Below are positions 1 to 64,000 of a stretch of DNA of 64,000 nt, piece by piece (position 1 is the stretch's first letter; each line of letters opens with the position of its first letter). The notes under the pieces are model-generated. The model saw nothing but the letters and a program-made list of their open reading frames with translations. It did no database searches and was not told the origin of the DNA. Origin of the DNA: Aquincola tertiaricarbonis (GTDB lineage: Bacteria; Pseudomonadota; Gammaproteobacteria; Burkholderiales; Burkholderiaceae_C); assembly GCF_023573145.1 (NCBI RefSeq), contig NZ_CP097636.1, forward strand, positions 2,170,001 through 2,234,000. The letters are read 5' to 3'. Made by a program: the position numbers and the translations under genes.

Positions 1-268
1 CGCGCCACAGCTCGGCGCCGGTGTCGGCCTGCAGGGCCACCACGGTGCCGTTGCCCGAGGCCAGGGTGATCTCACCCTCACGCACCGTGGGCACCAGCGG
101 GAAGTCCAGCTTGTCCAGCCGCACGCTCCACACCTGGCGGCCGGCGATCTGCGGCGTGTAGCTTTCCAGCGCGGTGGGCTTGGGCTTGTCGGTGGAGGAG
201 CAACCGGCGGCGAGCGCCGCCACCAGGGCCAGGGCGCCGAAACGCAGCAGGGAAGAACGCTTGTCCAT
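1..268 (-). CDS. bamB: BamB, outer-membrane assembly lipoprotein (N-terminal part)
   Basis: Only the first ~89 codons are present; the gene continues past the left edge. The reverse complement begins MDKRSSLLRFGALALVAAL and has a lipobox ending LAAGC, so Cys23 would be lipidated and the protein anchored in the outer membrane facing the periplasm. The visible beta-propeller start (residues ~35-89) includes a GNGTVVALQADTGAELW blade, typical of the PQQ-like repeats of BamB. BamB is an accessory lipoprotein of the BAM complex that inserts beta-barrel proteins; bamD of the same complex is at 11907. Its ATG overlaps the yfgM stop as TGATG, so the two are probably translationally coupled. The hisS-yfgM-bamB order is the standard one. 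Confidence 0.93.
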   Translation of the reverse strand, partial: MDKRSSLLRFGALALVAALAAGCSSTDKPKPTALESYTPQIAGRQVWSVRLDKLDFPLVPTVREGEITLASGNGTVVALQADTGAELWR

Positions 269-930
269 CACTTGGCCACCTCGCTGGCCGCGGGCGCGGC
301 GCCCAGGGCGGTGAGCTTGGCTTCCACCAGCTGGCGGTACTCGAGCTTGCTGTCCATGTCCTTCCAGGCGGTCTGGTAGGCGGCCTTGGCCTCGTCCTTC
401 TTGCCTTGCGCCATCAGCACGTCGCCGCGGCGGTCGGCCACCAGCGCCTCGAAGCCGGCGGCCTTGGCGCCGTCCAGCTGGCGCAGCGCGTCGTCGTACT
501 GCTTCTTGTCCAGCAGGATGCCGGCCAACCGCAGCCTGGCCACGGTGCGGTACTCGTCTTCGCTGGCGTTGTCGGCCACCCAGCCCAGCGTGGCGGCGGC
601 TTCATCGGCCTGGCCTTTGCCGTACTGGGCCTGCGCGGCCAGCAGGCCGCCCTGGCCGGCGTAGGCGGTGCGCGGGTAGTTGCTCTTCAAGTCGCCGAAC
701 ACCTGCGTCACGCGGGCGGCATCGCCCGAGCGGGCGGCGCTGTCCAGCGCATCGAACATCGCCGCGGCCTTGGTGCCCTGGTTGCGCTGCCAGTAGTTCC
801 AGCCGGTCCAGGCGGCGTAGGCGCCCAGGGCCAGCACCAGCACCCAGGTGATCAGGTTGCCGTACTTGTTCCAGAACGCCTTCAGCTCGTCGAGCTGTTC
901 CTGCTCTTGCAGGTCGAGTTGGGTTGCCAT
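268..930 (-). CDS. yfgM: YfgM-family TPR protein, SecYEG ancillary subunit
   Basis: 220 residues. An N-terminal cytoplasmic stretch rich in Gln/Glu (residues 5-15) precedes one membrane helix at about residues 27-45 (WVLVLALGAYAAWTGW), then a periplasmic tetratricopeptide region with several A-x-x-x-L-x-x-A patterns to the C-terminus. This is the architecture of YfgM/RcsF-context proteins that associate with the Sec translocon and periplasmic chaperones in E. coli. It lies between hisS (42 bp upstream) and bamB (overlapping by 1 bp), the conserved place of yfgM. Function in this organism is inferred from family and context. Confidence 0.88.
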   Translation of the reverse strand: MATQLDLQEQEQLDELKAFWNKYGNLITWVLVLALGAYAAWTGWNYWQRNQGTKAAAMFDALDSAARSGDAARVTQVFGDLKSNYPRTAYAGQGGLLAAQAQYGKGQADEAAATLGWVADNASEDEYRTVARLRLAGILLDKKQYDDALRQLDGAKAAGFEALVADRRGDVLMAQGKKDEAKAAYQTAWKDMDSKLEYRQLVEAKLTALGAAPAASEVAK

Positions 931-971
931 GCTTGTCTTCTTCTAGCCGCCCGTGGGCGGAGGAGGCGGGA

Positions 972-2267
972 TTATGCGTTGCGCAGTTGCGCGGCCCAGG
1001 CGGCCACGTCGGCCAGCGGCTGCAACGACTGCGCGGCCTGCGCATCGCGCAGCGGCTTGACGGCCACCTCGCCACGCGCCAGCTCGTCGTCGCCGAAGAT
1101 CAGCGCGTAGCGCGCGCCGCTGGCATCGGCCCGCTTGAACTGCGACTTCATGCTGCCCTGCCCTTCGGTGTTGCCGGCATGCATGACCACCGCCACGCCG
1201 GCAGCGCGCAGCGCCTCCAGCACCGGCATCACGCGCGGCAGGCTGGCGGCCGAGGGCACCACCGCATAGGCATCGGGCGCCGCGGCCGGCACCGGCGCCT
1301 GCGCGGCTTCCAGCAGCAGCATCAGCCGTTCCAGGCCCAGGCCCCAGCCCACGCCCGGCGAAGGCTTGCCGCCCAGCTGCTCGATCAGCCCGTCGTAGCG
1401 GCCGCCGCCGCACACCGTGCCCTGGGCGCCCAGCTTGTCGGTCACCCACTCGAACACGGTGAGGTTGTAGTAGTCCATGCCGCGCACCAGGCGCGGGTTG
1501 ACGCGGTAGGCCAGGCCTGCCGCATCCAGCACCGCCTTGACGCCGTTGAAGTGCGCCAGCGAAGCCTCACCCAGGAAGTCGATCAGCTGGGGCGCGGCCT
1601 CCACCACCGGCTGCATCGCCGGGTTCTTGGTGTCCAGCACCCGCAGCGGGTTGCTGTGCAGGCGGCGCTTCGCATCTTCGTCCAGCACGTCGGCATGCGC
1701 CTCCAGGTGGCGGATCAGCGCCTCGCGGTGGGCGCGGCGCTCGTCGGGCTGGCCCAGGCTGTTGATCTCCAGCGACAGGTCGCGGCCTTCCACCAACCCC
1801 AGCTCGCGCCACAGCGCGCGCAGCAGCAGGATGATCTCGGCATCGACGTCGGGGCCGGGAAAGCCCAGCACTTCCACACCCGCCTGATGGAACTGGCGGT
1901 AGCGGCCCTTCTGCGGCCGCTCGTGGCGGAACATCGGGCCGATGTAGAAGAGGCGCCGGCCGCCTTCACGCAGGAAGCTGTGCTCGTTCATCGCCCGCAC
2001 CACGCCGGCGGTGCCCTCGGGCCGCAGCGTCAGCTGGTCGCCGTTGAGGCGGTCTTCGAAGGAGTACATCTCCTTCTCGACGATGTCGGTCACCTCGCCC
2101 AGCCCCCGCACGAACAGCGCGGTGGGCTCGACGATGGGCGTGCGCACGTTCTGGTAGCCGTAGCGGTGCATCAGGCTGCGCAGCGTGGACTCCACCCACT
2201 CCCAGCGGGCGGAGTCGGGCGGCAGCAGGTCGTTCATGCCCTTGACGGCACTCAGTCGTTCAGACAT
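972..2267 (-). CDS. hisS: Histidyl-tRNA synthetase
   Basis: 431 residues, normal length for class II HisRS. It charges tRNA-His with histidine using ATP. The start [19 protein letters not shown] has the conserved KGMNDLLP segment; motif 2 is around [16 protein letters not shown] (residues ~113-128), and the histidine-A motif region is [14 protein letters not shown] near 260, followed by GGRYDGL near 288. The C-terminal anticodon-binding domain starts about residue 330. No strong Shine-Dalgarno precedes the ATG at 2267. It is co-directional with ispG upstream (81 bp gap) and yfgM downstream (41 bp gap), so it is likely part of one long operon. Confidence 0.97.
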
Positions 2268-2348
2268 TTCGGCAATGCGTTGGGGCCGCAGGCGGCCGTT
2301 TCGGTAAGCAGCGACTCGGCCCGCCGTGCGCGGCAGGCCGGCCGGTCG

Positions 2349-3647
2349 TCAGGCCGCAGCGCCGAAGCGCTTCTCGATGTAGCCCTCGACGATCTTCTGG
2401 AATTCGGTGGCGATGCCTTCGCCGCGCAGCGTCATGGCCTTCTCGCCGTCGATGAAGACCGGGGCGGCCGGCGCCTCGCCGGTGCCGGGCAGGCTGATGC
2501 CGATGTCGGCATGCTTGCTCTCGCCCGGGCCGTTGACGATGCAGCCCATGACCGCCACCTTCAGCGTCTCGACGCCGGGGTAGCGCGCCTTCCACACCGG
2601 CATGCTGGCGCGCAGGTGGTCGTCGATCTGCTTGGCCAGCTCCTGGAAGGTGGTGCTGGTGGTGCGGCCGCAACCCGGGCAGGCGGTGACGCAGGGGTTG
2701 AAGCTGCGCAGGCCCAGGGCCTGCAGGATCTCGCCGGCCACCACCACTTCCTGGGTGCGGGCCTCACCGGGCTGCGGCGTCAGGCTCACGCGGATGGTGT
2801 CGCCGATGCCTTCCTGCAGCAGGATGGACAGCGCGGTGGCCGAGGCCACCGTGCCCTTGGTGCCCATGCCGGCTTCGGTCAGACCCAGGTGCAGCGCGTA
2901 GTCGCAGCGGCGGGCCAGCGCGCGGTAGACCGAGACCAGGTCCTGCACGCCGCTGACCTTGCAGCTGATGATGATCTGGTTGGGGTCCAGGCCCACTTCA
3001 CGGGCGTAGCTGGCGGATTCGAGCGCCGACTGCACCAGCGCCTGGTACATCACCTGCTTCGCGTCCCACGGGGTGGCGCGGCGGGCGTTGTCGTCCATCA
3101 GCGAGGCGAGCAGTTCCTGGTCCAGGCTGCCCCAGTTGACCCCGATGCGCACGGCCTTGCCGTACTTGGCGGCCGCCTCGACCATCATCGCGAACTGGCG
3201 GTCGCGCTTGTCGCCCTTGCCCACGTTGCCGGGGTTGATGCGGTACTTGGACAAGGCCTGCGCCATGTCCGGAAACTCGGTCAGCAGCCGGTGGCCGTTG
3301 TAGTGGAAATCGCCGATCAGCGGCACGTCCACGCCCATACGGTCGAGCTGCTCGCGGATGTGCGGCACCGCCTGCGCCGCCTCGGGCGTGTTGACGGTGA
3401 TGCGCACCATCTCCGAGCCGGCCTGGGCCAGCTCCTTGACCTGGATCGCGGTGTCGATGACCTGCACCGTGTCGGTGTTGGTCATCGACTGCACCCGCAC
3501 CGGCGCGTCACCGCCCACCGTGACCACGCGGTCGCCCCACACCACGCGGGCCTGGCGCGAGCGGCGCGGCCGCGGGTTGGCAGCTTCGATGACGTCGTCA
3601 GTGCCGTCGAAGGGGGCGGCGTCGGAGGCGGTGTTCATGGCGTTCAC
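2349..3647 (-). CDS. ispG: 4-hydroxy-3-methylbut-2-enyl diphosphate synthase
   Basis: 432 residues. IspG (GcpE) reduces methylerythritol cyclodiphosphate to HMBPP in the MEP isoprenoid pathway and carries a [4Fe-4S] cluster. Cluster ligands are visible in [13 protein letters not shown] (two Cys) and [18 protein letters not shown] (third Cys). The N-terminal TIM barrel contains [11 protein letters not shown] near residue 50. The first possible start is a GTG at 3647 that overlaps the upstream stop as GTGA; an ATG three codons in (3638) is an alternative, and the ~30 N-terminal residues up to the Arg-rich segment look poorly conserved. Usual neighbour of rodZ-like and hisS genes. Confidence 0.95.
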
Positions 3648-4657
3648 TTGAGTTCGAGCCGGGCCACGTTGTCCCGGGTGGTCGACGTGTCGACCGGCTG
3701 GCCACGGAACGTGACCTGGGTGCCGGCGGCATTGCCGATTGTCGCCTTGAGGGGGATCTCCCCATCCACGCCGACTGTTTCGCCGGGTTGCAGCGTGCGC
3801 GACAGCAGCACCTTGCCGGCGCGGTCGCGCACCTCGACCCAGCTCTCGGCGCTGGCGCGCAGCACCAGGGCACCGGCGGCCGGCGCCGTGGGGCTGGGGG
3901 TCGTCGGGCTGGTCGCGGCCGGCACGCTGGCCGCGGGCCTGGCGGCCGCCACCGCGGCGGAAGCGGCGGGCGACGGCACTGCCGCCGGTGCCGTGGTGGC
4001 CGGCGTGGTGGGCGGCACCGGCGGCACCGGCGTGTTGAGGATGGTGGTGCTGGTGCCCGGCGCGCTGCTCAGCTGCGAGGCGCCCTGCTCCGCCGCAGAC
4101 GGCACCGAATGCACGGTCTCGATGGCGGCCGAGGCAGCCTCGATCACCTCGTTGACCACGCCGGATGCGCTCGTGGCCGCGGCACCGACGATCTCACCCG
4201 CATTGCCGGCAGCGCTGCGCTCGGCACCGGTCAGGCGGTCGAGCGCCCGCTCGGGCAGCAGATACACCACCAGCGCGGCTAGCAGCACGGCGCCGGCGCC
4301 CCACAGCACGGGCTTTTGCAGCACGGCCCAGTCGGGCGGGTCGCCGCGCGCAGGCCGCTCGCGGAAGGGCTGGTTGAGCCCGGTGCTCACCTGCGCCAGC
4401 GCGGTGCCGCTGTCGGCCTGGTGCGGCAGCAGCGCCAGCACCGGCTCGGCCTCGATCTTGAGCGAGCGGCACACGGTCTTGGCCAGCGCCCGCACGAAGG
4501 TCATGTCGGGCAGGTCGCCGTAGCGGTCGGCCTCCAGGGCCTCCAGCTTGCGCGGCGTCACCTTGATGGCCGCGGCCAGCGCCGCGATGTGGATGCCCTG
4601 CTTCTCACGCGCTGCCTTCAGCAGCCCGCCCGCGGTTGCGGGCACAGCCTCACTCAT
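3644..4657 (-). CDS. RodZ-like HTH/DUF4115 membrane protein
   Basis: 337 residues. A Cro-type helix-turn-helix of the HTH_25 kind occupies residues ~8-75 ([20 protein letters not shown] onward), one membrane helix lies at ~133-152 ([19 protein letters not shown]), then a long Ala/Pro/Thr-rich periplasmic linker (~170-255) and a C-terminal DUF4115 beta domain (~258-337, [19 protein letters not shown]). This is the layout of RodZ, which links MreB filaments to the wall synthesis machinery. Start ATG at 4657 has an AGAGGA ribosome site ahead and overlaps pilW by 8 bp. Whether it acts in cell shape as in E. coli is inference. Confidence 0.85.
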
Positions 4658-5474
4658 CGAATCGTCCTCTTTCGAAGGCCAGCGTCTGCGGCGCCTGCGG
4701 AAAGCGCGCCTTCAGCTGGCGACCCCATTCCTCGACGCCGCCGCGGTTGCCCAGGCGGTGCTCGATGCGCACCGCCAGCCACAACGACTGGGCGTTGGAG
4801 CTTTCCTGGCGCAGGTTGAGCCGGCGCACATAAAAGCGCGCGCGTTCGTATTCGCCGCGCAGGTACAGCACCTCGGCCAGGTTCAGGGCCACCGTCGGGT
4901 TGCCCGCGTCCAGCTCATACGAGCGCACCAGCGATCGCTCGGCCGCGTCCAGCTGGCCGGCGCGCGCCTGGCACACGCCCTGGGCCAGCAGCGTGCGCAC
5001 CGTGTCGCGGTACTGCGGCAGCGACAAGGCGGCGTCGAACTGCTGCTGCGCCTGCGGGAACAGCCGCTGCTGGCACAGGAACCAGCCGTAGTTGTGCTTG
5101 GCATCGCCGTCGCGCGGGTTCAGCTGCAGCGCCCGCTGGAAGCTGTCGTCGGCCAGCCGGTCTTCGCCCATCGCGGCGTAGATCAGGCCCCGCAGGTTGT
5201 AGGCCTCGCCCATGTCGGGCTTGGCGTTCAGGGCCTGCTTCACCTCGTCCAGCGCCACCTCGTTTTGCTGGCGGCCGAAATAGGCGGCGGCCAGTTCCAG
5301 CCGCAGCCGCGCGCGGCGGTCGTTGTCGGTCTGGTCGGAGGCGGTGCGGATTTCCTGCGCACTGCCTTGGAGGCCCGAAGGGCCGGCCCCACCGGGCACG
5401 GTCTGGCAGCCCGCCAGCAGGCTGGCCGCGGCCAGCCCACCCAGCACCCACGCGACAGCGCGGTGCACGATCAA
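4650..5474 (-). CDS. pilW: PilW/PilF type IV pilus biogenesis TPR lipoprotein
   Basis: 274 residues. A signal peptide with lipobox LLAGC puts the lipid on Cys23. The rest is a TPR superhelix with repeats such as [20 protein letters not shown] and [20 protein letters not shown] (residues ~90-170). The family (PilF in Pseudomonas, PilW in Neisseria) helps localise and multimerise the PilQ secretin. Position between rlmN and the rodZ-like gene is the conserved one for this lipoprotein. Its ATG overlaps the rlmN stop by 4 bp (ATGA). Confidence 0.88.
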
Positions 5475-6712
5475 CCGGCCCTCCGCCCGTGCAGGCGGTC
5501 TCCCTCAGGCGTGACGGGAGCCGGCGCAATGCGGATCGCCGGACGGGTGAGCCGCTCGCTGGCGCGGGTGCGGTCCTGCACCTCGCCGGCCAGCTGGCCA
5601 CAGGCGGCGGCGATGTCGTCGCCGCGGGTGCGGCGCACCGTGGTGACGATGCCCGACTCGATCAGCACCTGAGCGAAGGCGTCGACCCGCTCTTTGGGCG
5701 AGCGCAGCAGGCCCGACGCCGGGAACGGGTTGAACGGGATCAGGTTGAGCTTGCAGGGCACGGCCGGCGTGCCGGCACGCCCGGTGACCAGGCGCACCAG
5801 CTGGCGCGCCTGCTCGGGAGCATCGTTGGCACCGTCGAGCATGCAGTACTCGAAGGTGATGAAGTCGCGCGGGGCGGCTTCGAGGTAGCGCTCGCAGGCG
5901 GCCATCAGCTCGGCCAGCGGGTACTTGCGGTTCAGCGGCACCAGCTGGTCGCGCAGGCCGTCTTCGGGCGCATGCAGCGAGACGGCCAGTGCCACCGGGC
6001 AATCCACCCGCAGCCGGTCCATCATCGGCACGACGCCGGAGGTGCTGACGGTGACACGCCGACGCGACAGGCCATAGCCATGGTCGTCCAGCATCACCCG
6101 CAGCGCCGGCACCAGCGCGCAGTAGTTCTGCAGCGGCTCGCCCATGCCCATCATCACCACGTTGTCGATCGCGCGCTCACCCGGGGCCAGCTTCAGGCGC
6201 TGGCGCAGGTGGTGCTCGGCGAACCACAGCTGGGCGAGGATTTCGCCGGTGGACAGGTTGCGGCTGAAGCCCTGGTGGCCGGTGGAGCAGAAACGGCAGC
6301 CCACCGCACAGCCCGCCTGCGACGACACGCACAGCGTGCCGCGATCGGCTTCGGGGATGAACACGGCTTCCACCGCGTCGCCGTTGCCCACGTCGAACAG
6401 CCACTTGATGGTGCCGTCGGTGGAAGCCTGCTCGCTGAGGATGGCCAGGCCCCGCACCTCGGCGCGGTGGGCCAGCTTGTCGCGCAGCGAGCGTGCCAGG
6501 TCGGACATCTGCGCGAAATCGGCAGCGCCCTTCTGGTGAATCCAGCGGAACAGCTGAACGGCGCGGAAGCGCTTTTCGCCCAGCTGCTCGCAGAAGGCCG
6601 TGAGGCCTTCGAGGTCGAAGTCCAGCAGGTTGACCCGCGCAGCCGCCGGCCCGCCATCGGCGCTGCCAGGGGCAGCGGCGGCGGAGACGGGAGACGGCTG
6701 CAGCTCGGCCAT
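5471..6712 (-). CDS. rlmN: 23S rRNA/tRNA (adenine-C2)-methyltransferase RlmN
   Basis: 413 residues. Radical-SAM enzyme that methylates C2 of A2503 in 23S rRNA and of A37 in some tRNAs. The CxxxCxxC cluster motif is CAVGCRFC at about residues 146-153, and the product-forming Cys in this family sits near the C-terminus ([13 protein letters not shown] onward, then a late conserved Cys within [13 protein letters not shown]). The N-terminal ~25 residues are Ala/Pro/Ser-rich and the real domain begins at [10 protein letters not shown]. ndk lies 20 bp upstream and pilW overlaps downstream, so it is in the same operon. Confidence 0.96.
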
Positions 6713-6732
6713 GCGGACTTCCAGCGCGCGGA

Positions 6733-7158
6733 TCAGCGGCTGTAGACGTTCATGCCGGGGAAGAAGAAGGCGATCTCGACGGCGGCGGTTTCCGCGGCGT
6801 CGGAGCCGTGCACGGCGTTGGCGTCGATGCTGTCGGCGAAGTCGGCGCGGATGGTGCCCTTGTCGGCCTTCTTGGGGTCGGTGGCGCCCATCAGCTCGCG
6901 GTTCTTGGCGATGGCGCCTTCACCTTCCAGCACCTGGATCATCACCGGGCCCGAGATCATGAAGCTGACCAGGTCGTTGAAGAACGGACGCGCCTTGTGC
7001 ACGGCGTAGAAGGCTTCCGCCTCGCCCTTCGACAGGTGCGCCATGCGCGCTGCCACCACCTTGAGGCCAGCGCCTTCAAAGCGGGCGTAGATCTGACCGA
7101 TCACGTTCTTGGCGACGGCGTCGGGCTTGATGATCGACAGGGTGCGTTCGATGGCCAT
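6733..7158 (-). CDS. ndk: Nucleoside diphosphate kinase
   Basis: 141 residues, exact family length. Transfers the gamma-phosphate between nucleoside tri- and diphosphates through a phospho-histidine; the catalytic His is His117 in NAVHGSD. The N-terminus [12 protein letters not shown] and the Kpn-loop region [15 protein letters not shown] are conserved. An AGGAGA ribosome site sits 8 bp ahead of the ATG. It is the first gene of the block reading ndk, rlmN, pilW, rodZ-like, ispG, hisS, yfgM, bamB. Confidence 0.98.
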
Positions 7159-7197
7159 GAAAATCTCTCCTGAATCAATAACTTGGCAAAGCCTTGG

Positions 7198-7203
7198 ATT
7201 GTA
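7198..7203 (-). promoter_or_regulatory. Candidate -10 box for the ndk operon
   Basis: On the minus strand this reads TACAAT, 40 nt ahead of the ndk start and just outside the rluB stop codon (7219-7221). A -35 element would have to lie inside the end of rluB and is not convincing. The 60-bp gap between rluB and ndk is AT-richer than its surroundings. It would give ndk and the genes after it their own promoter separate from rluB. Confidence 0.4.
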
Positions 7204-7218
7204 ACCCGGCGCAGCCGG

Positions 7219-9897
7219 TCAGCGACCGCCGCGGCCACCGGGGCGGCCACGGCCACCACCGCCGCCGGCACCACCACTGCCGCCGCCGCGACCACCCCGC
7301 CCGCCGCCACCGCCCTTGCGGTGGAAGGCATCGGCGCCGATGTAGCCGACCGAGGTCTGCATCGGATCGGGCTCACGGCCACCACCACCGCCGCCGCCCC
7401 GGTTGGGGCCGCCGGGCTTGCCGCCGCGGGCCTTGGCGCCACCTCCACCGCCGCCGTTCTTGCGCGGGAACGGGTTGCCGGCGTTGCCGCCGCCCTTGAC
7501 CAGACGCTTGTCGTAGGTCTGCTGCAGCGGATTGGGGATCGGGCCGTCCTCGCTGTACTCACGGCGCGGCGCGTTGTGCTCGCGCATCAGCCGCTTGTCG
7601 TAGGTCTGTTGCAGCGGGTTCGGGATCGGGCCGTCGTCGCCATAGTCGCGGCGCTGCTGGCTCAGCTCGCGCATCGCGCGCTTGTCGTAGGTCTGCTGCA
7701 GCGGATTCGGAATCGGGCCGTCCTCGCGCTCACGGCGCGGTTCGCGGTTCTCGCGCAGCGCCCGCTTGTCGTAGGTCTGCTGCAGCGGGTTCGGAATCGG
7801 GCCGTCCTCGCGGATCGGGCGATTGGAACGGGCCTGACGCGCCTCGCGCGCCAGCCGCTTGTCGAAGGTCTGCAGCAGCGGATCGGGGATCACCGGGCCA
7901 CGCTCGCGCGGGCCGCGGTTGTTGCGGTCGCCACGGTCGGGGCGGTCACCGCGCTCGCCACGCGGCGGGCGATCGCCTCGTTCGCCACGGTCACCGCGCG
8001 CCTGGGCGCCGTTCTGGCCACCGCCCTGCCCGCGCTTGCCGTTGCGGCCCTGCTTGCCATGCTGGCCGCCGCCGCCCTCGCCTTCACGCGCCTCGCGGCC
8101 TTCCTTGGGGCCCCGCGGCACCTGGCCGATCAGCCGGCGCAGCAGCTTCACATCGGGCTCTTCCAGGTCCACCCAGACGCCGCGCTTGAGGCCGCGCGGC
8201 AGCACCACGCTGCCGTAGCGGATGCGGATCAGGCGACTGACCGTCAGACCCACCGCGTCGAACAGCTTGCGCACTTCGCGGTTGCGGCCTTCGTTGATGA
8301 CCACGCGGTACCAGCGGTTCAGGCCTTCGCCGCCGCCGTCTTCGATGCTGGTGAAGGCGGCCTTCTGGCCGTCGATCTCCACACCTTCCAGCAGCTTGGC
8401 CTTGGCCTCGGATTCCAGCGTGCCCAGCACCCGCACCGCGTACTCACGCTCCACGCCGAAGCGCGGGTGCATCAGCTGGTGCGCCAGGTCGCCCGAGGTG
8501 GTGAACAGCAGCAGGCCTTCGGTGTTGATGTCCAGCCGGCCGACCGACTGCCACTTGCCGTGCTGCAGCCGGGGCAGCTTGCGGAACACGGTGGGCCGCT
8601 GCTGCGGGTCGTCCAGCGTGACCACTTCGCCCACCGGCTTGTGGTAGGCGATGACACGGGCCGGCGACGGCGCGATGCGCACCTTGATCGGCTTGCCGTT
8701 GACCTGGATGCGGTCGCCCCAGGAGATGCGCTGGCCGGTGTGGGCCGGCTCACCGTTGACGGTGATGCGGCCTTCGGCGATCAGCTGCTCCATGTCGCGG
8801 CGCGAGCCGACGCCGGCCTGGGCCAGCACCTTGTGCAGCTTGGGCGCATCGGCATCGGCGGCCAGCACGCGCTTGGCGGGGCCGTCGGCGTCGTCACCGG
8901 CCGGCTCGCCTTCGGCGCCGGCGGCATCAGCGGCCTGCTCGGCCGCCAGGGGGGCGCCGTCCGCTTCGGCCGCGCCTTCGGGCAGGCCGGCTGGCGCGCC
9001 CAGCGCATCGGCTTCGGCCTGCGCAGCGTCTTCCTGGGCCAGTTCCACCGCGTCGTCAAAGGCGCCGGACAGCACCTCGGCGAACAGCGGCGTGGTATCC
9101 GGGCGTGCCACCGGCGGCTGGCCGGGCTTGCGGTCGCCACGCGGCTTGTCCTGGCGGGGCTTGTCGCCACGCTCCTTGCGGCCTTCGCCCGGCCCTTCGG
9201 CGCGCTGCTCGGCACCCGGCTCGCCCGCCACGCGCTCACCACGCTCACCCCGGTCCTTGCGGCCGCGGCGGCGGTTGCGCGAGCGGGATGAACGCTCGCC
9301 GGTCGGGGCGCCGTCGGCCGCGGCTTCACCGCTACCGGGTTCAGCCTCGCCACGGTCTTGAGAAGCGTGGGGTTCGCTCGCGTCCGCGCCTTCGACCGGC
9401 GCCGCAGCACGGGCTTCCACCGGGGCCGGTTGCGCTTGCGCGTCACCGTCGGCCGTGCCGTCGAACGACAGCGAGGCCTGCGTACCCTCGCCTTCCACCG
9501 CGGCAGCCTTGGGCTTGCGCGGGCGGCGGGCGGGCTTGGCAGCCGGCTCATCCGCCGATGCCGTGGCCGAAGCCGGGACCGGGCTGGCGCTCACCGCCGC
9601 GGCAGCCGCTTCCACGGCTGCGGGCGCATCCGAGCCTTCGGCCGCGGCAGCAGCCGCCGTGCGCGTGCGGCGGCGCGGCTTCGGTGCGGCAGCTTCTGGC
9701 GCGTCGGGCGCAGCGGCCGCAGGCTCGGCGGCGGCCGCCACCCCAGCCTCAGTGGCCGAGGCGCCGCTGTCCGTCGCCTCCGCCGTCTTGCGCGGCGTGC
9801 GCCGGCGCTTGGGCTTGGCCTCGCCGTCCTGGGGGGCGGCCGTTGCAGCGGCATCCACCGGCAGGTCGGAGGGCAGATCGGAGTCGTTGGCGTTCAT
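7219..9897 (-). CDS. rluB: RluB-type 23S rRNA pseudouridine synthase with very long extensions
   Basis: 892 residues, about three times a minimal RluB. Residues 1-340 are Ala/Glu/Arg-rich low complexity. An S4 RNA-binding domain begins near 350 ([20 protein letters not shown]). The RsuA/RluB/E/F catalytic domain follows, with the active Asp456 in [13 protein letters not shown]. After ~590 come basic Gly/Arg/Gln-rich segments, one degenerate and four identical copies of [15 protein letters not shown] (about residues 667-800, nt 7500-7896), and a Gly/Arg-rich tail. RluB makes Psi2605 in 23S rRNA. The tails suggest extra RNA or ribosome contacts, which is inference. It overlaps the scpB stop by 4 bp. 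Confidence 0.9.
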
Positions 9898-10520
9898 GCT
9901 TGCGCTTCGGATGAAGAGGAAGGTTCGGTGGAGTCGGACGGCTCGGCGGGCGCTTCGAGCAGCGAGGGTTGATCGGCCAGGCCGGTGGCCATCAGATCGA
10001 TGGCAGCCGGCGTGCCTTCCAGCGGCGGCAGCTGATCCAGGCTGGCCAGGCCCAGGTCGTCGAGAAACTGGCGGGTGGTGGCGTACAGCGCCGGCCGGCC
10101 GGGGGCATCGCGGTGGCCGATCACCTCGATCCAGTTGCGGTCTTCCAGCTGCTTGACGATCTGGGTGCTGACCGTCACGCCGCGGATGTCCTCGATGTCA
10201 CCGCGCGTGACCGGCTGGCGGTAGGCCACGATGGCCAGCGTCTCCATCACGGCGCGTGAGTAACGCGGCGGCTTCTCGGGGTGCAGCCGGTCGAGGTAGT
10301 CGCGCATCTCGGGCCGGCTCTGGAAGCGCCAGCCGGAGGCCAGGGCCACCAGCTCGACGCCCTTGCCTTCCCAGTCGCGCACCAGCTCGTCGAGCAGGCT
10401 GCGCAAGGTGTCGACGCCGACGCGGTCATCGAACAACGCACGCATGTCGCGCAGCGGCAGGGGCTGCTGGGCACAGATGAGCGCGGTTTCGAGGACGCGC
10501 TTCGCATCCTGTGTGTTCAT
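9894..10520 (-). CDS. scpB: ScpB, SMC-ScpAB condensin subunit
   Basis: 208 residues. ScpB is the kite-type winged-helix dimer that binds ScpA and helps SMC compact and segregate chromosomes. Two winged-helix regions are visible: residues ~10-85 ([22 protein letters not shown]) and ~90-165, with the typical [28 protein letters not shown] split here around residues 92-120. The last ~40 residues are acidic and low complexity. scpA is not next to it in this window; upstream is 269 bp of non-coding DNA and then rluD. It is followed directly by rluB, a common arrangement. Confidence 0.95.
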
Positions 10521-10789
10521 GGGCTCTGCTTGAAGGGGCGCCGGGCGTTACCGGCGGCGTTCACAACATGGGCGGAATCGGATCCCGGCGGTGTGGTTCT
10601 TCTTCGGCACCGCGGGGGCCACTGCTCTTGGCAGGTCTCGGAGGCTCTTCGCGGGCAGGCCGGCTGGTGACGGCCGGATGGCGGAAGAGACCTGTTGCCG
10701 GTTCGGGCGAGGCGCCTGGCCCATGGGCCACTGCCTGCGGAACGCGACGTGTTGGAGCCGCATTGTAGCCCCCTAAAGAGGGAATCGCC
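10521..10789. other. Intergenic region between rluD and scpB
   Basis: 269 bp with no supportable gene. It must hold the scpB-rluB promoter on the minus strand. I see no clear -10/-35 pair and no canonical terminator after rluD, only short GC-rich dyads. Several overlapping short reading frames in it lack ribosome sites and family features. Confidence 0.5.
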
Positions 10790-11854
10790 TCAGCTGCTCG
10801 ACGCGTCGTCACAAATCTGCGACCAGGCGGCCGCCAGGTCGGCCGGCAGCGGGGCCTCGAAGGCCAGCTCACCGCCGCCGATCGGATGCTCGAAGCGCAG
10901 CTCGGCCGCATGCAGCGCCTGCCGCGCCAGGCCCAGCAGCGGCCGGCCGCCGTACAGCGTGTCGGCCACCAGCGGATGGCCCTTGTGCGCCATGTGCACG
11001 CGGATCTGGTGGGTGCGGCCGGTGTGCAGGGTGCAGCGCACCGCGCACACGCCCTGGCGCGCGGCCAGCGGCTGCACGTCGGTGCGGGCCGGCTTGCCGC
11101 TGCCCACCACCGCCATGCGCACGCGCGTCTGCGGATCACGCCCCACCGGCGCTTCGACGGTGAAGGGCAGCAGCTTCATCTCGCCGTGCACCAGCGCGCG
11201 GTAGGCGCGGTGCACCTCGCGCGCGGCGATGGCGCGGGTGAGCGCAGTCATCGCCGGCAGCGTCTTGGCCACCACCATCAGGCCGGAGGTGTCCTTGTCC
11301 AGCCGGTGCACGATGCCGGCACGCGGCAGGTCGAAGGCGCCGGGGTGATGCGCCAGCAGGCCGTTGAGCAGCGTGCCGCTCCAGTGGCCGGCGGCCGGGT
11401 GCACCACCAGGCCGGCGGGCTTGTCGATCACCAGCAGGTGCTCGTCCTCGAACACGGGCCGCAGGTCCATGGCCTCGGCGCGGAAGGAGCGGCTCTGCGC
11501 GGTGGGCACCAGCGTGACCTGCACCGCCTGCCCTAGCTTGAGCTTGCGCGAGGCGCTGGCCGCGGCCGCGCCGTCCACCTGCACATGGCCGCGCTCGATC
11601 AGCGACTGCAGGTGGTTGCGCGAGAACTCGCCGGCGTGCAGCACCAGCACCTTGTCCAGCCGCTGGCCGTGCTCGGCGGCGCTGACCGACCAGGCGCGCG
11701 TCTCGGCCTCCTGGTCGGCGGGGTCGCCGGCCTCGGCCTGGGCGGCCTCATCGTCCAGCGCGGACAGGGCCGGCGCCAGCAACTCGTCGTCGGGCGCTGC
11801 GGCAGCGGCGGCGGTGCCCGGCGCACGGCCGGGTCGGCCTGGGGGGGCAACCAT
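10790..11854 (-). CDS. rluD: RluD-type 23S rRNA pseudouridine synthase
   Basis: 354 residues from the ATG at 11854. An S4 domain lies at about 70-130 (QRLDKVLVLHAGEFSRNHLQSLIERGHVQ, split across it), then the RluA-family catalytic domain with the active Asp in HRLDKDTSGLMVVAKT near 210. It makes Psi1911/1915/1917 in helix 69. A longer frame upstream to 12076 exists, but it would overlap bamD and its promoter and has no family similarity, so I start at MVAPPGRP. The first ~60 residues are Ala/Glu-rich. It diverges from bamD, a common betaproteobacterial arrangement. Confidence 0.93.
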   Translation of the reverse strand: MVAPPGRPGRAPGTAAAAAAPDDELLAPALSALDDEAAQAEAGDPADQEAETRAWSVSAAEHGQRLDKVLVLHAGEFSRNHLQSLIERGHVQVDGAAAASASRKLKLGQAVQVTLVPTAQSRSFRAEAMDLRPVFEDEHLLVIDKPAGLVVHPAAGHWSGTLLNGLLAHHPGAFDLPRAGIVHRLDKDTSGLMVVAKTLPAMTALTRAIAAREVHRAYRALVHGEMKLLPFTVEAPVGRDPQTRVRMAVVGSGKPARTDVQPLAARQGVCAVRCTLHTGRTHQIRVHMAHKGHPLVADTLYGGRPLLGLARQALHAAELRFEHPIGGGELAFEAPLPADLAAAWSQICDDASSS

Positions 11855-11859
11855 ATAAT
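11854..11859 (+). promoter_or_regulatory. Candidate -10 box for bamD overlapping the rluD start codon
   Basis: Perfect TATAAT on the plus strand, 48 nt ahead of the bamD ATG. Its first base is the A of the rluD ATG on the opposite strand. No good -35 (the region ~17 bp upstream is G-rich). RNA polymerase bound here would cover the rluD initiation region. Confidence 0.5.
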
Positions 11860-11906
11860 TCGCAGTCGATTTTTTAGTGGAGCCGGAATCGATCCCGGCG
11901 TTGAAG

Positions 11907-12728
11907 ATGACCGTTTCCCGACCCGTGCAACGCGCTGCCCGTTGGCTCGCGATCCCGGCGCTGGCTGGCGCCCTGGTGCTCGGCGGCTGCAGTTCCACGC
12001 CCAAGGAAGACCCGAACTCGCAGCAAGCGGTCGACAAATTGTATGCAGACGCCCAGGACGACATGTCCTCGGGCAACTATGAGCGGGCCATCAAGACGCT
12101 GGAACGCGTCGAGGGCCGCGCCGCCGGCACTCTGCTGGCGCAGCAGGCCACGCTGGACCTGGCCTATGTGCACTACCGCACCGGCGAGCGCACCGAGGCC
12201 CTGGCGGTGCTGGACCGCTTCATGAAGCTGCACCCGTCCAGCCCGGCCTACGACTATGCGCTTTACCTGCGCGGCATCGTCAACTTCAACGACAACCTGG
12301 GCTTCCTGGGCAGCCTGTCGCGGCAGGAGCTGTCCGAGCGCGACCAGCAGGCGTCGCGCGATTCGTACCAGTCGTTCAAGCAGTTGAGCGAGCAGTTCCC
12401 GGGCTCGAAGTACACGCCCGACGCGCGCGAGCGCATGAACTACATCGTCAATGCGCTGGCCGAGTACGAAGTGCATGTGGCCCGCTACTACTACAAGCGC
12501 GGCGCCTACGTGGCCGCCGCCAACCGGGCGCAGCAGGCTACGCAGGAGTTCCAGCGCTCGCCGGCGGTGGAAGAGGCGCTGTACATCATGGCGATGAGCT
12601 ATGACCGCCTGGGCCTGGAGCAGCTGCGCGACGACAGCACGCGGGTGCTGAAAACCAACTTCCCGGAGAGCAAGTTCCTCTCGGAAGGCCTGCGCGAGCG
12701 CGAGAAGGCTTGGTGGCAGTTCTGGTGA
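11907..12728 (+). CDS. bamD: BamD, essential outer-membrane assembly lipoprotein
   Basis: 273 residues from the ATG at 11907. An upstream in-frame GTG (11877) is too close to the promoter and gives a non-signal N-terminus. The signal peptide ends in LVLGGC, lipidating Cys28. Five TPR-like repeats fill the rest, with the family-typical VDKLYADAQDDMSSGNYERAI split near residues 38-60, YDYALYLRGIVNFND near 112, and SKYTPDARERMNYIVNALAEYE near 168. BamD (ComL) is one of the two essential BAM subunits, held in the periplasm at the outer membrane. It diverges from rluD. Confidence 0.96.
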   Translation: MTVSRPVQRAARWLAIPALAGALVLGGCSSTPKEDPNSQQAVDKLYADAQDDMSSGNYERAIKTLERVEGRAAGTLLAQQATLDLAYVHYRTGERTEALAVLDRFMKLHPSSPAYDYALYLRGIVNFNDNLGFLGSLSRQELSERDQQASRDSYQSFKQLSEQFPGSKYTPDARERMNYIVNALAEYEVHVARYYYKRGAYVAAANRAQQATQEFQRSPAVEEALYIMAMSYDRLGLEQLRDDSTRVLKTNFPESKFLSEGLREREKAWWQFW

Positions 12729-12740
12729 TGTCTGCCCCCT

Positions 12741-12812
12741 GACGCCGCATGCGCGGCGCCAGCCCCCCGGGGGGGCGGTGAGCCGCCCCTTGAGGCGGCT
12801 CGGCGGGGGGCT
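12741..12812. repeat. Nested GC-rich hairpins between convergent bamD and the helicase gene
   Basis: Three dyads are visible. CGCCGC (12743-12748) pairs with GCGGCG (12753-12758). GAGCCGCC (12780-12787) pairs with GGCGGCTC (12794-12801) around a CCTTGA loop. AGCCCCCC (12761-12768) pairs with GGGGGGCT (12805-12812) and encloses the second. The two genes converge here, so a bidirectional transcription stop is the simple reading, although no T-tract follows. The compact, self-complementary design also resembles dispersed REP-type elements. Confidence 0.5.
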
Positions 12813-12834
12813 CACGGCTGGGTCAATTGCCCGG

Positions 12835-14889
12835 TCAGGTGTGTTGCTCAGCGAGGTGATGAAGCCAATCAAGCGCCTCTTGCTCGCTGGTGGCTAGGGT
12901 CATGGGCGGTAGCGCGGCGCGCAGGCGGCGGCCGTAGTTCATCTGCGCCATGCGCGGGTCGCACACCACCAGCAGGCCGCGGTCGGTTTCGCTGCGGATC
13001 AGGCGGCCGGCGCCCTGCTTCAGGCTGATGGCGGCATCGGCGACGAACAGCTCGCCGAAGGCATTGCCGCCTTCGCTTTCGATGCGCTTGACCCGCGCTT
13101 CCACCAGCGGGTCGTTGGGCGGCGGGAACGGCAGCTTGTCGATCAGCACGCACTGCAAGGCATCGCCCGGCACGTCGATGCCTTCCCAGAAGCTCTGCGA
13201 ACCCACCAGCACGCTGGCCGGGTTGGCCAGGAAGCGCTGCATCAGCGCCCGCTTGGGCTGCTGGCCCTGCACCAGCACCTCCACGTCGCCACCGGCCCAG
13301 GCCAGCTCGTCGCGCAGCGCCTGGGCGATGGTCTGCATCGCCCGCAAGGTGGTGGTGAGCACGAAGGTGCGGCCGCGCAGCGCGCTGGCGCAGCGGCCGG
13401 CCAGCCGGCCCACCGCCTCGGCATGGCCAGGATCGTTGGGCTTGGGAAAGCGCGGCGGGATGAACAGGCGCGCGTTCTCCGGGTAGTCGAAGGGGCTGCC
13501 CACGCGCAGCTTGGCGGCATCTTCCAGGCCGGCGGCCACGGTGAACCAGCGCAGCTCCTCGTCGTCGCCCAGCGTGGCCGAGGTGAACACCCAGGCCCGC
13601 GGCGCGGCGTTGCGCTGCTCGGTCAACAGCTCGCGGATGTCCAGCGGCGCTTCGATCAGCCTCGCCTGCTGGGCGCTCAGGTCCACCCAGCGCACATGGT
13701 CGGGGGTGCCGGGTTCCACGAAGTGCTGGGCCATCTGCACCGCATGCTCGGCACGCGCCTGCAGCCGCACCAGGTCGGGCTGGCCGTCGCTCACGCCTTC
13801 CAGTGCCTGCACCGCGGCATCGAAGGCGGCGCCCACGTTGTCGATGGCGTCGAGGAAGCCGTCGTGCTCCGCCCGCTCGGCCCAGCGCAGCTTGAGGGCG
13901 GCATGCACCTCGCGCAGCGGGCCGACGGCCGCGATGCGCAGCTCGCGCGCGGCCTTGTCGCAAGCAGCGGCCAGCGCCTGCCAGTCGGCCTGGCCGCGGG
14001 CCTGCTGCTGGCCCAGGCCCAGCAGGTCACGCGCCAGGTCCACCAGCTGCGCGGTGCCCAGCGCACGGCCCAGGAACTGGGTGCCCACGTCCACCAGCTG
14101 GTGCGCTTCGTCGAACACCGCGGCATCCACCGTGGGCAGCAGCTCGGCTACGCCGCTGTCGCGCAGCGCCATGTCGGCGAAGAAGAGGTGGTGGTTGACC
14201 ACCACCAGGTCGGCCGCCATCGCATCGCGGCGGGCCTTCATCACATGGCAGTCGCGGTAGCGCGGGCAGTCGGTGCCCAGGCAGTTGTCGCGGGTGGAGG
14301 TGACCATCGGGATCACCGGCGAACGCTCGTCCAGGCCTTCCAGCTCGGCCAGGTCGCCGCCGGCGGTGGTCTGCGCCCACTGCTCGATGCGGGCCAGCGC
14401 GCGCAGCGCGAAGCGGTCGGCCAGCGAGATGGTCTGGCGCGCCTGCTCCAGCCGGTGCAGGCACAGGTAGCTGGCCCGGCCCTTGAGCAGCGCCAGCGTG
14501 ACGGGCACCTGCAGCGCATCGCGCAGCCGCGGCAGGTCGCGCAGGAAAAGCTGGTCCTGCAGGCTCTTGGTGGCGGTGCTGACCAGCGCCCGCCGGCCCG
14601 AAAGCAGCAGCGGCACCAGATAAGCGAAGGTCTTGCCGGTGCCGGTGCCCGCCTCGGCCACCAGCGCGCTGCGCTCTTCCACCGCGCGGGCCACGGCCAG
14701 CGCCAGGCGCTGCTGGCCCTCGCGCTCCATGTAATGCGGGTCGGCGGCCGACAGCGGCCCGTCGAGCGCGAAGGCGCGTCGCACCGCCTCGGCCAGGTCG
14801 ACCGCGGGTGCGGCCGGTGGGTCGGCCGCGGGGCCGGCAGGCCAGGCGTCGGGCATCGCGTCGGGCGCGACGTCGGGGAAGTCGGTCAC
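12835..14889 (-). CDS. ATP-dependent DNA helicase, DinG/YoaA family
   Basis: About 684 residues from the GTG at 14889; the start is uncertain, with an ATG at 14856 also possible, and starts further upstream would overlap ydcH. Superfamily 2 XPD-like 5'-3' helicase: Walker A AEAGTGTGKT near residue 80, Fe-S cluster Cys in CLGTDCPRYRDCHV near 205, DEAH box VFDEAHQL near 260, and the C-terminal motifs SFWEGIDVPGD and QGAGRLIRSETDRG. Such enzymes remove R-loops, D-loops or replication blocks. It is the only gene between bamD (convergent) and ydcH. Confidence 0.88.
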   Translation of the reverse strand: MTDFPDVAPDAMPDAWPAGPAADPPAAPAVDLAEAVRRAFALDGPLSAADPHYMEREGQQRLALAVARAVEERSALVAEAGTGTGKTFAYLVPLLLSGRRALVSTATKSLQDQLFLRDLPRLRDALQVPVTLALLKGRASYLCLHRLEQARQTISLADRFALRALARIEQWAQTTAGGDLAELEGLDERSPVIPMVTSTRDNCLGTDCPRYRDCHVMKARRDAMAADLVVVNHHLFFADMALRDSGVAELLPTVDAAVFDEAHQLVDVGTQFLGRALGTAQLVDLARDLLGLGQQQARGQADWQALAAACDKAARELRIAAVGPLREVHAALKLRWAERAEHDGFLDAIDNVGAAFDAAVQALEGVSDGQPDLVRLQARAEHAVQMAQHFVEPGTPDHVRWVDLSAQQARLIEAPLDIRELLTEQRNAAPRAWVFTSATLGDDEELRWFTVAAGLEDAAKLRVGSPFDYPENARLFIPPRFPKPNDPGHAEAVGRLAGRCASALRGRTFVLTTTLRAMQTIAQALRDELAWAGGDVEVLVQGQQPKRALMQRFLANPASVLVGSQSFWEGIDVPGDALQCVLIDKLPFPPPNDPLVEARVKRIESEGGNAFGELFVADAAISLKQGAGRLIRSETDRGLLVVCDPRMAQMNYGRRLRAALPPMTLATSEQEALDWLHHLAEQHT

Positions 14890-14929
14890 TCGGTGAACAG
14901 GCGAAAGAGGCGGTGGGCGTCCGGCGGCA

Positions 14930-15133
14930 TCAGGCCGGCTCAGGCGGCTCGAGCTGCACTTCCAGCCGCGCGATCTGGTCACGCAGCAGCAGCCGGCGCT
15001 TTTTCAGGCGGCGCAGCGCCAGGTCGTCATCGGGCTGCGTCAGCGCCAGGCGATCGATCACACTGTCGAGGTCGGCATGCTCCATCCGAAGCTCGATGAG
15101 CAGGCGCTGGGGCGAGTGCAGGTTGTCGGACAT
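14930..15133 (-). CDS. YdcH/DUF465 small coiled-coil protein
   Basis: 67 residues, all helical, with the family's pattern HADLDSVIDRL then LRRLKKRRLLLRDQIARLE. Widespread in Proteobacteria, role unknown. Read with the helicase downstream (40 bp gap) and divergent from the PP2C gene (45 bp gap). Confidence 0.85.
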   Translation of the reverse strand: MSDNLHSPQRLLIELRMEHADLDSVIDRLALTQPDDDLALRRLKKRRLLLRDQIARLEVQLEPPEPA

Positions 15134-15178
15134 GGCAGCCGGCTGAGTTTAGGCCACTCCTTCCCGTATATTGCCGTG

Positions 15179-16009
15179 ATGTCCAGCGCCTTCCCCGCTT
15201 CCGCCCCCTCCCCCACTGCCGCAGCCGGCCACCGGCTGACGGCGGCCACCGGCATCCACCGCGGCGACCGTGCCTACCAGCAGGACCAGGTCGAGCTGCT
15301 GACGCATGCTCGTGTGCCCGGTTATGCGCTGGCGGTGCTGGCCGATGGCATGGGCGGCAAGAGCGGCGGGCGCAAGGCGGCCGATCAGGTGCTGCTGACC
15401 GCGCGCCAGCTGTTCGACCGCTTCGTGCCGGGCAGCGACGACGCCGCCGAGACGCTGAAGCAACTGGTGCAGGAAGCGCACCTGATGATCAAGCTGACCG
15501 CGATCACCGCCGAGGAGGAGCCGCACAGCACGGTGGCCGCCTTTCTGGTGGGCGCTGACCGCAGTTGCCATCTGGTGCATGCGGGCGACTCGCGCATCTA
15601 CCACTTCCGCGGGCCGCACATGGTGTCGCGCACCATCGACCACTCGTTCGTGCAGCGGCTGATCGACGAAGGCCGGCTGGCCGAGGACGAGGCCAACAGC
15701 CATCCGCAGTCCAACCTGCTGACCGGCTGCCTGGGCACCCAGCAAGACCCGCCGCTGACGCTGAAGTCGATCGAGCGGCTGGAGGTGGGCGACAGCCTGC
15801 TGGCCTGCAGCGACGGCCTGTGGCACTACTTCACCCCGCAGGAGCTGGGCACCATCGTCGATGCGCTGCCGCCGCGGGAAGCGGCCGAGATGCTGATCAA
15901 CAAGGCCCGCCAGCGCGCGCGTGGCGGTGGCGACAACCTGTCGCTGGCGCTGCTGCGCATCGACCCGATGCCGCGCGGCGCGGGCGTGCCGGCCAGCGCC
16001 GCACGCTGA
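15179..16009 (+). CDS. PP2C-family serine/threonine protein phosphatase
   Basis: 276 residues from the ATG at 15179. Metal-binding Asp residues are in VLADGMGGKSGG (~residues 54-65), HAGDSRIYHFRG (~138-149), CSDGLWHYF (~213-221) and GGGDNLSLALL (~254-264), a complete PPM set. The N-terminal ~20 residues are Ala/Ser/Pro-rich. TATATT at 15167-15172 on the plus strand lies only 7-12 nt before the ATG, so the message may be leaderless or nearly so; no ribosome site is seen. No partner kinase gene lies nearby, so its substrate is unknown. Confidence 0.9.
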   Translation: MSSAFPASAPSPTAAAGHRLTAATGIHRGDRAYQQDQVELLTHARVPGYALAVLADGMGGKSGGRKAADQVLLTARQLFDRFVPGSDDAAETLKQLVQEAHLMIKLTAITAEEEPHSTVAAFLVGADRSCHLVHAGDSRIYHFRGPHMVSRTIDHSFVQRLIDEGRLAEDEANSHPQSNLLTGCLGTQQDPPLTLKSIERLEVGDSLLACSDGLWHYFTPQELGTIVDALPPREAAEMLINKARQRARGGGDNLSLALLRIDPMPRGAGVPASAAR

Positions 16010-16021
16010 GCCTGCCCGCCC

Positions 16022-16104
16022 GCTCAGCGCGGCGCGCTGGAGAACGATGAGCGCTCAGCGCGGCGCGCTGGAGAACGATGAGCGCTCAGCGCGGCGCGCT
16101 GGGC
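16022..16104. repeat. 31-bp tandem repeat, 2.7 copies, over the end of an exported-protein gene
   Basis: Units at 16022-16052 and 16053-16083 are identical 31-mers, and a third, incomplete copy starts at 16084. The third copy contains the last codons and TGA stop of the minus-strand gene at 16086-16781, so the two full copies look like duplications of that gene's 3' end carrying extra downstream stops. The unit includes the self-complementary core AGCGCGGCGCGCT. There are no spacers, so this is not CRISPR. Confidence 0.9.
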
Positions 16105-16781
16105 GTGGGCAATGGTGCCGCGGGCGGCTCGCGGCGGTTGCGCTCCAGCACCTTCTCGCGGTGCGCCTCGGCTTCGGAGGCGCGCGCGGCACGTTCGCGT
16201 GCACGTTCGGCCGCCCTGGCCTCTTCGGCGCGGCGCTCCTGCGCGGTGGGCGGCTGCGGCACCGGGAGCGACCTGCCGGCCGCTGAAGCCGGGGCAGCCG
16301 CTTCGCGGGCGCCGCGGCCCGAGACGTCCGATGCCCGCTGGGCGGCCCGTGCGGCGGCCTCGCGCTCGCCATCGGCCCGTTCCTGCTGGCGCCTCTCGAT
16401 CTCGGCCAGCCGGTCGGCCGCGCGCTGCTTGCGGGCGGCTTCATCCAGCAGCAGGCGCTGGCTGCGCAGGCGCTCCAGCACCTCGCGGCGTTCGGCCTTG
16501 GCCTCGTTCACACAGGCGGTGACGATGAACTGCCGGCGGCATTGCGCCTCGCGCTCACGGTAGCGGGCGTCGGCCGCGGCCTGCTCGGCATCGAGCCGGC
16601 GGCGCTCATCGGCGGCCGAAGGCATGGCCGCGGATGCCGGCGCCGCCGAGGCGGCAGCACCTGCTTCAGCCGCGTGGGCGGAGCCCTGCCAGGCGCCAGC
16701 AACTGCGCCGAGTGCCAGCGCACAACCCAGCACGGTGGTCAGGCGGCGCCAGGGCAGCCGGCGTACGGGCAGTCGGTTCAT
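16086..16781 (-). CDS. Exported coiled-coil protein of unknown function
   Basis: 231 residues; not recognised. An N-terminal signal peptide (residues 1-38: Arg-rich start, hydrophobic core VLGCALALGAVAGAW, cleavage likely after AHA) is followed by a long helical region rich in Ala, Arg and Glu (residues ~55-185) with RRLDAEQAAADARYREREAQC. Two Cys (~79 and ~88) could form a disulfide. The C-terminus is Pro/Ala-rich. zapE is 10 bp upstream on the same strand, suggesting co-transcription. The 3' end has been tandemly duplicated. A periplasmic location is inferred from the signal peptide. Confidence 0.7.
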   Translation of the reverse strand: MNRLPVRRLPWRRLTTVLGCALALGAVAGAWQGSAHAAEAGAAASAAPASAAMPSAADERRRLDAEQAAADARYREREAQCRRQFIVTACVNEAKAERREVLERLRSQRLLLDEAARKQRAADRLAEIERRQQERADGEREAAARAAQRASDVSGRGAREAAAPASAAGRSLPVPQPPTAQERRAEEARAAERARERAARASEAEAHREKVLERNRREPPAAPLPTPSAPR

Positions 16782-16791
16782 GCGCCAGCCT

Positions 16792-17889
16792 TCAGGTGAT
16801 GCGGGTGTCGACGTCGCGCCGTTCCAGCGCCAGGAACTCGGCCGAGCGCATCTCGTTGAGCCGCGACACCGTGCGCGGAAACTCGTGGGCCAGCGGCCCT
16901 TCGGTGTACAGCTGCTCGGCCGGCACCGCCGCCGACAGGATGAGCTTGACCCGGCGGTCGTACAGCACGTCGATCAACAGCGTGAAGCGCCGGGCCTCGC
17001 TGGCCAGGTTGGGCGGCATCATCGGCACGTTGGACAGCAGCACCGTGTGGAACTGCGTCGCGATCTCGAGGTAGTCGTTCTGCGAGCGCGGCCCGCCGCA
17101 CAACTGCTTGAAATCGAACCACACCACGCCACCGGCCTTGCGGCGCGAGCGGATCTCGCGCTGCTCGATGTGCAGCACCGGGTCTTCGTCGCGCGCCTCG
17201 GCCAGCTTGTCGAAGGCCTCGTTCATCGCGGCGTCGGCCTCGGGGCCCAGCGGCGTGTGGTACATCGCCACCTGCTCGAGCGTGATGCTGCGGTAGTCGG
17301 TGCCGTTGTCGACGTCGATCACCTCCATCCGCTCGTTCAGCAGGTCGATGGCGGGCAGGATGCGGTCGCGGTGCAGACCGTTGGGGTACAGGCCTTCGGG
17401 GCGAAAGTTGCTGGTGGTGACGATGCTCACCCGGTTGGCGAACAGCGCCTCCAGCATGCGGTGCAGGATCATCGCGTCCGTCACGTCGGCGATGTGGAAT
17501 TCGTCGAAGCAGATGAGCCGGAAGCGCCGCGCCACCCGCTTGCCCAGTTCATCCAGCGGGTTCTGCAGGCCCTTGAGCTCCTGCAGCTCGCGGTGCACCT
17601 CGCGCATGAACTCATGGAAGTGCAGCCGCGTCTTGCGGCGCAGCGGCACGGACTGGAAGAAGCAGTCCATCAGGAAGCTCTTGCCCCGCCCCACACCGCC
17701 CACCATGTACACGCCGCGCGGAATCGGCGGCCGGCGCAGCAGGCGGGTGACCGCGTTGCTGCGCTGGGCCAGGTAGTCGATCCACTCGTTCTCGCAGCGT
17801 TCCAGCGCCGCGATGGCGCGCAGCTGCGCGGGGTCGCTCTTGTAGCCGCGGGCCTGCAGCGCGGCTTCGTAAACCTGTCTGACACCCAT
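16792..17889 (-). CDS. zapE: ZapE (AFG1-like) cell-division ATPase
   Basis: 365 residues from the ATG at 17889; a TTG at 17916 would add nine residues without family support. P-loop GGVGRGKSFLMD (~residues 69-80) and Walker B LICFDEFHIAD (~125-135) mark the AFG1 ATPase family. ZapE associates with the Z-ring under low oxygen or heat in E. coli. It follows lpdA by 39 bp; sucA-odhB-lpdA-zapE is a frequent betaproteobacterial order. Confidence 0.94.
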   Translation of the reverse strand: MGVRQVYEAALQARGYKSDPAQLRAIAALERCENEWIDYLAQRSNAVTRLLRRPPIPRGVYMVGGVGRGKSFLMDCFFQSVPLRRKTRLHFHEFMREVHRELQELKGLQNPLDELGKRVARRFRLICFDEFHIADVTDAMILHRMLEALFANRVSIVTTSNFRPEGLYPNGLHRDRILPAIDLLNERMEVIDVDNGTDYRSITLEQVAMYHTPLGPEADAAMNEAFDKLAEARDEDPVLHIEQREIRSRRKAGGVVWFDFKQLCGGPRSQNDYLEIATQFHTVLLSNVPMMPPNLASEARRFTLLIDVLYDRRVKLILSAAVPAEQLYTEGPLAHEFPRTVSRLNEMRSAEFLALERRDVDTRIT

Positions 17890-17928
17890 GGCGTCAGGCA
17901 GGCAGGCCGTGCGCAAGCCCGGCTGCCA

Positions 17929-19359
17929 TCAGAAGTTGAGCGTGCGCTTGTCGACGGCCAGCGCGGCTTCCTTGGTGGCTTCGGACAGCGACGGGTGCGC
18001 ATGGCAGATGCGCGCGATGTCTTCGGCGCTGGCCTTGAACTCCATCGCCACCACGGCCTCGGCGATCAGCTCGCTGGCCATCGGGCCGACGATGTGCACG
18101 CCCAGGATCTCGTCGGTCTTGGCATCGGCCAGGAACTTGACGAAGCCGGTGGTGTCGCCCAGCGCACGTGCACGGCCGTTGGCCATGAACGGGAAGCTGC
18201 CGGCCTTGTAGGCGCGGCCTTCGGCCTTGAGCTGCTGCTCGGTCTGGCCGACCCAGGCGATCTCGGGGCTGGTGTAGATCACCCACGGGATGGTGTTGAA
18301 GTTGACGTGCCCATGCTGGCCGGCAATGCGCTCGGCCACGGCCACGCCTTCTTCCTCGGCCTTGTGGGCCAGCATCGGGCCGCGCACCACGTCGCCCACC
18401 GCCCACACGTTGGGCAGGTTGGTCTTGCAGTCGCCGTCCACCACGATGGCGCCGCGCTCGTCCAGCTTCAGGCCCACCGCCTCGGCATTGAGGCCGATGG
18501 TGTTGGGCGTGCGGCCGATCGAGACGATCAGCTTGTCCACGGCCAGGCTTTGCGCGCCGCCCTTGGCGTCGGTGTAGGCCACCGTCACGCCGCCGGCTTC
18601 GTTCTTGATCTCGCCGATCTTGACGCCCAGCTCGATCTTCAGGCCTTGCTTGGTGAAAGCCTTGTGGGCTTCCTTGGCCACCTGCTCGTCCACCGCCGCC
18701 AGGAAGGTGGGCAGGGCTTCGAGCACGGTGACTTCAGCGCCCAGGCGGCGCCACACCGAGCCCATTTCCAGGCCGATGACGCCGGAGCCGATGACGCCCA
18801 GCTTCTTGGGCACGCCACCGACCTTCAGCGCGCCGTCGTTGGACAGCACGTTGACCTCGTCGAAGGGCACGCCCGGCAGCGCACGGGCGTTGGAGCCGGT
18901 GGCCACGATCACGTGCTTGGCCACCAGGGTCTCGGCTTCCTTGCCGGCGACGCTGATCTCGTAGCCGCCTTCGGTGGCCTTGGCGAACGAGCCGCGGCCG
19001 TGGAAGAAGCTGACCTTGTTCTTCTTGAACAGGTACAGGATGCCGTCGTTGTTCTGCTTGACCACCAGGTCCTTGCGGGCCAGCATCTTCGGCACGTCGA
19101 TGGACAGGTTGTCCAGGCCGATGCCGTGATCCTTGAAGTGGTGGTTGGCCTGCTCGAAGTGCTCGCTGGACTGCAGCAGCGCCTTGCTGGGAATGCAGCC
19201 GACGTTGGTGCAGGTGCCGCCCGGGGCGGGGCCGCCCTTGGCGTTCTGCCATTCGTCGATGCAGGCGGTGTTGAAGCCCAGCTGGGCCGCGCGGATGGCC
19301 GCGATGTAGCCGCCGGGGCCGCCGCCGATCACGACAACATCAAAACTCTTACTTGCCAT
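17929..19359 (-). CDS. lpdA: Dihydrolipoamide dehydrogenase (E3)
   Basis: 476 residues from [14 protein letters not shown] at 19359; earlier in-frame codons are not conserved. FAD site GGGPGGY (residues ~11-17), redox disulfide in [16 protein letters not shown] (~46-61), NAD site [12 protein letters not shown] (~187-198), second FAD site [19 protein letters not shown] (~320), and the catalytic His/Glu pair in [13 protein letters not shown] near the C-terminus. It reoxidises dihydrolipoyl groups on OdhB, passing electrons to NAD+. It is third in the sucA-odhB-lpdA operon, after an 111-bp gap that holds a hairpin. Confidence 0.97.
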
Positions 19360-19386
19360 GGTGTGTACCGATTGGTCTTGATCCAA

Positions 19387-19470
19387 GCGGACGCCGCGGA
19401 ACCGGCTTTGCCGGGCCGCTGGCGGCGCCCCCTTGGAAGAAGAGCGGCGTGCGCCGCTCCGGAAGGTGGG
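19387..19470. repeat. GC-rich hairpin element between odhB and lpdA
   Basis: The clearest dyad is GAGCGGCG (19442-19449) with CGCCGCTC (19452-19459), a perfect 8-bp stem with a 2-nt turn (possibly opening to a larger loop). A further GC-rich stretch (19395-19435) contains shorter dyads. It may tune E3 expression relative to E1/E2 by partial termination or RNA processing, or be a dispersed repeat. Confidence 0.45.
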
Positions 19471-20751
<1,281 letters not shown>

Positions 20752-20780
20752 GATGTGTTTGTTGTCGGATCAGTCGGGGG

Positions 20781-23639
20781 TCACTTGCTCAGCACGAAGC
20801 CCTTGAGCTTGCCAAAAGCCTGGTCGAGCAGCGCCTTCTGCTGCTCCTGGTGCAGGTGGGCGTAGCCCACGGCAGGCGAAGCGGAGGCCGGGCGGCCGGC
20901 GTAACCCAGCTTCTGGCCTTCCACCATGTTTTCGTGGATGTAGTGCTGCACGAAGAACCAGGCACCCTGGTTCTGCGGCTCGTCCTGGCACCACACCACT
21001 TCGGTCGCGTTGGGGTACTTCTTCAGCTCGGCCGCGAACGCCTTGTGCGGGAAGGGATAGAGCTGCTCGACACGCACGACCACCGTGTTGGAGGCCTTCG
21101 TCTCTTCGCGGCGCTTCATCAGCTCGTAGGCCACCTTGCCGGAGCAGGCGATCACGCGCTTGACCTTGCTGGCTTCCGCGTCGGTGACGTCCATGCCGAT
21201 GACGGTGCGGAACTCGCCCTTGGTGAAGTCGGACAGCGGCGAGGTGGCGTCCTTGTTCCGCAGCAGCGACTTCGGGGTCATGATGACCAGCGGCTTGCGG
21301 AACATGCGCACCATCTGCCGGCGCAGCAGGTGGAAGATCTGGCTGGCCGAGGTCGGCTGGCAGATCTGCATGTTGTTGTCCGCGGCCAGCTGCATGAAGC
21401 GCTCCAGGCGGGCCGAGCTGTGCTCGGGGCCCTGGCCTTCATAGCCGTGCGGCAGCATCATCACCAGGCCGTTGACGCGGCCCCACTTCACTTCGCCCGA
21501 GGCGATGAACTGGTCGATCACCACCTGCGCGCCGTTGACGAAGTCGCCGAACTGCGCTTCCCAGATCACCAGGGTGTTGGGTTCGGCGCTGGCATAGCCG
21601 TACTCGAAGCCCAGCACCGCCTCTTCCGACAGGATGGAGTCGATGACGGTGTACGGGGCCTGGTTCTCGGCCACGTGCTGCAGCGGGATGTAGGTGCCTT
21701 CGTCGAACTTCTCGCGGTTCTGGTCGTGCAGCACGGCATGGCGGTGCACGAAGGTGCCGCGCCCGCAGTCTTCACCCGACAGGCGCACCGGGTAGCCCGA
21801 AGCCACCAGCGACGCATAGGCCAGCGTCTCGCCCATGCCCCAGTCGACGTTGATCTCGCCACGGCCCATGGCGGCGCGGTCGGCGATGACCTTTTCCACC
21901 AGCGGATGCAGCTTGAACTTCTCGGGGATGGTGGTCACGCGCTCGGCCAGCCGCTTGATCTCGGCCAGCGGCAGCGCGGTGTCGGCGGCGTCGGTCCACT
22001 TGCGGTTGAGGAACGGCGCCCAGTCGACGGCGTACTTGCTCTTGAAGTTGGTCAGCACCGGATCGACCGTGTGCTTGCCGGCGTCCATCGCGGCGCGGTA
22101 GGCCTTGACCATCGCGTCGGGGCCGTCGGCCGGCAGCACGCCTTGCGCCACCAGCTTGTCGCCGTACAGCTTGCGGGTGCCCGGGTGCTTGCCGATCTTC
22201 TTGTACATCAGCGGCTGCGTCAGGCTGGGCGTGTCCTGCTCGTTGTGGCCCAGCTTGCGGAAGCAGACGATGTCGACCACCACGTCCTTGTTGAACTCCT
22301 GGCGGTAGTCCAGCGCCAGCTGGGTGGCCCACACCACCGCTTCGGGGTCGTCGCCGTTCACGTGCAGCACCGGCGCCTCGATCATCTTGACGACGTCGGT
22401 GCAGTACAGCGTCGAGCGGGTGTCGCGCGGGTCGCTGGTGGTGAAGCCGATCTGGTTGTTGATGACGATGTGCAGCGTGCCACCGGTGTAGTAGCCGCGG
22501 GTCTGCGCCAGCGCCAGCGTTTCCATCACCACGCCCTGGCCGGCGAAGGCGGCGTCGCCGTGCACCAGCACCGGCAGCACCTGGTCGCCTTCCTTGTCGC
22601 CGCGGCGGTCCAGGCGGGCCTTGACCGAGCCTTCGACCACCGGGTTGACGATTTCCAGGTGCGAGGGGTTGAACGACAGCGACAGGTGCACCGGGCCACC
22701 GGCCGTCGACACGTCGCTCGAGAAGCCCTGGTGGTACTTGACGTCACCGGCGGGCAGGTTCTCGGGGGCGGTGTGCTCGAACTCGGCGAACAGGTCCTTG
22801 GGCATCTTGCCCAGGGTGTTGACCAGCACGTTCAGGCGGCCGCGGTGGGCCATGCCGATGACGATTTCCTGCACGCCCTTCTGGCCGCCGCGCTGGACGA
22901 TCTCGTCCATCGAGGCGATGAAGCTCTCGCCGCCTTCCAGCGAGAAGCGCTTCTGGCCGACGAACTTGGTGTGCAGGTAGCGCTCCAGGCCTTCGGCCGC
23001 GGTCAGGCGCTCGAGGATGTGTTGCTTCTGCTCGGCGCTGAAGCTGGGCTTGCTGCGGGCGCTCTCGAGCTTTTCCTGCCACCAGCGCTTTTCAGCCGGC
23101 TCGGTGCAGTGCATGTACTCGGCGCCGATGGAGCCGCAGTAGGTGTCACGCAGGGCCTGCACGATCTGCCGCAGCGTCATCTGGTCGGCAGCGGTGAAGT
23201 AGGTGTTCGTGGCGCTGAACACGATGTCCATGTCGGACTCGGTCAGGTCGTAGAACGCCGGTTCCAGCTCGGGAATCTTGGGGCGCTCGGTGCGCTTGAG
23301 GGGGTCCAGGTCGGCCCAGCGCGAGCCGAGGAAGCGGTAGGCCGCGATCAACGACTGCACGTGCACCTGCTTGCGGGCGACGGCGAGGTCGGTGCTGCTG
23401 GCCTTGACGGCGAAGGCGCCAGCCTTGGCGCGTTGGGCGAACGATTCGATCACCGGCGCGTGAGCGACGTCGCGGTTCTCAGAACCGTCGACCGCGGGCA
23501 CGTGCTGCAGGGCGTCAAAGTAGGCGCGCCAGTTGTCGGGCACGGAGCCCGGGTTGTCGAGGTAAGCCTCGTAAAGCTCTTCGACATACGGCGCATTGCC
23601 GCCGAACAGGTACGAATTCGACCTGTACTGTTCCATCAT
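20781..23639 (-). CDS. sucA: 2-oxoglutarate dehydrogenase E1
   Basis: 952 residues from the ATGATG at 23639, preceded by GAGGTGAGCGAG as ribosome site. The conserved N-terminus begins MMEQYRSNSYLFGGNAPYVE; the open frame continues about 137 codons further upstream but that part is unlike any SucA. Thiamine-diphosphate enzyme that decarboxylates 2-oxoglutarate: active-site segments IGMAHRGRLNVLVN (~residue 260), NPSHLEIVNPVVEGS (~315) and GDAAFAGQGVVMETL (~363) are clear, and the C-terminus carries EVVWCQDEPQNQGAWFF. It leads the sucA-odhB-lpdA operon. Confidence 0.97.
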   Translation of the reverse strand: MMEQYRSNSYLFGGNAPYVEELYEAYLDNPGSVPDNWRAYFDALQHVPAVDGSENRDVAHAPVIESFAQRAKAGAFAVKASSTDLAVARKQVHVQSLIAAYRFLGSRWADLDPLKRTERPKIPELEPAFYDLTESDMDIVFSATNTYFTAADQMTLRQIVQALRDTYCGSIGAEYMHCTEPAEKRWWQEKLESARSKPSFSAEQKQHILERLTAAEGLERYLHTKFVGQKRFSLEGGESFIASMDEIVQRGGQKGVQEIVIGMAHRGRLNVLVNTLGKMPKDLFAEFEHTAPENLPAGDVKYHQGFSSDVSTAGGPVHLSLSFNPSHLEIVNPVVEGSVKARLDRRGDKEGDQVLPVLVHGDAAFAGQGVVMETLALAQTRGYYTGGTLHIVINNQIGFTTSDPRDTRSTLYCTDVVKMIEAPVLHVNGDDPEAVVWATQLALDYRQEFNKDVVVDIVCFRKLGHNEQDTPSLTQPLMYKKIGKHPGTRKLYGDKLVAQGVLPADGPDAMVKAYRAAMDAGKHTVDPVLTNFKSKYAVDWAPFLNRKWTDAADTALPLAEIKRLAERVTTIPEKFKLHPLVEKVIADRAAMGRGEINVDWGMGETLAYASLVASGYPVRLSGEDCGRGTFVHRHAVLHDQNREKFDEGTYIPLQHVAENQAPYTVIDSILSEEAVLGFEYGYASAEPNTLVIWEAQFGDFVNGAQVVIDQFIASGEVKWGRVNGLVMMLPHGYEGQGPEHSSARLERFMQLAADNNMQICQPTSASQIFHLLRRQMVRMFRKPLVIMTPKSLLRNKDATSPLSDFTKGEFRTVIGMDVTDAEASKVKRVIACSGKVAYELMKRREETKASNTVVVRVEQLYPFPHKAFAAELKKYPNATEVVWCQDEPQNQGAWFFVQHYIHENMVEGQKLGYAGRPASASPAVGYAHLHQEQQKALLDQAFGKLKGFVLSK

Positions 23640-23901
23640 CTCGCTCACCTCTGCGCCCTTCTTGGGCACCGTTGGCTGGTTGGAAAACCTTCCGCGACAC
23701 GGCTTGACCGGTTGGCGGATTGCGACCCGCCTTGGCTGTGGACCAGCAAAGGGGACGGGAAGGACCTGAAAGACAAGGTCGCGACTGTAGCACTGCCCCT
23801 GTGAACCCGGGGGGTGCCCCGGCCGGATCGGCCGGCGGGTGTGGCACGAACCATGAAACCGGCCTGAAACCGGCGCCCCGGGCAGGCAACCCGCGGGCGG
23901 C

Positions 23902-25164
23902 TTATTCGGTGCCCAGCACCTGCAGGCCGTCGAGCACGCGGGCCAGCTCGTCGCCGGTGAGGGCCAGCGATTCGGGCAAGCCCGCGGCGTCGGCCTCGCC
24001 GGCGCAGATGGCTTCGAGCCGGCGCGCGACGTCGTGCAGCCGCATCGCACCCAGCGTGCCCGAAACGCTGGCTAGGTCGTGCGCCAGCCGCCGGGCCAGC
24101 ACGCTGTCACCGGCTTCCCAGGCCTGCGCCACCTGCGCGGTGGCGCCTTGCTGCGCATCGCGGAACTTGATCAACAGGCGGCGGTACAGCTTGTCGTTGT
24201 TCATCGTGCTCGCACGGCCGATGGCGGTGTCGATGCCGGGCAACGCAGGCAGCGGTGCCGAAGCCTTGGCAGCAGGGATGGTCATGGTGGGCAACGGCAG
24301 GGAGAAGGCAGAAGCGGGGTCGGCGCGCGGCGGCAGGCGGAGCGGGCGCCGCAACGCCGCCAGGCAGGCACGCGCCAGCGCCTGCCCGTCGACCAGCGGT
24401 TTGCGCAGCACACCCACCACCCCCAACTCGCGCCCCAGGGCCTGGTCGGGCGACAGCAGGGACACCGCCTCGTCGTCGCCCGGCCCGGCCATCAACAGGA
24501 TGGGCGCGACACAGGGCGATTCACGCAGGCGGCGGGCGCAGGCCAACGCATCATGCGGCGGCAGGCGGGCGTCCAGCAGCACGAGGTCGAAGCCGTGGGC
24601 GCTCTGGTGAGCCATGCTCACAGCGCGCAGCGCGCCGCCGGCATCGTGGGCGCACGCCACCTCAAGCCCCAGCGGGCGCCCCAGCTGCAGCAGCACGCGC
24701 AGCGCGTCCTGGTTGTCGTCCACCGCCAGCACGCGCCGAGACTGCAGCGAGGCCCCCGCCACCTCCCGCGAAGGAGGCGCCGGAACCGGCGCGCCGGCCG
24801 CAAACACCTGCTCGAAGAAGTACGGTGCGCCGGCAGGCTCGCCGCCCGCAGCACCGGTGGCCTGCATATTGAAGTGCAGCAGCCGGCTCCGCGGCATCGC
24901 CAAGGTGGGCGGCGGGGCCTTGCTGCCCTCCCGGATCGTCAGCAGCACGCTGCCGCGACCAGGGGCCTCCGCCAGCGCGGCATGTCCAAGGGCCTGCAAC
25001 CGGTCGACGAGCTGATCCAGATCACCGCTCAGCGAGCGTGTGCCCTGCTCCACCGACGCCTGCAGATCCACCACCAACTCAGCATCGCGCGACAACGCCT
25101 GGCGACCCAATCCGGCAGCGACACGGTCAATCATGTCCTGGATACCAAAAGTGCTTTCGGCCAT
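23902..25164 (-). CDS. Receiver-Hpt phosphorelay protein with a degenerate ATPase remnant
   Basis: 420 residues. Residues ~30-80 (VVDLQASVEQGTRSLSGDLDQLVDRLQAL…) resemble the start of a histidine-kinase ATPase domain, but the N-box Asn and the rest of the domain are gone. A receiver domain spans ~143-270, with Asp149/Asp150, phospho-acceptor Asp198 (LVLLDARLP) and Lys255 present. A C-terminal Hpt domain (~311-420) has the phospho-His at His362 in AHDLASVSG. It looks like a hybrid sensor kinase that lost sensor and catalytic parts and now only relays phosphate. The HTH-receiver gene upstream (same strand, 326 bp away) is a possible partner. Confidence 0.75.
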   Translation of the reverse strand: MAESTFGIQDMIDRVAAGLGRQALSRDAELVVDLQASVEQGTRSLSGDLDQLVDRLQALGHAALAEAPGRGSVLLTIREGSKAPPPTLAMPRSRLLHFNMQATGAAGGEPAGAPYFFEQVFAAGAPVPAPPSREVAGASLQSRRVLAVDDNQDALRVLLQLGRPLGLEVACAHDAGGALRAVSMAHQSAHGFDLVLLDARLPPHDALACARRLRESPCVAPILLMAGPGDDEAVSLLSPDQALGRELGVVGVLRKPLVDGQALARACLAALRRPLRLPPRADPASAFSLPLPTMTIPAAKASAPLPALPGIDTAIGRASTMNNDKLYRRLLIKFRDAQQGATAQVAQAWEAGDSVLARRLAHDLASVSGTLGAMRLHDVARRLEAICAGEADAAGLPESLALTGDELARVLDGLQVLGTE

Positions 25165-25290
25165 CGCGCGGCATTGCCCCTCAACATGTCAAATCATAAC
25201 TGGGGTGCGTTATCACTCTGGTAAACAGAGGAATCGGCTTTACAAACAATGGACAGGCCCGAATGTCGCGCCGCCATCGCCCACCCAGAA

Positions 25291-25316
25291 ATATCATTTA
25301 TATCATTCAATATCAC
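25291..25316. repeat. Three phased ATATCAT direct repeats
   Basis: ATATCAT at 25291-25297, ATATCAT at 25300-25306 and ATATCAC at 25310-25316, spaced 9 and 10 bp start to start, close to one helical turn. All would face one side of the DNA. They lie 127-152 bp upstream of the receiver-Hpt start, as expected for an activator or repressor array. Confidence 0.6.
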
Positions 25317-25426
25317 ATGATGGAGCGATTGAGCGCCGTAGCCGAACGCGACCGAGTTGTAACGTTTCGTGTCTTTCTCGCAACTTTTTCAGCTTGCGTC
25401 GGCGTTCATCACCCACGCGCGTCATG

Positions 25427-25450
25427 AAAAAGGCCGCCTCGTGGGCGGCC
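25427..25450 (-). terminator. Rho-independent terminator of the HTH-receiver gene
   Basis: On the minus strand GGCCGCC (25450-25444), a 5-nt loop, GGCGGCC (25438-25432), then TTTTT (25431-25427). The stem is perfect and starts 41 nt after the stop codon of the gene at 25491-26165. Confidence 0.85.
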
Positions 25451-25490
25451 CTTGTTCAGGCGGCGGCAGCCGCAGGCGGTCGCTGGGGGG

Positions 25491-26165
25491 TCATTCAGCG
25501 GCGGTGGTGGTCTCGGCGCTGGCTGCCAGCCGGGGCAGGTGCGGCGCCAGCGCCTTGCGCAGCAGCGGATTGAGCTGGGCCACCAGCTGCAGCTTGTGCG
25601 CCACCGGCACACCGGCCAGGGCGAACGCATAGGGCGCGCGCTGCTGCTCGTCGAGGGAAGTCATGACGATCAACTCGCTGTTGGCGAACTGCGGATGCGA
25701 ACGCAGGCTGGCGATCAGGGTCGCGCCGTCGATGCCGGGCAGCAGGATGTCCACGATCAACACCTGCGGCTGCAGCTGGCCGTACATCGCCAGACCCGCG
25801 ATGCCGTCGTCGGCCACGTGCAGCTCCACCTCGGGGTACTGCTCGCGCACCAACAGCGACACCAGGTTCTGGAAATGGGACGAATCCTCCACCAGCAGCA
25901 CCCGGGGAGCCCGAGACTCCGGACGGCCGGTGCCACCGGTGCTGCCTGAGCTCACGTTCATCCGGTTGACGGCGATCCAGCGCTCGACGGACACCTTGGA
26001 GATGCGTCGATGCCCTCCGGGGGTCTTCCACGCTTCCAACTCGCCCCGGTCGACCATCAGCTGCACGGACCGGACGGCCAGGCCGAGCAGGCGTGCCGTT
26101 TCGATGGTCGTGTAGAACGCCGACGTGGTGGCTTCCTCGGCGGTCGATGTTGTTTTCGCGTTCAT
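25491..26165 (-). CDS. Excisionase/MerR-type HTH fused to a receiver domain
   Basis: 224 residues. The N-terminal DNA-binding domain (~17-65) has the excisionase-family signature: YTTIETARLLGLAVRSVQLM, then WKTPGGHRRIS, as in MerR/BldC-like winged helices. A Gly/Ser linker follows, then a receiver domain (~87-205) with acidic pair Glu93/Asp94, phospho-acceptor Asp139 (VLIVDILLPGIDG) and Lys181. DNA-binding in front of the receiver is the reverse of the usual OmpR/NarL order. No kinase is adjacent; the receiver-Hpt protein downstream could phosphorylate it (inference). It has its own terminator and a dyad-rich upstream region. Confidence 0.8.
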   Translation of the reverse strand: MNAKTTSTAEEATTSAFYTTIETARLLGLAVRSVQLMVDRGELEAWKTPGGHRRISKVSVERWIAVNRMNVSSGSTGGTGRPESRAPRVLLVEDSSHFQNLVSLLVREQYPEVELHVADDGIAGLAMYGQLQPQVLIVDILLPGIDGATLIASLRSHPQFANSELIVMTSLDEQQRAPYAFALAGVPVAHKLQLVAQLNPLLRKALAPHLPRLAASAETTTAAE

Positions 26166-26638
26166 ATGGCGTGATTATTTCATCCGCGGTACGGCAAGTG
26201 CTTATTTTTACGCCCTTAACTACCCCGGATTTGGGTAGCAAATCGACGCCAGCTGCTGTCCACGCCCGTCAAGCGCAGCCGCCGGTCGCACCACATTTGC
26301 TGGATCGGCAGGTTTTCATGAATCTGGACCGGCAAAAATAGGCAAGCTGCGAAGCAGTGCACGAACATGCCGAGAACATCACGGGACGTTGCGCCGCAAC
26401 GCCAATTGTCCAACTCCGGACAATTTGCAGCGCAATGCCTGCGTAAGCCTGGCCTGTCAAAAATTGCATTGTTGTCACTAATGCAATCTGCAAAATCATT
26501 TGCGCCGAATTGCAACGGCCGATGGCATTGACCTTCGTGCGTTCAGGGTGATCAGCAACTGCGCGGGCACGGCAACTGCCGCACCGCCGTGAAGCCACCC
26601 GGCCGCCCCGCGGCGGCGTCCACGCACAGGAGTTCCGC
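26166..26638. promoter_or_regulatory. 473-bp divergent control region with at least four inverted repeats
   Basis: No convincing gene; one short minus-strand frame (26216-26515) lacks a ribosome site and family features. Perfect dyads: CTACCC/GGGTAG (26220-26225/26233-26238), CGTTGC/GCAACG (26387-26392/26396-26401), AATTGTCC/GGACAATT (26404-26411/26418-26425), ATTGCATT/AATGCAAT (26463-26470/26480-26487). It separates the divergent HTH-receiver gene and the small gene at 26639, so it must contain both promoters. The dyads are AT-rich relative to the genome and look like operators. Confidence 0.6.
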
Positions 26639-27043
26639 ATGTTCGAGCCCCACATCACCAAGGACGATCTGCCTTTGTCCTTTGGCAGCTTCAAGCCGAC
26701 CGGCCATGTGGTCGTCGTGTTTCCCGAAGACGCCACGGCCGATCAATTGGCCCAATCGCTGCGTGAACATGGCGTCGAAGAAGCGGACATCGTGCGTCTG
26801 ACGCCGGAAGAAGTGGTGGAACGCTTCAAGCCCTTGCTGCCCGAAGCCAGCGGCGCATCGGGCTTCGGCTCCGAGATCCAATCGATGCGGCAGATGTACC
26901 TGCTGGCGCTGGAAGGCCACGGCCTGATGATCATCCGGGTGCGCGACGACGAAGTGCAAGAGCGTGTGGCGCAGGCGGCCCGCCAGGGGCGCGCCACGCT
27001 GGCCAAGAAGTACGGGATGCTGACGATCGAAGAACTGATCTGA
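26639..27043 (+). CDS. Conserved-looking small protein of unknown function
   Basis: 134 residues; not recognised. Good start: AGGAG at 26628-26632, 6 nt before the ATG. Soluble, acidic, no signal peptide or membrane helix. The first half alternates strands and helices in an alpha/beta pattern (HVVVVFPEDATADQLAQSL, then VEEADIVRLTPEEVVERF), followed by a Gly/Ser loop and a second alpha/beta unit (GHGLMIIRVRDDEVQERV) ending KKYGMLTIEELI. This could be a two-unit ferredoxin-like fold, but no family is claimed. It diverges from the HTH-receiver regulator over the dyad-rich region and may be its target. Confidence 0.75.
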   Translation: MFEPHITKDDLPLSFGSFKPTGHVVVVFPEDATADQLAQSLREHGVEEADIVRLTPEEVVERFKPLLPEASGASGFGSEIQSMRQMYLLALEGHGLMIIRVRDDEVQERVAQAARQGRATLAKKYGMLTIEELI

Positions 27044-27128
27044 GCGCAGCGCCCGCGCGGCGCTTGGGCGATCATCGGCGCCTGTGACGCCACCCGCGGC
27101 GCTGCCCTGAGGCTGTGCCCCGCCCCGA

Positions 27129-27887
27129 ATGACCGTACTGACCTGGCTGGACGACGAGTCGCAGCCGATGCCCGACACCCGCCAGGCGCTGGGCGCCGAG
27201 ACCGAGGCACCCGGCCTGCTGGCCGCCGGTGGCCAGCTGAGCCAGCGGCGGCTGGAAGAGGCTTACCGCCACGGCGTGTTCCCATGGTTTTCCGAAGGCC
27301 AGCCGGTGCTGTGGTGGAGCACCGATCCGCGCATGGTGCTGCCGGTGGCCGAATTCAAGCTGACGCGTTCGCTGCGCAAGACGCTGGCCCGCTTCATCCG
27401 CACGCCCGGCTGCGAAGTGCGGGTGGACAGCGCCTTCGAACGCGTGATCGGCGCCTGCGCTGGCACTCCGCGCGAGGGTCAGTCCGGCACCTGGATCCTG
27501 CCCGAGATGGTGGCGGCGTACACCGCCTGGCACCGCGCCGGCCGGGTGCACAGCTTCGAGACCTGGATGGACGGCGAACTGGTGGGTGGACTCTACGGCG
27601 TGTCCATCGGACGCATGTTCTATGGCGAATCGATGTTCGCCCACCGCACCGATGCGTCGAAGATCGCGCTGGCGGCGCTGGTGTGCTTCTGTCGCGCCAA
27701 CCACATCCCGCTGATCGACTGCCAGCAGAACACCCGGCACCTGGCTTCGCTGGGCGCGCGTGAATGGCCGCGGGCGCAGTTCGAGGCCCACCTGGCTCAG
27801 GTGCTGCCGGCCGCCGGGCCGCAGGTTTGGTCCTATGATCCTGTGCACTGGGCCCAGCTCGGACTGCGCGGAGAGCCAAGCGCGTGA
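27129..27887 (+). CDS. aat: Leucyl/phenylalanyl-tRNA-protein transferase
   Basis: 252 residues. It adds Leu or Phe to N-terminal Arg/Lys of proteins, making them ClpS/ClpAP N-degron substrates. Family segments: [20 protein letters not shown] (~residues 46-65), [20 protein letters not shown] (~142-161), [18 protein letters not shown] (~164-181) and [18 protein letters not shown]. Its stop overlaps the bpt start by 4 bp, so the two N-degron transferases form a coupled pair. Confidence 0.97.
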
Positions 27888-28624
27888 CCTATCCGAAAGA
27901 CCTCCCCCTCGCGTCGCTGCAGTTCTATGCCACGGCGCCCTACCCCTGCAGCTACCTCAGCGGCCGCCTGGCGCGCTCGCAGGTGGCCACGCCCAGCCAT
28001 CTGATCCATGCCGACGCGTACTCGGGCCTGGTGGCCAACGGCTTCCGGCGCAGCGGCATGTTCACCTACCGGCCCTACTGCGACGGCTGCCGCGCCTGCG
28101 TGCCGCTGCGCATCCTGGTCAACGACTTCCAGCCCACCCGCAGCCAGCGCCGCGCCTGGAAGGCGCACGTCGGCCTGAAGGCACGGGTGCTGCGGCTGTG
28201 CTTCGTGCCCGAGCATTACCAGCTCTATCTGCGCTACCAGTCCGGCCGGCACGCCGGCGGCGGCATGGACCACGACAGCGTGGACCAGTACACCCAGTTC
28301 CTGCTGCAAAGCCGGGTGAATTCGCGGCTGGTGGAGTTCCGCGAGCCGGCGGCTGAAGGCCTGGGCCCGCTGAAGATGGTGTCCATCCTCGATGTGCTGA
28401 ACGACGGCCTGTCGGCCGTCTACACCTTCTACGAGCCCGAGCCGAACAAGAGCTACGGCACCTACAACGTGCTGTGGCAGATCGAGCAGACCAAGCTGCT
28501 GAAGCTGCCGCACGTGTACCTGGGCTACTGGATCGCCGAGAGCCAGAAGATGGCCTACAAGGCGCAGTTCCAGCCGCACGAGCTGCTGCTGGACGGCCAG
28601 TGGCAGGCGCCGCCTGCGGCGTGA
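27884..28624 (+). CDS. bpt: Aspartate/glutamate leucyltransferase (arginyltransferase homologue)
   Basis: 246 residues. Bpt-type enzymes, related to eukaryotic ATE1, attach Leu to N-terminal Asp or Glu. The N-terminal Cys-rich motif [13 protein letters not shown] (~residues 65-77), preceded by [10 protein letters not shown], and the GNAT-like C-terminal half with [23 protein letters not shown] (split across 184-206) are typical. Its start GTG at 27884 overlaps aat. mnmH follows after 40 bp. Confidence 0.93.
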
Positions 28625-28664
28625 CCCGGCAGCCGGCACGCATGGGCGGCGGTAGAGTGCCGCC

Positions 28665-29741
28665 ATGTCCGACCCCCAAGCACTGGGCATCGACGATTTC
28701 TCGCGCTATGCGCTGGTGATCGATGCCCGGTCCCCTCGCGAGTTCGCGGAGGACCATATTCCCGGCGCGGTGAACCTGCCGGTCGTCAACGACGAAGAGT
28801 ATGCGGAGGTGGGCACCACCCACCGCACCGACACCCACAAGGCCTACCTGATCGGCGTGCGCTATTCGCTGCAGAACATCGCGCGCCACATCGGACCGCT
28901 GATCTCACACTACACGCCGGCCGACCGCATGCTGGTGTACTGCTTTCGCGGCGGCAAACGCTCGCGGCTGTGGGCCGACAACCTGCGCACCATTGGCTTC
29001 GAAGTGGACGTGCTGCCCGGCGGCTGGAAACGCTACCGCGGCTGGGTGCGCGATGCGCTGGCCACGGCGCCGCAGCGCTTCCGCTACCGCGTGCTGTGCG
29101 GCCCCACCGGCTGCGGCAAGACGCGACTGCTGCAGGCCCTGGAGGCCGAAGGCGAGCAGGTGCTGGAGCTGGAAGGCATGGCCTCGCACCGCGGATCGCT
29201 GATCGGCGCCCTGCCCGGCGCACCCCAACCCAGCCAGAAGTGGTTCGACAGCCGTCTGCTGGAGCGCCTGCGCCAGTTCGACCCGGCGCGGCCGGTGTGG
29301 ATCGAGGCCGAGAGCAAGAAGATCGGCCGCATCCAGCTGCCCGAGGCGCTGCACGAGGCCATGTACAGCAGCCCCACGCTGACGCTGGAGGTGGACATGC
29401 CCGAGCGGGTGCGGCTGTGGCACGCCGACTATGCGCACTTCGTGGCCGACCCGGTCGCCATGGTGGCGCAGCTGGCGCCCATCCGCCCGCTGGTGGGCGG
29501 CGAGGCCTATGAGCGCTGGCAGCAGTTGGCCGCCGCCGGGCAGACCGCCGAGCTGTTCGAGCGGGTGATGCGCGAGCACTACGACCCGGCCTACACCCGC
29601 TCGACGCGGCGCCTCTTCGAGAACGAGCGCAGCGGCGAGCGGCTGGCGCTGCCTTCGCTGTCGGAAGACGCGCTGCGCGAAGCCGCGCGGGCGCTGGTCA
29701 GGCGTGGGCCGGCGCCAGCCGACGGCGCGCCCAGCCGCTGA
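28665..29741 (+). CDS. mnmH: tRNA 2-selenouridine synthase
   Basis: 358 residues; also selU/ybbB. It replaces sulfur in 2-thiouridine-34 of tRNA-Lys/Glu/Gln by selenium from selenophosphate, through a geranylated intermediate. An N-terminal rhodanese domain (~1-135) has the active-site Cys in LVYCFRGGKRS (~residue 89), and a C-terminal P-loop domain starts at CGPTGCGKTRLL (~146-157). It is the first gene of the selenium island; selD, which supplies selenophosphate, is at 33213 beyond the ABC transporter. Its last 44 bp overlap the convergent permease gene. Confidence 0.95.
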   Translation: MSDPQALGIDDFSRYALVIDARSPREFAEDHIPGAVNLPVVNDEEYAEVGTTHRTDTHKAYLIGVRYSLQNIARHIGPLISHYTPADRMLVYCFRGGKRSRLWADNLRTIGFEVDVLPGGWKRYRGWVRDALATAPQRFRYRVLCGPTGCGKTRLLQALEAEGEQVLELEGMASHRGSLIGALPGAPQPSQKWFDSRLLERLRQFDPARPVWIEAESKKIGRIQLPEALHEAMYSSPTLTLEVDMPERVRLWHADYAHFVADPVAMVAQLAPIRPLVGGEAYERWQQLAAAGQTAELFERVMREHYDPAYTRSTRRLFENERSGERLALPSLSEDALREAARALVRRGPAPADGAPSR

Positions 29742-30498
29742 AACCGTCGACCACGAAGACCAGCACGAACATGGCGGCCAGCACCGTGGCCGACTGCGCC
29801 TGCTGGAACAGCGAGAGGTGGAAGTACAGCAGCTGGCCCAGGCCGCCGGCGCCGACGAAACCCAGCACGGTGGCCATGCGGATGTTCATCTCCCAGCGGT
29901 AGAGCACGTAGGCCAGTGCCTGCGGCGCCAGCAGCGGCAGGCTGCCGTAGGCGAAGGCGGCGGCGGCGCCGCTGCCGGCCTCACGCAGGCTGCGCTCGGG
30001 CGTGGCGGGCAGGTTCTCCAGCGCATCCGCAAACAGGCGCCCCAGCACGCCGGTGGTGTGCAGCGCCAGCGCCAGCGCACCGGCGAAAGGGCCCAGCCCG
30101 GCGGCCAGCACCATCAGCGCAGCCCACACCAGCTCGGGCACGCTGCGCAGCATGTTCAGCAACAGCCGAACCCCAGGCCGCAAGGCCCGCCCGCCGCGGC
30201 CAGCGGCCGGCAGCGCCAGCAGGCCACCGGCCAGCGCCGCCAGCAGCGTGCCTAGGGCCGAGATGGCCAGCGTCTGCAAGGCGCCCCAGCCCACCTTGGC
30301 CAGCATCGGGGCCGACACATCGGGCGGGAAGAACTCGGCGATGAAGCGGCCCATCTGCCGCAGCGACTCGGGCGCCGCCAGCGCCCGGTAGTCGATGGCC
30401 AGGTAGACGAAGCTGGCGATCACCGCGGCCAGCACCGCCAAGGCCAGCAGCGCGCCGGCCCAGCGGCCCGGAGGGCGGGGAGCGGGCGTGGTGCTCAT
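29698..30498 (-). CDS. PhnE-type ABC permease 2, probable selenium-oxyanion importer
   Basis: 266 residues, about six membrane helices (first at ~13-35). The ABC coupling motif EAGSGAAAAFAYGSLPLL (~residues 172-189) marks it as an inner-membrane permease of the phosphonate type. It is the last gene of the minus-strand block binding protein, ATPase, permease 1, permease 2. Start is 10 bp after the permease 1 stop. The 3' end overlaps mnmH tail to tail by 44 bp. Substrate call rests on the selenium gene context, not on this sequence. Confidence 0.85.
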   Translation of the reverse strand: MSTTPAPRPPGRWAGALLALAVLAAVIASFVYLAIDYRALAAPESLRQMGRFIAEFFPPDVSAPMLAKVGWGALQTLAISALGTLLAALAGGLLALPAAGRGGRALRPGVRLLLNMLRSVPELVWAALMVLAAGLGPFAGALALALHTTGVLGRLFADALENLPATPERSLREAGSGAAAAFAYGSLPLLAPQALAYVLYRWEMNIRMATVLGFVGAGGLGQLLYFHLSLFQQAQSATVLAAMFVLVFVVDGFSGWARRRLAPAHA

Positions 30499-30508
30499 GC
30501 GCCCCCCT

Positions 30509-31366
30509 TCACGACAGCAGCCGCCGCAGCAGCGCCGACAGACCGTCGGCCACGAACACCAGCAGCAGGAAGGTCAGCAGGATGCTGCTGGCCTCGCCGC
30601 CGTTGAGCATCTTCATCGACTGGTCCATCAGCTGGCCCAGGCCGCCGGCGCCGACGAAACCCATCACCACCGAGGCACGCACCGCGCATTCCCAGCGGTA
30701 GACGGTGTAGCTGCCCAGCTCCTGTGCGGCGCCGGGCAGCAGGCCGTAGCCGAGCGCGGCCAGCCGGCCGCTGCCGGCTTCCAGCAGCGCCCGCGCCGGC
30801 CGCGCGTCGGTGGATTCCAGGATCTCGGCGTACACCTTGCCCAGCATGCCGCCGTAGGTGATGGCCAGCGCCAGCACACCCGCCGCCGGGCCCAGGCCCA
30901 GGGCCCGCACGAACAGCAGCGCCCACACCACCTCGGGCACGGCGCGCAACACCATCAGCAGCGTGCGCGCGGCGGTGCGCAGCAGGCTGCCGCGCCAGCG
31001 CATGGCGCCCGGCCCCAGCCGCGAGACGGACAGCGCCCGGCTCATCAACAGCCCCAGCGGCGCGGCGATGACGAACGCGATGGCCATGCCCGCCGTGGCC
31101 ATGGCCAGCGTTTCCAGCGTGGCGCGGCCCAGCAGCGCCAGGAAGACGGGGTCGGTGGACGGCGGCAGGAAGCCGGCCAGGAAGCCGCCCATCACGCTCA
31201 GGTTGCCGGGCTGGAACAGCGCCGCCGGGTTGAACTCGGCCAGCTGCAGCACCGGCCACAGCAGCACCAGGGCCAGCACCAGCGCGGTCAGCCGGCCGCG
31301 GGCCTGCGGGTCACGCGGGGCCACGGCCGGGGGCGCGGAAGGCCAGGAAGAGGCAGGAGACGACAT
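30509..31366 (-). CDS. PhnE-type ABC permease 1, probable selenium-oxyanion importer
   Basis: 285 residues with a ~25-residue Pro/Ala-rich cytoplasmic N-terminus, a first helix at ~26-44 (LTALVLALVLLWPVLQLAEF), then about five more helices. EAA-type coupling motif EAGSGRLAALGYGLLPGA (~196-213). The C-terminal half MGFVGAGGLGQLMDQSMKML matches permease 2 (LGFVGAGGLGQLLYFHLSLF), so the two are diverged paralogues that probably form a heterodimeric channel. Same operon as the ATPase 36 bp upstream. Confidence 0.85.
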   Translation of the reverse strand: MSSPASSWPSAPPAVAPRDPQARGRLTALVLALVLLWPVLQLAEFNPAALFQPGNLSVMGGFLAGFLPPSTDPVFLALLGRATLETLAMATAGMAIAFVIAAPLGLLMSRALSVSRLGPGAMRWRGSLLRTAARTLLMVLRAVPEVVWALLFVRALGLGPAAGVLALAITYGGMLGKVYAEILESTDARPARALLEAGSGRLAALGYGLLPGAAQELGSYTVYRWECAVRASVVMGFVGAGGLGQLMDQSMKMLNGGEASSILLTFLLLVFVADGLSALLRRLLS

Positions 31367-31402
31367 CGGGGAACGGAACTCAGGGCACCCGTAGGCAGCC
31401 TG

Positions 31403-32212
31403 CTAGCGGCACATGACGCCGGCGGCCAGCGGCGGCTCGGCGGTGGGCAGCGGCGCGGCGCCCGGGGCCGGCGCCTCGCCGGCGTACAGCGCCTGCAACA
31501 GCGCGGGCGTGACCTCGCGCGCCGGCAGGTCGAACATCAGCTCGCCGCCCCGCATGCCCAGCACCCGCGGAAACCAGCGCAAGGCCAGTTCCACCGCATG
31601 CAGCGAAGCCACCAGCGTGGCGCCGGTGGTTTCGCTCTGCTGCACCAGCTGCTGCACGGCGGCATCGGCCAGCGTCGGGTCCAGCGCCGACACCGGCTCG
31701 TCGGCCAGGATGAGGTCGGGCCGCTGGTACAGCACACGGGCGATGCCCACGCGCTGCAGCTGCCCGCCCGACAGGCGGTCACAGCGGTCGAACAGCCGGT
31801 CGGCCATGTCCAGCCGCGCCAGCGCCTGCTGGGCGCCGACCGCATCCACCGGATGCAGCAGCGACCACAGCGCCCGGCCCAGGCCCCACTGCCCCAGCCG
31901 CCCGGCCAGCACGGCCGTGACCACCCGCAACCGCGGCGGGATCGGCGGCGCCTGGTGCACGCTGCCGATGCGCGCGCGCAGGCGGCGCAGCTCGGCCGGC
32001 CGCAGCTGCCAGGGCGAGGCCGCCAGCACCTGCAAGCGGCCCTCGCTGGGCCGCAGGCCGCAGCCCAGCAGCCGCAGCAGGCTGGTCTTGCCGGCGCCCG
32101 AGGGGCCGATCACGGCCAGGCGTTCACCGGCGCGGGCCGACAGCGACAGCCCCCGCAGCGCGCGGTGGCCGTTGCCATGCACCAGGCCCACGCCTTCCAG
32201 CTGGAAGGACAT
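31403..32212 (-). CDS. PhnC-type ABC ATPase, probable selenium-oxyanion importer
   Basis: 269 residues. Walker A GPSGAGKT (36-43), Q-loop around [11 protein letters not shown], signature [13 protein letters not shown] (~148-160), Walker [14 protein letters not shown] (~168-180) and the H-loop in [13 protein letters not shown]-terminal extension of ~30 residues is rich in Ala and Pro. It powers import through the two permeases. It starts 10 bp after the binding-protein gene. Confidence 0.88.
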
Positions 32213-32221
32213 GGCGACGCT

Positions 32222-33082
32222 TTACTTCAGCAGGCCGGCCGCCTTGGCCGCGGCTTCGATGCCGTCGTAGTTGGACGACTGCGTCGGGATGAACTTGCTG
32301 GCCCGCTGCAGCGCCATGATTTCCTTGTGCTGCGGGTTGGCCGGGTCCAGCTGCAGGAAGGCGTCGGTCAGCTTGCGCGTCAGCGCGGCGTCCAGGCCCG
32401 GGCGCACCGTCCAGTTGTAGTCGAAGTAGGTGGGCGTGACGGACAGCACCCGCACCTTGGCGGCGTTGGGGTTGCCGGCTTCCACCAGCTTGTCCAGCAC
32501 CGAGGCGTTGAGCACGCCGGCCTCGGCCCGGCCGGCGGCCACGAAGGCCACGGTGGCATCATGCGCGCCCGAAAACGCCACGGTCTTGAAGTCGCGCTCA
32601 GGGTCGATGCCGGCCTTCATCAGGTAGAAGCGCGGCATCAGGCTGCCCGAGGTGGACGACGGCGCCCCGAAGGCGAAGGTCTTGCCCTTCAGGTCGGCCA
32701 GCGTCTGCGCCGGGCTGTCCTTGGGCACGATGAAGCGGCTGGTGAACACCGCATCTTCGGCGCGCTGCACGATGGGCACCGCGCCGCCCTGGGTGCGCAG
32801 CTTGGCCTGCACGTAGGTGAAGCCGCCCAGCCAGGCCAGGTCCAGCTTGTTGGTGGCCAGGCCTTCCACCACGGCCGCATAGTCGGTCACCGGGATGAAC
32901 TGCACCTCCATGCCCGTCTGCTGCTTGAGGTAGTCGCCCAGCGGCTTGAACTTGCGCTGCAGCTCGGTAGGCGCCTCGTCGGGGATGGCCGACACGCGCA
33001 GCGTGCCGGTCTGGGCCCAGGCGGCCAGGCTGGTGCCCAGCAGCAGGGCAGCCAGGGCGCGGCGGGTCAGGGTGGGGTTCAT
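32222..33082 (-). CDS. Periplasmic binding protein of a putative selenate ABC importer
   Basis: 286 residues from MNPTLTRRAL at 33082; the open frame runs further upstream but lacks a signal there. A signal peptide (1-23, ending AWA) exports it. The mature protein is a PhnD-like type 2 periplasmic binding protein: RVSAIPDEAPTELQRKF, then DYAAVVEGLATNKLDLAWLG and FTSRFIVPKDSP, SSTSGSLMPRFYL. In established classifications, proteins of this type beside selD are treated as putative selenate binders rather than phosphonate binders. It lies 130 bp from and divergent to selD, with mnmH at the other end of the transporter operon. No phn C-P lyase genes are here. No direct substrate evidence. Confidence 0.82.
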   Translation of the reverse strand: MNPTLTRRALAALLLGTSLAAWAQTGTLRVSAIPDEAPTELQRKFKPLGDYLKQQTGMEVQFIPVTDYAAVVEGLATNKLDLAWLGGFTYVQAKLRTQGGAVPIVQRAEDAVFTSRFIVPKDSPAQTLADLKGKTFAFGAPSSTSGSLMPRFYLMKAGIDPERDFKTVAFSGAHDATVAFVAAGRAEAGVLNASVLDKLVEAGNPNAAKVRVLSVTPTYFDYNWTVRPGLDAALTRKLTDAFLQLDPANPQHKEIMALQRASKFIPTQSSNYDGIEAAAKAAGLLK

Positions 33083-33212
33083 GGCGGGGTCCTTCTTGTC
33101 TGTGCAAAGGGCCGCGGGCCTCGACCAGGCACCGCGCACCGGGCGCAAGGGTAATGCAGGGCTGCCAGCGCACGGCCACAATCCGGGCCAAAGCCCCGAG
33201 GAGTGCCCCGCG

Positions 33213-34268
33213 ATGAATTCCCCTGCCCCCGCGCCCCTGCGCCTGACCAGCTTTTCCCACGGTGGCGGCTGCGGCTGCAAGATCGCGCCCGGCGTGCTCA
33301 CCGAGATCCTGCGCCAGCGTGCCGGCGGCCTGGTGCCGCCGCAGCTGCTGGTGGGCATCGAGACCTCGGACGATGCCGCGGTCTACCAGCTCAACGACGA
33401 GCAGGCGCTGATCGCCACCACCGACTTCTTCATGCCCATCGTCGACGACCCGTTCGACTTCGGCCGCATCGCCGCCACCAACGCCATCAGCGACGTGTAC
33501 GCCATGGGCGGCCGGCCCATCATGGCGCTGGCCCTGGTGGCCATGCCGGTGAACCAGCTGCCGGTGGAGGTGATCGGCCAGGTGCTGCGTGGCGGCGAGT
33601 CGGTGTGCCAGGCCGCGGGCATCCCCATCGCCGGCGGCCACACCATCGATTCGGTGGAGCCCATCTACGGCCTGGTGGTGATGGGGCTGGTGCACCCGAA
33701 GAAGGTGCGGCGCAACGCCGCCGCCCGCGCCGGCGACCTGCTGGTGCTGGGCAAGCCGCTGGGCGTGGGCGTGCTGTCGGCCGCGCTCAAGAAAGGCAAG
33801 CTGGACGAGGCCGGTTATGCGCGGCTGATCGACACCACCACGCGCCTGAACACGCCGGGAATGGCCTTGGCCGAGCTGGACGGCGTGCATGCGCTGACCG
33901 ACGTCACCGGCTTCGGCCTGGCCGGCCATGCGCTGGAAATGGCCCGCGGCGCCGGCCTCACGGCCGTGATCGACTGGTCGCAGGTGCCGCTGCTGCCCGG
34001 CATCGAGGCGATGGCGGCCGACGGCTTCGTCACCGGGGCGTCGGGCCGCAACTGGGCCGGCTACGGCGCCGAGGTGCAGCTGGCCGCCGGCCTGCCGCCC
34101 ACCGCGCAGGCCCTGCTGAGCGACCCGCAGACCTCGGGCGGCCTGCTGGTGAGCTGCGCGCCCGAGGCGCTGGACGCGGTGATGGCGGTGTTTGCGCGCG
34201 AAGGTTTCGCCGACGCCGCGGTGGTCGGCCGGCTGCAGGCCGGGCCGGCCGCCTTGCATGTGGAATGA
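33213..34268 (+). CDS. selD: Selenide, water dikinase (selenophosphate synthase)
   Basis: 351 residues from the ATG at 33213 (CGAGGAG ribosome site ~9 bp ahead). It makes selenophosphate from selenide and ATP, the donor for both Sec-tRNA (SelA) and selenouridine (MnmH). The catalytic loop is SHGGGCGCKIAPG with Cys20 and Lys23, matching E. coli Cys17 and Lys20, so this is a Cys and not a Sec form. Metal/ATP Asp residues are in ETSDDAAVYQL and TDFFMPIVDDPFDFGRIAA. It diverges from the transporter operon; the 130-bp gap could hold a shared control region. Confidence 0.97.
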   Translation: MNSPAPAPLRLTSFSHGGGCGCKIAPGVLTEILRQRAGGLVPPQLLVGIETSDDAAVYQLNDEQALIATTDFFMPIVDDPFDFGRIAATNAISDVYAMGGRPIMALALVAMPVNQLPVEVIGQVLRGGESVCQAAGIPIAGGHTIDSVEPIYGLVVMGLVHPKKVRRNAAARAGDLLVLGKPLGVGVLSAALKKGKLDEAGYARLIDTTTRLNTPGMALAELDGVHALTDVTGFGLAGHALEMARGAGLTAVIDWSQVPLLPGIEAMAADGFVTGASGRNWAGYGAEVQLAAGLPPTAQALLSDPQTSGGLLVSCAPEALDAVMAVFAREGFADAAVVGRLQAGPAALHVE

Positions 34269-34438
34269 CACCCGGTCACGCCACTTGTTCACGACACCTG
34301 AAAGCCGTGCCGTGATGTAGTGCGCAGCAACCCTCACAAAAGCCAGCGCGGTTGGGCGCTTGTCAGCACCATGCCGCACCGCCTTGCCATGAAGCCGCCC
34401 CCCACGAGGCGTGGCAGGCGCTGGCGTGAGAGGTTGCC

Positions 34439-35251
34439 ATGCTGTCCGAAGAAACGATCAGACCGGCCGAAGTGCCGGAGGCCCCCGTCACCGACGACTG
34501 CGCCACGCAGCTGGCCGCGCTGCGGGCGGAGTTCGAGCACCGCCTCGCCCAGCGCAGCGCCGAGTTCGAAGCCGCCATCAAGCAGCTGGAGGCTTTCAGC
34601 TACACCGTCTCGCACGACTTGCGGGCGCCGCTGCGGGCGATCGACGGCTTTTCCAAGATCGTGCTGGACGACTACGGCCCGCTGCTGCCCGACACCGGCC
34701 GCCAGTACCTGGCCCTGATCCGCGACAGCGCCCAGAAGATGGGCCGGCTGATCACCGATCTGCTGAGCTTTTCGCGCGCCGGGCGGGCCGAGCTGCACAA
34801 GCGGCCGGTCAACACCCAGGTGCTGGTGGCCGAGGCCTTGTCCACGCTGGCGCCGCTGCGCGCCGGCCGCCAGATCGACCTGCGCATCGGCCAGCTGCCG
34901 CCCTGCCATGGCGACACCGCGCTGCTGCGCCAGGTGTGGGTGAACCTGCTGTCCAACGCGCTGAAGTACAGCCGCCCGCGCGAGGTGGCGGTGATCGAGG
35001 TGCACGGCCGCGTGGAGTCCGACGGCAGCGTGCGCTATTCGGTGCGCGACAACGGCGTGGGCTTCGACATGCGCCATGCCGAGCGGCTGTTCGGCGTGTT
35101 CGAACGGCTGCACCAGGCCGACGATTTCGAGGGCACCGGCGTAGGCCTGGCCATCGTCCAGCAGATCCTGCAGCGGCACGGCGGCGGCATCACCGCCAGT
35201 GCGGTGACCGGCCATGGCGCGATCTTCGAGTTCCATGTTCCCGCTGCCTGA
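34439..35251 (+). CDS. Soluble sensor-less histidine kinase
   Basis: 270 residues. After a short N-terminus and a coiled coil (~25-50), the HisKA domain has phospho-His59 in YTVSHDLRAPLRAI, and the HATPase domain has N-box NLLSNALKY (~174-182), G1 DNGVGFD (~206-212), and G2 GTGVGLAIV (~234-242). The type is that of the phytochrome-family kinases (Cph1-like) but there is no sensor or membrane domain. Good GAGAGG ribosome site. Its end overlaps the response-regulator start by 17 bp, so they are a pair. It lies between selD and the fdn genes. Confidence 0.88.
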   Translation: MLSEETIRPAEVPEAPVTDDCATQLAALRAEFEHRLAQRSAEFEAAIKQLEAFSYTVSHDLRAPLRAIDGFSKIVLDDYGPLLPDTGRQYLALIRDSAQKMGRLITDLLSFSRAGRAELHKRPVNTQVLVAEALSTLAPLRAGRQIDLRIGQLPPCHGDTALLRQVWVNLLSNALKYSRPREVAVIEVHGRVESDGSVRYSVRDNGVGFDMRHAERLFGVFERLHQADDFEGTGVGLAIVQQILQRHGGGITASAVTGHGAIFEFHVPAA

Positions 35252-35735
35252 CGCCGTGCTGCCCCGGGGATCGCAGCGCATCGAAGTGCTGGTGGCCGAG
35301 GACGAGCCCATCGACCTGGAACTGACGCTGCGGGCCCTGCACCTGGCGCCGGTCGCCGGCGGCGTGCAGGTGGCGCGCGACGGGCAGGACGCCCTCGACT
35401 TCCTGATGTGCCAGGGCGAGCATGCCTGGCGCCGTGGCGAAGAGCCGTTGCGGCTGGTGATGATGGACGTCAAGCTGCCCAAGCTCAACGGCTTCGACGT
35501 GCTGGCCCGGCTGCGGGCCGAGCCGCTGACGCGGCTGCTGCCGGTGGTGATGTTCAGCTCGTCCCAGGAACAGGTGGACGTGGTGCGCGGCTACCAGCTG
35601 GGCGCCAACAGCTACGTGGCCAAGCCGGTGGAGTTCGAGCAGTACCTGCAGGCGGTGCAGGAGCTGGCGCGCTACTGGCTGCAGCGCAACCTGGCGCAGG
35701 AGGGGCCGCAGGCCACCGCTGCGCTGCCGCGCTAG
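35235..35735 (+). CDS. Single-domain response regulator, Rcp1-like
   Basis: 166 residues from the ATG at 35235, inside the kinase 3' end. Receiver domain only: acidic residues in LVAEDEPIDLEL, phospho-acceptor Asp78 in LVMMDVKLPKLNGF, and Lys in NSYVAKPVEF. The long insertion FLMCQGEHAWRRGEEPLR is typical of Rcp1-type regulators paired with phytochrome-like kinases. No DNA-binding domain, so output must go through another protein. A 30-bp palindrome follows the stop. Confidence 0.88.
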   Translation: MFPLPDAVLPRGSQRIEVLVAEDEPIDLELTLRALHLAPVAGGVQVARDGQDALDFLMCQGEHAWRRGEEPLRLVMMDVKLPKLNGFDVLARLRAEPLTRLLPVVMFSSSQEQVDVVRGYQLGANSYVAKPVEFEQYLQAVQELARYWLQRNLAQEGPQATAALPR

Positions 35736-35755
35736 CAGCGTTGGCTGCGCGCTGC

Positions 35756-35785
35756 GCGGGGCTGCGGGATATCCCGCAGCCCCGC
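35756..35785. terminator. 30-bp perfect palindrome, probable hairpin terminator
   Basis: Every base pairs around a centre between 35770 and 35771; the central ten bases are GGGATATCCC. It starts 21 nt after the response-regulator stop and ends 45 nt before the lipoprotein gene. As RNA it folds into a very stable stem with little or no loop. No T-tract follows, so factor-independent termination is not certain; a protein-binding site is an alternative. Confidence 0.55.
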
Positions 35786-35829
35786 CGCCCCAAGTTGACC
35801 GGGCACGGCGGGGCGGCTAGGCTCGCCCG

Positions 35830-36156
35830 ATGCAGTACCCACCCACCCGCTCACGCCTGACGCAGCTGCTCGGCATCGCGCTCGGCGGCGCAGCCTTGGC
35901 CGCCCTGTCCGCCTGCGACCCCAAACCTTCCAACCCGCCCACGCCCAGCGCGGAAGCGGCACCTGCCGCAGCCCCGGTGGCCAGCGGCGCTCAACCCGGC
36001 GTCAAGCCGGTCGATGCCGGCCATGCCGCTTCGTCGGCCGGCCCGTCGGACGGCACCACCGCCATCGGTGGCATGGCCGGCCCCGGTGGTCATACCGGCA
36101 GCGACGCGCCGGCCCCCACCGGCGGCGACGGCGCCGCCTCGGCGGCCGGCCGCTAG
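35830..36156 (+). CDS. Small Pro/Ala/Gly-rich lipoprotein of unknown function
   Basis: 108 residues. The signal peptide has lipobox ALSAC, giving lipid on Cys29. The mature part is low complexity (Pro, Ala, Gly, Ser), without recognisable fold, ending GGDGAASAAGR. It lies 47 bp upstream of fdnG and is co-directional, so it may be transcribed with the formate dehydrogenase. I cannot assign a role; a periplasmic tether or accessory of Fdn is only a guess from position. Confidence 0.65.
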   Translation: MQYPPTRSRLTQLLGIALGGAALAALSACDPKPSNPPTPSAEAAPAAAPVASGAQPGVKPVDAGHAASSAGPSDGTTAIGGMAGPGGHTGSDAPAPTGGDGAASAAGR

Positions 36157-36203
36157 CCCCCGTTTTTTCCGCAGCCCCCAGGACAATCCCAGGAGCATTT
36201 CAG

Positions 36204-39200
36204 ATGATGGACATGGACCGAAGGCAGTTCCTCCGGGTCAGTGGGGCGGGCCTGGTCGGCTCAAGCCTCGTGGCCCTGGGGTTCTCGCCCGATGCCGCAC
36301 TGGCCGAGGCCCGCAGCTTCAAGCTGGCCCGCGCCACCGAGACCCGCAACACCTGCCCCTACTGCTCGGTGGGCTGCGGGATCATCATGTACAGCCTCGG
36401 CGACAAGGCGAAGAACGTCACCGCCGACATCATGCACATCGAGGGCGATCCGGATCACCCGGTGAACCGCGGCACGCTGTGCCCCAAGGGCGCCGGCCTG
36501 CTCGACTTCGTGCACAGCCCCAACCGGCTCAAGTACCCCGAGGTGCGCGAGCCCGGCAGCAAGGAATGGAAGCGCATCGGCTGGGGTGAGGCGCTGGACC
36601 GCATCGCCAAGCTCATGAAGGCCGACCGCGATGCCAACTTCATCGCCAACACGGCGGACGGCAAGCCAGTGAACCGGTGGGTGTCCACCGGCATGCTGTG
36701 CGCCTCCGCCTCGTCCAACGAAACCGGGTACATCACGCACAAGGCGTTCCGGTCGTTGGGCATGCTCGCCTTCGACAACCAAGCCCGCGTTTGACACGGA
36801 CCGACGGTGGCCAGTCTGGCCCCGACGTTCGGCCGCGGTGCGATGACCAACCACTGGCAAGACATCCAGAATGCGGATGTCGTGCTGATCATGGGCGGCA
36901 ATGCCGCCGAAGCCCACCCGTGCGGCTTCAAGTGGGTGATCGAAGCCAAGAAGCACAACAAGGCGAAGCTCGTGGTCGTGGACCCGCGCTTCACGCGTTC
37001 GGCCGCCATGGCCGACTACTACGCCCCCATCCGGCCGGGCAGCGACATCGCCTTCCTGGGCGGCGTCATCCGCTACCTGCTGACGCAGGACAAGATCCAG
37101 ACCGAGTACGTCCGCAACTACACCAACGCCAGCTTCATCGTCGGGCCCGACTTCAAGTTCGAGAACGGGCTGTTCAGCGGCTATAACCCTGACAAGCGCA
37201 GCTACGACAACAAGAGCTGGGGCTACGCGATGGACGAGCAGGGGTTCGCCAAGGTGGACCCGACGATGCAGGACCCGCAGTGCGTGCTGCAGGTGATGAA
37301 GCGCCACTTCGAGCGTTACACGCCCGAGATGGTCAGCCGCATCACCGGCACGCCGCAGGACCAGTTCCTGAAGGTGTGCGAGTACATCGCCAGCACCAGC
37401 GGCCCCGAGCGCACCATGACCATCATGTATGCGCTGGGCTGGACGCAGCACAGCCAGGGCTCGCAGATCATCCGCACCGGCGCCATCCTGCAGCTGCTGC
37501 TGGGCAACATCGGCGTGCCCGGTGGCGGCATGAACGCGCTGCGCGGCCACAGCAACATCCAGGGCCTGACCGACCTGGGCCTGTTGTCGAACTCGCTGCC
37601 CGGCTACCTGAGCCTGGCGCGCGAGAGCGAGCAGGACCTGGAGACGTACTACAAGCCCCGGGCGCTGAAGCCGCTGCGGCCCAACCAGATGAGCTACTGG
37701 CAGAACTACCCCAAGTTCTTCGTCAGCCTGCAAAAGGCCTGGTGGGGCGACGCCGCTACCGCGGACAACGAGTGGGCCTTCCACTACCTGCCGAAGATCG
37801 ACAAGCTCTACGACGTGCTGCAGACCTTCGAGCTGATGACGCAGGGCAAGCTCAACGGCTACATCTGCCAGGGCTTCAACCCGGTGGGCTCGTTCCCCAA
37901 CAAGGCCAAGATCGTCGAGGGCCTGTCCAAGCTCAAGTTTCTGGTCACCATCGACCCGCTGGTCACCGAGACCAGCGAGTTCTGGCGCAACTTCGGCGAG
38001 TACAACGACGTCAAGACCGAGGACATCCAGACCACGGTGTTCCGCCTGCCCTCCACCTGCTTCGCGGAAGAAGACGGCTCGCTCACCAACAGCAGCCGCT
38101 GGCTGCAGTGGCACTGGAAGGGCGCCGAGCCACCGGGCGAGGCGCGGGGCGACGTGGAGATCGTGGCCGGCATCTGGACGCGCATCCGTGCGCTGTACCA
38201 GAAGGAAGGCGGCGCCTTCCCCGACCCCATCGTCAAGCTCACCTGGAACTACAAGATCCCGCACAGCCCGTCGTCGGAAGAGCTGGCCCGCGAGTACAAC
38301 GGTCGCGCGATCACCGACGTGCTGGACCCCAAGGACCCGACCAAGGTGCTCGCCAAGGCCGGCGAGCAGCTGTCCGGCTTCGGCCTGCTGCGCGACGACG
38401 GCAGCACCTCGGCGGGTTGCTGGATCTACACCGGCGCCTGGACTCAGGCCGGCAACCAGATGGCCCGGCGCGACAACAGCGACCCCTACGGCGTGGGCCA
38501 GGCGCTGAACTGGGCCTGGGCCTGGCCCGCCAACCGGCGCATCCTGTACAACGCCGCGGCAGCCGACCCCACCGGCAAGCCGTGGCGTGCCGACCGCCGC
38601 TACCTCACGTGGAACGGCAGCGCCTGGTCAGGGGCCGACGTGCCGGACATCGCGCCGGGGGCCAACCCGAACGACCCGGAGGCCGTGCGCCCCTTCATCA
38701 TGACCGCCGAGGGCGTGGCGCGCCTGTTCGCGCCCACCGGCATGGCCGAAGGGCCGCTGCCGGAGCACTACGAGCCCTTCGAGTCGCCACTGGTGGGCAA
38801 CCCGCTGCACCCCAACAACCCGGTGGCACGGGCCAACCCGGCGGCGCGGGTGTTCAAGCGCGACCTGGACGCGATGGGCCAGCCCAAGGACTACCCGTAT
38901 GCGGCCACCAGCTACCGCCTGACCGAGCACTTCCACTACTGGACGAAGAACGTGCGCACCTCGGCCGTGATCCAGCCCCAGCAGTTCGTCGAGATCGGCG
39001 AGGCGCTGGCCAAGGAGAAGGGCATCGCGCATGGCGACATGGTCAAGGTGAGCAGCCCGCGTGGCTTCATCAAGGCCGTGTGCGTGGTGACCAAGCGCAT
39101 CCGTGAGCTGCAGTGCGACGGCAAGCCGATGCACACGGTGGGGCTGCCCAACCACTGGGGCTTCGTGGGGGTGGCCCGGCCGGGCTACCTGGTGAACACG

Positions 39201-39278
39201 CTGACGCCTTTCGTCGGCGACGCCAACACCCAGACGCCCGAGTACAAGAGCTTCACCGTCAACATCGAGAAGGCATGA
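36204..39278 (+). CDS. fdnG: Selenocysteine-containing formate dehydrogenase, alpha subunit
   Basis: 1024 residues read through an in-frame TGA at 36792-36794, which encodes Sec197 (Sec196 in E. coli FdnG). The context [21 protein letters not shown] matches FdnG exactly at this site. A Tat signal lies at the start ([10 protein letters not shown]), so it is exported folded. A [4Fe-4S] site uses Cys51, Cys54, Cys58 and Cys93 ([17 protein letters not shown]). The bis-MGD molybdenum or tungsten domain follows, and the C-terminal MopB domain starts near residue ~860 ([20 protein letters not shown]). It oxidises formate in the periplasm. Without Sec insertion it would stop at 196 residues. An AGGAG ribosome site lies 8 bp ahead. 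Confidence 0.96.
36792..36835 (+). promoter_or_regulatory. Bacterial SECIS element of fdnG
   Basis: It starts at the TGA Sec codon. The apical minihelix is GGCC (36809-36812), loop AGTCT (36813-36817), GGCC (36818-36821); a lower stem pairs CCGA (36801-36804) with TCGG (36829-36832). This is the shape and loop of the E. coli fdnG and fdhF elements, which SelB binds to insert Sec. The element is coding throughout. The winged-helix C-terminus of SelB (43298-45232) would be its reader. Confidence 0.85.
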
Positions 39279-39294
39279 AGGAGCACTGACGACC

Positions 39295-40173
39295 ATGTCT
39301 TCATTGCAATCGCTGGACATCGCCCTGCGCTCGGCCACGCCCACGGCCGCGCCGCAGGTGCGCAAGCAACCCGAGGTCGCCAAACTCATCGACGTGTCCA
39401 CCTGCATCGGCTGCAAGGCCTGTCAGGTGGCCTGCATGCAGTGGAACGACCTGCGTGACGAGGTGGGCACCAACCACGGCACCTACGACAACCCCAACGA
39501 CCTCACCCCCCAGAGCTGGACGGTGATGCGCTTCTCCGAGGTGGAACCCGAGGAGAACAAGCTGGAGTGGCTGATCCGCAAGGACGGCTGCATGCACTGC
39601 GAGGACCCGGGCTGCCTCAAGGCCTGCCCGAGCCCCGGCGCCATCGTCAAGTACAGCAACGGCATCGTCGACTTCATCAGCGAGCACTGCATCGGCTGCG
39701 GCTACTGCGTCAGCGGCTGCCCGTTCGACGTGCCGCGCATCAGCCAGGCCGACAACAAGGCCTACAAGTGCAGCCTGTGCTCCGACCGCGTGACGGTGGG
39801 CCTGGAGCCGGCCTGCGTGAAGGCCTGCCCCACCGGCGCCATCCGCTTCGGCACCAAGGAGGACATGCACGACTACGCCGAGGAACGCCTGGTCGACCTG
39901 AAGGAACGCGGTTTCCAGAACGCGGGCCTGTACGACCCGGCGGGCGTGGGCGGCACCCACGTGATGTACGTGCTGCAGCATGCCGACCGGCCCGAGCTGT
40001 ACCACGGCCTGCCGAAGGACCCGCACATCAGCCCGCTGGTGGGCCTGTGGAAGGGCCTGGCCAAGCCGCTGGCCCTGGTGGCGATGGCCGGCGCGGTGAT
40101 CGGCGGCTTCTTCCACTACATGAAGGTGGGCCCGGTCGAAGAGAAGGACGTTGACGACAAGGAGCGGCCATGA
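39295..40173 (+). CDS. fdnH: Formate dehydrogenase beta (iron-sulfur) subunit
   Basis: 292 residues. Four [4Fe-4S] sites: [11 protein letters not shown] (~residues 36-46), [14 protein letters not shown] (~98-111), [16 protein letters not shown] (~132-147) and [21 protein letters not shown] (positions ~160-180). A C-terminal membrane helix (~253-272, [17 protein letters not shown]) anchors it. It passes electrons from FdnG to the cytochrome b subunit. No own Tat signal, so it hitchhikes with FdnG. Its start is 16 bp after fdnG; its end overlaps fdnI by 4 bp. Confidence 0.95.
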
Positions 40174-40829
40174 CGACCCTGACCCCCGGGCGGGAACGCA
40201 CCCGCTACCTCCTGCGCTACAAGGATAGCACCCGCATGAACCACTGGTTCGTGGCGCTGCTGTTCGTCGCGGCGGCGCTGTCGGGCCTGGCGCTGTTCCA
40301 CCCCACGCTGTTCTTCTTCAGCAACCTGTTCGGCGGCGGCCAGCTCACCCGCATCCTGCACCCCTTCCTGGGCGTGTTGATGGTGCTGGGCTTCATCGTG
40401 CTGTTCTTCACCGTCTGGCGCGAGAATCTCATCGGCCGCGCCGACCGCGAGTGGTTGCGCCATGCCGGCGAGATGCTCAAGGGCCAGAAGGAGAACATGC
40501 CGGCGGTGGGCAAGTACAACGCCGGCCAGAAGCTGGTGTTCTGGGCCTTTGCCGTCAGCCTGCTGCTGCTGCTCGTCACCGGCTTCATGTTCTGGGCGCC
40601 CTACTTCTTCCATCTGGTGCCGGTGACGCTGCGCCGGCTGGCTATCCTCGTGCATTCGGTGTCGGCGGTGGTGCTGGTGCTGTCGGTCATCGTGCACGTG
40701 TATGCGGCCATCTGGGTCAAGGGCACCACCCGCGCCATGACCCGCGGCACCGTGACCGAAGGCTGGGCCCGGCTCAACCATCCGCTGTGGCACCGTGAAA
40801 TGACCGAGGGCCATCCGCCGCGTGACTGA
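40170..40829 (+). CDS. fdnI: Formate dehydrogenase gamma subunit, cytochrome b556
   Basis: 219 residues, four membrane helices (~20-43, ~55-76, ~112-135, ~150-175). Haem-ligand His candidates are in [20 protein letters not shown], and [20 protein letters not shown]. It takes electrons across the inner membrane to the quinone pool. Start overlaps fdnH, and fdhE starts inside its last 8 bp, so fdnGHI-fdhE is one operon. Confidence 0.93.
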
Positions 40830-41820
40830 ATCCGCTTCCAACTCCGCCCGCACCAGCCGCCTGCTGGACCCGGAGCAGATTGCCATCCAGGCCGGGCGGC
40901 AGATGCCGTTCCTGCGCCTGCCGCAACGCGCCACGGTGTTCGCCGAGCGCGCGCTGCGGCTGCGCCAGCTGTCGGCCGGCCACCCGATGCGCGACTACCT
41001 GCTCTTCATCGCCGAGCTGGTGCAGGCCCAGCACCAGGTGCTGCAGGACTACGCCGCCGTGCCGCTGCCCGATGCGGCGGCCTGCGACAGCGCCGCCCGT
41101 GGCTTGCTGCCGCCCCTGCCCGCCACCTTGTGGACGCTGGATGCGGCCTGGACCGGCGAGTTGCGCCGGCTGCTGGGCCTGCTGGCGCCGCGCCTGCCCG
41201 CCGGGCCGGCGCTGGATGTGGTGCAGCGCGTGATCGCCACCGACGACGCCACGCTGAACCGCCAGGCCGACCTGCTGCGCAACGGCCTGGCCCGCGGCCT
41301 GGACATGGCCGCCGCGCCGCTGGTGGCGGCCGGGCTGCAGGCCTATTTCACCCACCTGGTGCTGGCCACCGCCGAAACGCATGGCGAGGCGGTGTTCGGC
41401 CGCACCGACCCGGCCACCGGCTGCCCGTGCTGCGGCAGCCGGCCCACCGCCAGCGTCACCCGCATCGGCGCCGATGAATCGGGCCACCGCTACCTGGCCT
41501 GCTCGCTGTGCGCCACGCAGTGGCATTACGTGCGCATCAAGTGCGCGCACTGCGAAAGCACGCGCGGCATCAGCTACCAGCAGCTCGAAGGTGATGCCAA
41601 GGACGGGGCTCGTGGCGCCTACCTGGGCGCCGTCAAGGCCGAGTGCTGCGACAGCTGCGGCCACTACCTCAAGCTGGTGGCGATGGAACGCGACCCCGAG
41701 GTGGAACCGATGGCTGACGACCTGGCCAGCGTGGCGCTGGACCTGCTGGTGAGTGAAGCCGGCCACCAGCGCGCCGGCGTCAACCTGATGCTGGTGTTCG
41801 GAGAAGCGGAAAGCCCATGA
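40822..41820 (+). CDS. fdhE: FdhE, formate dehydrogenase accessory protein
   Basis: 332 residues starting with GTG inside the fdnI stop region. Paired CxxC motifs of the FdhE family are present in the C-terminal half: CPCCGSRP (~199-206), CSLCATQW and IKCAHCES (~229-251), and CCDSCGHYL (~275-283), probably two iron- or zinc-binding rubredoxin-like sites. FdhE is a Tat proofreading/assembly chaperone that binds the catalytic formate dehydrogenase subunit. Its stop overlaps selA by 4 bp. Confidence 0.93.
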   Translation: MTESASNSARTSRLLDPEQIAIQAGRQMPFLRLPQRATVFAERALRLRQLSAGHPMRDYLLFIAELVQAQHQVLQDYAAVPLPDAAACDSAARGLLPPLPATLWTLDAAWTGELRRLLGLLAPRLPAGPALDVVQRVIATDDATLNRQADLLRNGLARGLDMAAAPLVAAGLQAYFTHLVLATAETHGEAVFGRTDPATGCPCCGSRPTASVTRIGADESGHRYLACSLCATQWHYVRIKCAHCESTRGISYQQLEGDAKDGARGAYLGAVKAECCDSCGHYLKLVAMERDPEVEPMADDLASVALDLLVSEAGHQRAGVNLMLVFGEAESP

Positions 41821-43301
41821 ATCTGAAGGTCGACGAGTCCATGGTCCATGGCTCGAAGGCTTTGCTGCAGCAGCTGCCTTCGATCGACCGGATCATGCAA
41901 TGGCCTGCGGCGCAGGCCCTGGTGGCCGCGCATGGCCACACCCTGGTGGCCGGTGAAGCCCGCGCCCTGGTGGCCGCCCGCCGCGAGGCGGCGCGCGCCG
42001 GCACGCTGGCCGCCACCGCGCTGCAACCCGAAGCCCTGGCCGCCGACCTGCGGCAGCGTTGCGGCCAGCGCCTGGCGCCGCGGCTGAAGCCGGTGCTCAA
42101 CCTCACCGGCACGGTGATCCACACCAACCTGGGCCGCTCGGTGCTGGCCGACGAGGCGCTGGCGCACATCCTGCGCACCATGGCCGGCACCAACAACCTG
42201 GAGTTCGACCTGGACAGCGGCGGCCGCGGCGACCGCGACACGCTGGTGGAAGACCTGCTGTGCGAGATCACCGGCGCCGAGGCGGCCACGGTGGTCAACA
42301 ACAACGCCGGGGCGGTTCTGCTCACCATCGCCGCGCTGGCCCACGGGCGCGAGGCCATCGTCTCGCGCGGCGAGCTGGTGGAGATCGGCGGCGCCTTCCG
42401 CATGCCCGACGTGATGGCCAGCGCCGGCGCCCGCATGGTGGAGGTGGGCACCACCAACCGCACCCATCCGGCCGACTACCAGCAGGCCTTCAACGAGCGC
42501 ACGGCGCTGGTGATGAAGGTGCACACCAGCAACTACGCGGTGCAGGGCTTCACCTCGTCGGTGGATGAAGCGGTGCTGGCGCCGCTGTGCCGGGCCCGCG
42601 GCGTGCCGCTGGCCACCGACCTGGGCAGCGGCTCGCTGATCGACCTGGCCGCCTACGGCCTGCCGCGCGAACCGCTGCCGCAGGAGATGCTGCGCGCCGG
42701 CTGCGACGTCGTCACCTTCAGCGGCGACAAGCTGCTGGGCGGGCCGCAGGCCGGGCTCATCGTGGGCAGCAAGGCGGCGGTGGGCCGCATCCGCAAGTAC
42801 CCGATGAAGCGGGCGCTGCGCATGTCCAAGCTGCCGCTGGCAGCGCTGGAAGCCACGCTGATGCTGTACCTGCAGCCAGAGCGCCTGGTGCGCGACCTGC
42901 CCACGCTGCGCCATCTCACACGCTCGCAGGCGCAGATCCTGGTGATGGCCGAGGCGCTGAAGCCGGTGCTGGCCCGCGCGCTGGCACCGCGCTTCGAGGT
43001 GGGCTGCGTGGCGCTGAGCAGCCAGATCGGCAGCGGCTCCTTGCCGGTGGACCGGCTGCCTTCGGCGGGCCTGGCCATCGGCCTGCCGGGCAGCGGCGAC
43101 AAGGGCGGCCCGGCCAAGGGCGTGGGCACCGCGCTGGACGAGCTGGCCCGCGCGCTGCGCGGCCTGCCGCTGCCGGTGGTGGGCCGCATCGCGCACGACC
43201 GGCTGCTGCTGGACCTGCGCTGCCTGGACGATGCCGAGCCCTTGGCCGCGCAGCTGCCGGCGCTGCGGGAGGCGCTGGGCATGGGGCCGCTCAACACATG
43301 A
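41817..43301 (+). CDS. selA: L-seryl-tRNA(Sec) selenium transferase
   Basis: 494 residues, slightly longer than the E. coli enzyme. PLP-dependent; converts Ser-tRNA(Sec) to Sec-tRNA(Sec) with selenophosphate. PLP-Lys is Lys305 in [15 protein letters not shown]. The N-terminal tRNA-binding domain ([19 protein letters not shown]) and the [17 protein letters not shown] segment (~97-113) are conserved. It starts as ATGA on the fdhE stop and ends as ATGA on the selB start. Confidence 0.97.
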
Positions 43302-45232
43302 TCGTAGGAACGGCAGGCCACATCGACCACGGCAAGACCACGCTGGTGCGCGCCCTCACCGGCGTCGACACCGACCGCCTGCCCGAAGAAAAGCGCCGCG
43401 GCATCTCCATCGAGCTGGGCTATGCCTACCTGCCCGCGCCCGGTGGCCAGGTGATCGGCTTCGTCGACGTGCCGGGCCATGAACGGCTGCTGCACACCAT
43501 GCTGGCCGGCGCCACCGGCATCGATCATCTGCTGCTGCTGGTGGCCGCCGACGACGGCGTGATGCCGCAAACGCAGGAGCACCTGGCCGTGGCCAGCCTG
43601 CTGGGCCTGCGTGAAGGCACCGTGGCCATCACCAAGACCGACCGCGTGGACGCTACCCGCCTGGCCGAGGTGCAGGCCCAGGTGCAGGCGCTGCTGGCGC
43701 CCACCGCGCTGGCAGGCGCACCGGTGTTCGAAGTGGCGGCGCCGAGCGGCCACGGCGTGCCGGCGCTGCGTGAACACCTGCTGCAGCGCGCGGGCGAGCC
43801 GCGCCCGCAGGCCAGCGGCCCGGCCTTCCGGCTGGCGGTCGACCGCGCCTTCACGCTGGGCGGCACCGGCACCGTGGCCACCGGCAGCGTGCACGCCGGC
43901 CAGGTAGCCGTGGGCGACGAACTGCGCCTGGTGCCCGGCGACCGCTTGCTGCGGGTGCGCAGCCTGCATGCCCAGAACCAGCCCGCGCAGCAGGCCCATG
44001 CGGGTCAGCGCTGCGCGGTGGCGCTGGCCGCCATCGAGCGCGACGCGGTCCACCGCGGCCAGTGGCTGTGCGCGCCCGAGGTGGCGCATGAGACGGCCCG
44101 CATCGACGTGCGGCTGCAGCTGTGGCCCGGTGAGGCCAAGGCCTTGCGCAGCGGCACGCCGGTGCACCTGCACCTGGGCACCGCCGACGTGATGGCCGGC
44201 GTGGCACTGCTGCAGGTGGATGGCCTGGACGACGCCAACGCCCTGCCCCCGGGCGGGCGCGCGCTGGCCCAGCTGGTGCTGCACACGCCCATCGCCGCCT
44301 GGCAGGGCGACCGCGGCGTGCTGCGTGATGCCAGCGCCAGCCGCACCGTGGCCGGCATCACCGTGCTCGATGCGCAGGCGCCGGCCCGCTACCGCCGCAC
44401 GCCCGAGCGGCTGCAATGGCTGGCCGCGGCCGAGCGGCCCACGGTGGCGGAGCGTCTTGCAGCGCTGCTGCAGGCATCGCCCCAGGGCGTGGATCTGGCC
44501 GCGCTGGCCCGCGGCATGGGCTGGCCGGTGGCCGCCCTGCCCTTGCCGGCCGATGCGCTGCGCATCGAAGGCGGCGGCCGCCTGGCGGCCATTGCCGGCC
44601 CAGCACTGCAGGCGCTCCAGCAGCGGCTGCTGCAGGCGCTGGCAGACCTGCATGCCCAGCAGCCCGAAGAGATCGGCCCCGATGCGCGCCGCCTCAAGCG
44701 GCTGGCCGCGCCGCGGGTGGACGACGCCGTTTTCCGCCATGCGCTGGAAGCGCTGCTGGCGCAGGGCGCGGTGGTGCTCAGCGGCGCCTGGCTGCACCTG
44801 CCCGCGCATGCGGCGCGCCTGTCGGAAGCCGAGGAAAAACTGGTGCAGAAGCTGATGCCCGCGATGCTGGACGGCGGCTTCGACCCGCCCTGGGCGCGCG
44901 ACCTGGCCAAGCTGGCCGCCACGCCCGAGGCGCTGGTGCGCCTGACCCTGGCCAATCTTTCGCGCCGCGGCCAGGCCTTCGCGGTGGTCAAAGACCTTTA
45001 CTATCCGCTCCCCACGCTGGAGCGGCTGGCCGCTTTGGCCCGCCAGGCCGCGGCGGCGCCCCAGGGCCTGAGCGCCGCGAGCTTTCGCGACGCCACCGGC
45101 CTGGGCCGCAAGCGGGCCATCCAGGTGCTGGAGTTCTTCGACCGCGTGGGCCTGACCCGCCGGGTGAAGGACAGCCATGTGCTGCGCAGCGACGCAGCGC
45201 TGTTCGAAGGCAGCCGCCCACCCGGCGGCTGA
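43298..45232 (+). CDS. selB: Selenocysteine-specific elongation factor SelB
   Basis: 644 residues. GTPase domain: G1 GHIDHGKT (7-14), switch 2 [10 protein letters not shown] (~60), G4 TKTDRVD (~113). EF-Tu-like domains II and III follow, then four C-terminal winged helices (~375-644) that bind the SECIS; the last includes [20 protein letters not shown], split at its helix turn. It delivers Sec-tRNA to UGA in fdnG. The start is the ATG overlapping the selA stop; selC begins 7 nt after its stop. Confidence 0.97.
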
Positions 45233-45238
45233 CGCGCA

Positions 45239-45334
45239 GGGAGGAAATCGTCCCCGGTGGGACGGCCGGGCTTCAAACCCGGTGGGTGGCGCCATGCGTC
45301 GCCGGGAGGGTTCGACTCCCTCTTCCTCCCGCCA
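45239..45334 (+). tRNA. selC: tRNA-Sec (UCA)
   Basis: Complete with encoded CCA (45332-45334). An 8-bp acceptor (45239-45246 with 45323-45330) and discriminator G45331. D stem of 6 bp (45249-45254 with 45259-45264) with a 4-nt loop. Anticodon stem CCGGG/CCCGG, loop CTTCAAA, anticodon TCA at 45273-45275. A long variable arm (45283-45305) with a 7-bp stem allowing two G-U pairs, and a 5-bp T stem around TTCGACT. The 8-bp acceptor, 6-bp D stem and long variable arm are the hallmarks of tRNA-Sec. Confidence 0.97.
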
Positions 45335-45378
45335 TCTGCGGCACACTCGCGGCTCTTCCGACACCCCGGTTCCGTCAC

Positions 45379-46191
45379 ATGTCGACTGCCGCCCGCAAGC
45401 CCGTCACGCTGCACCGCCTGCGCGAGATGCACGCCGCCCGCGAGAAGATCGCGATGCTGACCTGCTACGACGCCACTTTCGCCCAGCTGCTGGACGCGGC
45501 CGGCGTGGACGTGCTGCTGGTGGGCGACAGCCTGGGCATGGTGTTGCAGGGCCAGCCCAGCACCGTGCCGGTGAGCCTGGACGAGATGGCCTACCACACC
45601 GCCTGCGTGGCCCGCGGCAACCGCACCGCCTGGGTGGTGGGCGACCTGCCCTACGGCAGCTACCACCAGTCGAACGAGCAGGCCCTGGCCAGCGCCGTGC
45701 GCCTGATGCAGGCCGGCGCCCACATGGTCAAGCTGGAAGGCGGCGGCTGGACGGCGCCGGTGGTGCGCTTCCTGTCGGAGCGCGGCATACCGGTGTGCGC
45801 CCACCTGGGGCTGACGCCGCAGTCGGTGCATGCGCTGGGCGGCTGGCGCATCCAGGGCCGCGACGAAGCCGCCGCGCAGCTGATGCGCCAGCATGCCCGC
45901 GAGCTGGCCGAGGCCGGCGCCCAGATGCTGGTGGTGGAGCTGATTCCCGCCACGCTGGGCCGCACGCTGGCCGACGAGTTGCCCATCCCGGTGATCGGCA
46001 TCGGCGCCGGCGTGGGCTGCGCCGGCCAGGTGCTGGTGCTTCACGACATGCTGGGCCTGACGCGTGGGCGGCTGCCCAAGTTCGTGCGCAACTTCATGCA
46101 GGGCAGCGACAGCGTGGAAGCCGCGGTGCAGGCCTTCGTGGCCGCGGTGAAAGCCGGCCAGTTCCCCGACGACGTGCAGCACGGCTACTGA
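45379..46191 (+). CDS. panB: 3-methyl-2-oxobutanoate hydroxymethyltransferase
   Basis: 270 residues from the ATG at 45379. First step of pantothenate synthesis: ketoisovalerate plus methylene-THF to ketopantoate. Family segments: [17 protein letters not shown] (~23-39), [16 protein letters not shown] (~43-58, metal Asp), VKLEGG (~117), [14 protein letters not shown] (~143-156) and VIGIGAG near the end. panC is 24 bp downstream. It lies just past selC and may lie outside the selenium island. Confidence 0.97.
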
Positions 46192-47046
<855 letters not shown>

Positions 47047-47122
47047 TCAAGGGGGATCCCGCTTGGCGGCGGCCAGCGGGCGCCGCAGAATCGAAGGCAC
47101 CCGTCAGTACGAGGAGTGCCGC

Positions 47123-47596
47123 ATGAATGCCGCCGTCCGCAAGCAGCCCGCCGGTTACCACTCGGCCACGCCCTACCTGACGATCACCGGCGCGCCTGCC
47201 GCGATCGACTACTACCGCCAGGCCTTCGGCGCGGTGGAGGTCATGCGCCTGGCCGACCCCGCCGGCCGCATCCTGCACGCCGAGGTGCGCGTGGGCGACT
47301 CCATCATCATGCTGCACGAGGACACGCCCGAGTGGGGCACCCGCAGCCCCAAGACACTGGGCGGCAACACCTCGTCGGTGCTGCTGTACGTGGACGACGT
47401 GGACGCCACCTACGCTGCCGCCATCGCGGCCGGCGGCCAGGCTGCCATGCCGGTGCAGGACCAGTTCTACGGCGACCGCACCGGCTCCCTGTTCGACCCC
47501 TTCGGCCACCGCTGGATCCTGGCCACCCACATCGAAGACGTGGCGCCCGAAGAAATCAGCCGCCGGGCGATGGCGATGTTCGCGTTGGGGCAGTAG
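47123..47596 (+). CDS. VOC-superfamily (glyoxalase/PhnB-like) protein
   Basis: 157 residues from the ATG at 47123, with GAGGAG 6 nt ahead. One pair of beta-alpha-beta-beta-beta units: PYLTITGAPAAIDYYRQAFG (~20-39), ILHAEVRVGDSIIMLHED, then SVLLYVDDVDATYAAAIAAG and DRTGSLFDPFGHRWILATH (ending ~141). Candidate metal ligands are the His in LHAEV and a late Glu or His. Members bind small metabolites or antibiotics; substrate unknown. Located 76 bp after panC, 12 bp before the TetR gene. Confidence 0.82.
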   Translation: MNAAVRKQPAGYHSATPYLTITGAPAAIDYYRQAFGAVEVMRLADPAGRILHAEVRVGDSIIMLHEDTPEWGTRSPKTLGGNTSSVLLYVDDVDATYAAAIAAGGQAAMPVQDQFYGDRTGSLFDPFGHRWILATHIEDVAPEEISRRAMAMFALGQ

Positions 47597-47608
47597 GCTC
47601 CGGCACCG

Positions 47609-48208
47609 ATGGCCCGACCCCAGCAATCCCTCGCCCCCCAGCCAGCAGACACACCCACCCCGACGCTATGGCTGGAGGCCGCGATGGCCATCCTGGTCGA
47701 TGGCGGCGTCGATCTGATCCGGGTCGACGTCATCGCCCGGCAGCTCAAGCTCACGCGCGGCAGCTTCTACTGGCATTTCAAGGACCGCGACGCGCTGCTG
47801 AGCGAAGTGCTCAAGGCCTGGCGCCAGGCAGCCACGGAGCAGGTGACCGAACGGTTCTCGCGCGACAACCAGGATCCGCGCGCGCTGATCCGGGACCTGC
47901 TCTCCCTGCCCTTCCGGGGCCGCTCCGCGCAACGCGCCGCGCGCATCGAGCTGGCCATCCGCGACTGGGCACGCCGCGATGCGATGGCCCGCCAGGCGGT
48001 CGACGAGGCGGACGCCACCCGCATCGACTACATCGCCCGGTGCTTTTGCGCGCTGGGCTTCGGCAGCTCAGAGGCCCGCCACCGGGCCGGCATCTTGTAT
48101 GCCTATGAGCTGGGCGAATCGCTGCTGGTGAACCAAGGCTCGGCGGCTCACCAGCTGGAGCGCAGCGCGCTGCTGGAGCGGCTGCTGCTGGAGCCGCCGC
48201 CGCGCTGA
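47609..48208 (+). CDS. TetR-family regulator
   Basis: 199 residues. An N-terminal HTH (~21-65: MAILVDGGVDLIRVDVIARQ, then LTRGSFYWHFKDRDALLSEVL) is unmistakable; the C-terminal ligand domain is unassigned. It faces tail to tail with the feruloyl-CoA synthase-like gene (16 bp apart). A 16-bp dyad at 50043-50058 in the promoter of that gene could be its operator, but control of VOC or unrelated genes is also possible. Confidence 0.88.
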   Translation: MARPQQSLAPQPADTPTPTLWLEAAMAILVDGGVDLIRVDVIARQLKLTRGSFYWHFKDRDALLSEVLKAWRQAATEQVTERFSRDNQDPRALIRDLLSLPFRGRSAQRAARIELAIRDWARRDAMARQAVDEADATRIDYIARCFCALGFGSSEARHRAGILYAYELGESLLVNQGSAAHQLERSALLERLLLEPPPR

Positions 48209-48223
48209 GCGCCCCTGCGGCCT

Positions 48224-50020
48224 TCAGTCGATGAAGACGACGTCCTCGCCATGCGCAGCCTCGTGCAGCCGCACCACTGCCTCGGCCCGGTGCTGCAGCA
48301 CCGCACGCTGGTTGACGTAGCCCTTGTCGGTGATTTCGCCGGCGTCCAGCCGTGGCGGCTCTTCCAGCAGCAGCGCGCGGGTGGCGAAGGACGAACTGCC
48401 GGCACCCTCGGCCCGCAAAGCCCGCAGCGCGGCCTGCACCTGGGCGCGGCGCTGGGCCAGCGGCAAGCCCAGGCCCACGGCCGACAGGAAGACCAGCAAC
48501 CCCACCTCGCCGCGGTTGTGGCCGGTGACCACCACGTCCTGCGCCAGCGGCGACAAGGCCGAGACGGCGCGCACGCGCAGCGTGCCCACCGACACCCAGG
48601 TGCCGGTGGCCAGCTTGAAGTCTTCCGCCACACGGCCGTCGAACAGCACGCCGCGCTCCGGCCGGTCGTCATCCACCAGGCGTCCTGCATCGCCGATGCG
48701 GTAGAAGCCTTCTTCGTCGAAAGCCTCGGCGGTGGCCGCTGGCGCGTCGCGGTAGCCCGGGAACACCGAGGGGCCGCGCACGCGCAGCTCGAGCTTGTCG
48801 GCGTTCGGCACGAACTTCAGCTCCACGCCGGGCAAGGGCACGCCGATGCAGCCCGCCCGATCGAGCCAGAAGTGGGCGCTGGTCACGGCGGGCGCGGTCT
48901 CGGTGGATCCCCAGGAGGTGGTGAGCCACAGCGGTTGGCCCCGCACGCTGCGGGCCAGCGCCTGCAGCCGGTCCCAGGTGGCTTGCGGCAATGCCGCGCC
49001 GGCGTAGAACACGCCGCGCAGCCGTGACAGGAACTGCGCCGCCAGATCGGCATCGGCCTCCAGCGCGGGCAGCAGCATGTCCAGGCCCCGCGGCACGTTG
49101 AAGTGCAAGGTCGGCTGGCAGTCGCGCAGGTTGCGCAGCGTGCGCTCGATCAGGCCGGGCACCGGACGGCCGTCGTCGATGTAGAGCGTGCCGCCGTGCC
49201 GCAGCACCAGGTGGACGTTGTGATTGCCACCGAAGGTGTGGCTCCAGGGCAGCCAGTCCAGCAGCACCGGCTTCTCGACCGCGAGGAAGCGCCAGGCCTG
49301 CGCGATCATCTGCTGGTTGGCGCACAGCATCCGGTGGGTGTTGACGACCACCTTGGGTGTGCCGGTGGAGCCGGAGGTCAGCAGGTACTTGGCAGGGTCG
49401 TCCGGGGTGATGGCGAGGAAACGTGCCATCACGCTCGGCGACTCCAGCGTGCGGGTGAGGGCCTCGAACGGCAGTGCGCCAGGCACGTGATCGCTGTGCT
49501 CGCCCACCACCTTCACGGCGCCGTCGAAGGCCTGCATCGCGGCGGCATGGGCTGCGCCGTGGGCCGCGAAGATCAGGGCCGGCTTCAACGCCGCCAGGAT
49601 GGCGCGCAGGCGGCCATGGTCGGTGCCGGCGCGCGAGTAGGCGCTGGACACCGCGCAGCACGGCCGGCCGACGTGCATCGCGGCCAACGCCAGCACCGCA
49701 TGCGCGATGCCGTTGTCGGACAGGATGACCACTGGCCGCCCGGCCGGCAGGTCCATGTCGATGAGCGCCTGGGCCACGGCCCCCACCTGCTGGCGCAAGG
49801 CCTGCCAAGTCACCTCGCGCCAGCCGCCATCAGCGGCACGCTCGGCCAGCGCGATGGCCTGCGGCGTCTGCACGGCCCAGTGTTCCAGCCAGTCGCCGAC
49901 GCAGCGCCCATAAGGCGCCAGCGCCTCGGCCGAGCGCAGGATGAAGCTGCCGTCCTGCCGCCGCTCGCGCAGGGTGCGCGGCGCGGCCAGGCTGTCCGGG
50001 TCCTGGATGAACGACTGCAT
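48224..50020 (-). CDS. Feruloyl-CoA synthase-like acyl/aryl-CoA ligase
   Basis: 598 residues from MQSFIQDPD at 50020, with GGAGG 7 nt ahead. Adenylate-forming enzyme: A3 loop YLLTSGSTGTPKVVVNTH (~195-212), A5 TTSWGSTETAPAVT (~347-360), and A7 DEEGFYRIGDAGRLV (~425-439). The C-terminal Lys of most ligases lies in EITDKGYVNQRA. Overall look is of feruloyl-CoA synthases, which activate hydroxycinnamates for vanillin or beta-oxidation routes. No hydratase-lyase or vanillin dehydrogenase is adjacent, so the exact acid is not certain. Confidence 0.8.
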   Translation of the reverse strand: MQSFIQDPDSLAAPRTLRERRQDGSFILRSAEALAPYGRCVGDWLEHWAVQTPQAIALAERAADGGWREVTWQALRQQVGAVAQALIDMDLPAGRPVVILSDNGIAHAVLALAAMHVGRPCCAVSSAYSRAGTDHGRLRAILAALKPALIFAAHGAAHAAAMQAFDGAVKVVGEHSDHVPGALPFEALTRTLESPSVMARFLAITPDDPAKYLLTSGSTGTPKVVVNTHRMLCANQQMIAQAWRFLAVEKPVLLDWLPWSHTFGGNHNVHLVLRHGGTLYIDDGRPVPGLIERTLRNLRDCQPTLHFNVPRGLDMLLPALEADADLAAQFLSRLRGVFYAGAALPQATWDRLQALARSVRGQPLWLTTSWGSTETAPAVTSAHFWLDRAGCIGVPLPGVELKFVPNADKLELRVRGPSVFPGYRDAPAATAEAFDEEGFYRIGDAGRLVDDDRPERGVLFDGRVAEDFKLATGTWVSVGTLRVRAVSALSPLAQDVVVTGHNRGEVGLLVFLSAVGLGLPLAQRRAQVQAALRALRAEGAGSSSFATRALLLEEPPRLDAGEITDKGYVNQRAVLQHRAEAVVRLHEAAHGEDVVFID

Positions 50021-50042
50021 CGAGGGGCCTCCGTCGATCGAA

Positions 50043-50058
50043 CATACAGTGGTGTATG
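50043..50058. promoter_or_regulatory. Candidate TetR operator upstream of the CoA ligase
   Basis: CATACA (50043-50048), 4-nt spacer, TGTATG (50053-50058), a perfect dyad 22 nt before the ligase ATG. The site would overlap the ligase ribosome site or early transcript. The TetR gene at 47609 is the natural candidate. Confidence 0.5.
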
Positions 50059-50192
50059 CGCGGATCCTAGGCGGAGGCCTCACACAGGCCGATGGGGGTT
50101 TGCGCTAGTCGAAGAAGCGGCGCCCCGGCCCCTCAAGTTCCAGCGCCAGCACCCGAAAGCACGTAACAAACCTCTTCGCCGGAGCCCGTCAC

Positions 50193-51035
50193 GTGTCTTC
50201 CCTGCCCGTTTCCAACCTCGCCCCTTTCGTCGAACGCGCCAGCACGCTGCCGGCGATGCCCGAGGTGGCCAACACGCTGATCCGCTCGTTCTCTCGCGAC
50301 GACCTGTCACTGCCCGAGGTGGCCGGCCTGATCGGCCGTGACCAGGTGCTGGCGGCCAAGGTGCTGCGGCTGGCCAATTCGCCGCGTTATGCGCCGCGGC
50401 ACGACATCGCTTCGCTGAAGGACGCCGCTGCCACGCTGGGCCTGCGCGCGCTGCGCGACCTGACGCTGGCTGCCTGCATGAGCGGTGCATTTCCCACGGT
50501 GATCGGCTTCGACCGCCTGAGCTTCTGGCGTTCCACGCTGGCACTGGCCGCCTACACGCAGCCGCTGGCCCGCGCGCTGGGGCTGGACGAGGACGAGGCC
50601 TACCTGGGCGGCCTGGTGCTGCGCACCGGCCAGATCCTGATGCTGATGACCGACCCCGAGCATGCGGTGCTGGCGCAGTACCAGGCCAGCACGATCGATT
50701 CGGCGATCGGCGTGGAAAGCCGCCTGTTCGGCTGCAGCCACCCCGAAGTGACGGCCGCGCTGGCGCACCACTGGCACTTCCCGACGCAGCTGGTGATGGC
50801 CCTGACCGCCGCCAGCGACCCGCTGGCCACGCGGCCCTTCAGCCGCATGGGCGCCGCGCTGCGCCTGGCCAGCGTGATCACCGACTGCCGCGAGCTGGGC
50901 GTGCCGGTGCTGGACGGCCTGCAGCTGATGCAGTCGGCCCTGCTGGAACACCTGCACCTGGACCTGGAGTGGCTGGAAGCCCACCTGCCCGACCATCGCC
51001 TGGCCACGGCAGGGGTCGAGGCGCTCGTCCACTGA
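50193..51035 (+). CDS. HDOD-domain protein
   Basis: 280 residues starting with GTG (GGAG 8 nt ahead). HDOD domain over about residues 12-210: LPAMPEVANTLIRSFSRDD, then VAGLIGRDQVLAAKVLRLANSPRYA and AAATLGLRALRDLTLAAC. The His/Asp catalytic pair of true HD phosphohydrolases is not evident, as usual for HDOD. Such proteins act in signalling, often with two-component or c-di-GMP systems. No kinase domain is fused. It meets the oxidoreductase gene tail to tail (3 bp gap). Confidence 0.88.
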   Translation: MSSLPVSNLAPFVERASTLPAMPEVANTLIRSFSRDDLSLPEVAGLIGRDQVLAAKVLRLANSPRYAPRHDIASLKDAAATLGLRALRDLTLAACMSGAFPTVIGFDRLSFWRSTLALAAYTQPLARALGLDEDEAYLGGLVLRTGQILMLMTDPEHAVLAQYQASTIDSAIGVESRLFGCSHPEVTAALAHHWHFPTQLVMALTAASDPLATRPFSRMGAALRLASVITDCRELGVPVLDGLQLMQSALLEHLHLDLEWLEAHLPDHRLATAGVEALVH

Positions 51036-51038
51036 TCG

Positions 51039-54000
51039 TCAGCCGGACACCACCGGAATGCCGCGGAACTGCCCGGCCTGGGCGGTGCCCGCCGGCTTGG
51101 GCCAGCGGGTGCCGTCCAGCCGGTGCAGCAGTTCGGCTTCACGCGCCCGGGCGAGCGCCACGTTGGCGATCTTCACGTGGCCATAGCCGCGCATCTTCTG
51201 CGGCAGCGCGGCGATCTGCGTGGCCACCGGCAGCGTCTGCGCACTCAGCAGCGGCAGCAACTCGTCCAGGCGTGATTCGAAGGCGCTGATCAGGTCACGC
51301 TCCATGCGCCGCTCCTCGGTGTAGCCGAACACGTCCAGCGGCCCGCCACGCAGCGCACGCGCCTTGGCCAGCACACCCAGCATCGGCATCAGCCAGCTGC
51401 CAAAGCGCAGCTTGCGCGGCGTGGCCCCGTTCTTGGGACGGCTCAGCAGCGGCGGCGCCATGTAGAACTCCAGCTTCAGCTCACCATCGAACTGCTGCTG
51501 CAGCTGCTGGCGGAAGGCGCCGTCGGTGTACAGCCGCGCCACCTCGTACTCGTCCTTGTAGGCCATCAGCTTGAGCAGGCTGGCCGCCGCCGCGCGGGTG
51601 AAGGGCAGCGAGGCATCGCCGCACAGCGCCGCTTCACGTTCACGCAGCTGCCGCACCCGCGCCTCGAAGCGGCGGGCATAGGCCGCGTTCTGGTACGCGG
51701 TGAGGTGGGCCACGCCGCGCGCCAGCAGCGCGTCCAGCGTCTCGGGCTCGGCCGGCGTGGCGTCCACCGGCGCCTGCAGCAGTGCCTGCAAGGCGCCCTC
51801 GTCGGCCGCGGCCATGCGGCCCAGCGAAAACGCCAGCTGGTTGGCCTCTACGGCCACACCATTCAATTCGATCGCGCGCTGCAGCGCGGCCAGGCTTACC
51901 GGGATGAGACCGCGCTGCCAGGCATAACCCATCGCCAGGATGTTGCTGACGATGGAGTCGCCCAGGAAAGCCTCGGCCAGGGCCTGCGCCTCGAAGGTCT
52001 CCACCTGCTGCACGCCAGCCGCGAATTCCAGCTTGGCCAGCAGCAGGTCGGTCTTCAGGCTGGCGTCGGGGTTCTTCAGCGATTCGGCCACCGGAATTTC
52101 ATGGGTGTTGACCAGCACCCGCGTGCGGCCGTGGCGCACCGTTTGCAGCGCCTCGGGCGAAGCGGCCACCACGATGTCGCAGGCCAGCACCGCGTCGGCC
52201 TGCTGGGTGTCGATGCGCACCTGGTTCAGCCGCTCGGGCGTGTCGGCCAGGCGCACGAAGCTCAGCACCGAGCCGCCCTTTTGCGCAAAGCCCATGAAGT
52301 CGAGCACGCTGGCGCTCTTGCCTTCCAGGTGCGCGGCCATCGCGATCACCGCACCCACGGTCACCACGCCGGTGCCGCCCACGCCGGTCACCAGCAGGTC
52401 GTAGGGCCCGGTCCACGAGTGCGGCGCGGGTTGCGGCAGCTGCGCCACCTGCTGCAGGAAGCGCTCGGCCCCCGCGCCGGCCAGCGCACCGGTCTTCTTG
52501 CGCGGCTGGCCCCCCAGCACGCCCACGAAGCTGGGGCAGAAGCCCTTGGCGCACGAATAGTCCTTGTTGCAGCTGCTCTGGTCGATGCGGCGCTTGCGGC
52601 CCAGCGGCGTTTCATGCGGCAGCACCGCCACGCAGTTGCTCTGCACCGAGCAATCGCCGCAGCCTTCGCACACCCGCTCGTTGATGAAGAGCCGGCGCGC
52701 CGGGTCCACCATCTCGCCCTTCTTGCGGCGGCGGCGCTTCTCGGCGGCGCAGGTCTGCTCATAGATCAGCACGGTGACGCCTGGCACCTCGCGCAGGCGG
52801 CGCTGCACCGCGTCCAGCTGGCTGCGGTCGTGGAACTCGGTGCCGGCCGGGAAGCGGCCCTTCACCGCCGCGTATTTGCCGATGTCGTCGGATAGCACCA
52901 CCACCTGCTTGACGCCTTCGCTTTCCACCTGGCGGGCGATGGCATCGACGCTGATCACGCCGTCCACCGGCTGGCCGCCGGTCATGGCCACCGCGTCGTT
53001 GAACAGGATCTTGTAGGTCAGCGTGGCCTTGGCCGCCACCGCCTGGCGGATGGCGAGGTATCCCGAGTGGTAGTAGGTGCCGTCGCCCAGGTTCTGGAAC
53101 ACATGCGGCACCTTGGTGAACATCGAGTGCGAGACCCAGTCCACGCCCTCGCCGCCCATCTGGATCAGGCCCGCGGTGTCGCGGTCCATCCAGTTGGCCA
53201 TGAAGTGGCAGCCGATGCCCGCGCGGGCGGTGGAGCCTTCGGGCACCACGGTGGAGGTGTTGTGCGGGCAGCCGGCGCAGAAGTACGGCAGGCGCTTGAC
53301 GCTGTCGGCGTCGTTGGCCAGCAGCGCGGGCGGCATGAAATCGCGCACCAGGTGGCGCTTGTCCATCGCCGGATGGTCAGGGAAATGCCGCACCAGCCAC
53401 TGGTCCACCAGCTGGATGAGCCGCGAGGGCCGCAGTTCGCCCAGCGCCGACACCAGCGGCCGGCCCTGCACATCGAGCTTGCCCACGATGGCCGGGCGCA
53501 CCGGCTGGTTGTAGAAGAGATCGCGCATCTGCGTCTCCACCACGGCGCCCTTTTCCTCGATGACCAGCACCTCCTGCAGCCCTTGCGCAAAGGCCTGCAT
53601 GCGCGTGGTTTCCAGCGGAAAACTCAGGCCCACCTTGTACAGGCGAACACCGGCTTCGGCCAGCAGCGCGGGCGTGATCTCCAGCCGGCGCAGCACCTCC
53701 ATCAGGTCGAAGTGGGCCTTGCCGCAGGTGACGATGCCCACCTTGGCATGCGGCGACTCGATGACATGGCGGTCGATGCTGTTGACGGCCGAGAACGCCC
53801 GCACCGCGTCCAGCTTGTCGGCCAGGCGCGATTCGATGCGCAGCGAAGGCAGGTCGGGCCAGCGGTAGTGCAGCCCGTCGGCCGGCGCCTGGTGGCCGGT
53901 GGCGGCGCGCACGGCATCGGCACTCACCCAGGCCGCGGTGCGCGCGGCGATCAGGTCGAGGTCCACCGTGGAGCCGCTTTCCACCACCTCCGACAGCGCC

Positions 54001-54629
54001 GTGAGCCCCACCCAGGCGCCGCTGTAGCGCGACAAGGCATAGCCGTAGAGGCCGAACTCCAGGTACTCGGCCACGTTGGCCGGCGAGACGACGGGCATGC
54101 TCCAGCCCATCATCGCGTGGTCGCTCTGGTGCGGCATCGACGAGCTGACGCAGCCATGGTCGTCGCCCGCCACCACCAGCACGCCGCCATGCGGCGAGGA
54201 GCCGTAGGCATTGCCGTGCTTGAGCGCATCACCCGCGCGGTCGACGCCCGGGCCCTTGCCGTACCACATGGCAAACACGCCATCGACGGTGCGCTCGGCA
54301 TCCGACTCCACCCGCTGCGTGCCCAGCACCGCGGTGGCGCCCAGCTCCTCGTTGATGGCGGGCAGGAAGCGCAGCCCGCAGTCGGTGAAGCGCTTGCCGG
54401 CCTTCCAGATGGCTTGATCGAGCATGCCCAGCGGCGAGCCGCGGTAGCCGCTGATGAAACCTTGCGTGTTCAGGCCCGCGGCCTCGTCGCGGGCGCGCTG
54501 CATCAGCATCAGGCGCACCAGGGCCTGCGTGCCGGTGAGGAAGATCTGCCCGCTGCCGGCCCACAGGCTGTGGCTCAGCTGGTAGTCGGGGCGGGTGATG
54601 GGGTTGTGCTCGGGGCTCTGGGTGGCCAT
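51039..54629 (-). CDS. Indolepyruvate ferredoxin oxidoreductase, fused alpha-beta
   Basis: 1196 residues from MATQSPEH at 54629 (GGAG 7 nt ahead). An N-terminal TPP-binding alpha-like half (starts LMLMQRARDEAAGLNTQGFI, then GKGPGVDRAGDALKHGN), a TPP core GTYYHSGYLAIRQAV, an Fe-S segment with Cys in VCEGCGDCSVQSNC and SCNKDYSCAKGFCPSF, and a beta-like half (LLVTGVGGTGVVTVGAVIAM). It decarboxylates aryl-pyruvates from aromatic amino acids to aryl-acetyl-CoA, delivering electrons to ferredoxin. Its product phenylacetyl-CoA is what the paa genes at 59612 onward use. It diverges from the Lrp-type gene. Confidence 0.92.
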   Translation of the reverse strand: MATQSPEHNPITRPDYQLSHSLWAGSGQIFLTGTQALVRLMLMQRARDEAAGLNTQGFISGYRGSPLGMLDQAIWKAGKRFTDCGLRFLPAINEELGATAVLGTQRVESDAERTVDGVFAMWYGKGPGVDRAGDALKHGNAYGSSPHGGVLVVAGDDHGCVSSSMPHQSDHAMMGWSMPVVSPANVAEYLEFGLYGYALSRYSGAWVGLTALSEVVESGSTVDLDLIAARTAAWVSADAVRAATGHQAPADGLHYRWPDLPSLRIESRLADKLDAVRAFSAVNSIDRHVIESPHAKVGIVTCGKAHFDLMEVLRRLEITPALLAEAGVRLYKVGLSFPLETTRMQAFAQGLQEVLVIEEKGAVVETQMRDLFYNQPVRPAIVGKLDVQGRPLVSALGELRPSRLIQLVDQWLVRHFPDHPAMDKRHLVRDFMPPALLANDADSVKRLPYFCAGCPHNTSTVVPEGSTARAGIGCHFMANWMDRDTAGLIQMGGEGVDWVSHSMFTKVPHVFQNLGDGTYYHSGYLAIRQAVAAKATLTYKILFNDAVAMTGGQPVDGVISVDAIARQVESEGVKQVVVLSDDIGKYAAVKGRFPAGTEFHDRSQLDAVQRRLREVPGVTVLIYEQTCAAEKRRRRKKGEMVDPARRLFINERVCEGCGDCSVQSNCVAVLPHETPLGRKRRIDQSSCNKDYSCAKGFCPSFVGVLGGQPRKKTGALAGAGAERFLQQVAQLPQPAPHSWTGPYDLLVTGVGGTGVVTVGAVIAMAAHLEGKSASVLDFMGFAQKGGSVLSFVRLADTPERLNQVRIDTQQADAVLACDIVVAASPEALQTVRHGRTRVLVNTHEIPVAESLKNPDASLKTDLLLAKLEFAAGVQQVETFEAQALAEAFLGDSIVSNILAMGYAWQRGLIPVSLAALQRAIELNGVAVEANQLAFSLGRMAAADEGALQALLQAPVDATPAEPETLDALLARGVAHLTAYQNAAYARRFEARVRQLREREAALCGDASLPFTRAAAASLLKLMAYKDEYEVARLYTDGAFRQQLQQQFDGELKLEFYMAPPLLSRPKNGATPRKLRFGSWLMPMLGVLAKARALRGGPLDVFGYTEERRMERDLISAFESRLDELLPLLSAQTLPVATQIAALPQKMRGYGHVKIANVALARAREAELLHRLDGTRWPKPAGTAQAGQFRGIPVVSG

Positions 54630-54694
54630 GCGCTGTCTCCAGGTACTTCTTGGAATCGGCACATCGTAGGCAAGGCCCTGCAGCAATCGATGCT

Positions 54695-54731
54695 TGATTT
54701 GCCGCCAGAGGCCTATATTCCAGGCAAATCA
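54695..54731. promoter_or_regulatory. Inverted repeat in the divergent oxidoreductase/Lrp promoter
   Basis: TGATTTGCC (54695-54703) and GGCAAATCA (54723-54731) are perfect 9-bp inverted copies around a 19-bp spacer, about 28 bp centre to centre. They lie in the 117-bp gap between the two divergent genes, in locally AT-richer DNA. TATATT (54714-54719) in the spacer could be a -10 for the Lrp gene. A Lrp/AsnC octamer commonly contacts sites in phase like this. Confidence 0.65.
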
Positions 54732-54746
54732 TTCTGAGAATCAGCC

Positions 54747-55268
54747 ATGCCCGAGCAAATTTCACTGGACGCCTACAGCCTGCGCATCCTGGCCGAGCTG
54801 CAGCGCGATTCACGCCAGACGGTGCAGCAGCTGGCCGACGCGGTGGGGCTGTCGTCCAGCCCCTGCTGGAAGCGCGTGAAGGACATGGAAGCGGCCGGCG
54901 TGATCCGCGGCTACACCGCGCTGGTGGACGCCGAGAAGGTGGGCCTGGGCCTGCGCGTGGTGGTGGAAGCCAACCTGGAAAAGCACAGCGAAGACCTGGT
55001 GCGCCGCTTCGAGGCGGCGGTGGCCGCCAGCCCGCACATCGTGCAGTGCCACAGCACCACCGGCCAGGCCGACTACGTGATGACGGTGCTGGCCCCCGAC
55101 ATCAAGCGCTACGAGCAGCTGCTGCACGACACCATCTTCCGCCTGCCCGGCGTGACGCATGTGCGCTCGTCCATCGTGTTGCGCGAGATCAAGGCCGAGG
55201 TGGCGCTGCCGGTGGAGCCGGCGGGGCAGGCCAAGCCAAGCGCCAGGCCGCGGCGCGCAAAGCGCTGA
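54747..55268 (+). CDS. Lrp/AsnC-family regulator
   Basis: 173 residues. N-terminal winged HTH (~6-50: SLRILAELQRDSRQTVQQLADAVG split here, then SPCWKRVKDMEAAGVIRGY) and a C-terminal RAM ligand domain (~65-150: RVVVEANLEKHSEDLVRRFE, TTGQADYVMTVLAPDIKRYE). The tail (150-173) is Ala/Arg/Lys-rich. It probably senses an amino acid and controls the divergent aryl-pyruvate oxidoreductase and itself through the 9-bp inverted repeat. Confidence 0.93.
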   Translation: MPEQISLDAYSLRILAELQRDSRQTVQQLADAVGLSSSPCWKRVKDMEAAGVIRGYTALVDAEKVGLGLRVVVEANLEKHSEDLVRRFEAAVAASPHIVQCHSTTGQADYVMTVLAPDIKRYEQLLHDTIFRLPGVTHVRSSIVLREIKAEVALPVEPAGQAKPSARPRRAKR

Positions 55269-55350
55269 TCACAGGTCCGGGAACGGCGAGCGGACATGCG
55301 CTTGCCATCCGATGCTGCGGCTTCTTCATCACAACGCAGCAAGGACCGAA

Positions 55351-56115
55351 ATGCAGACCCTCCAAGGCAAGGTGGCCCTCATCACCGGCGCCAGTTCCGG
55401 CATCGGCCATGCCACCGCGCTTTTGCTCGCCCGGCACGGCGCCGCCGTGGTGCTGGGCGCCCGCCGGCTGGCGCCGCTGCAGGCACTGGCCGACCGCATC
55501 AAAAGCAGCGGCGGCCGGGCCAGCGCGCTGGCCGGCGACGTGCGCGACGACGGGTATTCGCAAGCATTGGTGCGGCAGGCGCAGCAGGTCTACGGCGGCC
55601 TGGACATCGCCTTCAACAATGCCGGCACCCTGGGGCCGATGGGCCCGACGCCCGAGGTGCCGCCCGATGAATGGCGCAGTGCGCTCGACACCAACCTCAC
55701 CAGCGCCTTCCTGGGTGCGCGCCACCAGTTGCCCGCGCTGGTCGCGCGCGGCGGCGGCTCACTGATCTTCACCTCCACCTTCGTCGGCCACACCGCGGGC
55801 TTTGCCGGCGTGGCGGCTTATGCCGCCAGCAAGTCGGGCCTGATCGGCCTGGTGCAGGCGCTGGCGGTGGAAGCCGGCCCCGCGAAGGTGCGCGTGAATG
55901 CGCTGCTGCCCGGCGGTACCGACACGCCCATGGCGCGCGAGATGAACGGCAGCCCCGAGCAACTGGCCGCGGTGGCGCGGTTGCATGCGCTGGGCCGCAT
56001 CGCCACGCCGGACGAGATCGCGCAGGCGGTGCTGTTCCTGGCCAGCGATGCGTCGTCCTTCGTCACCGGCAGCGCGATGCGGGTGGATGGGGGCGTGTCC
56101 ATCCACCGCGGCTGA
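55351..56115 (+). CDS. Short-chain dehydrogenase/reductase
   Basis: 254 residues from the ATG at 55351 (AAGGA ahead). Cofactor loop TGASSGIGHA (~12-21), NNAG motif FNNAGTLGPMG (~88), catalytic Ser (SLIFTSTF) and Tyr/Lys in YAASKSG (~154-160), PGG(T) after VNALLPGG. Classical SDR; the ARRL near 40 suggests NADPH. Substrate unknown. Convergent with the aldo/keto reductase, 21 bp apart. Confidence 0.9.
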   Translation: MQTLQGKVALITGASSGIGHATALLLARHGAAVVLGARRLAPLQALADRIKSSGGRASALAGDVRDDGYSQALVRQAQQVYGGLDIAFNNAGTLGPMGPTPEVPPDEWRSALDTNLTSAFLGARHQLPALVARGGGSLIFTSTFVGHTAGFAGVAAYAASKSGLIGLVQALAVEAGPAKVRVNALLPGGTDTPMAREMNGSPEQLAAVARLHALGRIATPDEIAQAVLFLASDASSFVTGSAMRVDGGVSIHRG

Positions 56116-56136
56116 GCGCCGCGGCGGCCCACGGGC

Positions 56137-57186
<1,050 letters not shown>

Positions 57187-57201
57187 TCAGGGCTAGAAGG
57201 C

Positions 57202-57615
57202 TCAGGCGACCTGCACCTGGATGCGCCGCGGCTGTGCGTGCTCGGCCTTGGGGATGCGCAGCTTCAACACGCCGTGGGCCAGCTCGGCCGTCACCTTCTG
57301 GCTGTCCAGCTCCTTGCTGAGCGTGAACACCCGGCGGTAGCGGGCGCGGTCCACTTCCACATGGCTGGCGGCCATGCCTTCGGGCACCGGCAGGCTGACC
57401 GCGCCTTCGATGGTCAGGGTGTCGCGCTCGACGTTGAGTTCGAGCGCTTCCTTGGCCACGCCCGGCAGGTCGGCATACAGGGTGATGCCGGTGGCATCCT
57501 CGATCACGTCGACGGCGGGCACCAGGGCGGCCTCGGCCGCGGTGTTGCGCGGCTGCGCGGCGCCAGCGGCGGCCGGCGCTTCAGGGCGCTGGGCGGGTAC
57601 TTGAGCGGTGGTCAT
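57202..57615 (-). CDS. Small heat-shock protein Hsp20, copy 1
   Basis: 137 residues. A short Ala/Pro-rich N-terminus, then the alpha-crystallin domain (~34-125) from PAVDVIEDATGITLYADLPG to the ELAHGVLKLRIPK strand; the C-terminal IxI-type anchor is RRIQVQVA. Prevents aggregation of unfolded proteins as large oligomers. It follows the second Hsp20 gene by 45 bp. Confidence 0.93.
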   Translation of the reverse strand: MTTAQVPAQRPEAPAAAGAAQPRNTAAEAALVPAVDVIEDATGITLYADLPGVAKEALELNVERDTLTIEGAVSLPVPEGMAASHVEVDRARYRRVFTLSKELDSQKVTAELAHGVLKLRIPKAEHAQPRRIQVQVA

Positions 57616-57660
57616 GCTGAACTCCTCTCGATACGTGAACTTGTCTAGACAGGTACAGTG

Positions 57661-58098
57661 TCACTGCACGCTGATGCGGCGCGGCTGGGCAGCCTGGCGG
57701 CGCTGCACGCTGATGCGCAGCACGCCGTCGCGGTAGCTGGCCGACACGCCGTCCGGATCGGCATCGTCCGGCAGGCTGACCACGCGCTTGAAGGCGCCGG
57801 CAAAGCGCTCGTTGATGTGCACGGTGGACTTCTCGCCGGCTGCGGGCACCGAGCCGCGGCGCTCACCGGCCACGCTCAGGATGCCGCGATCGAGCTGCAC
57901 GTCGATGCTGGCCGGATCCAGCCCCGGGGCGAAGGCATACACCTCGAACGACTGCGGCGTGCTGCCGACGTTCAGCGCCGGGTAGCCGCCGCGGGCGTAG
58001 CCGCGGATACTGGGGGTAAGGTCGAAGGCCTGCTGCATCTCACGTTGCAGCCGGTCGATTTCGGCGAAGACGTCGCGCGAAAAAAGGGATCGTGCCAT
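57661..58098 (-). CDS. Small heat-shock protein Hsp20, copy 2
   Basis: 145 residues from the ATG at 58098, with GGAG 7 nt ahead. The N-terminus FAEIDRLQREMQQAFD is followed by the alpha-crystallin domain (~40-133), with PALNVGSTPQSFEVYAFAPG and DGVLRISVQRR; the C-terminal anchor is RRISVQ. It is first in the two-gene Hsp20 operon; the two probably co-assemble. The 170-bp gap to higB holds both divergent promoters. No ROSE-type thermosensor is identified. Confidence 0.93.
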   Translation of the reverse strand: MARSLFSRDVFAEIDRLQREMQQAFDLTPSIRGYARGGYPALNVGSTPQSFEVYAFAPGLDPASIDVQLDRGILSVAGERRGSVPAAGEKSTVHINERFAGAFKRVVSLPDDADPDGVSASYRDGVLRISVQRRQAAQPRRISVQ

Positions 58099-58232
58099 GG
58101 CAAATCTCCTCGATGGGTGGACCAGGCGCCGCGGTGGTTCTGCGATGCGGCGGCGCCGATGCATCCAACAATGAGGATGGGGCGGGCGGGTTTCAAGAGG
58201 GCGGGGCGAAGTGGCGCTTCGCTTGTGCGCGC

Positions 58233-58262
58233 TTGACAAAATTAGTAACGAGCGCCAATACT
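58233..58262 (+). promoter_or_regulatory. Candidate higBA promoter
   Basis: A perfect -35 TTGACA (58233-58238) and a weak -10 AATACT (58257-58262) with 18-bp spacing. Transcription would start at about the higB ATG (58268), leaving no leader. No ribosome site precedes that ATG. The half-sites AGTA (58244-58247) and TACT (58259-58262) could mark a HigA-type operator. Confidence 0.45.
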
Positions 58263-58267
58263 ATTCT

Positions 58268-58549
58268 ATGATCGAGAGCTTCCTAGACAAGCGCACTGCA
58301 GCGATCTTTCTGGGCCAGGAGGTGCGCGGCTTGCCGAGGGAGATCCAGACAACTGCCAGACGAAAACTCAAGGTCATCGACGCCGCTCAGTCCCTTGAAA
58401 CGCTCCGCGTGCCGCCGGGCAACCGTCTCGAGCCGCTGAGAGGAGACCGCAAAGGGCAGTGGAGCATCCGCATCAACGACCAGTGGCGGATCTGCTTCAA
58501 ATGGCATGACGGCAGCGCGTTTGAAGTCGAGATCACGGACTACCACTGA
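58268..58549 (+). CDS. higB: HigB/RelE-family toxin
   Basis: 93 residues from the ATG at 58268. The fold is that of HigB/RelE ribosome-dependent mRNA interferases: RKLKVIDAAQSLETLRVPPG, then LEPLRGDRKGQWSIRINDQW and ICFKWHDGSAFEVEITDYH. Basic residues of the catalytic surface (Lys, Arg) and the C-terminal YH are present. Toxin first and antitoxin second is the HigBA order. higA starts 38 bp downstream. Confidence 0.9.
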   Translation: MIESFLDKRTAAIFLGQEVRGLPREIQTTARRKLKVIDAAQSLETLRVPPGNRLEPLRGDRKGQWSIRINDQWRICFKWHDGSAFEVEITDYH

Positions 58550-58587
58550 CGGACGCGGTCACACACAGGTCAATGGAGTGAACGACC

Positions 58588-58938
58588 ATGAGCATTGCAC
58601 GCAACGAACTGAAGTCGCTCAACCTGCGCGGCGTCACCACCGGCCGCCGGCTGGACCCGGTGCACCCCGGCTCGGTGCTATTGAGCGATTTCATAGAACC
58701 CATGGGCATCACGCGCTATCGCGTGGCCAAAGCCATCGGTGTGCAGCAGCGGCGCATCGACGAGATCTGCGCCGGAGAACGCGGCATCACCGCCGACACG
58801 GCGGTTCGTCTGGGTCTGGCCTTCGGTGTGGAGCCGCAGTTCTGGCTGCAACTGCAGGCGCAATACGACATCGAGGTGATCCAGCGCGAGCAGGGCGACC
58901 GGCTGGCTGATGAAGTGCAGCACCTGGCTGCTGCCTGA
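58588..58938 (+). CDS. higA: HigA-family antitoxin
   Basis: 116 residues. XRE-type HTH at ~42-100 (ITRYRVAKAIGVQQRRIDEIC, then RGITADTAVRLGLAFG), and the family tail FGVEPQFWLQLQAQYDI. It should bind HigB and repress the shared promoter. The N-terminal ~25 residues are an extension relative to the shortest HigA. Confidence 0.92.
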   Translation: MSIARNELKSLNLRGVTTGRRLDPVHPGSVLLSDFIEPMGITRYRVAKAIGVQQRRIDEICAGERGITADTAVRLGLAFGVEPQFWLQLQAQYDIEVIQREQGDRLADEVQHLAAA

Positions 58939-59037
58939 CACAGCCACCGGCATGGCTGCAGCCGTCACCTGGCCAGCACCCGTGTGGGCGCGAAACTGCC
59001 GAACAGGGTGTAGCCCGCACCAGCGTAAACGGCGGCC

Positions 59038-59598
59038 ATGGACGCCCGACAGGCCGTTGCAATGACCGCCCACGAGTTTCTCGCCTGGGAGACCGCCCAA
59101 CCCGGACGTCACGAGTTCGTCAACGGCGAGGTGTTCGCCATGGCCGGAGGCGACGACCGGCACATGACGGTGGCCGGCAATGTGTACATCGCCCTTCGGC
59201 AACGGCTGCAGGGCAGCGGCTGCAGCGCTTACCTGGGTGAGGTGCGCACCTGGATCAGCGCCGCCAACTGCTACTTCTACCCGGATGTGTTCGTCACCTG
59301 CAGCGAACGCGATCGTGCCGACCGGCTGCACAAACAGGACCCGCTGCTGGTGGTGGAGGTGCTGTCGCCCTCCACCGCGGCGTTCGACCGCGGCGCCAAG
59401 TTCGCGGCCTATCGGCTGGCGGAGAGCCTGCGCGAGATGGTGTTCATCGATCCGGAACGCCGGGTGACGGACGTCTACCGCAAGGGCGACGACGGGCTCT
59501 GGGTGCTGCACCCCTTCGCGCCGACCGAGGCCGTTCACCTGGCCAGCGTGGATCTGGCCCTGCCGCCCGCGACGCTCTGGGCCGAGGTCGGCGCCTAG
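59038..59598 (+). CDS. Uma2-family (DUF820) putative restriction endonuclease-fold protein
   Basis: 186 residues. PD-(D/E)xK nuclease fold of the Uma2 family: AHEFLAWETAQPGRHEFVNG, FYPDVFVTCSERDR and LLVVEVLSPSTAAFDRGAKF, with the Glu (VEVLSPST) and Asp (YPDV) as possible catalytic residues. Start at 59038 or at 59062 (MTAHEF). Biological role of stand-alone members is unknown. It sits beside a toxin-antitoxin pair, so the block 58268-59598 may be acquired. Confidence 0.85.
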   Translation: MDARQAVAMTAHEFLAWETAQPGRHEFVNGEVFAMAGGDDRHMTVAGNVYIALRQRLQGSGCSAYLGEVRTWISAANCYFYPDVFVTCSERDRADRLHKQDPLLVVEVLSPSTAAFDRGAKFAAYRLAESLREMVFIDPERRVTDVYRKGDDGLWVLHPFAPTEAVHLASVDLALPPATLWAEVGA

Positions 59599-59611
59599 AC
59601 GCCCTGCGCGT

Positions 59612-61660
59612 TCACCCCCGCTTGGCCACCAGCGTCAGGATGTCGTAGCTGGCCACCAGCTCGCCGTGCTGGTTCTTCACTTCCACGTCCCAGGCCACCA
59701 CGCCCTGGCCCACGCCCTTGTCGTCGGTCTTGTTGCGGTCGATCTTGCGCTTGGCGGTGAGCCGGGCCTGGATGGTGTCGCCGATGGCCACCGGCTTGAC
59801 GAAGCGCAGCGTGTCCAGCCCGTAGTTGGCCAGCACCGGCCCCGGCGCCGGGCTGACGAACAGGCCCGCCGCCGCCGACAGCACGAAGTAGCCGTGGGCG
59901 ATGCGCTGGCCGAACTGCGTTTGCTTCGCGGCGATCTCGTCGAAGTGCATGTAGAAGTAGTCGCCCGACACGCCGCCGAAGTTGACGATGTCGGCCTCGG
60001 TCACCGTGCGCCGGTGGGTGAGCAGCGAGTCGCCCACCTGCAGCTCTTCAAAGTACTTGCGGAACGGGTGCTGCGGCGTGTCGGTGACCTTGGCGCCGCG
60101 CACATGCTCGCCGGTGATGGCCGCCAGCATGGTGGGCGAGCCCTGCACCGCCGCGCGCTGCAGGTAGTGCTTGACGGCGCGCACGCCGCCCAGCTCTTCA
60201 CCGCCGCCGGCGCGGCCCGGGCCGCCGTGCTTGAGCGCGGGCAGCGGCGAGCCGTGGCCGGTGGACTCGGCCGCGGCCTCGCGGTCCAGCACCAGCAGGC
60301 GGCCATGCATCGCGGCCGCCACCGGAATCACGCGCGCGGCGATGGCCGGATCACGCGTGACCAGCGTGCCCACCAAGCTGCCGCTGCCGCGGGCGGCCAG
60401 GGCCAGGGCCTCATCCACGCCGTCGTAGGCCATCAGCGTGCTCACCGGGCCGAAGGCCTCGATGTCGTGCACCGCGCTGTTGTTCAGCGCATCGCGCGCC
60501 AGCAGCAGCGTGGGTGCAAAGAAGGCGCCTTCGGCGGTGCCTTCGCCCACCGTCGCGCAGCCTTCGCCGCCCACCACCAGCTCGGCGCCCTGGCGCAGCT
60601 GGGCCACGCGCTCGGCCACGTCGACCAGCTGCGCATGCGAAGCCAGCGCGCCCATGCGCACGCCTTCCAGCGCGGGGTCGCCCACCGTCACCTTGGCCAG
60701 GCGCGCACGCAGGGCTTCGGCCACCGCATCGATGCGCTCGCGCGGCACGATGGCGCGGCGGATGGCGGTGCACTTCTGGCCGGCCTTGACCGTCATCTCG
60801 CGCGCCACTTCCTTGACGAAAAGGTCGAACTCCTCGTCGTCGGGCGTGACGTCGGGCGCCAGGATGGCGCAGTTGAGCGAATCGGCCTCGGCATTGAAGG
60901 GCACGCTGTGGCGCACCAGGTTCGGATGCACGCGCAGCTTGGCCGCGGTGTCGGCCGAGCCGGTGAAGGTGACAACGTCGGCCCCGCCGAGCCGGTCCAG
61001 CAGGTCGCCGGTACCGCCGATCACCAGCTGCAGGCTGCCTTCGGGCAGGATGCCCGACTGCACGATGAGCCGAACCGCCGCTTCGGTCAGGTAGCTGGTG
61101 GCGGTGGCGGGCTTGCCGATGCAGGGCATGCCGGCCAGGAAGCTGGGCGCGAACTTTTCCAGCAGGCCCCACACCGGGAAGTTGAAGGCATTGATGTGCA
61201 CCGCCAGGCCGCCGCGCGGCACCAGGATGTGGGTGCCCGCAAAGCCGCCCTTCTTGCCCAGCGGCATCGCCGGGCCTTCATGCACCAGGTTGCCCGAAGG
61301 CAGCTCGTTGCTGCCCATGCTGGCATAGGCGAACAAGGTGCCGGCGCCGCCTTCGATGTCGATCCACGAATCGGCACGCGTGGCGCCGGTGTGGGCCGAA
61401 ACGGCGTAGAGCTGCTCCTTGTGCTCGTTCAGGTACTTGGCCAGCGCCTTCAGCCGCTGCGCGCGTTGCTGGAAGTCGAGCTTCAACAGGTTCGGCAGGC
61501 CCACGCGGCGGGCATGTTCAACGGCCTCGGCAAAGTCGATGGCCTCGGCATGCGTGCGATACACCGGGCGGCCATTGACCGCGCTGCGCAGCGTCTGCGC
61601 GCCCTCGCTGCCCAGCCAGCGGCCGGCGATGTAGCTTTGAAGAACGGGTGCGGTCATCAA
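59612..61660 (-). CDS. paaZ: Bifunctional PaaZ: oxepin-CoA hydrolase / semialdehyde dehydrogenase
   Basis: 682 residues. N-terminal aldehyde dehydrogenase (~1-520) with catalytic Cys in [10 protein letters not shown] (~296) and [11 protein letters not shown]-terminal MaoC-type (R)-hydratase (~540-682) with [18 protein letters not shown]. It opens the oxepin ring of phenylacetate degradation and oxidises the resulting aldehyde. Upstream of it, paaE, paaD and paaC run in the same direction. Confidence 0.95.
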
Positions 61661-61681
61661 CGTCTCCTAATGTGGGGCTGG

Positions 61682-62779
61682 TCAGCGCTCGTCAAAGGAC
61701 AGCACCACGCGTTCGGTGAGCGGATGCGCCTGGCAGGTGAGCACGAAGCCGTTGGCCACCTCGTGCTTGTCCAGCGCAAAGTTGCGCTCCATGCGCACCT
61801 CGCCTTCGATCACCTTCGCGCGGCAGGTGCCGCACACGCCCGAGGTGCAGGAGTACGGCACTTCCAGGCCCGCGGCCGAGGCGCAGTCCAGGATGCTGGG
61901 CTGGTCCTTGCTGTACGAGATCTCGCGCGACAGGCCATCGCGCACGACGGTGATGCGGGCCACCGGTGCATCGCCCGGCTGCGCCTGATGGACGACAGCG
62001 CCCACCCCTGCAACCCCAGGCTGCCCCGCCGGCGCCGCGACGCCGAAGCGCTCGATGTGGATGCGGTCTTCGGGCACGCCGGCGGCCAGCAGCGCGGCCT
62101 CGGCCTCGTCGTTCATCTGGAACGGGCCGCAGATGTAGGCATGGTCCACCTGACCCGCAGGCACCACGCTGCGCAGGAACTCGCCGATCTTGTCGCGGTT
62201 CATCACGCCCATGTTCAAGGGCGCGTCGGTGTGCTCGTCGCTGAACACATGGTGCAGCACCAGCCGCGTGAGGTAGCGGTTCTTCAGGTCTTCGAGTTCT
62301 TCCTTGAACATCGTCGACTTGAGCAGCCGGTTGCCGTAGATCAGCGTGAAGCGGCTCTGCGGCTCGCGCGCCAGCACCGTCTTCATGATCGACAGGATGG
62401 GCGTGATGCCCGAGCCACCGGCAATGCCCAGGTGGTGGCGCCGCGCCTCGGGCTGCAGCGGCACGAAGAAGCGGCCTTGCGGCGCCATCACCTGCACGGT
62501 GTCACCGGGGCGCAGGTGTTCGTTGATCCAGTTGGAGAACACGCCGCCGCGCACCTTGCGCACGCCCACGCGCAGCTCGCCATCGTCCACCCCGGCGCAA
62601 ATCGAATAGGACCGCCGCAGGTCCTGCCCCTCGATCTGCGTGCGCAGCGTCAGGTATTGGCCTTGGGTGAAGCCGAACACCTCACGCAGTTCGGTCGGCA
62701 CGTCGAAGGACACGATCACCGCTTCCGGCGTGTCGGGCGTGATGGCACGCACCCGCAGCGGATGAAAGTCGAAACTCAT
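61682..62779 (-). CDS. paaE: PaaE, reductase of phenylacetyl-CoA epoxidase
   Basis: 365 residues. N-terminal ferredoxin-NADP reductase part: FAD site RRSYSICAGVDDG (~54-66) and NADP site IAGGSGITPILSIM (~119-132). A C-terminal plant-type [2Fe-2S] domain (~265-365) with ligands in CTSGVCGTC and a later Cys in FVLTCQAHP. It feeds electrons to the PaaABC di-iron epoxidase. Confidence 0.95.
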   Translation of the reverse strand: MSFDFHPLRVRAITPDTPEAVIVSFDVPTELREVFGFTQGQYLTLRTQIEGQDLRRSYSICAGVDDGELRVGVRKVRGGVFSNWINEHLRPGDTVQVMAPQGRFFVPLQPEARRHHLGIAGGSGITPILSIMKTVLAREPQSRFTLIYGNRLLKSTMFKEELEDLKNRYLTRLVLHHVFSDEHTDAPLNMGVMNRDKIGEFLRSVVPAGQVDHAYICGPFQMNDEAEAALLAAGVPEDRIHIERFGVAAPAGQPGVAGVGAVVHQAQPGDAPVARITVVRDGLSREISYSKDQPSILDCASAAGLEVPYSCTSGVCGTCRAKVIEGEVRMERNFALDKHEVANGFVLTCQAHPLTERVVLSFDER

Positions 62780-62809
62780 GATGGTCTCCTGCCCCGCAGG
62801 GCGGGTGGG

Positions 62810-63310
62810 CTATATCGGTTTGAACAGCTCGAAAGGCTCCTGGCAAGCCAGGCAGCGGTACAGCGCCTTGCAGGCGGTGGAGCCGAAGGCCGAGAGCTGT
62901 TCGGTGTGCAGGCTGGCGCAGCGGGGGCAGGCGATGCGCTCGCGCCGCACGATGCGGATGGGCGCGCCGCCTTCAGGCACGGCCACCGGGCCCGGCGGTG
63001 CGATGCCGTATTCACGCAGCTTGCGCCGGCCGTCTTCGCTGATCCAGTCGGTGGTCCAGGCGGGCGCGCGGCGCATGCTCACGCGGGCCGGGCCCAGGCC
63101 GGCGGCGCTGATGGCGTCCAGCACGCTGCGCTCGATCACCTCGGTGGCCGGGCAGCCGGAGTAGGTGGGCGTGAGCACCACCTCCAGGCCGTCGTCGTGC
63201 TCCAGCACGTCGCGCACGATGCCGAGGTCGCGCACCGAGATGGCGGGCACCTCGGGGTCGGGCACGTCGCCCAGCACGCGCCAGGCGGCCTCGGCCCTTG
63301 GGGTCACCAC
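62810..63310 (-). CDS. paaD: PaaD, phenylacetyl-CoA epoxidase maturation protein
   Basis: 166 residues (GTG at 63310 or 63307; the latter overlaps the paaC stop as GTGA). A DUF59/MIP18 domain (~8-110: GDVPDPEVPAISVRDLGIVR) and a C-terminal zinc motif CPRCASLH…YRCLACQEPFELF. Needed for a functional epoxidase and thought to help its iron site. Confidence 0.93.
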   Translation of the reverse strand: MVTPRAEAAWRVLGDVPDPEVPAISVRDLGIVRDVLEHDDGLEVVLTPTYSGCPATEVIERSVLDAISAAGLGPARVSMRRAPAWTTDWISEDGRRKLREYGIAPPGPVAVPEGGAPIRIVRRERIACPRCASLHTEQLSAFGSTACKALYRCLACQEPFELFKPI

Positions 63311-64000
63311 ACGCCCCCGGGGTAGCTGCGCTGCAGGTGCTGCATCTCGGCCAGCATGTAGCCCATGTGTTCGGTGTGCACGCCGCGCTTGCCGGTGGAG
63401 CGGAAGGCGCTGTCCTTGGGCAGGGCCAGGCCGGCTTCTTCCAGCACGGGCTTGACCTCGGCCAGCCAGTCGGCCTGCAGCAGGCTGGGCTGCGGGCCCA
63501 GGCCGCTGGCGTAGGCGGCATCGTCCACCGCATCGGTCTCGAACATCTCGGGCAGGTACAGCCAGGCCTGCGACAGCGCGGCTTCGGTGCGGCGGCGCGA
63601 TTCTTCGGTGCCGTCACCCAGCCGCACCACCCAGTCGGCCGCATGCTGCTGGTGGTAGCGCGCTTCCTTCAGCGCCTTGCCGGCGATGGCGGCCAGCTCG
63701 GCGTCGCTGGAATCGGCCATGCGCTGCCACATCAGCTTGAGCCAGGTGCTCAGCATCAGGTTACGCACCACGGTGAAGGCGAAGTCGCCGCGCGGCAGTT
63801 CGGCCAGCGTGAGATTGAAGTAGTCGCGCTCCTCGCGCAGGAAAGCCAGGCGGTCTTCATCGAAGCCCTGCCCGCCCAGCTGGCCGGCATGGGTGAGCAG
63901 CGCGCGCGACTGGCCGATCAGGTCCAGCGCCATGTTGGCCAGCGCGATGTCCTCTTCCAGCACCGGCGCATGGCCACACCACTCGCCCAGCCGCTGGCCC
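63304..64000 (-). CDS. paaC: PaaC, structural subunit of phenylacetyl-CoA epoxidase (partial)
   Basis: About 232 residues are present; the N-terminus lies beyond the right edge. The sequence reads LGEWCGHAPVLEEDIALANM, continuing through LIGQSRALLTHAGQL and LAELPRGDFAFTVVRNLML, typical of the ferritin-like scaffold PaaC. paaB and paaA are expected just outside the window. Confidence 0.94.
   Translation of the reverse strand, partial: GQRLGEWCGHAPVLEEDIALANMALDLIGQSRALLTHAGQLGGQGFDEDRLAFLREERDYFNLTLAELPRGDFAFTVVRNLMLSTWLKLMWQRMADSSDAELAAIAGKALKEARYHQQHAADWVVRLGDGTEESRRRTEAALSQAWLYLPEMFETDAVDDAAYASGLGPQPSLLQADWLAEVKPVLEEAGLALPKDSAFRSTGKRGVHTEHMGYMLAEMQHLQRSYPGGVW

Follow-up and report, generated by a model that had tools for sequence, protein, structure and literature searches.

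A selenium-utilization island in Aquincola tertiaricarbonis with a candidate importer for a selenium oxyanion, most likely selenite

We describe a selenium-utilization island of about 17 kb at positions 28665-45334 of the window, the whole 64,000-nucleotide stretch of Aquincola tertiaricarbonis DNA that was analysed. It comprises mnmH, a divergent ABC importer, selD, a kinase/receiver pair, a lipoprotein gene, fdnGHI, fdhE, selA, selB and selC, and the importer would serve for uptake of a selenium oxyanion, of which selenite is the most likely, a reading to which we assign a probability of roughly 0.6. The putative selenium role of the importer, as the earlier note on this DNA had proposed, is well supported by co-occurrence and by recurrent linkage with selenium genes. 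Transport itself, and selenite as its substrate over selenate, sulfite or phosphite, are what we infer from the sequence as most likely.

According to reviews from 2022 and 2026, a specific high-affinity selenium transport system has not been identified in prokaryotes (PMC9312934, PMC13188914), and when five candidate transporter loci were deleted in Methanococcus in a 2024 study, none proved necessary for any of the selenium species examined (PMC11097638). The island gives a defined candidate whose close relatives have solved structures, and microbial selenium uptake becomes directly testable. If the reading is true, the missing prokaryotic selenium transporter would be supplied with its crystal structures already deposited, and a widespread marine transporter would be re-assigned from phosphorus to selenium. 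Colocalised Sec genes are already known; in Coprococcus and Slackia all known Sec-decoding genes were likewise described in one or two small regions (PMC5322559, 2015). However, the candidate transporter in that report is YedE, and the word 'phosphonate' is absent from its main text. The candidate importer beside the Sec genes is what matters most here.

Organization of the island

All of the genes that had been named from the sequence were recovered at their positions by profile searches, ARAGORN, Rfam and translation (Table 1). The 3' end of permease 2 overlaps that of mnmH. In fdnG there is a single in-frame UGA at 36792-36794 (U197, context ARV-U-HGP in the translation), which together with the SECIS element and the Sec machinery identifies the product as a Sec-containing formate dehydrogenase-N; a selenoprotein motif search of FdnG at other loci found nothing in L136, and the truncated fdnG sequences of L004-L006 and L009 likewise gave no match. 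Because fdnH/fdnI, fdhE/selA and selA/selB overlap by 4 nt each and fdnI/fdhE by 8 nt, and because selC starts 5 nt past the end of selB, the arrangement suggests a single transcription unit.

Table 1. Features of the selenium island, with positions in the window
Feature	Position	Strand	Evidence
mnmH (tRNA 2-selenouridine synthase)	28665..29741	+	NF008752 417.5 bits, cut-off 266; CFRGGKRS and GPTGCGKT in translation
ABC permease 2, PhnE-like	29698..30498	-	TIGR01097 222.5 bits, above cut-off 216.7
ABC permease 1, PhnE-like	30509..31366	-	TIGR01097 196.6 bits, below cut-off 216.7
ABC ATPase, PhnC-like	31403..32212	-	TIGR02315 195.5 bits, below cut-off 266.1; PF00005
Periplasmic substrate-binding protein (SBP), predicted selenite-binding	32222..33082	-	TIGR04553 358 bits, cut-off 250
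130-bp intergenic region between divergent transporter and selD	33083..33212	.	sequence
selD, Cys form, motif GGGCGCK	33213..34268	+	NF002098 545.6 bits, TIGR00476 435.3 bits
Histidine kinase, HisKA and HATPase_c	34439..35251	+	domain match
Single-receiver response regulator without output domain	35214..35735	+	PF00072 only
Small alanine/glycine-rich putative lipoprotein	35830..36156	+	translation
fdnG, selenocysteine formate dehydrogenase-N alpha	36204..39278	+	TIGR01553 1463 bits with UGA read through
SECIS element (SECIS_3)	36789..36847	+	Rfam RF01989 84.6 bits, gathering score 63
fdnH	39295..40173	+	TIGR01582 460 bits
fdnI	40170..40829	+	TIGR01583 180 bits, cut-off 115.85
fdhE	40822..41820	+	TIGR01562 234.2 bits
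selA	41817..43301	+	TIGR00474 559.9 bits
selB	43298..45232	+	TIGR00475 463.4 bits
selC, tRNA-Sec, UCA anticodon	45238..45334	+	ARAGORN; Rfam RF01852 80.3 bits

The claim that the island holds all parts from selenium import to UGA decoding was too strong, since neither SerRS nor an enzyme that would convert selenium oxyanions into selenide is among the profile matches of 28665-45334. The formate dehydrogenase maturase gene fdhD, which the earlier note had placed outside the island, was found elsewhere in the genome (G000:C1:1540999). Clustering of the Sec machinery with mnmH and a transporter had been called unusual. With selD counted in, its rarity agrees with our survey of 120 Burkholderiales genomes: 34 have both selD and selA, and in 2 of these the two genes are no more than 20 kb apart. 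Such tight clustering of selD and selA is rare, beyond chance; proximity of selD and mnmH is common in the same genomes (59/88). The gene order, a comparison that had been proposed for Burkholderiales, is kept in the Aquincola tertiaricarbonis locus L002, which is cut within selA, but in Pseudacidovorax (L004-L006) the same gene set, mnmH included, has a rearranged order.

Co-occurrence and linkage of the importer with selenium genes

The SBP scores as a member of TIGR04553, an NCBIfam 'selenate' family whose model kind, 'hypoth_equivalog', denotes a hypothetical function, and its genome also has the selenium trait, with selD, mnmH and selABC in one island. Members over the cut-off occur in 26 of the 120 Burkholderiales. 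Among these carriers 25 have selD (base 90/120) and all 26 have mnmH (base 89/120), that of G059 being a partial match below the cut-off; the only carrier in which selD is missing is G002, a draft assembly in about 210 contigs that does have mnmH and selA. In 398 Pseudomonadota, a survey sharing four genomes with the former, selD was found in 32 of the 34 carriers against a base of 128/398 (Fisher p about 3e-15, relatedness ignored). The importer is not required for the selD trait, because 65 of the 90 selD-bearing Burkholderiales have no member over the cut-off (one, G104, has a fragment). Two Pseudomonadota are exceptions in the other direction. G258 (100% complete) has a member, yet no selD over the cut-off and no mnmH; this member is the only one of 132 without the cap Tyr, and tblastn recovered none of the transporter genes in its vicinity. 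G373 (78% complete) has a member and no selD or mnmH match over the cut-off.

Within 10 kb of selD, mnmH, selA or senB lie 8 of the 26 Burkholderiales members, against 1 of the at least 124 below-cut-off PhnD-type matches listed from the same 120 genomes (Fisher p 2e-6, relatedness ignored), a control that includes one family-member fragment (G104:C152, 219.7 bits). A ninth linked member (G011) was identified by tblastn, and in the Pseudomonadota survey 15 of the 34 members are linked, 14 to selD and one to selA. Unlinked members are thus the majority (17/26 and 19/34). It had been argued that scattering of these genes in relatives would make the cluster accidental. Scattering does occur in many relatives, 17 of the 26 transporter-bearing Burkholderiales having no selenium gene within about 10 kb, a partial view for at least four that are on contigs shorter than 13 kb; but the cluster is not accidental, because the linkage of transporter and selenium genes recurs in different arrangements.

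The neighbours of the importer cover three selenium traits, namely Sec, selenouridine and selenoneine. Sec genes adjoin it in the window and in L002, L004-L007, L009, L041, L049 and L185, and mnmH does so in the window, Pseudacidovorax (L004-L007), Pseudomonas (L062, L070, L080), L128 and L188-L192. Selenoneine genes are its neighbours in Polynucleobacter and others (among them L024, L028, L003, L113, L133, L168 and L169); a tblastn match to senA in L122 was rejected as EgtB by NCBIfam.

Binding pocket and phylogeny of the SBP

The predicted structure of the SBP (pLDDT 89.7) has PhnD1 of Prochlorococcus and Synechococcus as its nearest solved structures, and all of its first-shell pocket residues (Asp35, Tyr68, Phe113, Ser-Thr-Ser143-145, His174, Asn192, Asp221 and Tyr222) are identical to those of picocyanobacterial PhnD1. 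In 132 distinct member sequences, duplicates removed, Tyr68, Phe113 and Ser143-Thr144-Ser145 are kept throughout, His174 and Tyr222 in 131 each, Asp35 in 124 (Glu in 8), Asn192 in 121 and Asp221 in 120 (Asn in 12). These PhnD1 proteins score above the TIGR04553 cut-off and nest within the family tree, in a clade of 68 rows with the window SBP (support 100/100, branch 1.65; one row, that of Prochlorococcus, has a long branch and an unusual composition), apart from PtxB. Among viral contigs with a PhnD1-like gene, 17 pattern matches were tried and none was confirmed.

The PtxABC and PhnCDE importers resemble the window system in fold and in their PhnC/PhnE-like partners. PtxB differs in that it falls below the TIGR04553 cut-off (164 in P. 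stutzeri), has its three rows in a separate clade and carries, in the two sequences compared, Tyr/Ser/Gln at the Phe/Asn/Asp positions of the window SBP. The arsenic-oxyanion binders AioX and ArrX also have the same fold and set a precedent for its use with a metalloid oxyanion; AioX was crystallised with phosphate in its site (PMC5908839). However, they are sensory rather than transport proteins, and AioX holds arsenite via Cys.

Proposed role and alternative substrates

We propose that the importer (TIGR04553 SBP, PhnC-like ATPase and two PhnE-like permeases) would take in a selenium oxyanion present at low concentration, most likely HSeO3-. General thiols of the cell, and not a product of the island, may reduce selenite to selenide. 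By their established family roles, SelD would turn selenide into selenophosphate, MnmH would spend this on tRNA 2-selenouridine, and SelA, SelC and SelB would use it to insert Sec at the UGA of FdnG.

Phosphite (HPO3) resembles selenite (SeO3) in presenting three oxygens, with a small apex beneath the tyrosine cap, and by this shared geometry phosphite could act as a selenite mimic. Tentatively, and with somewhat less than even confidence, we extend this to the family: the TIGR04553 importers, including picocyanobacterial PhnD1CE, may be dedicated high-affinity selenite importers that bind phosphite by mimicry. Such a role would account for the reported inability of the Synechococcus strains tested, whose PhnD1 binds phosphite, to use it; selD and ybbB are reported from both Prochlorococcus and Synechococcus. 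PhnD1CE (PDB 5LQ5, 5LQ8, 7S6G), with the same pocket residues as the window SBP, is described in the literature as binding phosphite (PMC5700983) and as presumably transporting phosphate (PMC10284923); 'selen' is absent from the main text of the latter, so its ligand screen apparently did not include selenite. Against selenite, the related arsenic family is described as one whose specificity is not set by the binding residues alone (PMC5908839).

The best surviving alternative, although in our view an unlikely one, is that the system imports phosphite, phosphonate or phosphate and is in the island incidentally. The fold and pocket are of PhnD type, solved family members bind phosphite at 0.05-4.3 uM, and permease 2 is above the PhnE cut-off. 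The authors of PMC10284923 proposed a phosphate role, and they describe induction of the transporter in Synechococcus WH8102 in P-deficient medium and use of phosphite by Prochlorococcus MIT9301, although PhnD2 and ptxD are also present there. However, the same source reports that Synechococcus WH8102 and MITS9220 use neither phosphite nor methylphosphonate. The SBP is below the PhnD cut-off (TIGR03431, 193.1 vs 261.1 bits), as is the ATPase for PhnC, and the co-occurrence with selD and the recurrent linkage are to selenium genes, with none to phnJ. The C-P lyase gene phnJ has no match in the host genome, unlike what a PhnCDE system would suggest. In a counter-test with 13 hand-picked paralogue rows, 7 of 8 genomes with phnJ had, no more than 8 kb from that gene, a PhnD paralogue scoring below the cut-off, and in neither of the two genomes carrying both was TIGR04553 on the phnJ contig. 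The host also has a separate ptx-like operon (G000:C1, L215), whose binding protein groups with PtxB (158.7 bits for TIGR04553, below the cut-off; tree placement as L196). By profile searches and the tree, the island has neither a PtxB-type SBP nor a D-2-hydroxyacid dehydrogenase, whose place beside such an SBP we take to be the PtxD position of the ptx gene order.

Selenate, as in the NCBIfam name, appears less probable still. The linkage evidence is compatible with any selenium oxyanion, but the name rests on a hypothetical function, and the pocket and the relatives point to selenite. Fully ionised selenate should be at a disadvantage in a pocket whose Asp accepts a proton from the ligand. 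Pm_PhnD binds phosphite at 0.051 uM and four-oxygen phosphate at 182 uM, about 3500-fold more weakly. The SBP has this phosphite-binder type of pocket, a three-oxygen site with a Tyr cap and the Asp that in Pm_PhnD contacts the protonated ligand (PMC5700983), although its replacement by Asn in 12 of 132 members weakens the argument. None of the 30 papers listed by a literature search for TIGR04553 contains the accession; the automatic family name appears in one paper, PMC13077682.

Other small chalcogen species (sulfite, selenocyanate or an organoselenium acid such as methylseleninate), serving selenium or mixed Se/S supply, share the geometry arguments and are compatible with a linkage that does not specify the species, but they seem least probable, with sulfur-assimilation genes not seen as conserved neighbours in a clustering of 80 loci, itself a weak point with only part of the clusters identified.

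Other elements of the island

Divergent promoters are presumed to be within the region between SBP and selD. No clear operator motif was seen in 9 aligned pieces, out of 24 divergent SBP-selD intergenic pieces extracted with that of the window included, some being one genome under two locus ids. The lipoprotein has no Pfam match. The kinase/receiver pair had been counted as part of the system, but a selenium-responsive two-component system would have a DNA-binding output conserved beside selenium genes, and here there is a receiver domain only. Of 106 neighbourhoods compared, L002 is the only one in which close homologues of the pair adjoin the transporter; the remaining kinase matches have at most 36% identity. 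The two genes are probably passengers in the island.

Gene content and clustering of the island

Profile searches of the window (G000:C2:2170001-2234000, from a Burkholderiales genome of 7.1 Mb in 4 contigs) confirmed every gene that the earlier note had placed in the selenium island and for which a family is known. The genes from fdnG to selC form a tight unit, with overlaps of 4-8 nt from fdnH through selB. The importer genes are divergent from selD and convergent with mnmH, and we infer a joint function for these two divergent units. The analysis found no evidence linking the kinase/receiver pair or the lipoprotein to selenium, and the listing of the pair as a selenium part is not supported.

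Features located in and near the selenium island
Feature	Position	Strand	Source or score
sucA RNA motif, upstream of the island	23642-23725	-	81.5 bits
MnmH	28665-29741		318.5 bits
SECIS_3 match	36789-36847		Rfam
Single in-frame UGA in fdnG	36792-36794		sequence

The island MnmH is 91% identical to that of L002, a locus of A. tertiaricarbonis, and 38-42% identical to importer-adjacent MnmH in other Burkholderiales loci. Its score is among the lowest of the full-length matches in the survey (most about 345-378 bits). The low identity and low score suggest that mnmH has been replaced or has diverged.

The survey of 120 Burkholderiales genomes detected selD in 90 of them, mnmH in 89 (over cut-off in 87) and selA in 35; TIGR04553, the family of the importer's binding protein, is over cut-off in 26. 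selD and mnmH are common neighbours, lying within 20 kb of each other in 59 of the 88 genomes with both, whereas selD and selA are uncommon ones (2/34), which bears out the view that Sec machinery clustered with selD is unusual. Conservation of the order, which the earlier note had proposed to compare across relatives, holds in part. Among the fetched loci the island order is repeated in L002, which ends within selA, but other arrangements occur elsewhere. Three Pseudacidovorax loci (L004, L005, L006) carry fdnGHI-fdhE-selA-selB-selC, selD, the importer and mnmH (39-40% identity) in a different order; L009, on a shorter contig, has this set except mnmH, and L007 has it from fdhE onward; in all of these fdnG is truncated by the edge of the locus. 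In L041 and L049 the importer adjoins selB-selA-fdhE-fdnIHG, with a UGA in fdnG and with selC.

The importer family and selenium genes

The binding protein is a TIGR04553 member and falls under the PhnD cut-off in profile searches; its closest relative (93%) is from A. tertiaricarbonis, in a scan of genome contigs from which own-genome records were possibly excluded. Among 398 Pseudomonadota genomes, 34 have a member, and 32 of these have selD, compared to 128 of 398 overall. The exceptions, G373 (78% complete) and G258 (100% complete), are both without mnmH and without selD over cut-off, and a tblastn search around the TIGR04553 gene of G258 detected no neighbouring transporter genes. Two genomes of one genus differ here: G380 has two tandem TIGR04553 genes adjoining selD (L167) and G258 one orphan copy (L165). 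The cap tyrosine of the pocket is lost in the G258 protein only, among 132 members. G258, which combines this loss with an orphan gene and the lack of any selD over cut-off, is possibly a natural loss experiment.

Linkage points the same way. Of the 26 members in the Burkholderiales survey, profile coordinates place 8 no more than 10 kb from selD, mnmH, selA or senB, and tblastn adds a ninth; among the controls, this held for one of the 124 below-cut-off PhnD-type matches listed (at least 124 in the same genomes). In the phylum survey, which shares four genomes with the first, 15 of 34 members are linked, 14 to selD and one to selA. For five of the 14 the partner is a long selD form of about 300 bits; its NADH-oxidoreductase fusion was confirmed in L168, and L113 of the order survey has a fused selD too. 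The neighbours of the importer are Sec, selenouridine and selenoneine genes, with SenA over cut-off in L113, L133, L169 and L003 and under it in L048 (386 vs 420), and SenB over cut-off in L168. senB, counted at E up to 1e-20 (36/39 over cut-off), occurs in 17/26 importer-bearing and 22/94 other Burkholderiales genomes. This range of neighbours, together with the co-occurrence of senB, argues that the importer follows the element and not one pathway.

Fused SelD adjoins both importer and selenoneine genes in L113 and L168, and by length and score only in L169, L170, L193 and L194; the fusion may reduce imported selenium for SelD. One in-frame TGA was found in the selD match of 8 of the 90 selD-bearing Burkholderiales (G005, G012, G046, G055, G060, G090, G100, G104), where SelD itself may, judging from sequence, be a selenoprotein; the window SelD, unlike these, has Cys. 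PMC5029168 remarks on an ABC ATPase in the vicinity of orphan selD genes.

Phosphorus or selenium

The importer might instead be a phosphorus transporter, as its nearest solved chains are the phosphite-binding PhnD1 of Synechococcus and Prochlorococcus. However, in the same 120 genomes phnJ (C-P lyase) was found in eight, and in seven of these a PhnD paralogue scoring below cut-off lies no more than 8 kb from it. In the two genomes with both phnJ and TIGR04553 (G012, G117) these genes are on different contigs, and phnJ is no commoner with the importer (2/26) than without it (6/94). Profile searches gave no phnJ match in the own genome. On another contig this genome has a second locus (L215, G000:C1:411000-424500) with PhnC (292 bits), a PtxB-grouping binding protein and PhnE (289 bits); the place that ptxD would have in the gene order of a ptx operon is taken by a member of the D-2-hydroxyacid dehydrogenase family. 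An ISCR transposase profile matched two of the 16 L215 ORFs that were scanned, which suggests, on sequence grounds, a mobile origin of this ptx-like operon.

Against the TIGR04553 profile both PhnD1 proteins pass the cut-off, at 337.7 and 300.8 bits, and P. stutzeri PtxB stays under it (164). A 91-row tree groups the two PhnD1 with all 66 family rows in a single clade (100/100, branch 1.65); PtxB falls outside it, together with the own-genome paralogue. PhnD1 is nested within the clade, in a subclade (100/99) with the selD- or senB-linked L167, L168, L169, L193 and L194, the Prochlorococcus row being long and of odd composition. The favoured reading is that the importer takes up selenium, probably as selenite. 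Phosphite and selenite are each a three-oxygen anion with a small apex, and acid-base chemistry argues against selenate as the ligand.

For PhnD1, PMC5700983 and PMC10284923 give binding at 0.05-4.3 uM for phosphite and 7-182 uM for phosphate. Despite this binding, neither Synechococcus WH8102 nor Synechococcus MITS9220 can use phosphite or methylphosphonate, and the authors term the affinity fortuitous; Prochlorococcus MIT9301 can use phosphite, but carries a second system, PhnD2, with ptxD (PMC10284923, whose main text does not contain the string "selen"). Excerpts of PMC1273633 report ybbB in cyanobacteria and, in Prochlorococcus and Synechococcus, selD with an NADH-dehydrogenase-like extension (fusion also in PMC2432076); the same kind of fused selD adjoins TIGR04553 members. 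The PhnD-fold arsenite protein AioX was crystallised with phosphate (PMC5908839), which sets a precedent for a site of this kind that serves both phosphorus and metalloid oxyanions; the same source cautions that specificity is not determined by the pocket residues alone. Among the matches listed from open-licence literature, as far as their text was available, no proposal of an ABC or PhnD-type selenium importer was found, nor any under selenoneine clusters with transporters, picocyanobacterial PhnD/selenium or selenium islands.

The pocket residues that Bisson et al. name for Prochlorococcus PhnD (PMC5700983) recur unchanged in the binding protein of the window, and most family members retain them. 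A coordinated swap of Asp35/Asn192/Asp221 to Glu/Asp/Asn occurs in eight members (L127, L129-L133, L135, L136), including the selenoneine- and selD-linked L133 and L136, which has an fdn-fdhE operon and selA 9.9 kb away. This swap is a natural variant suited to testing ligand protonation.
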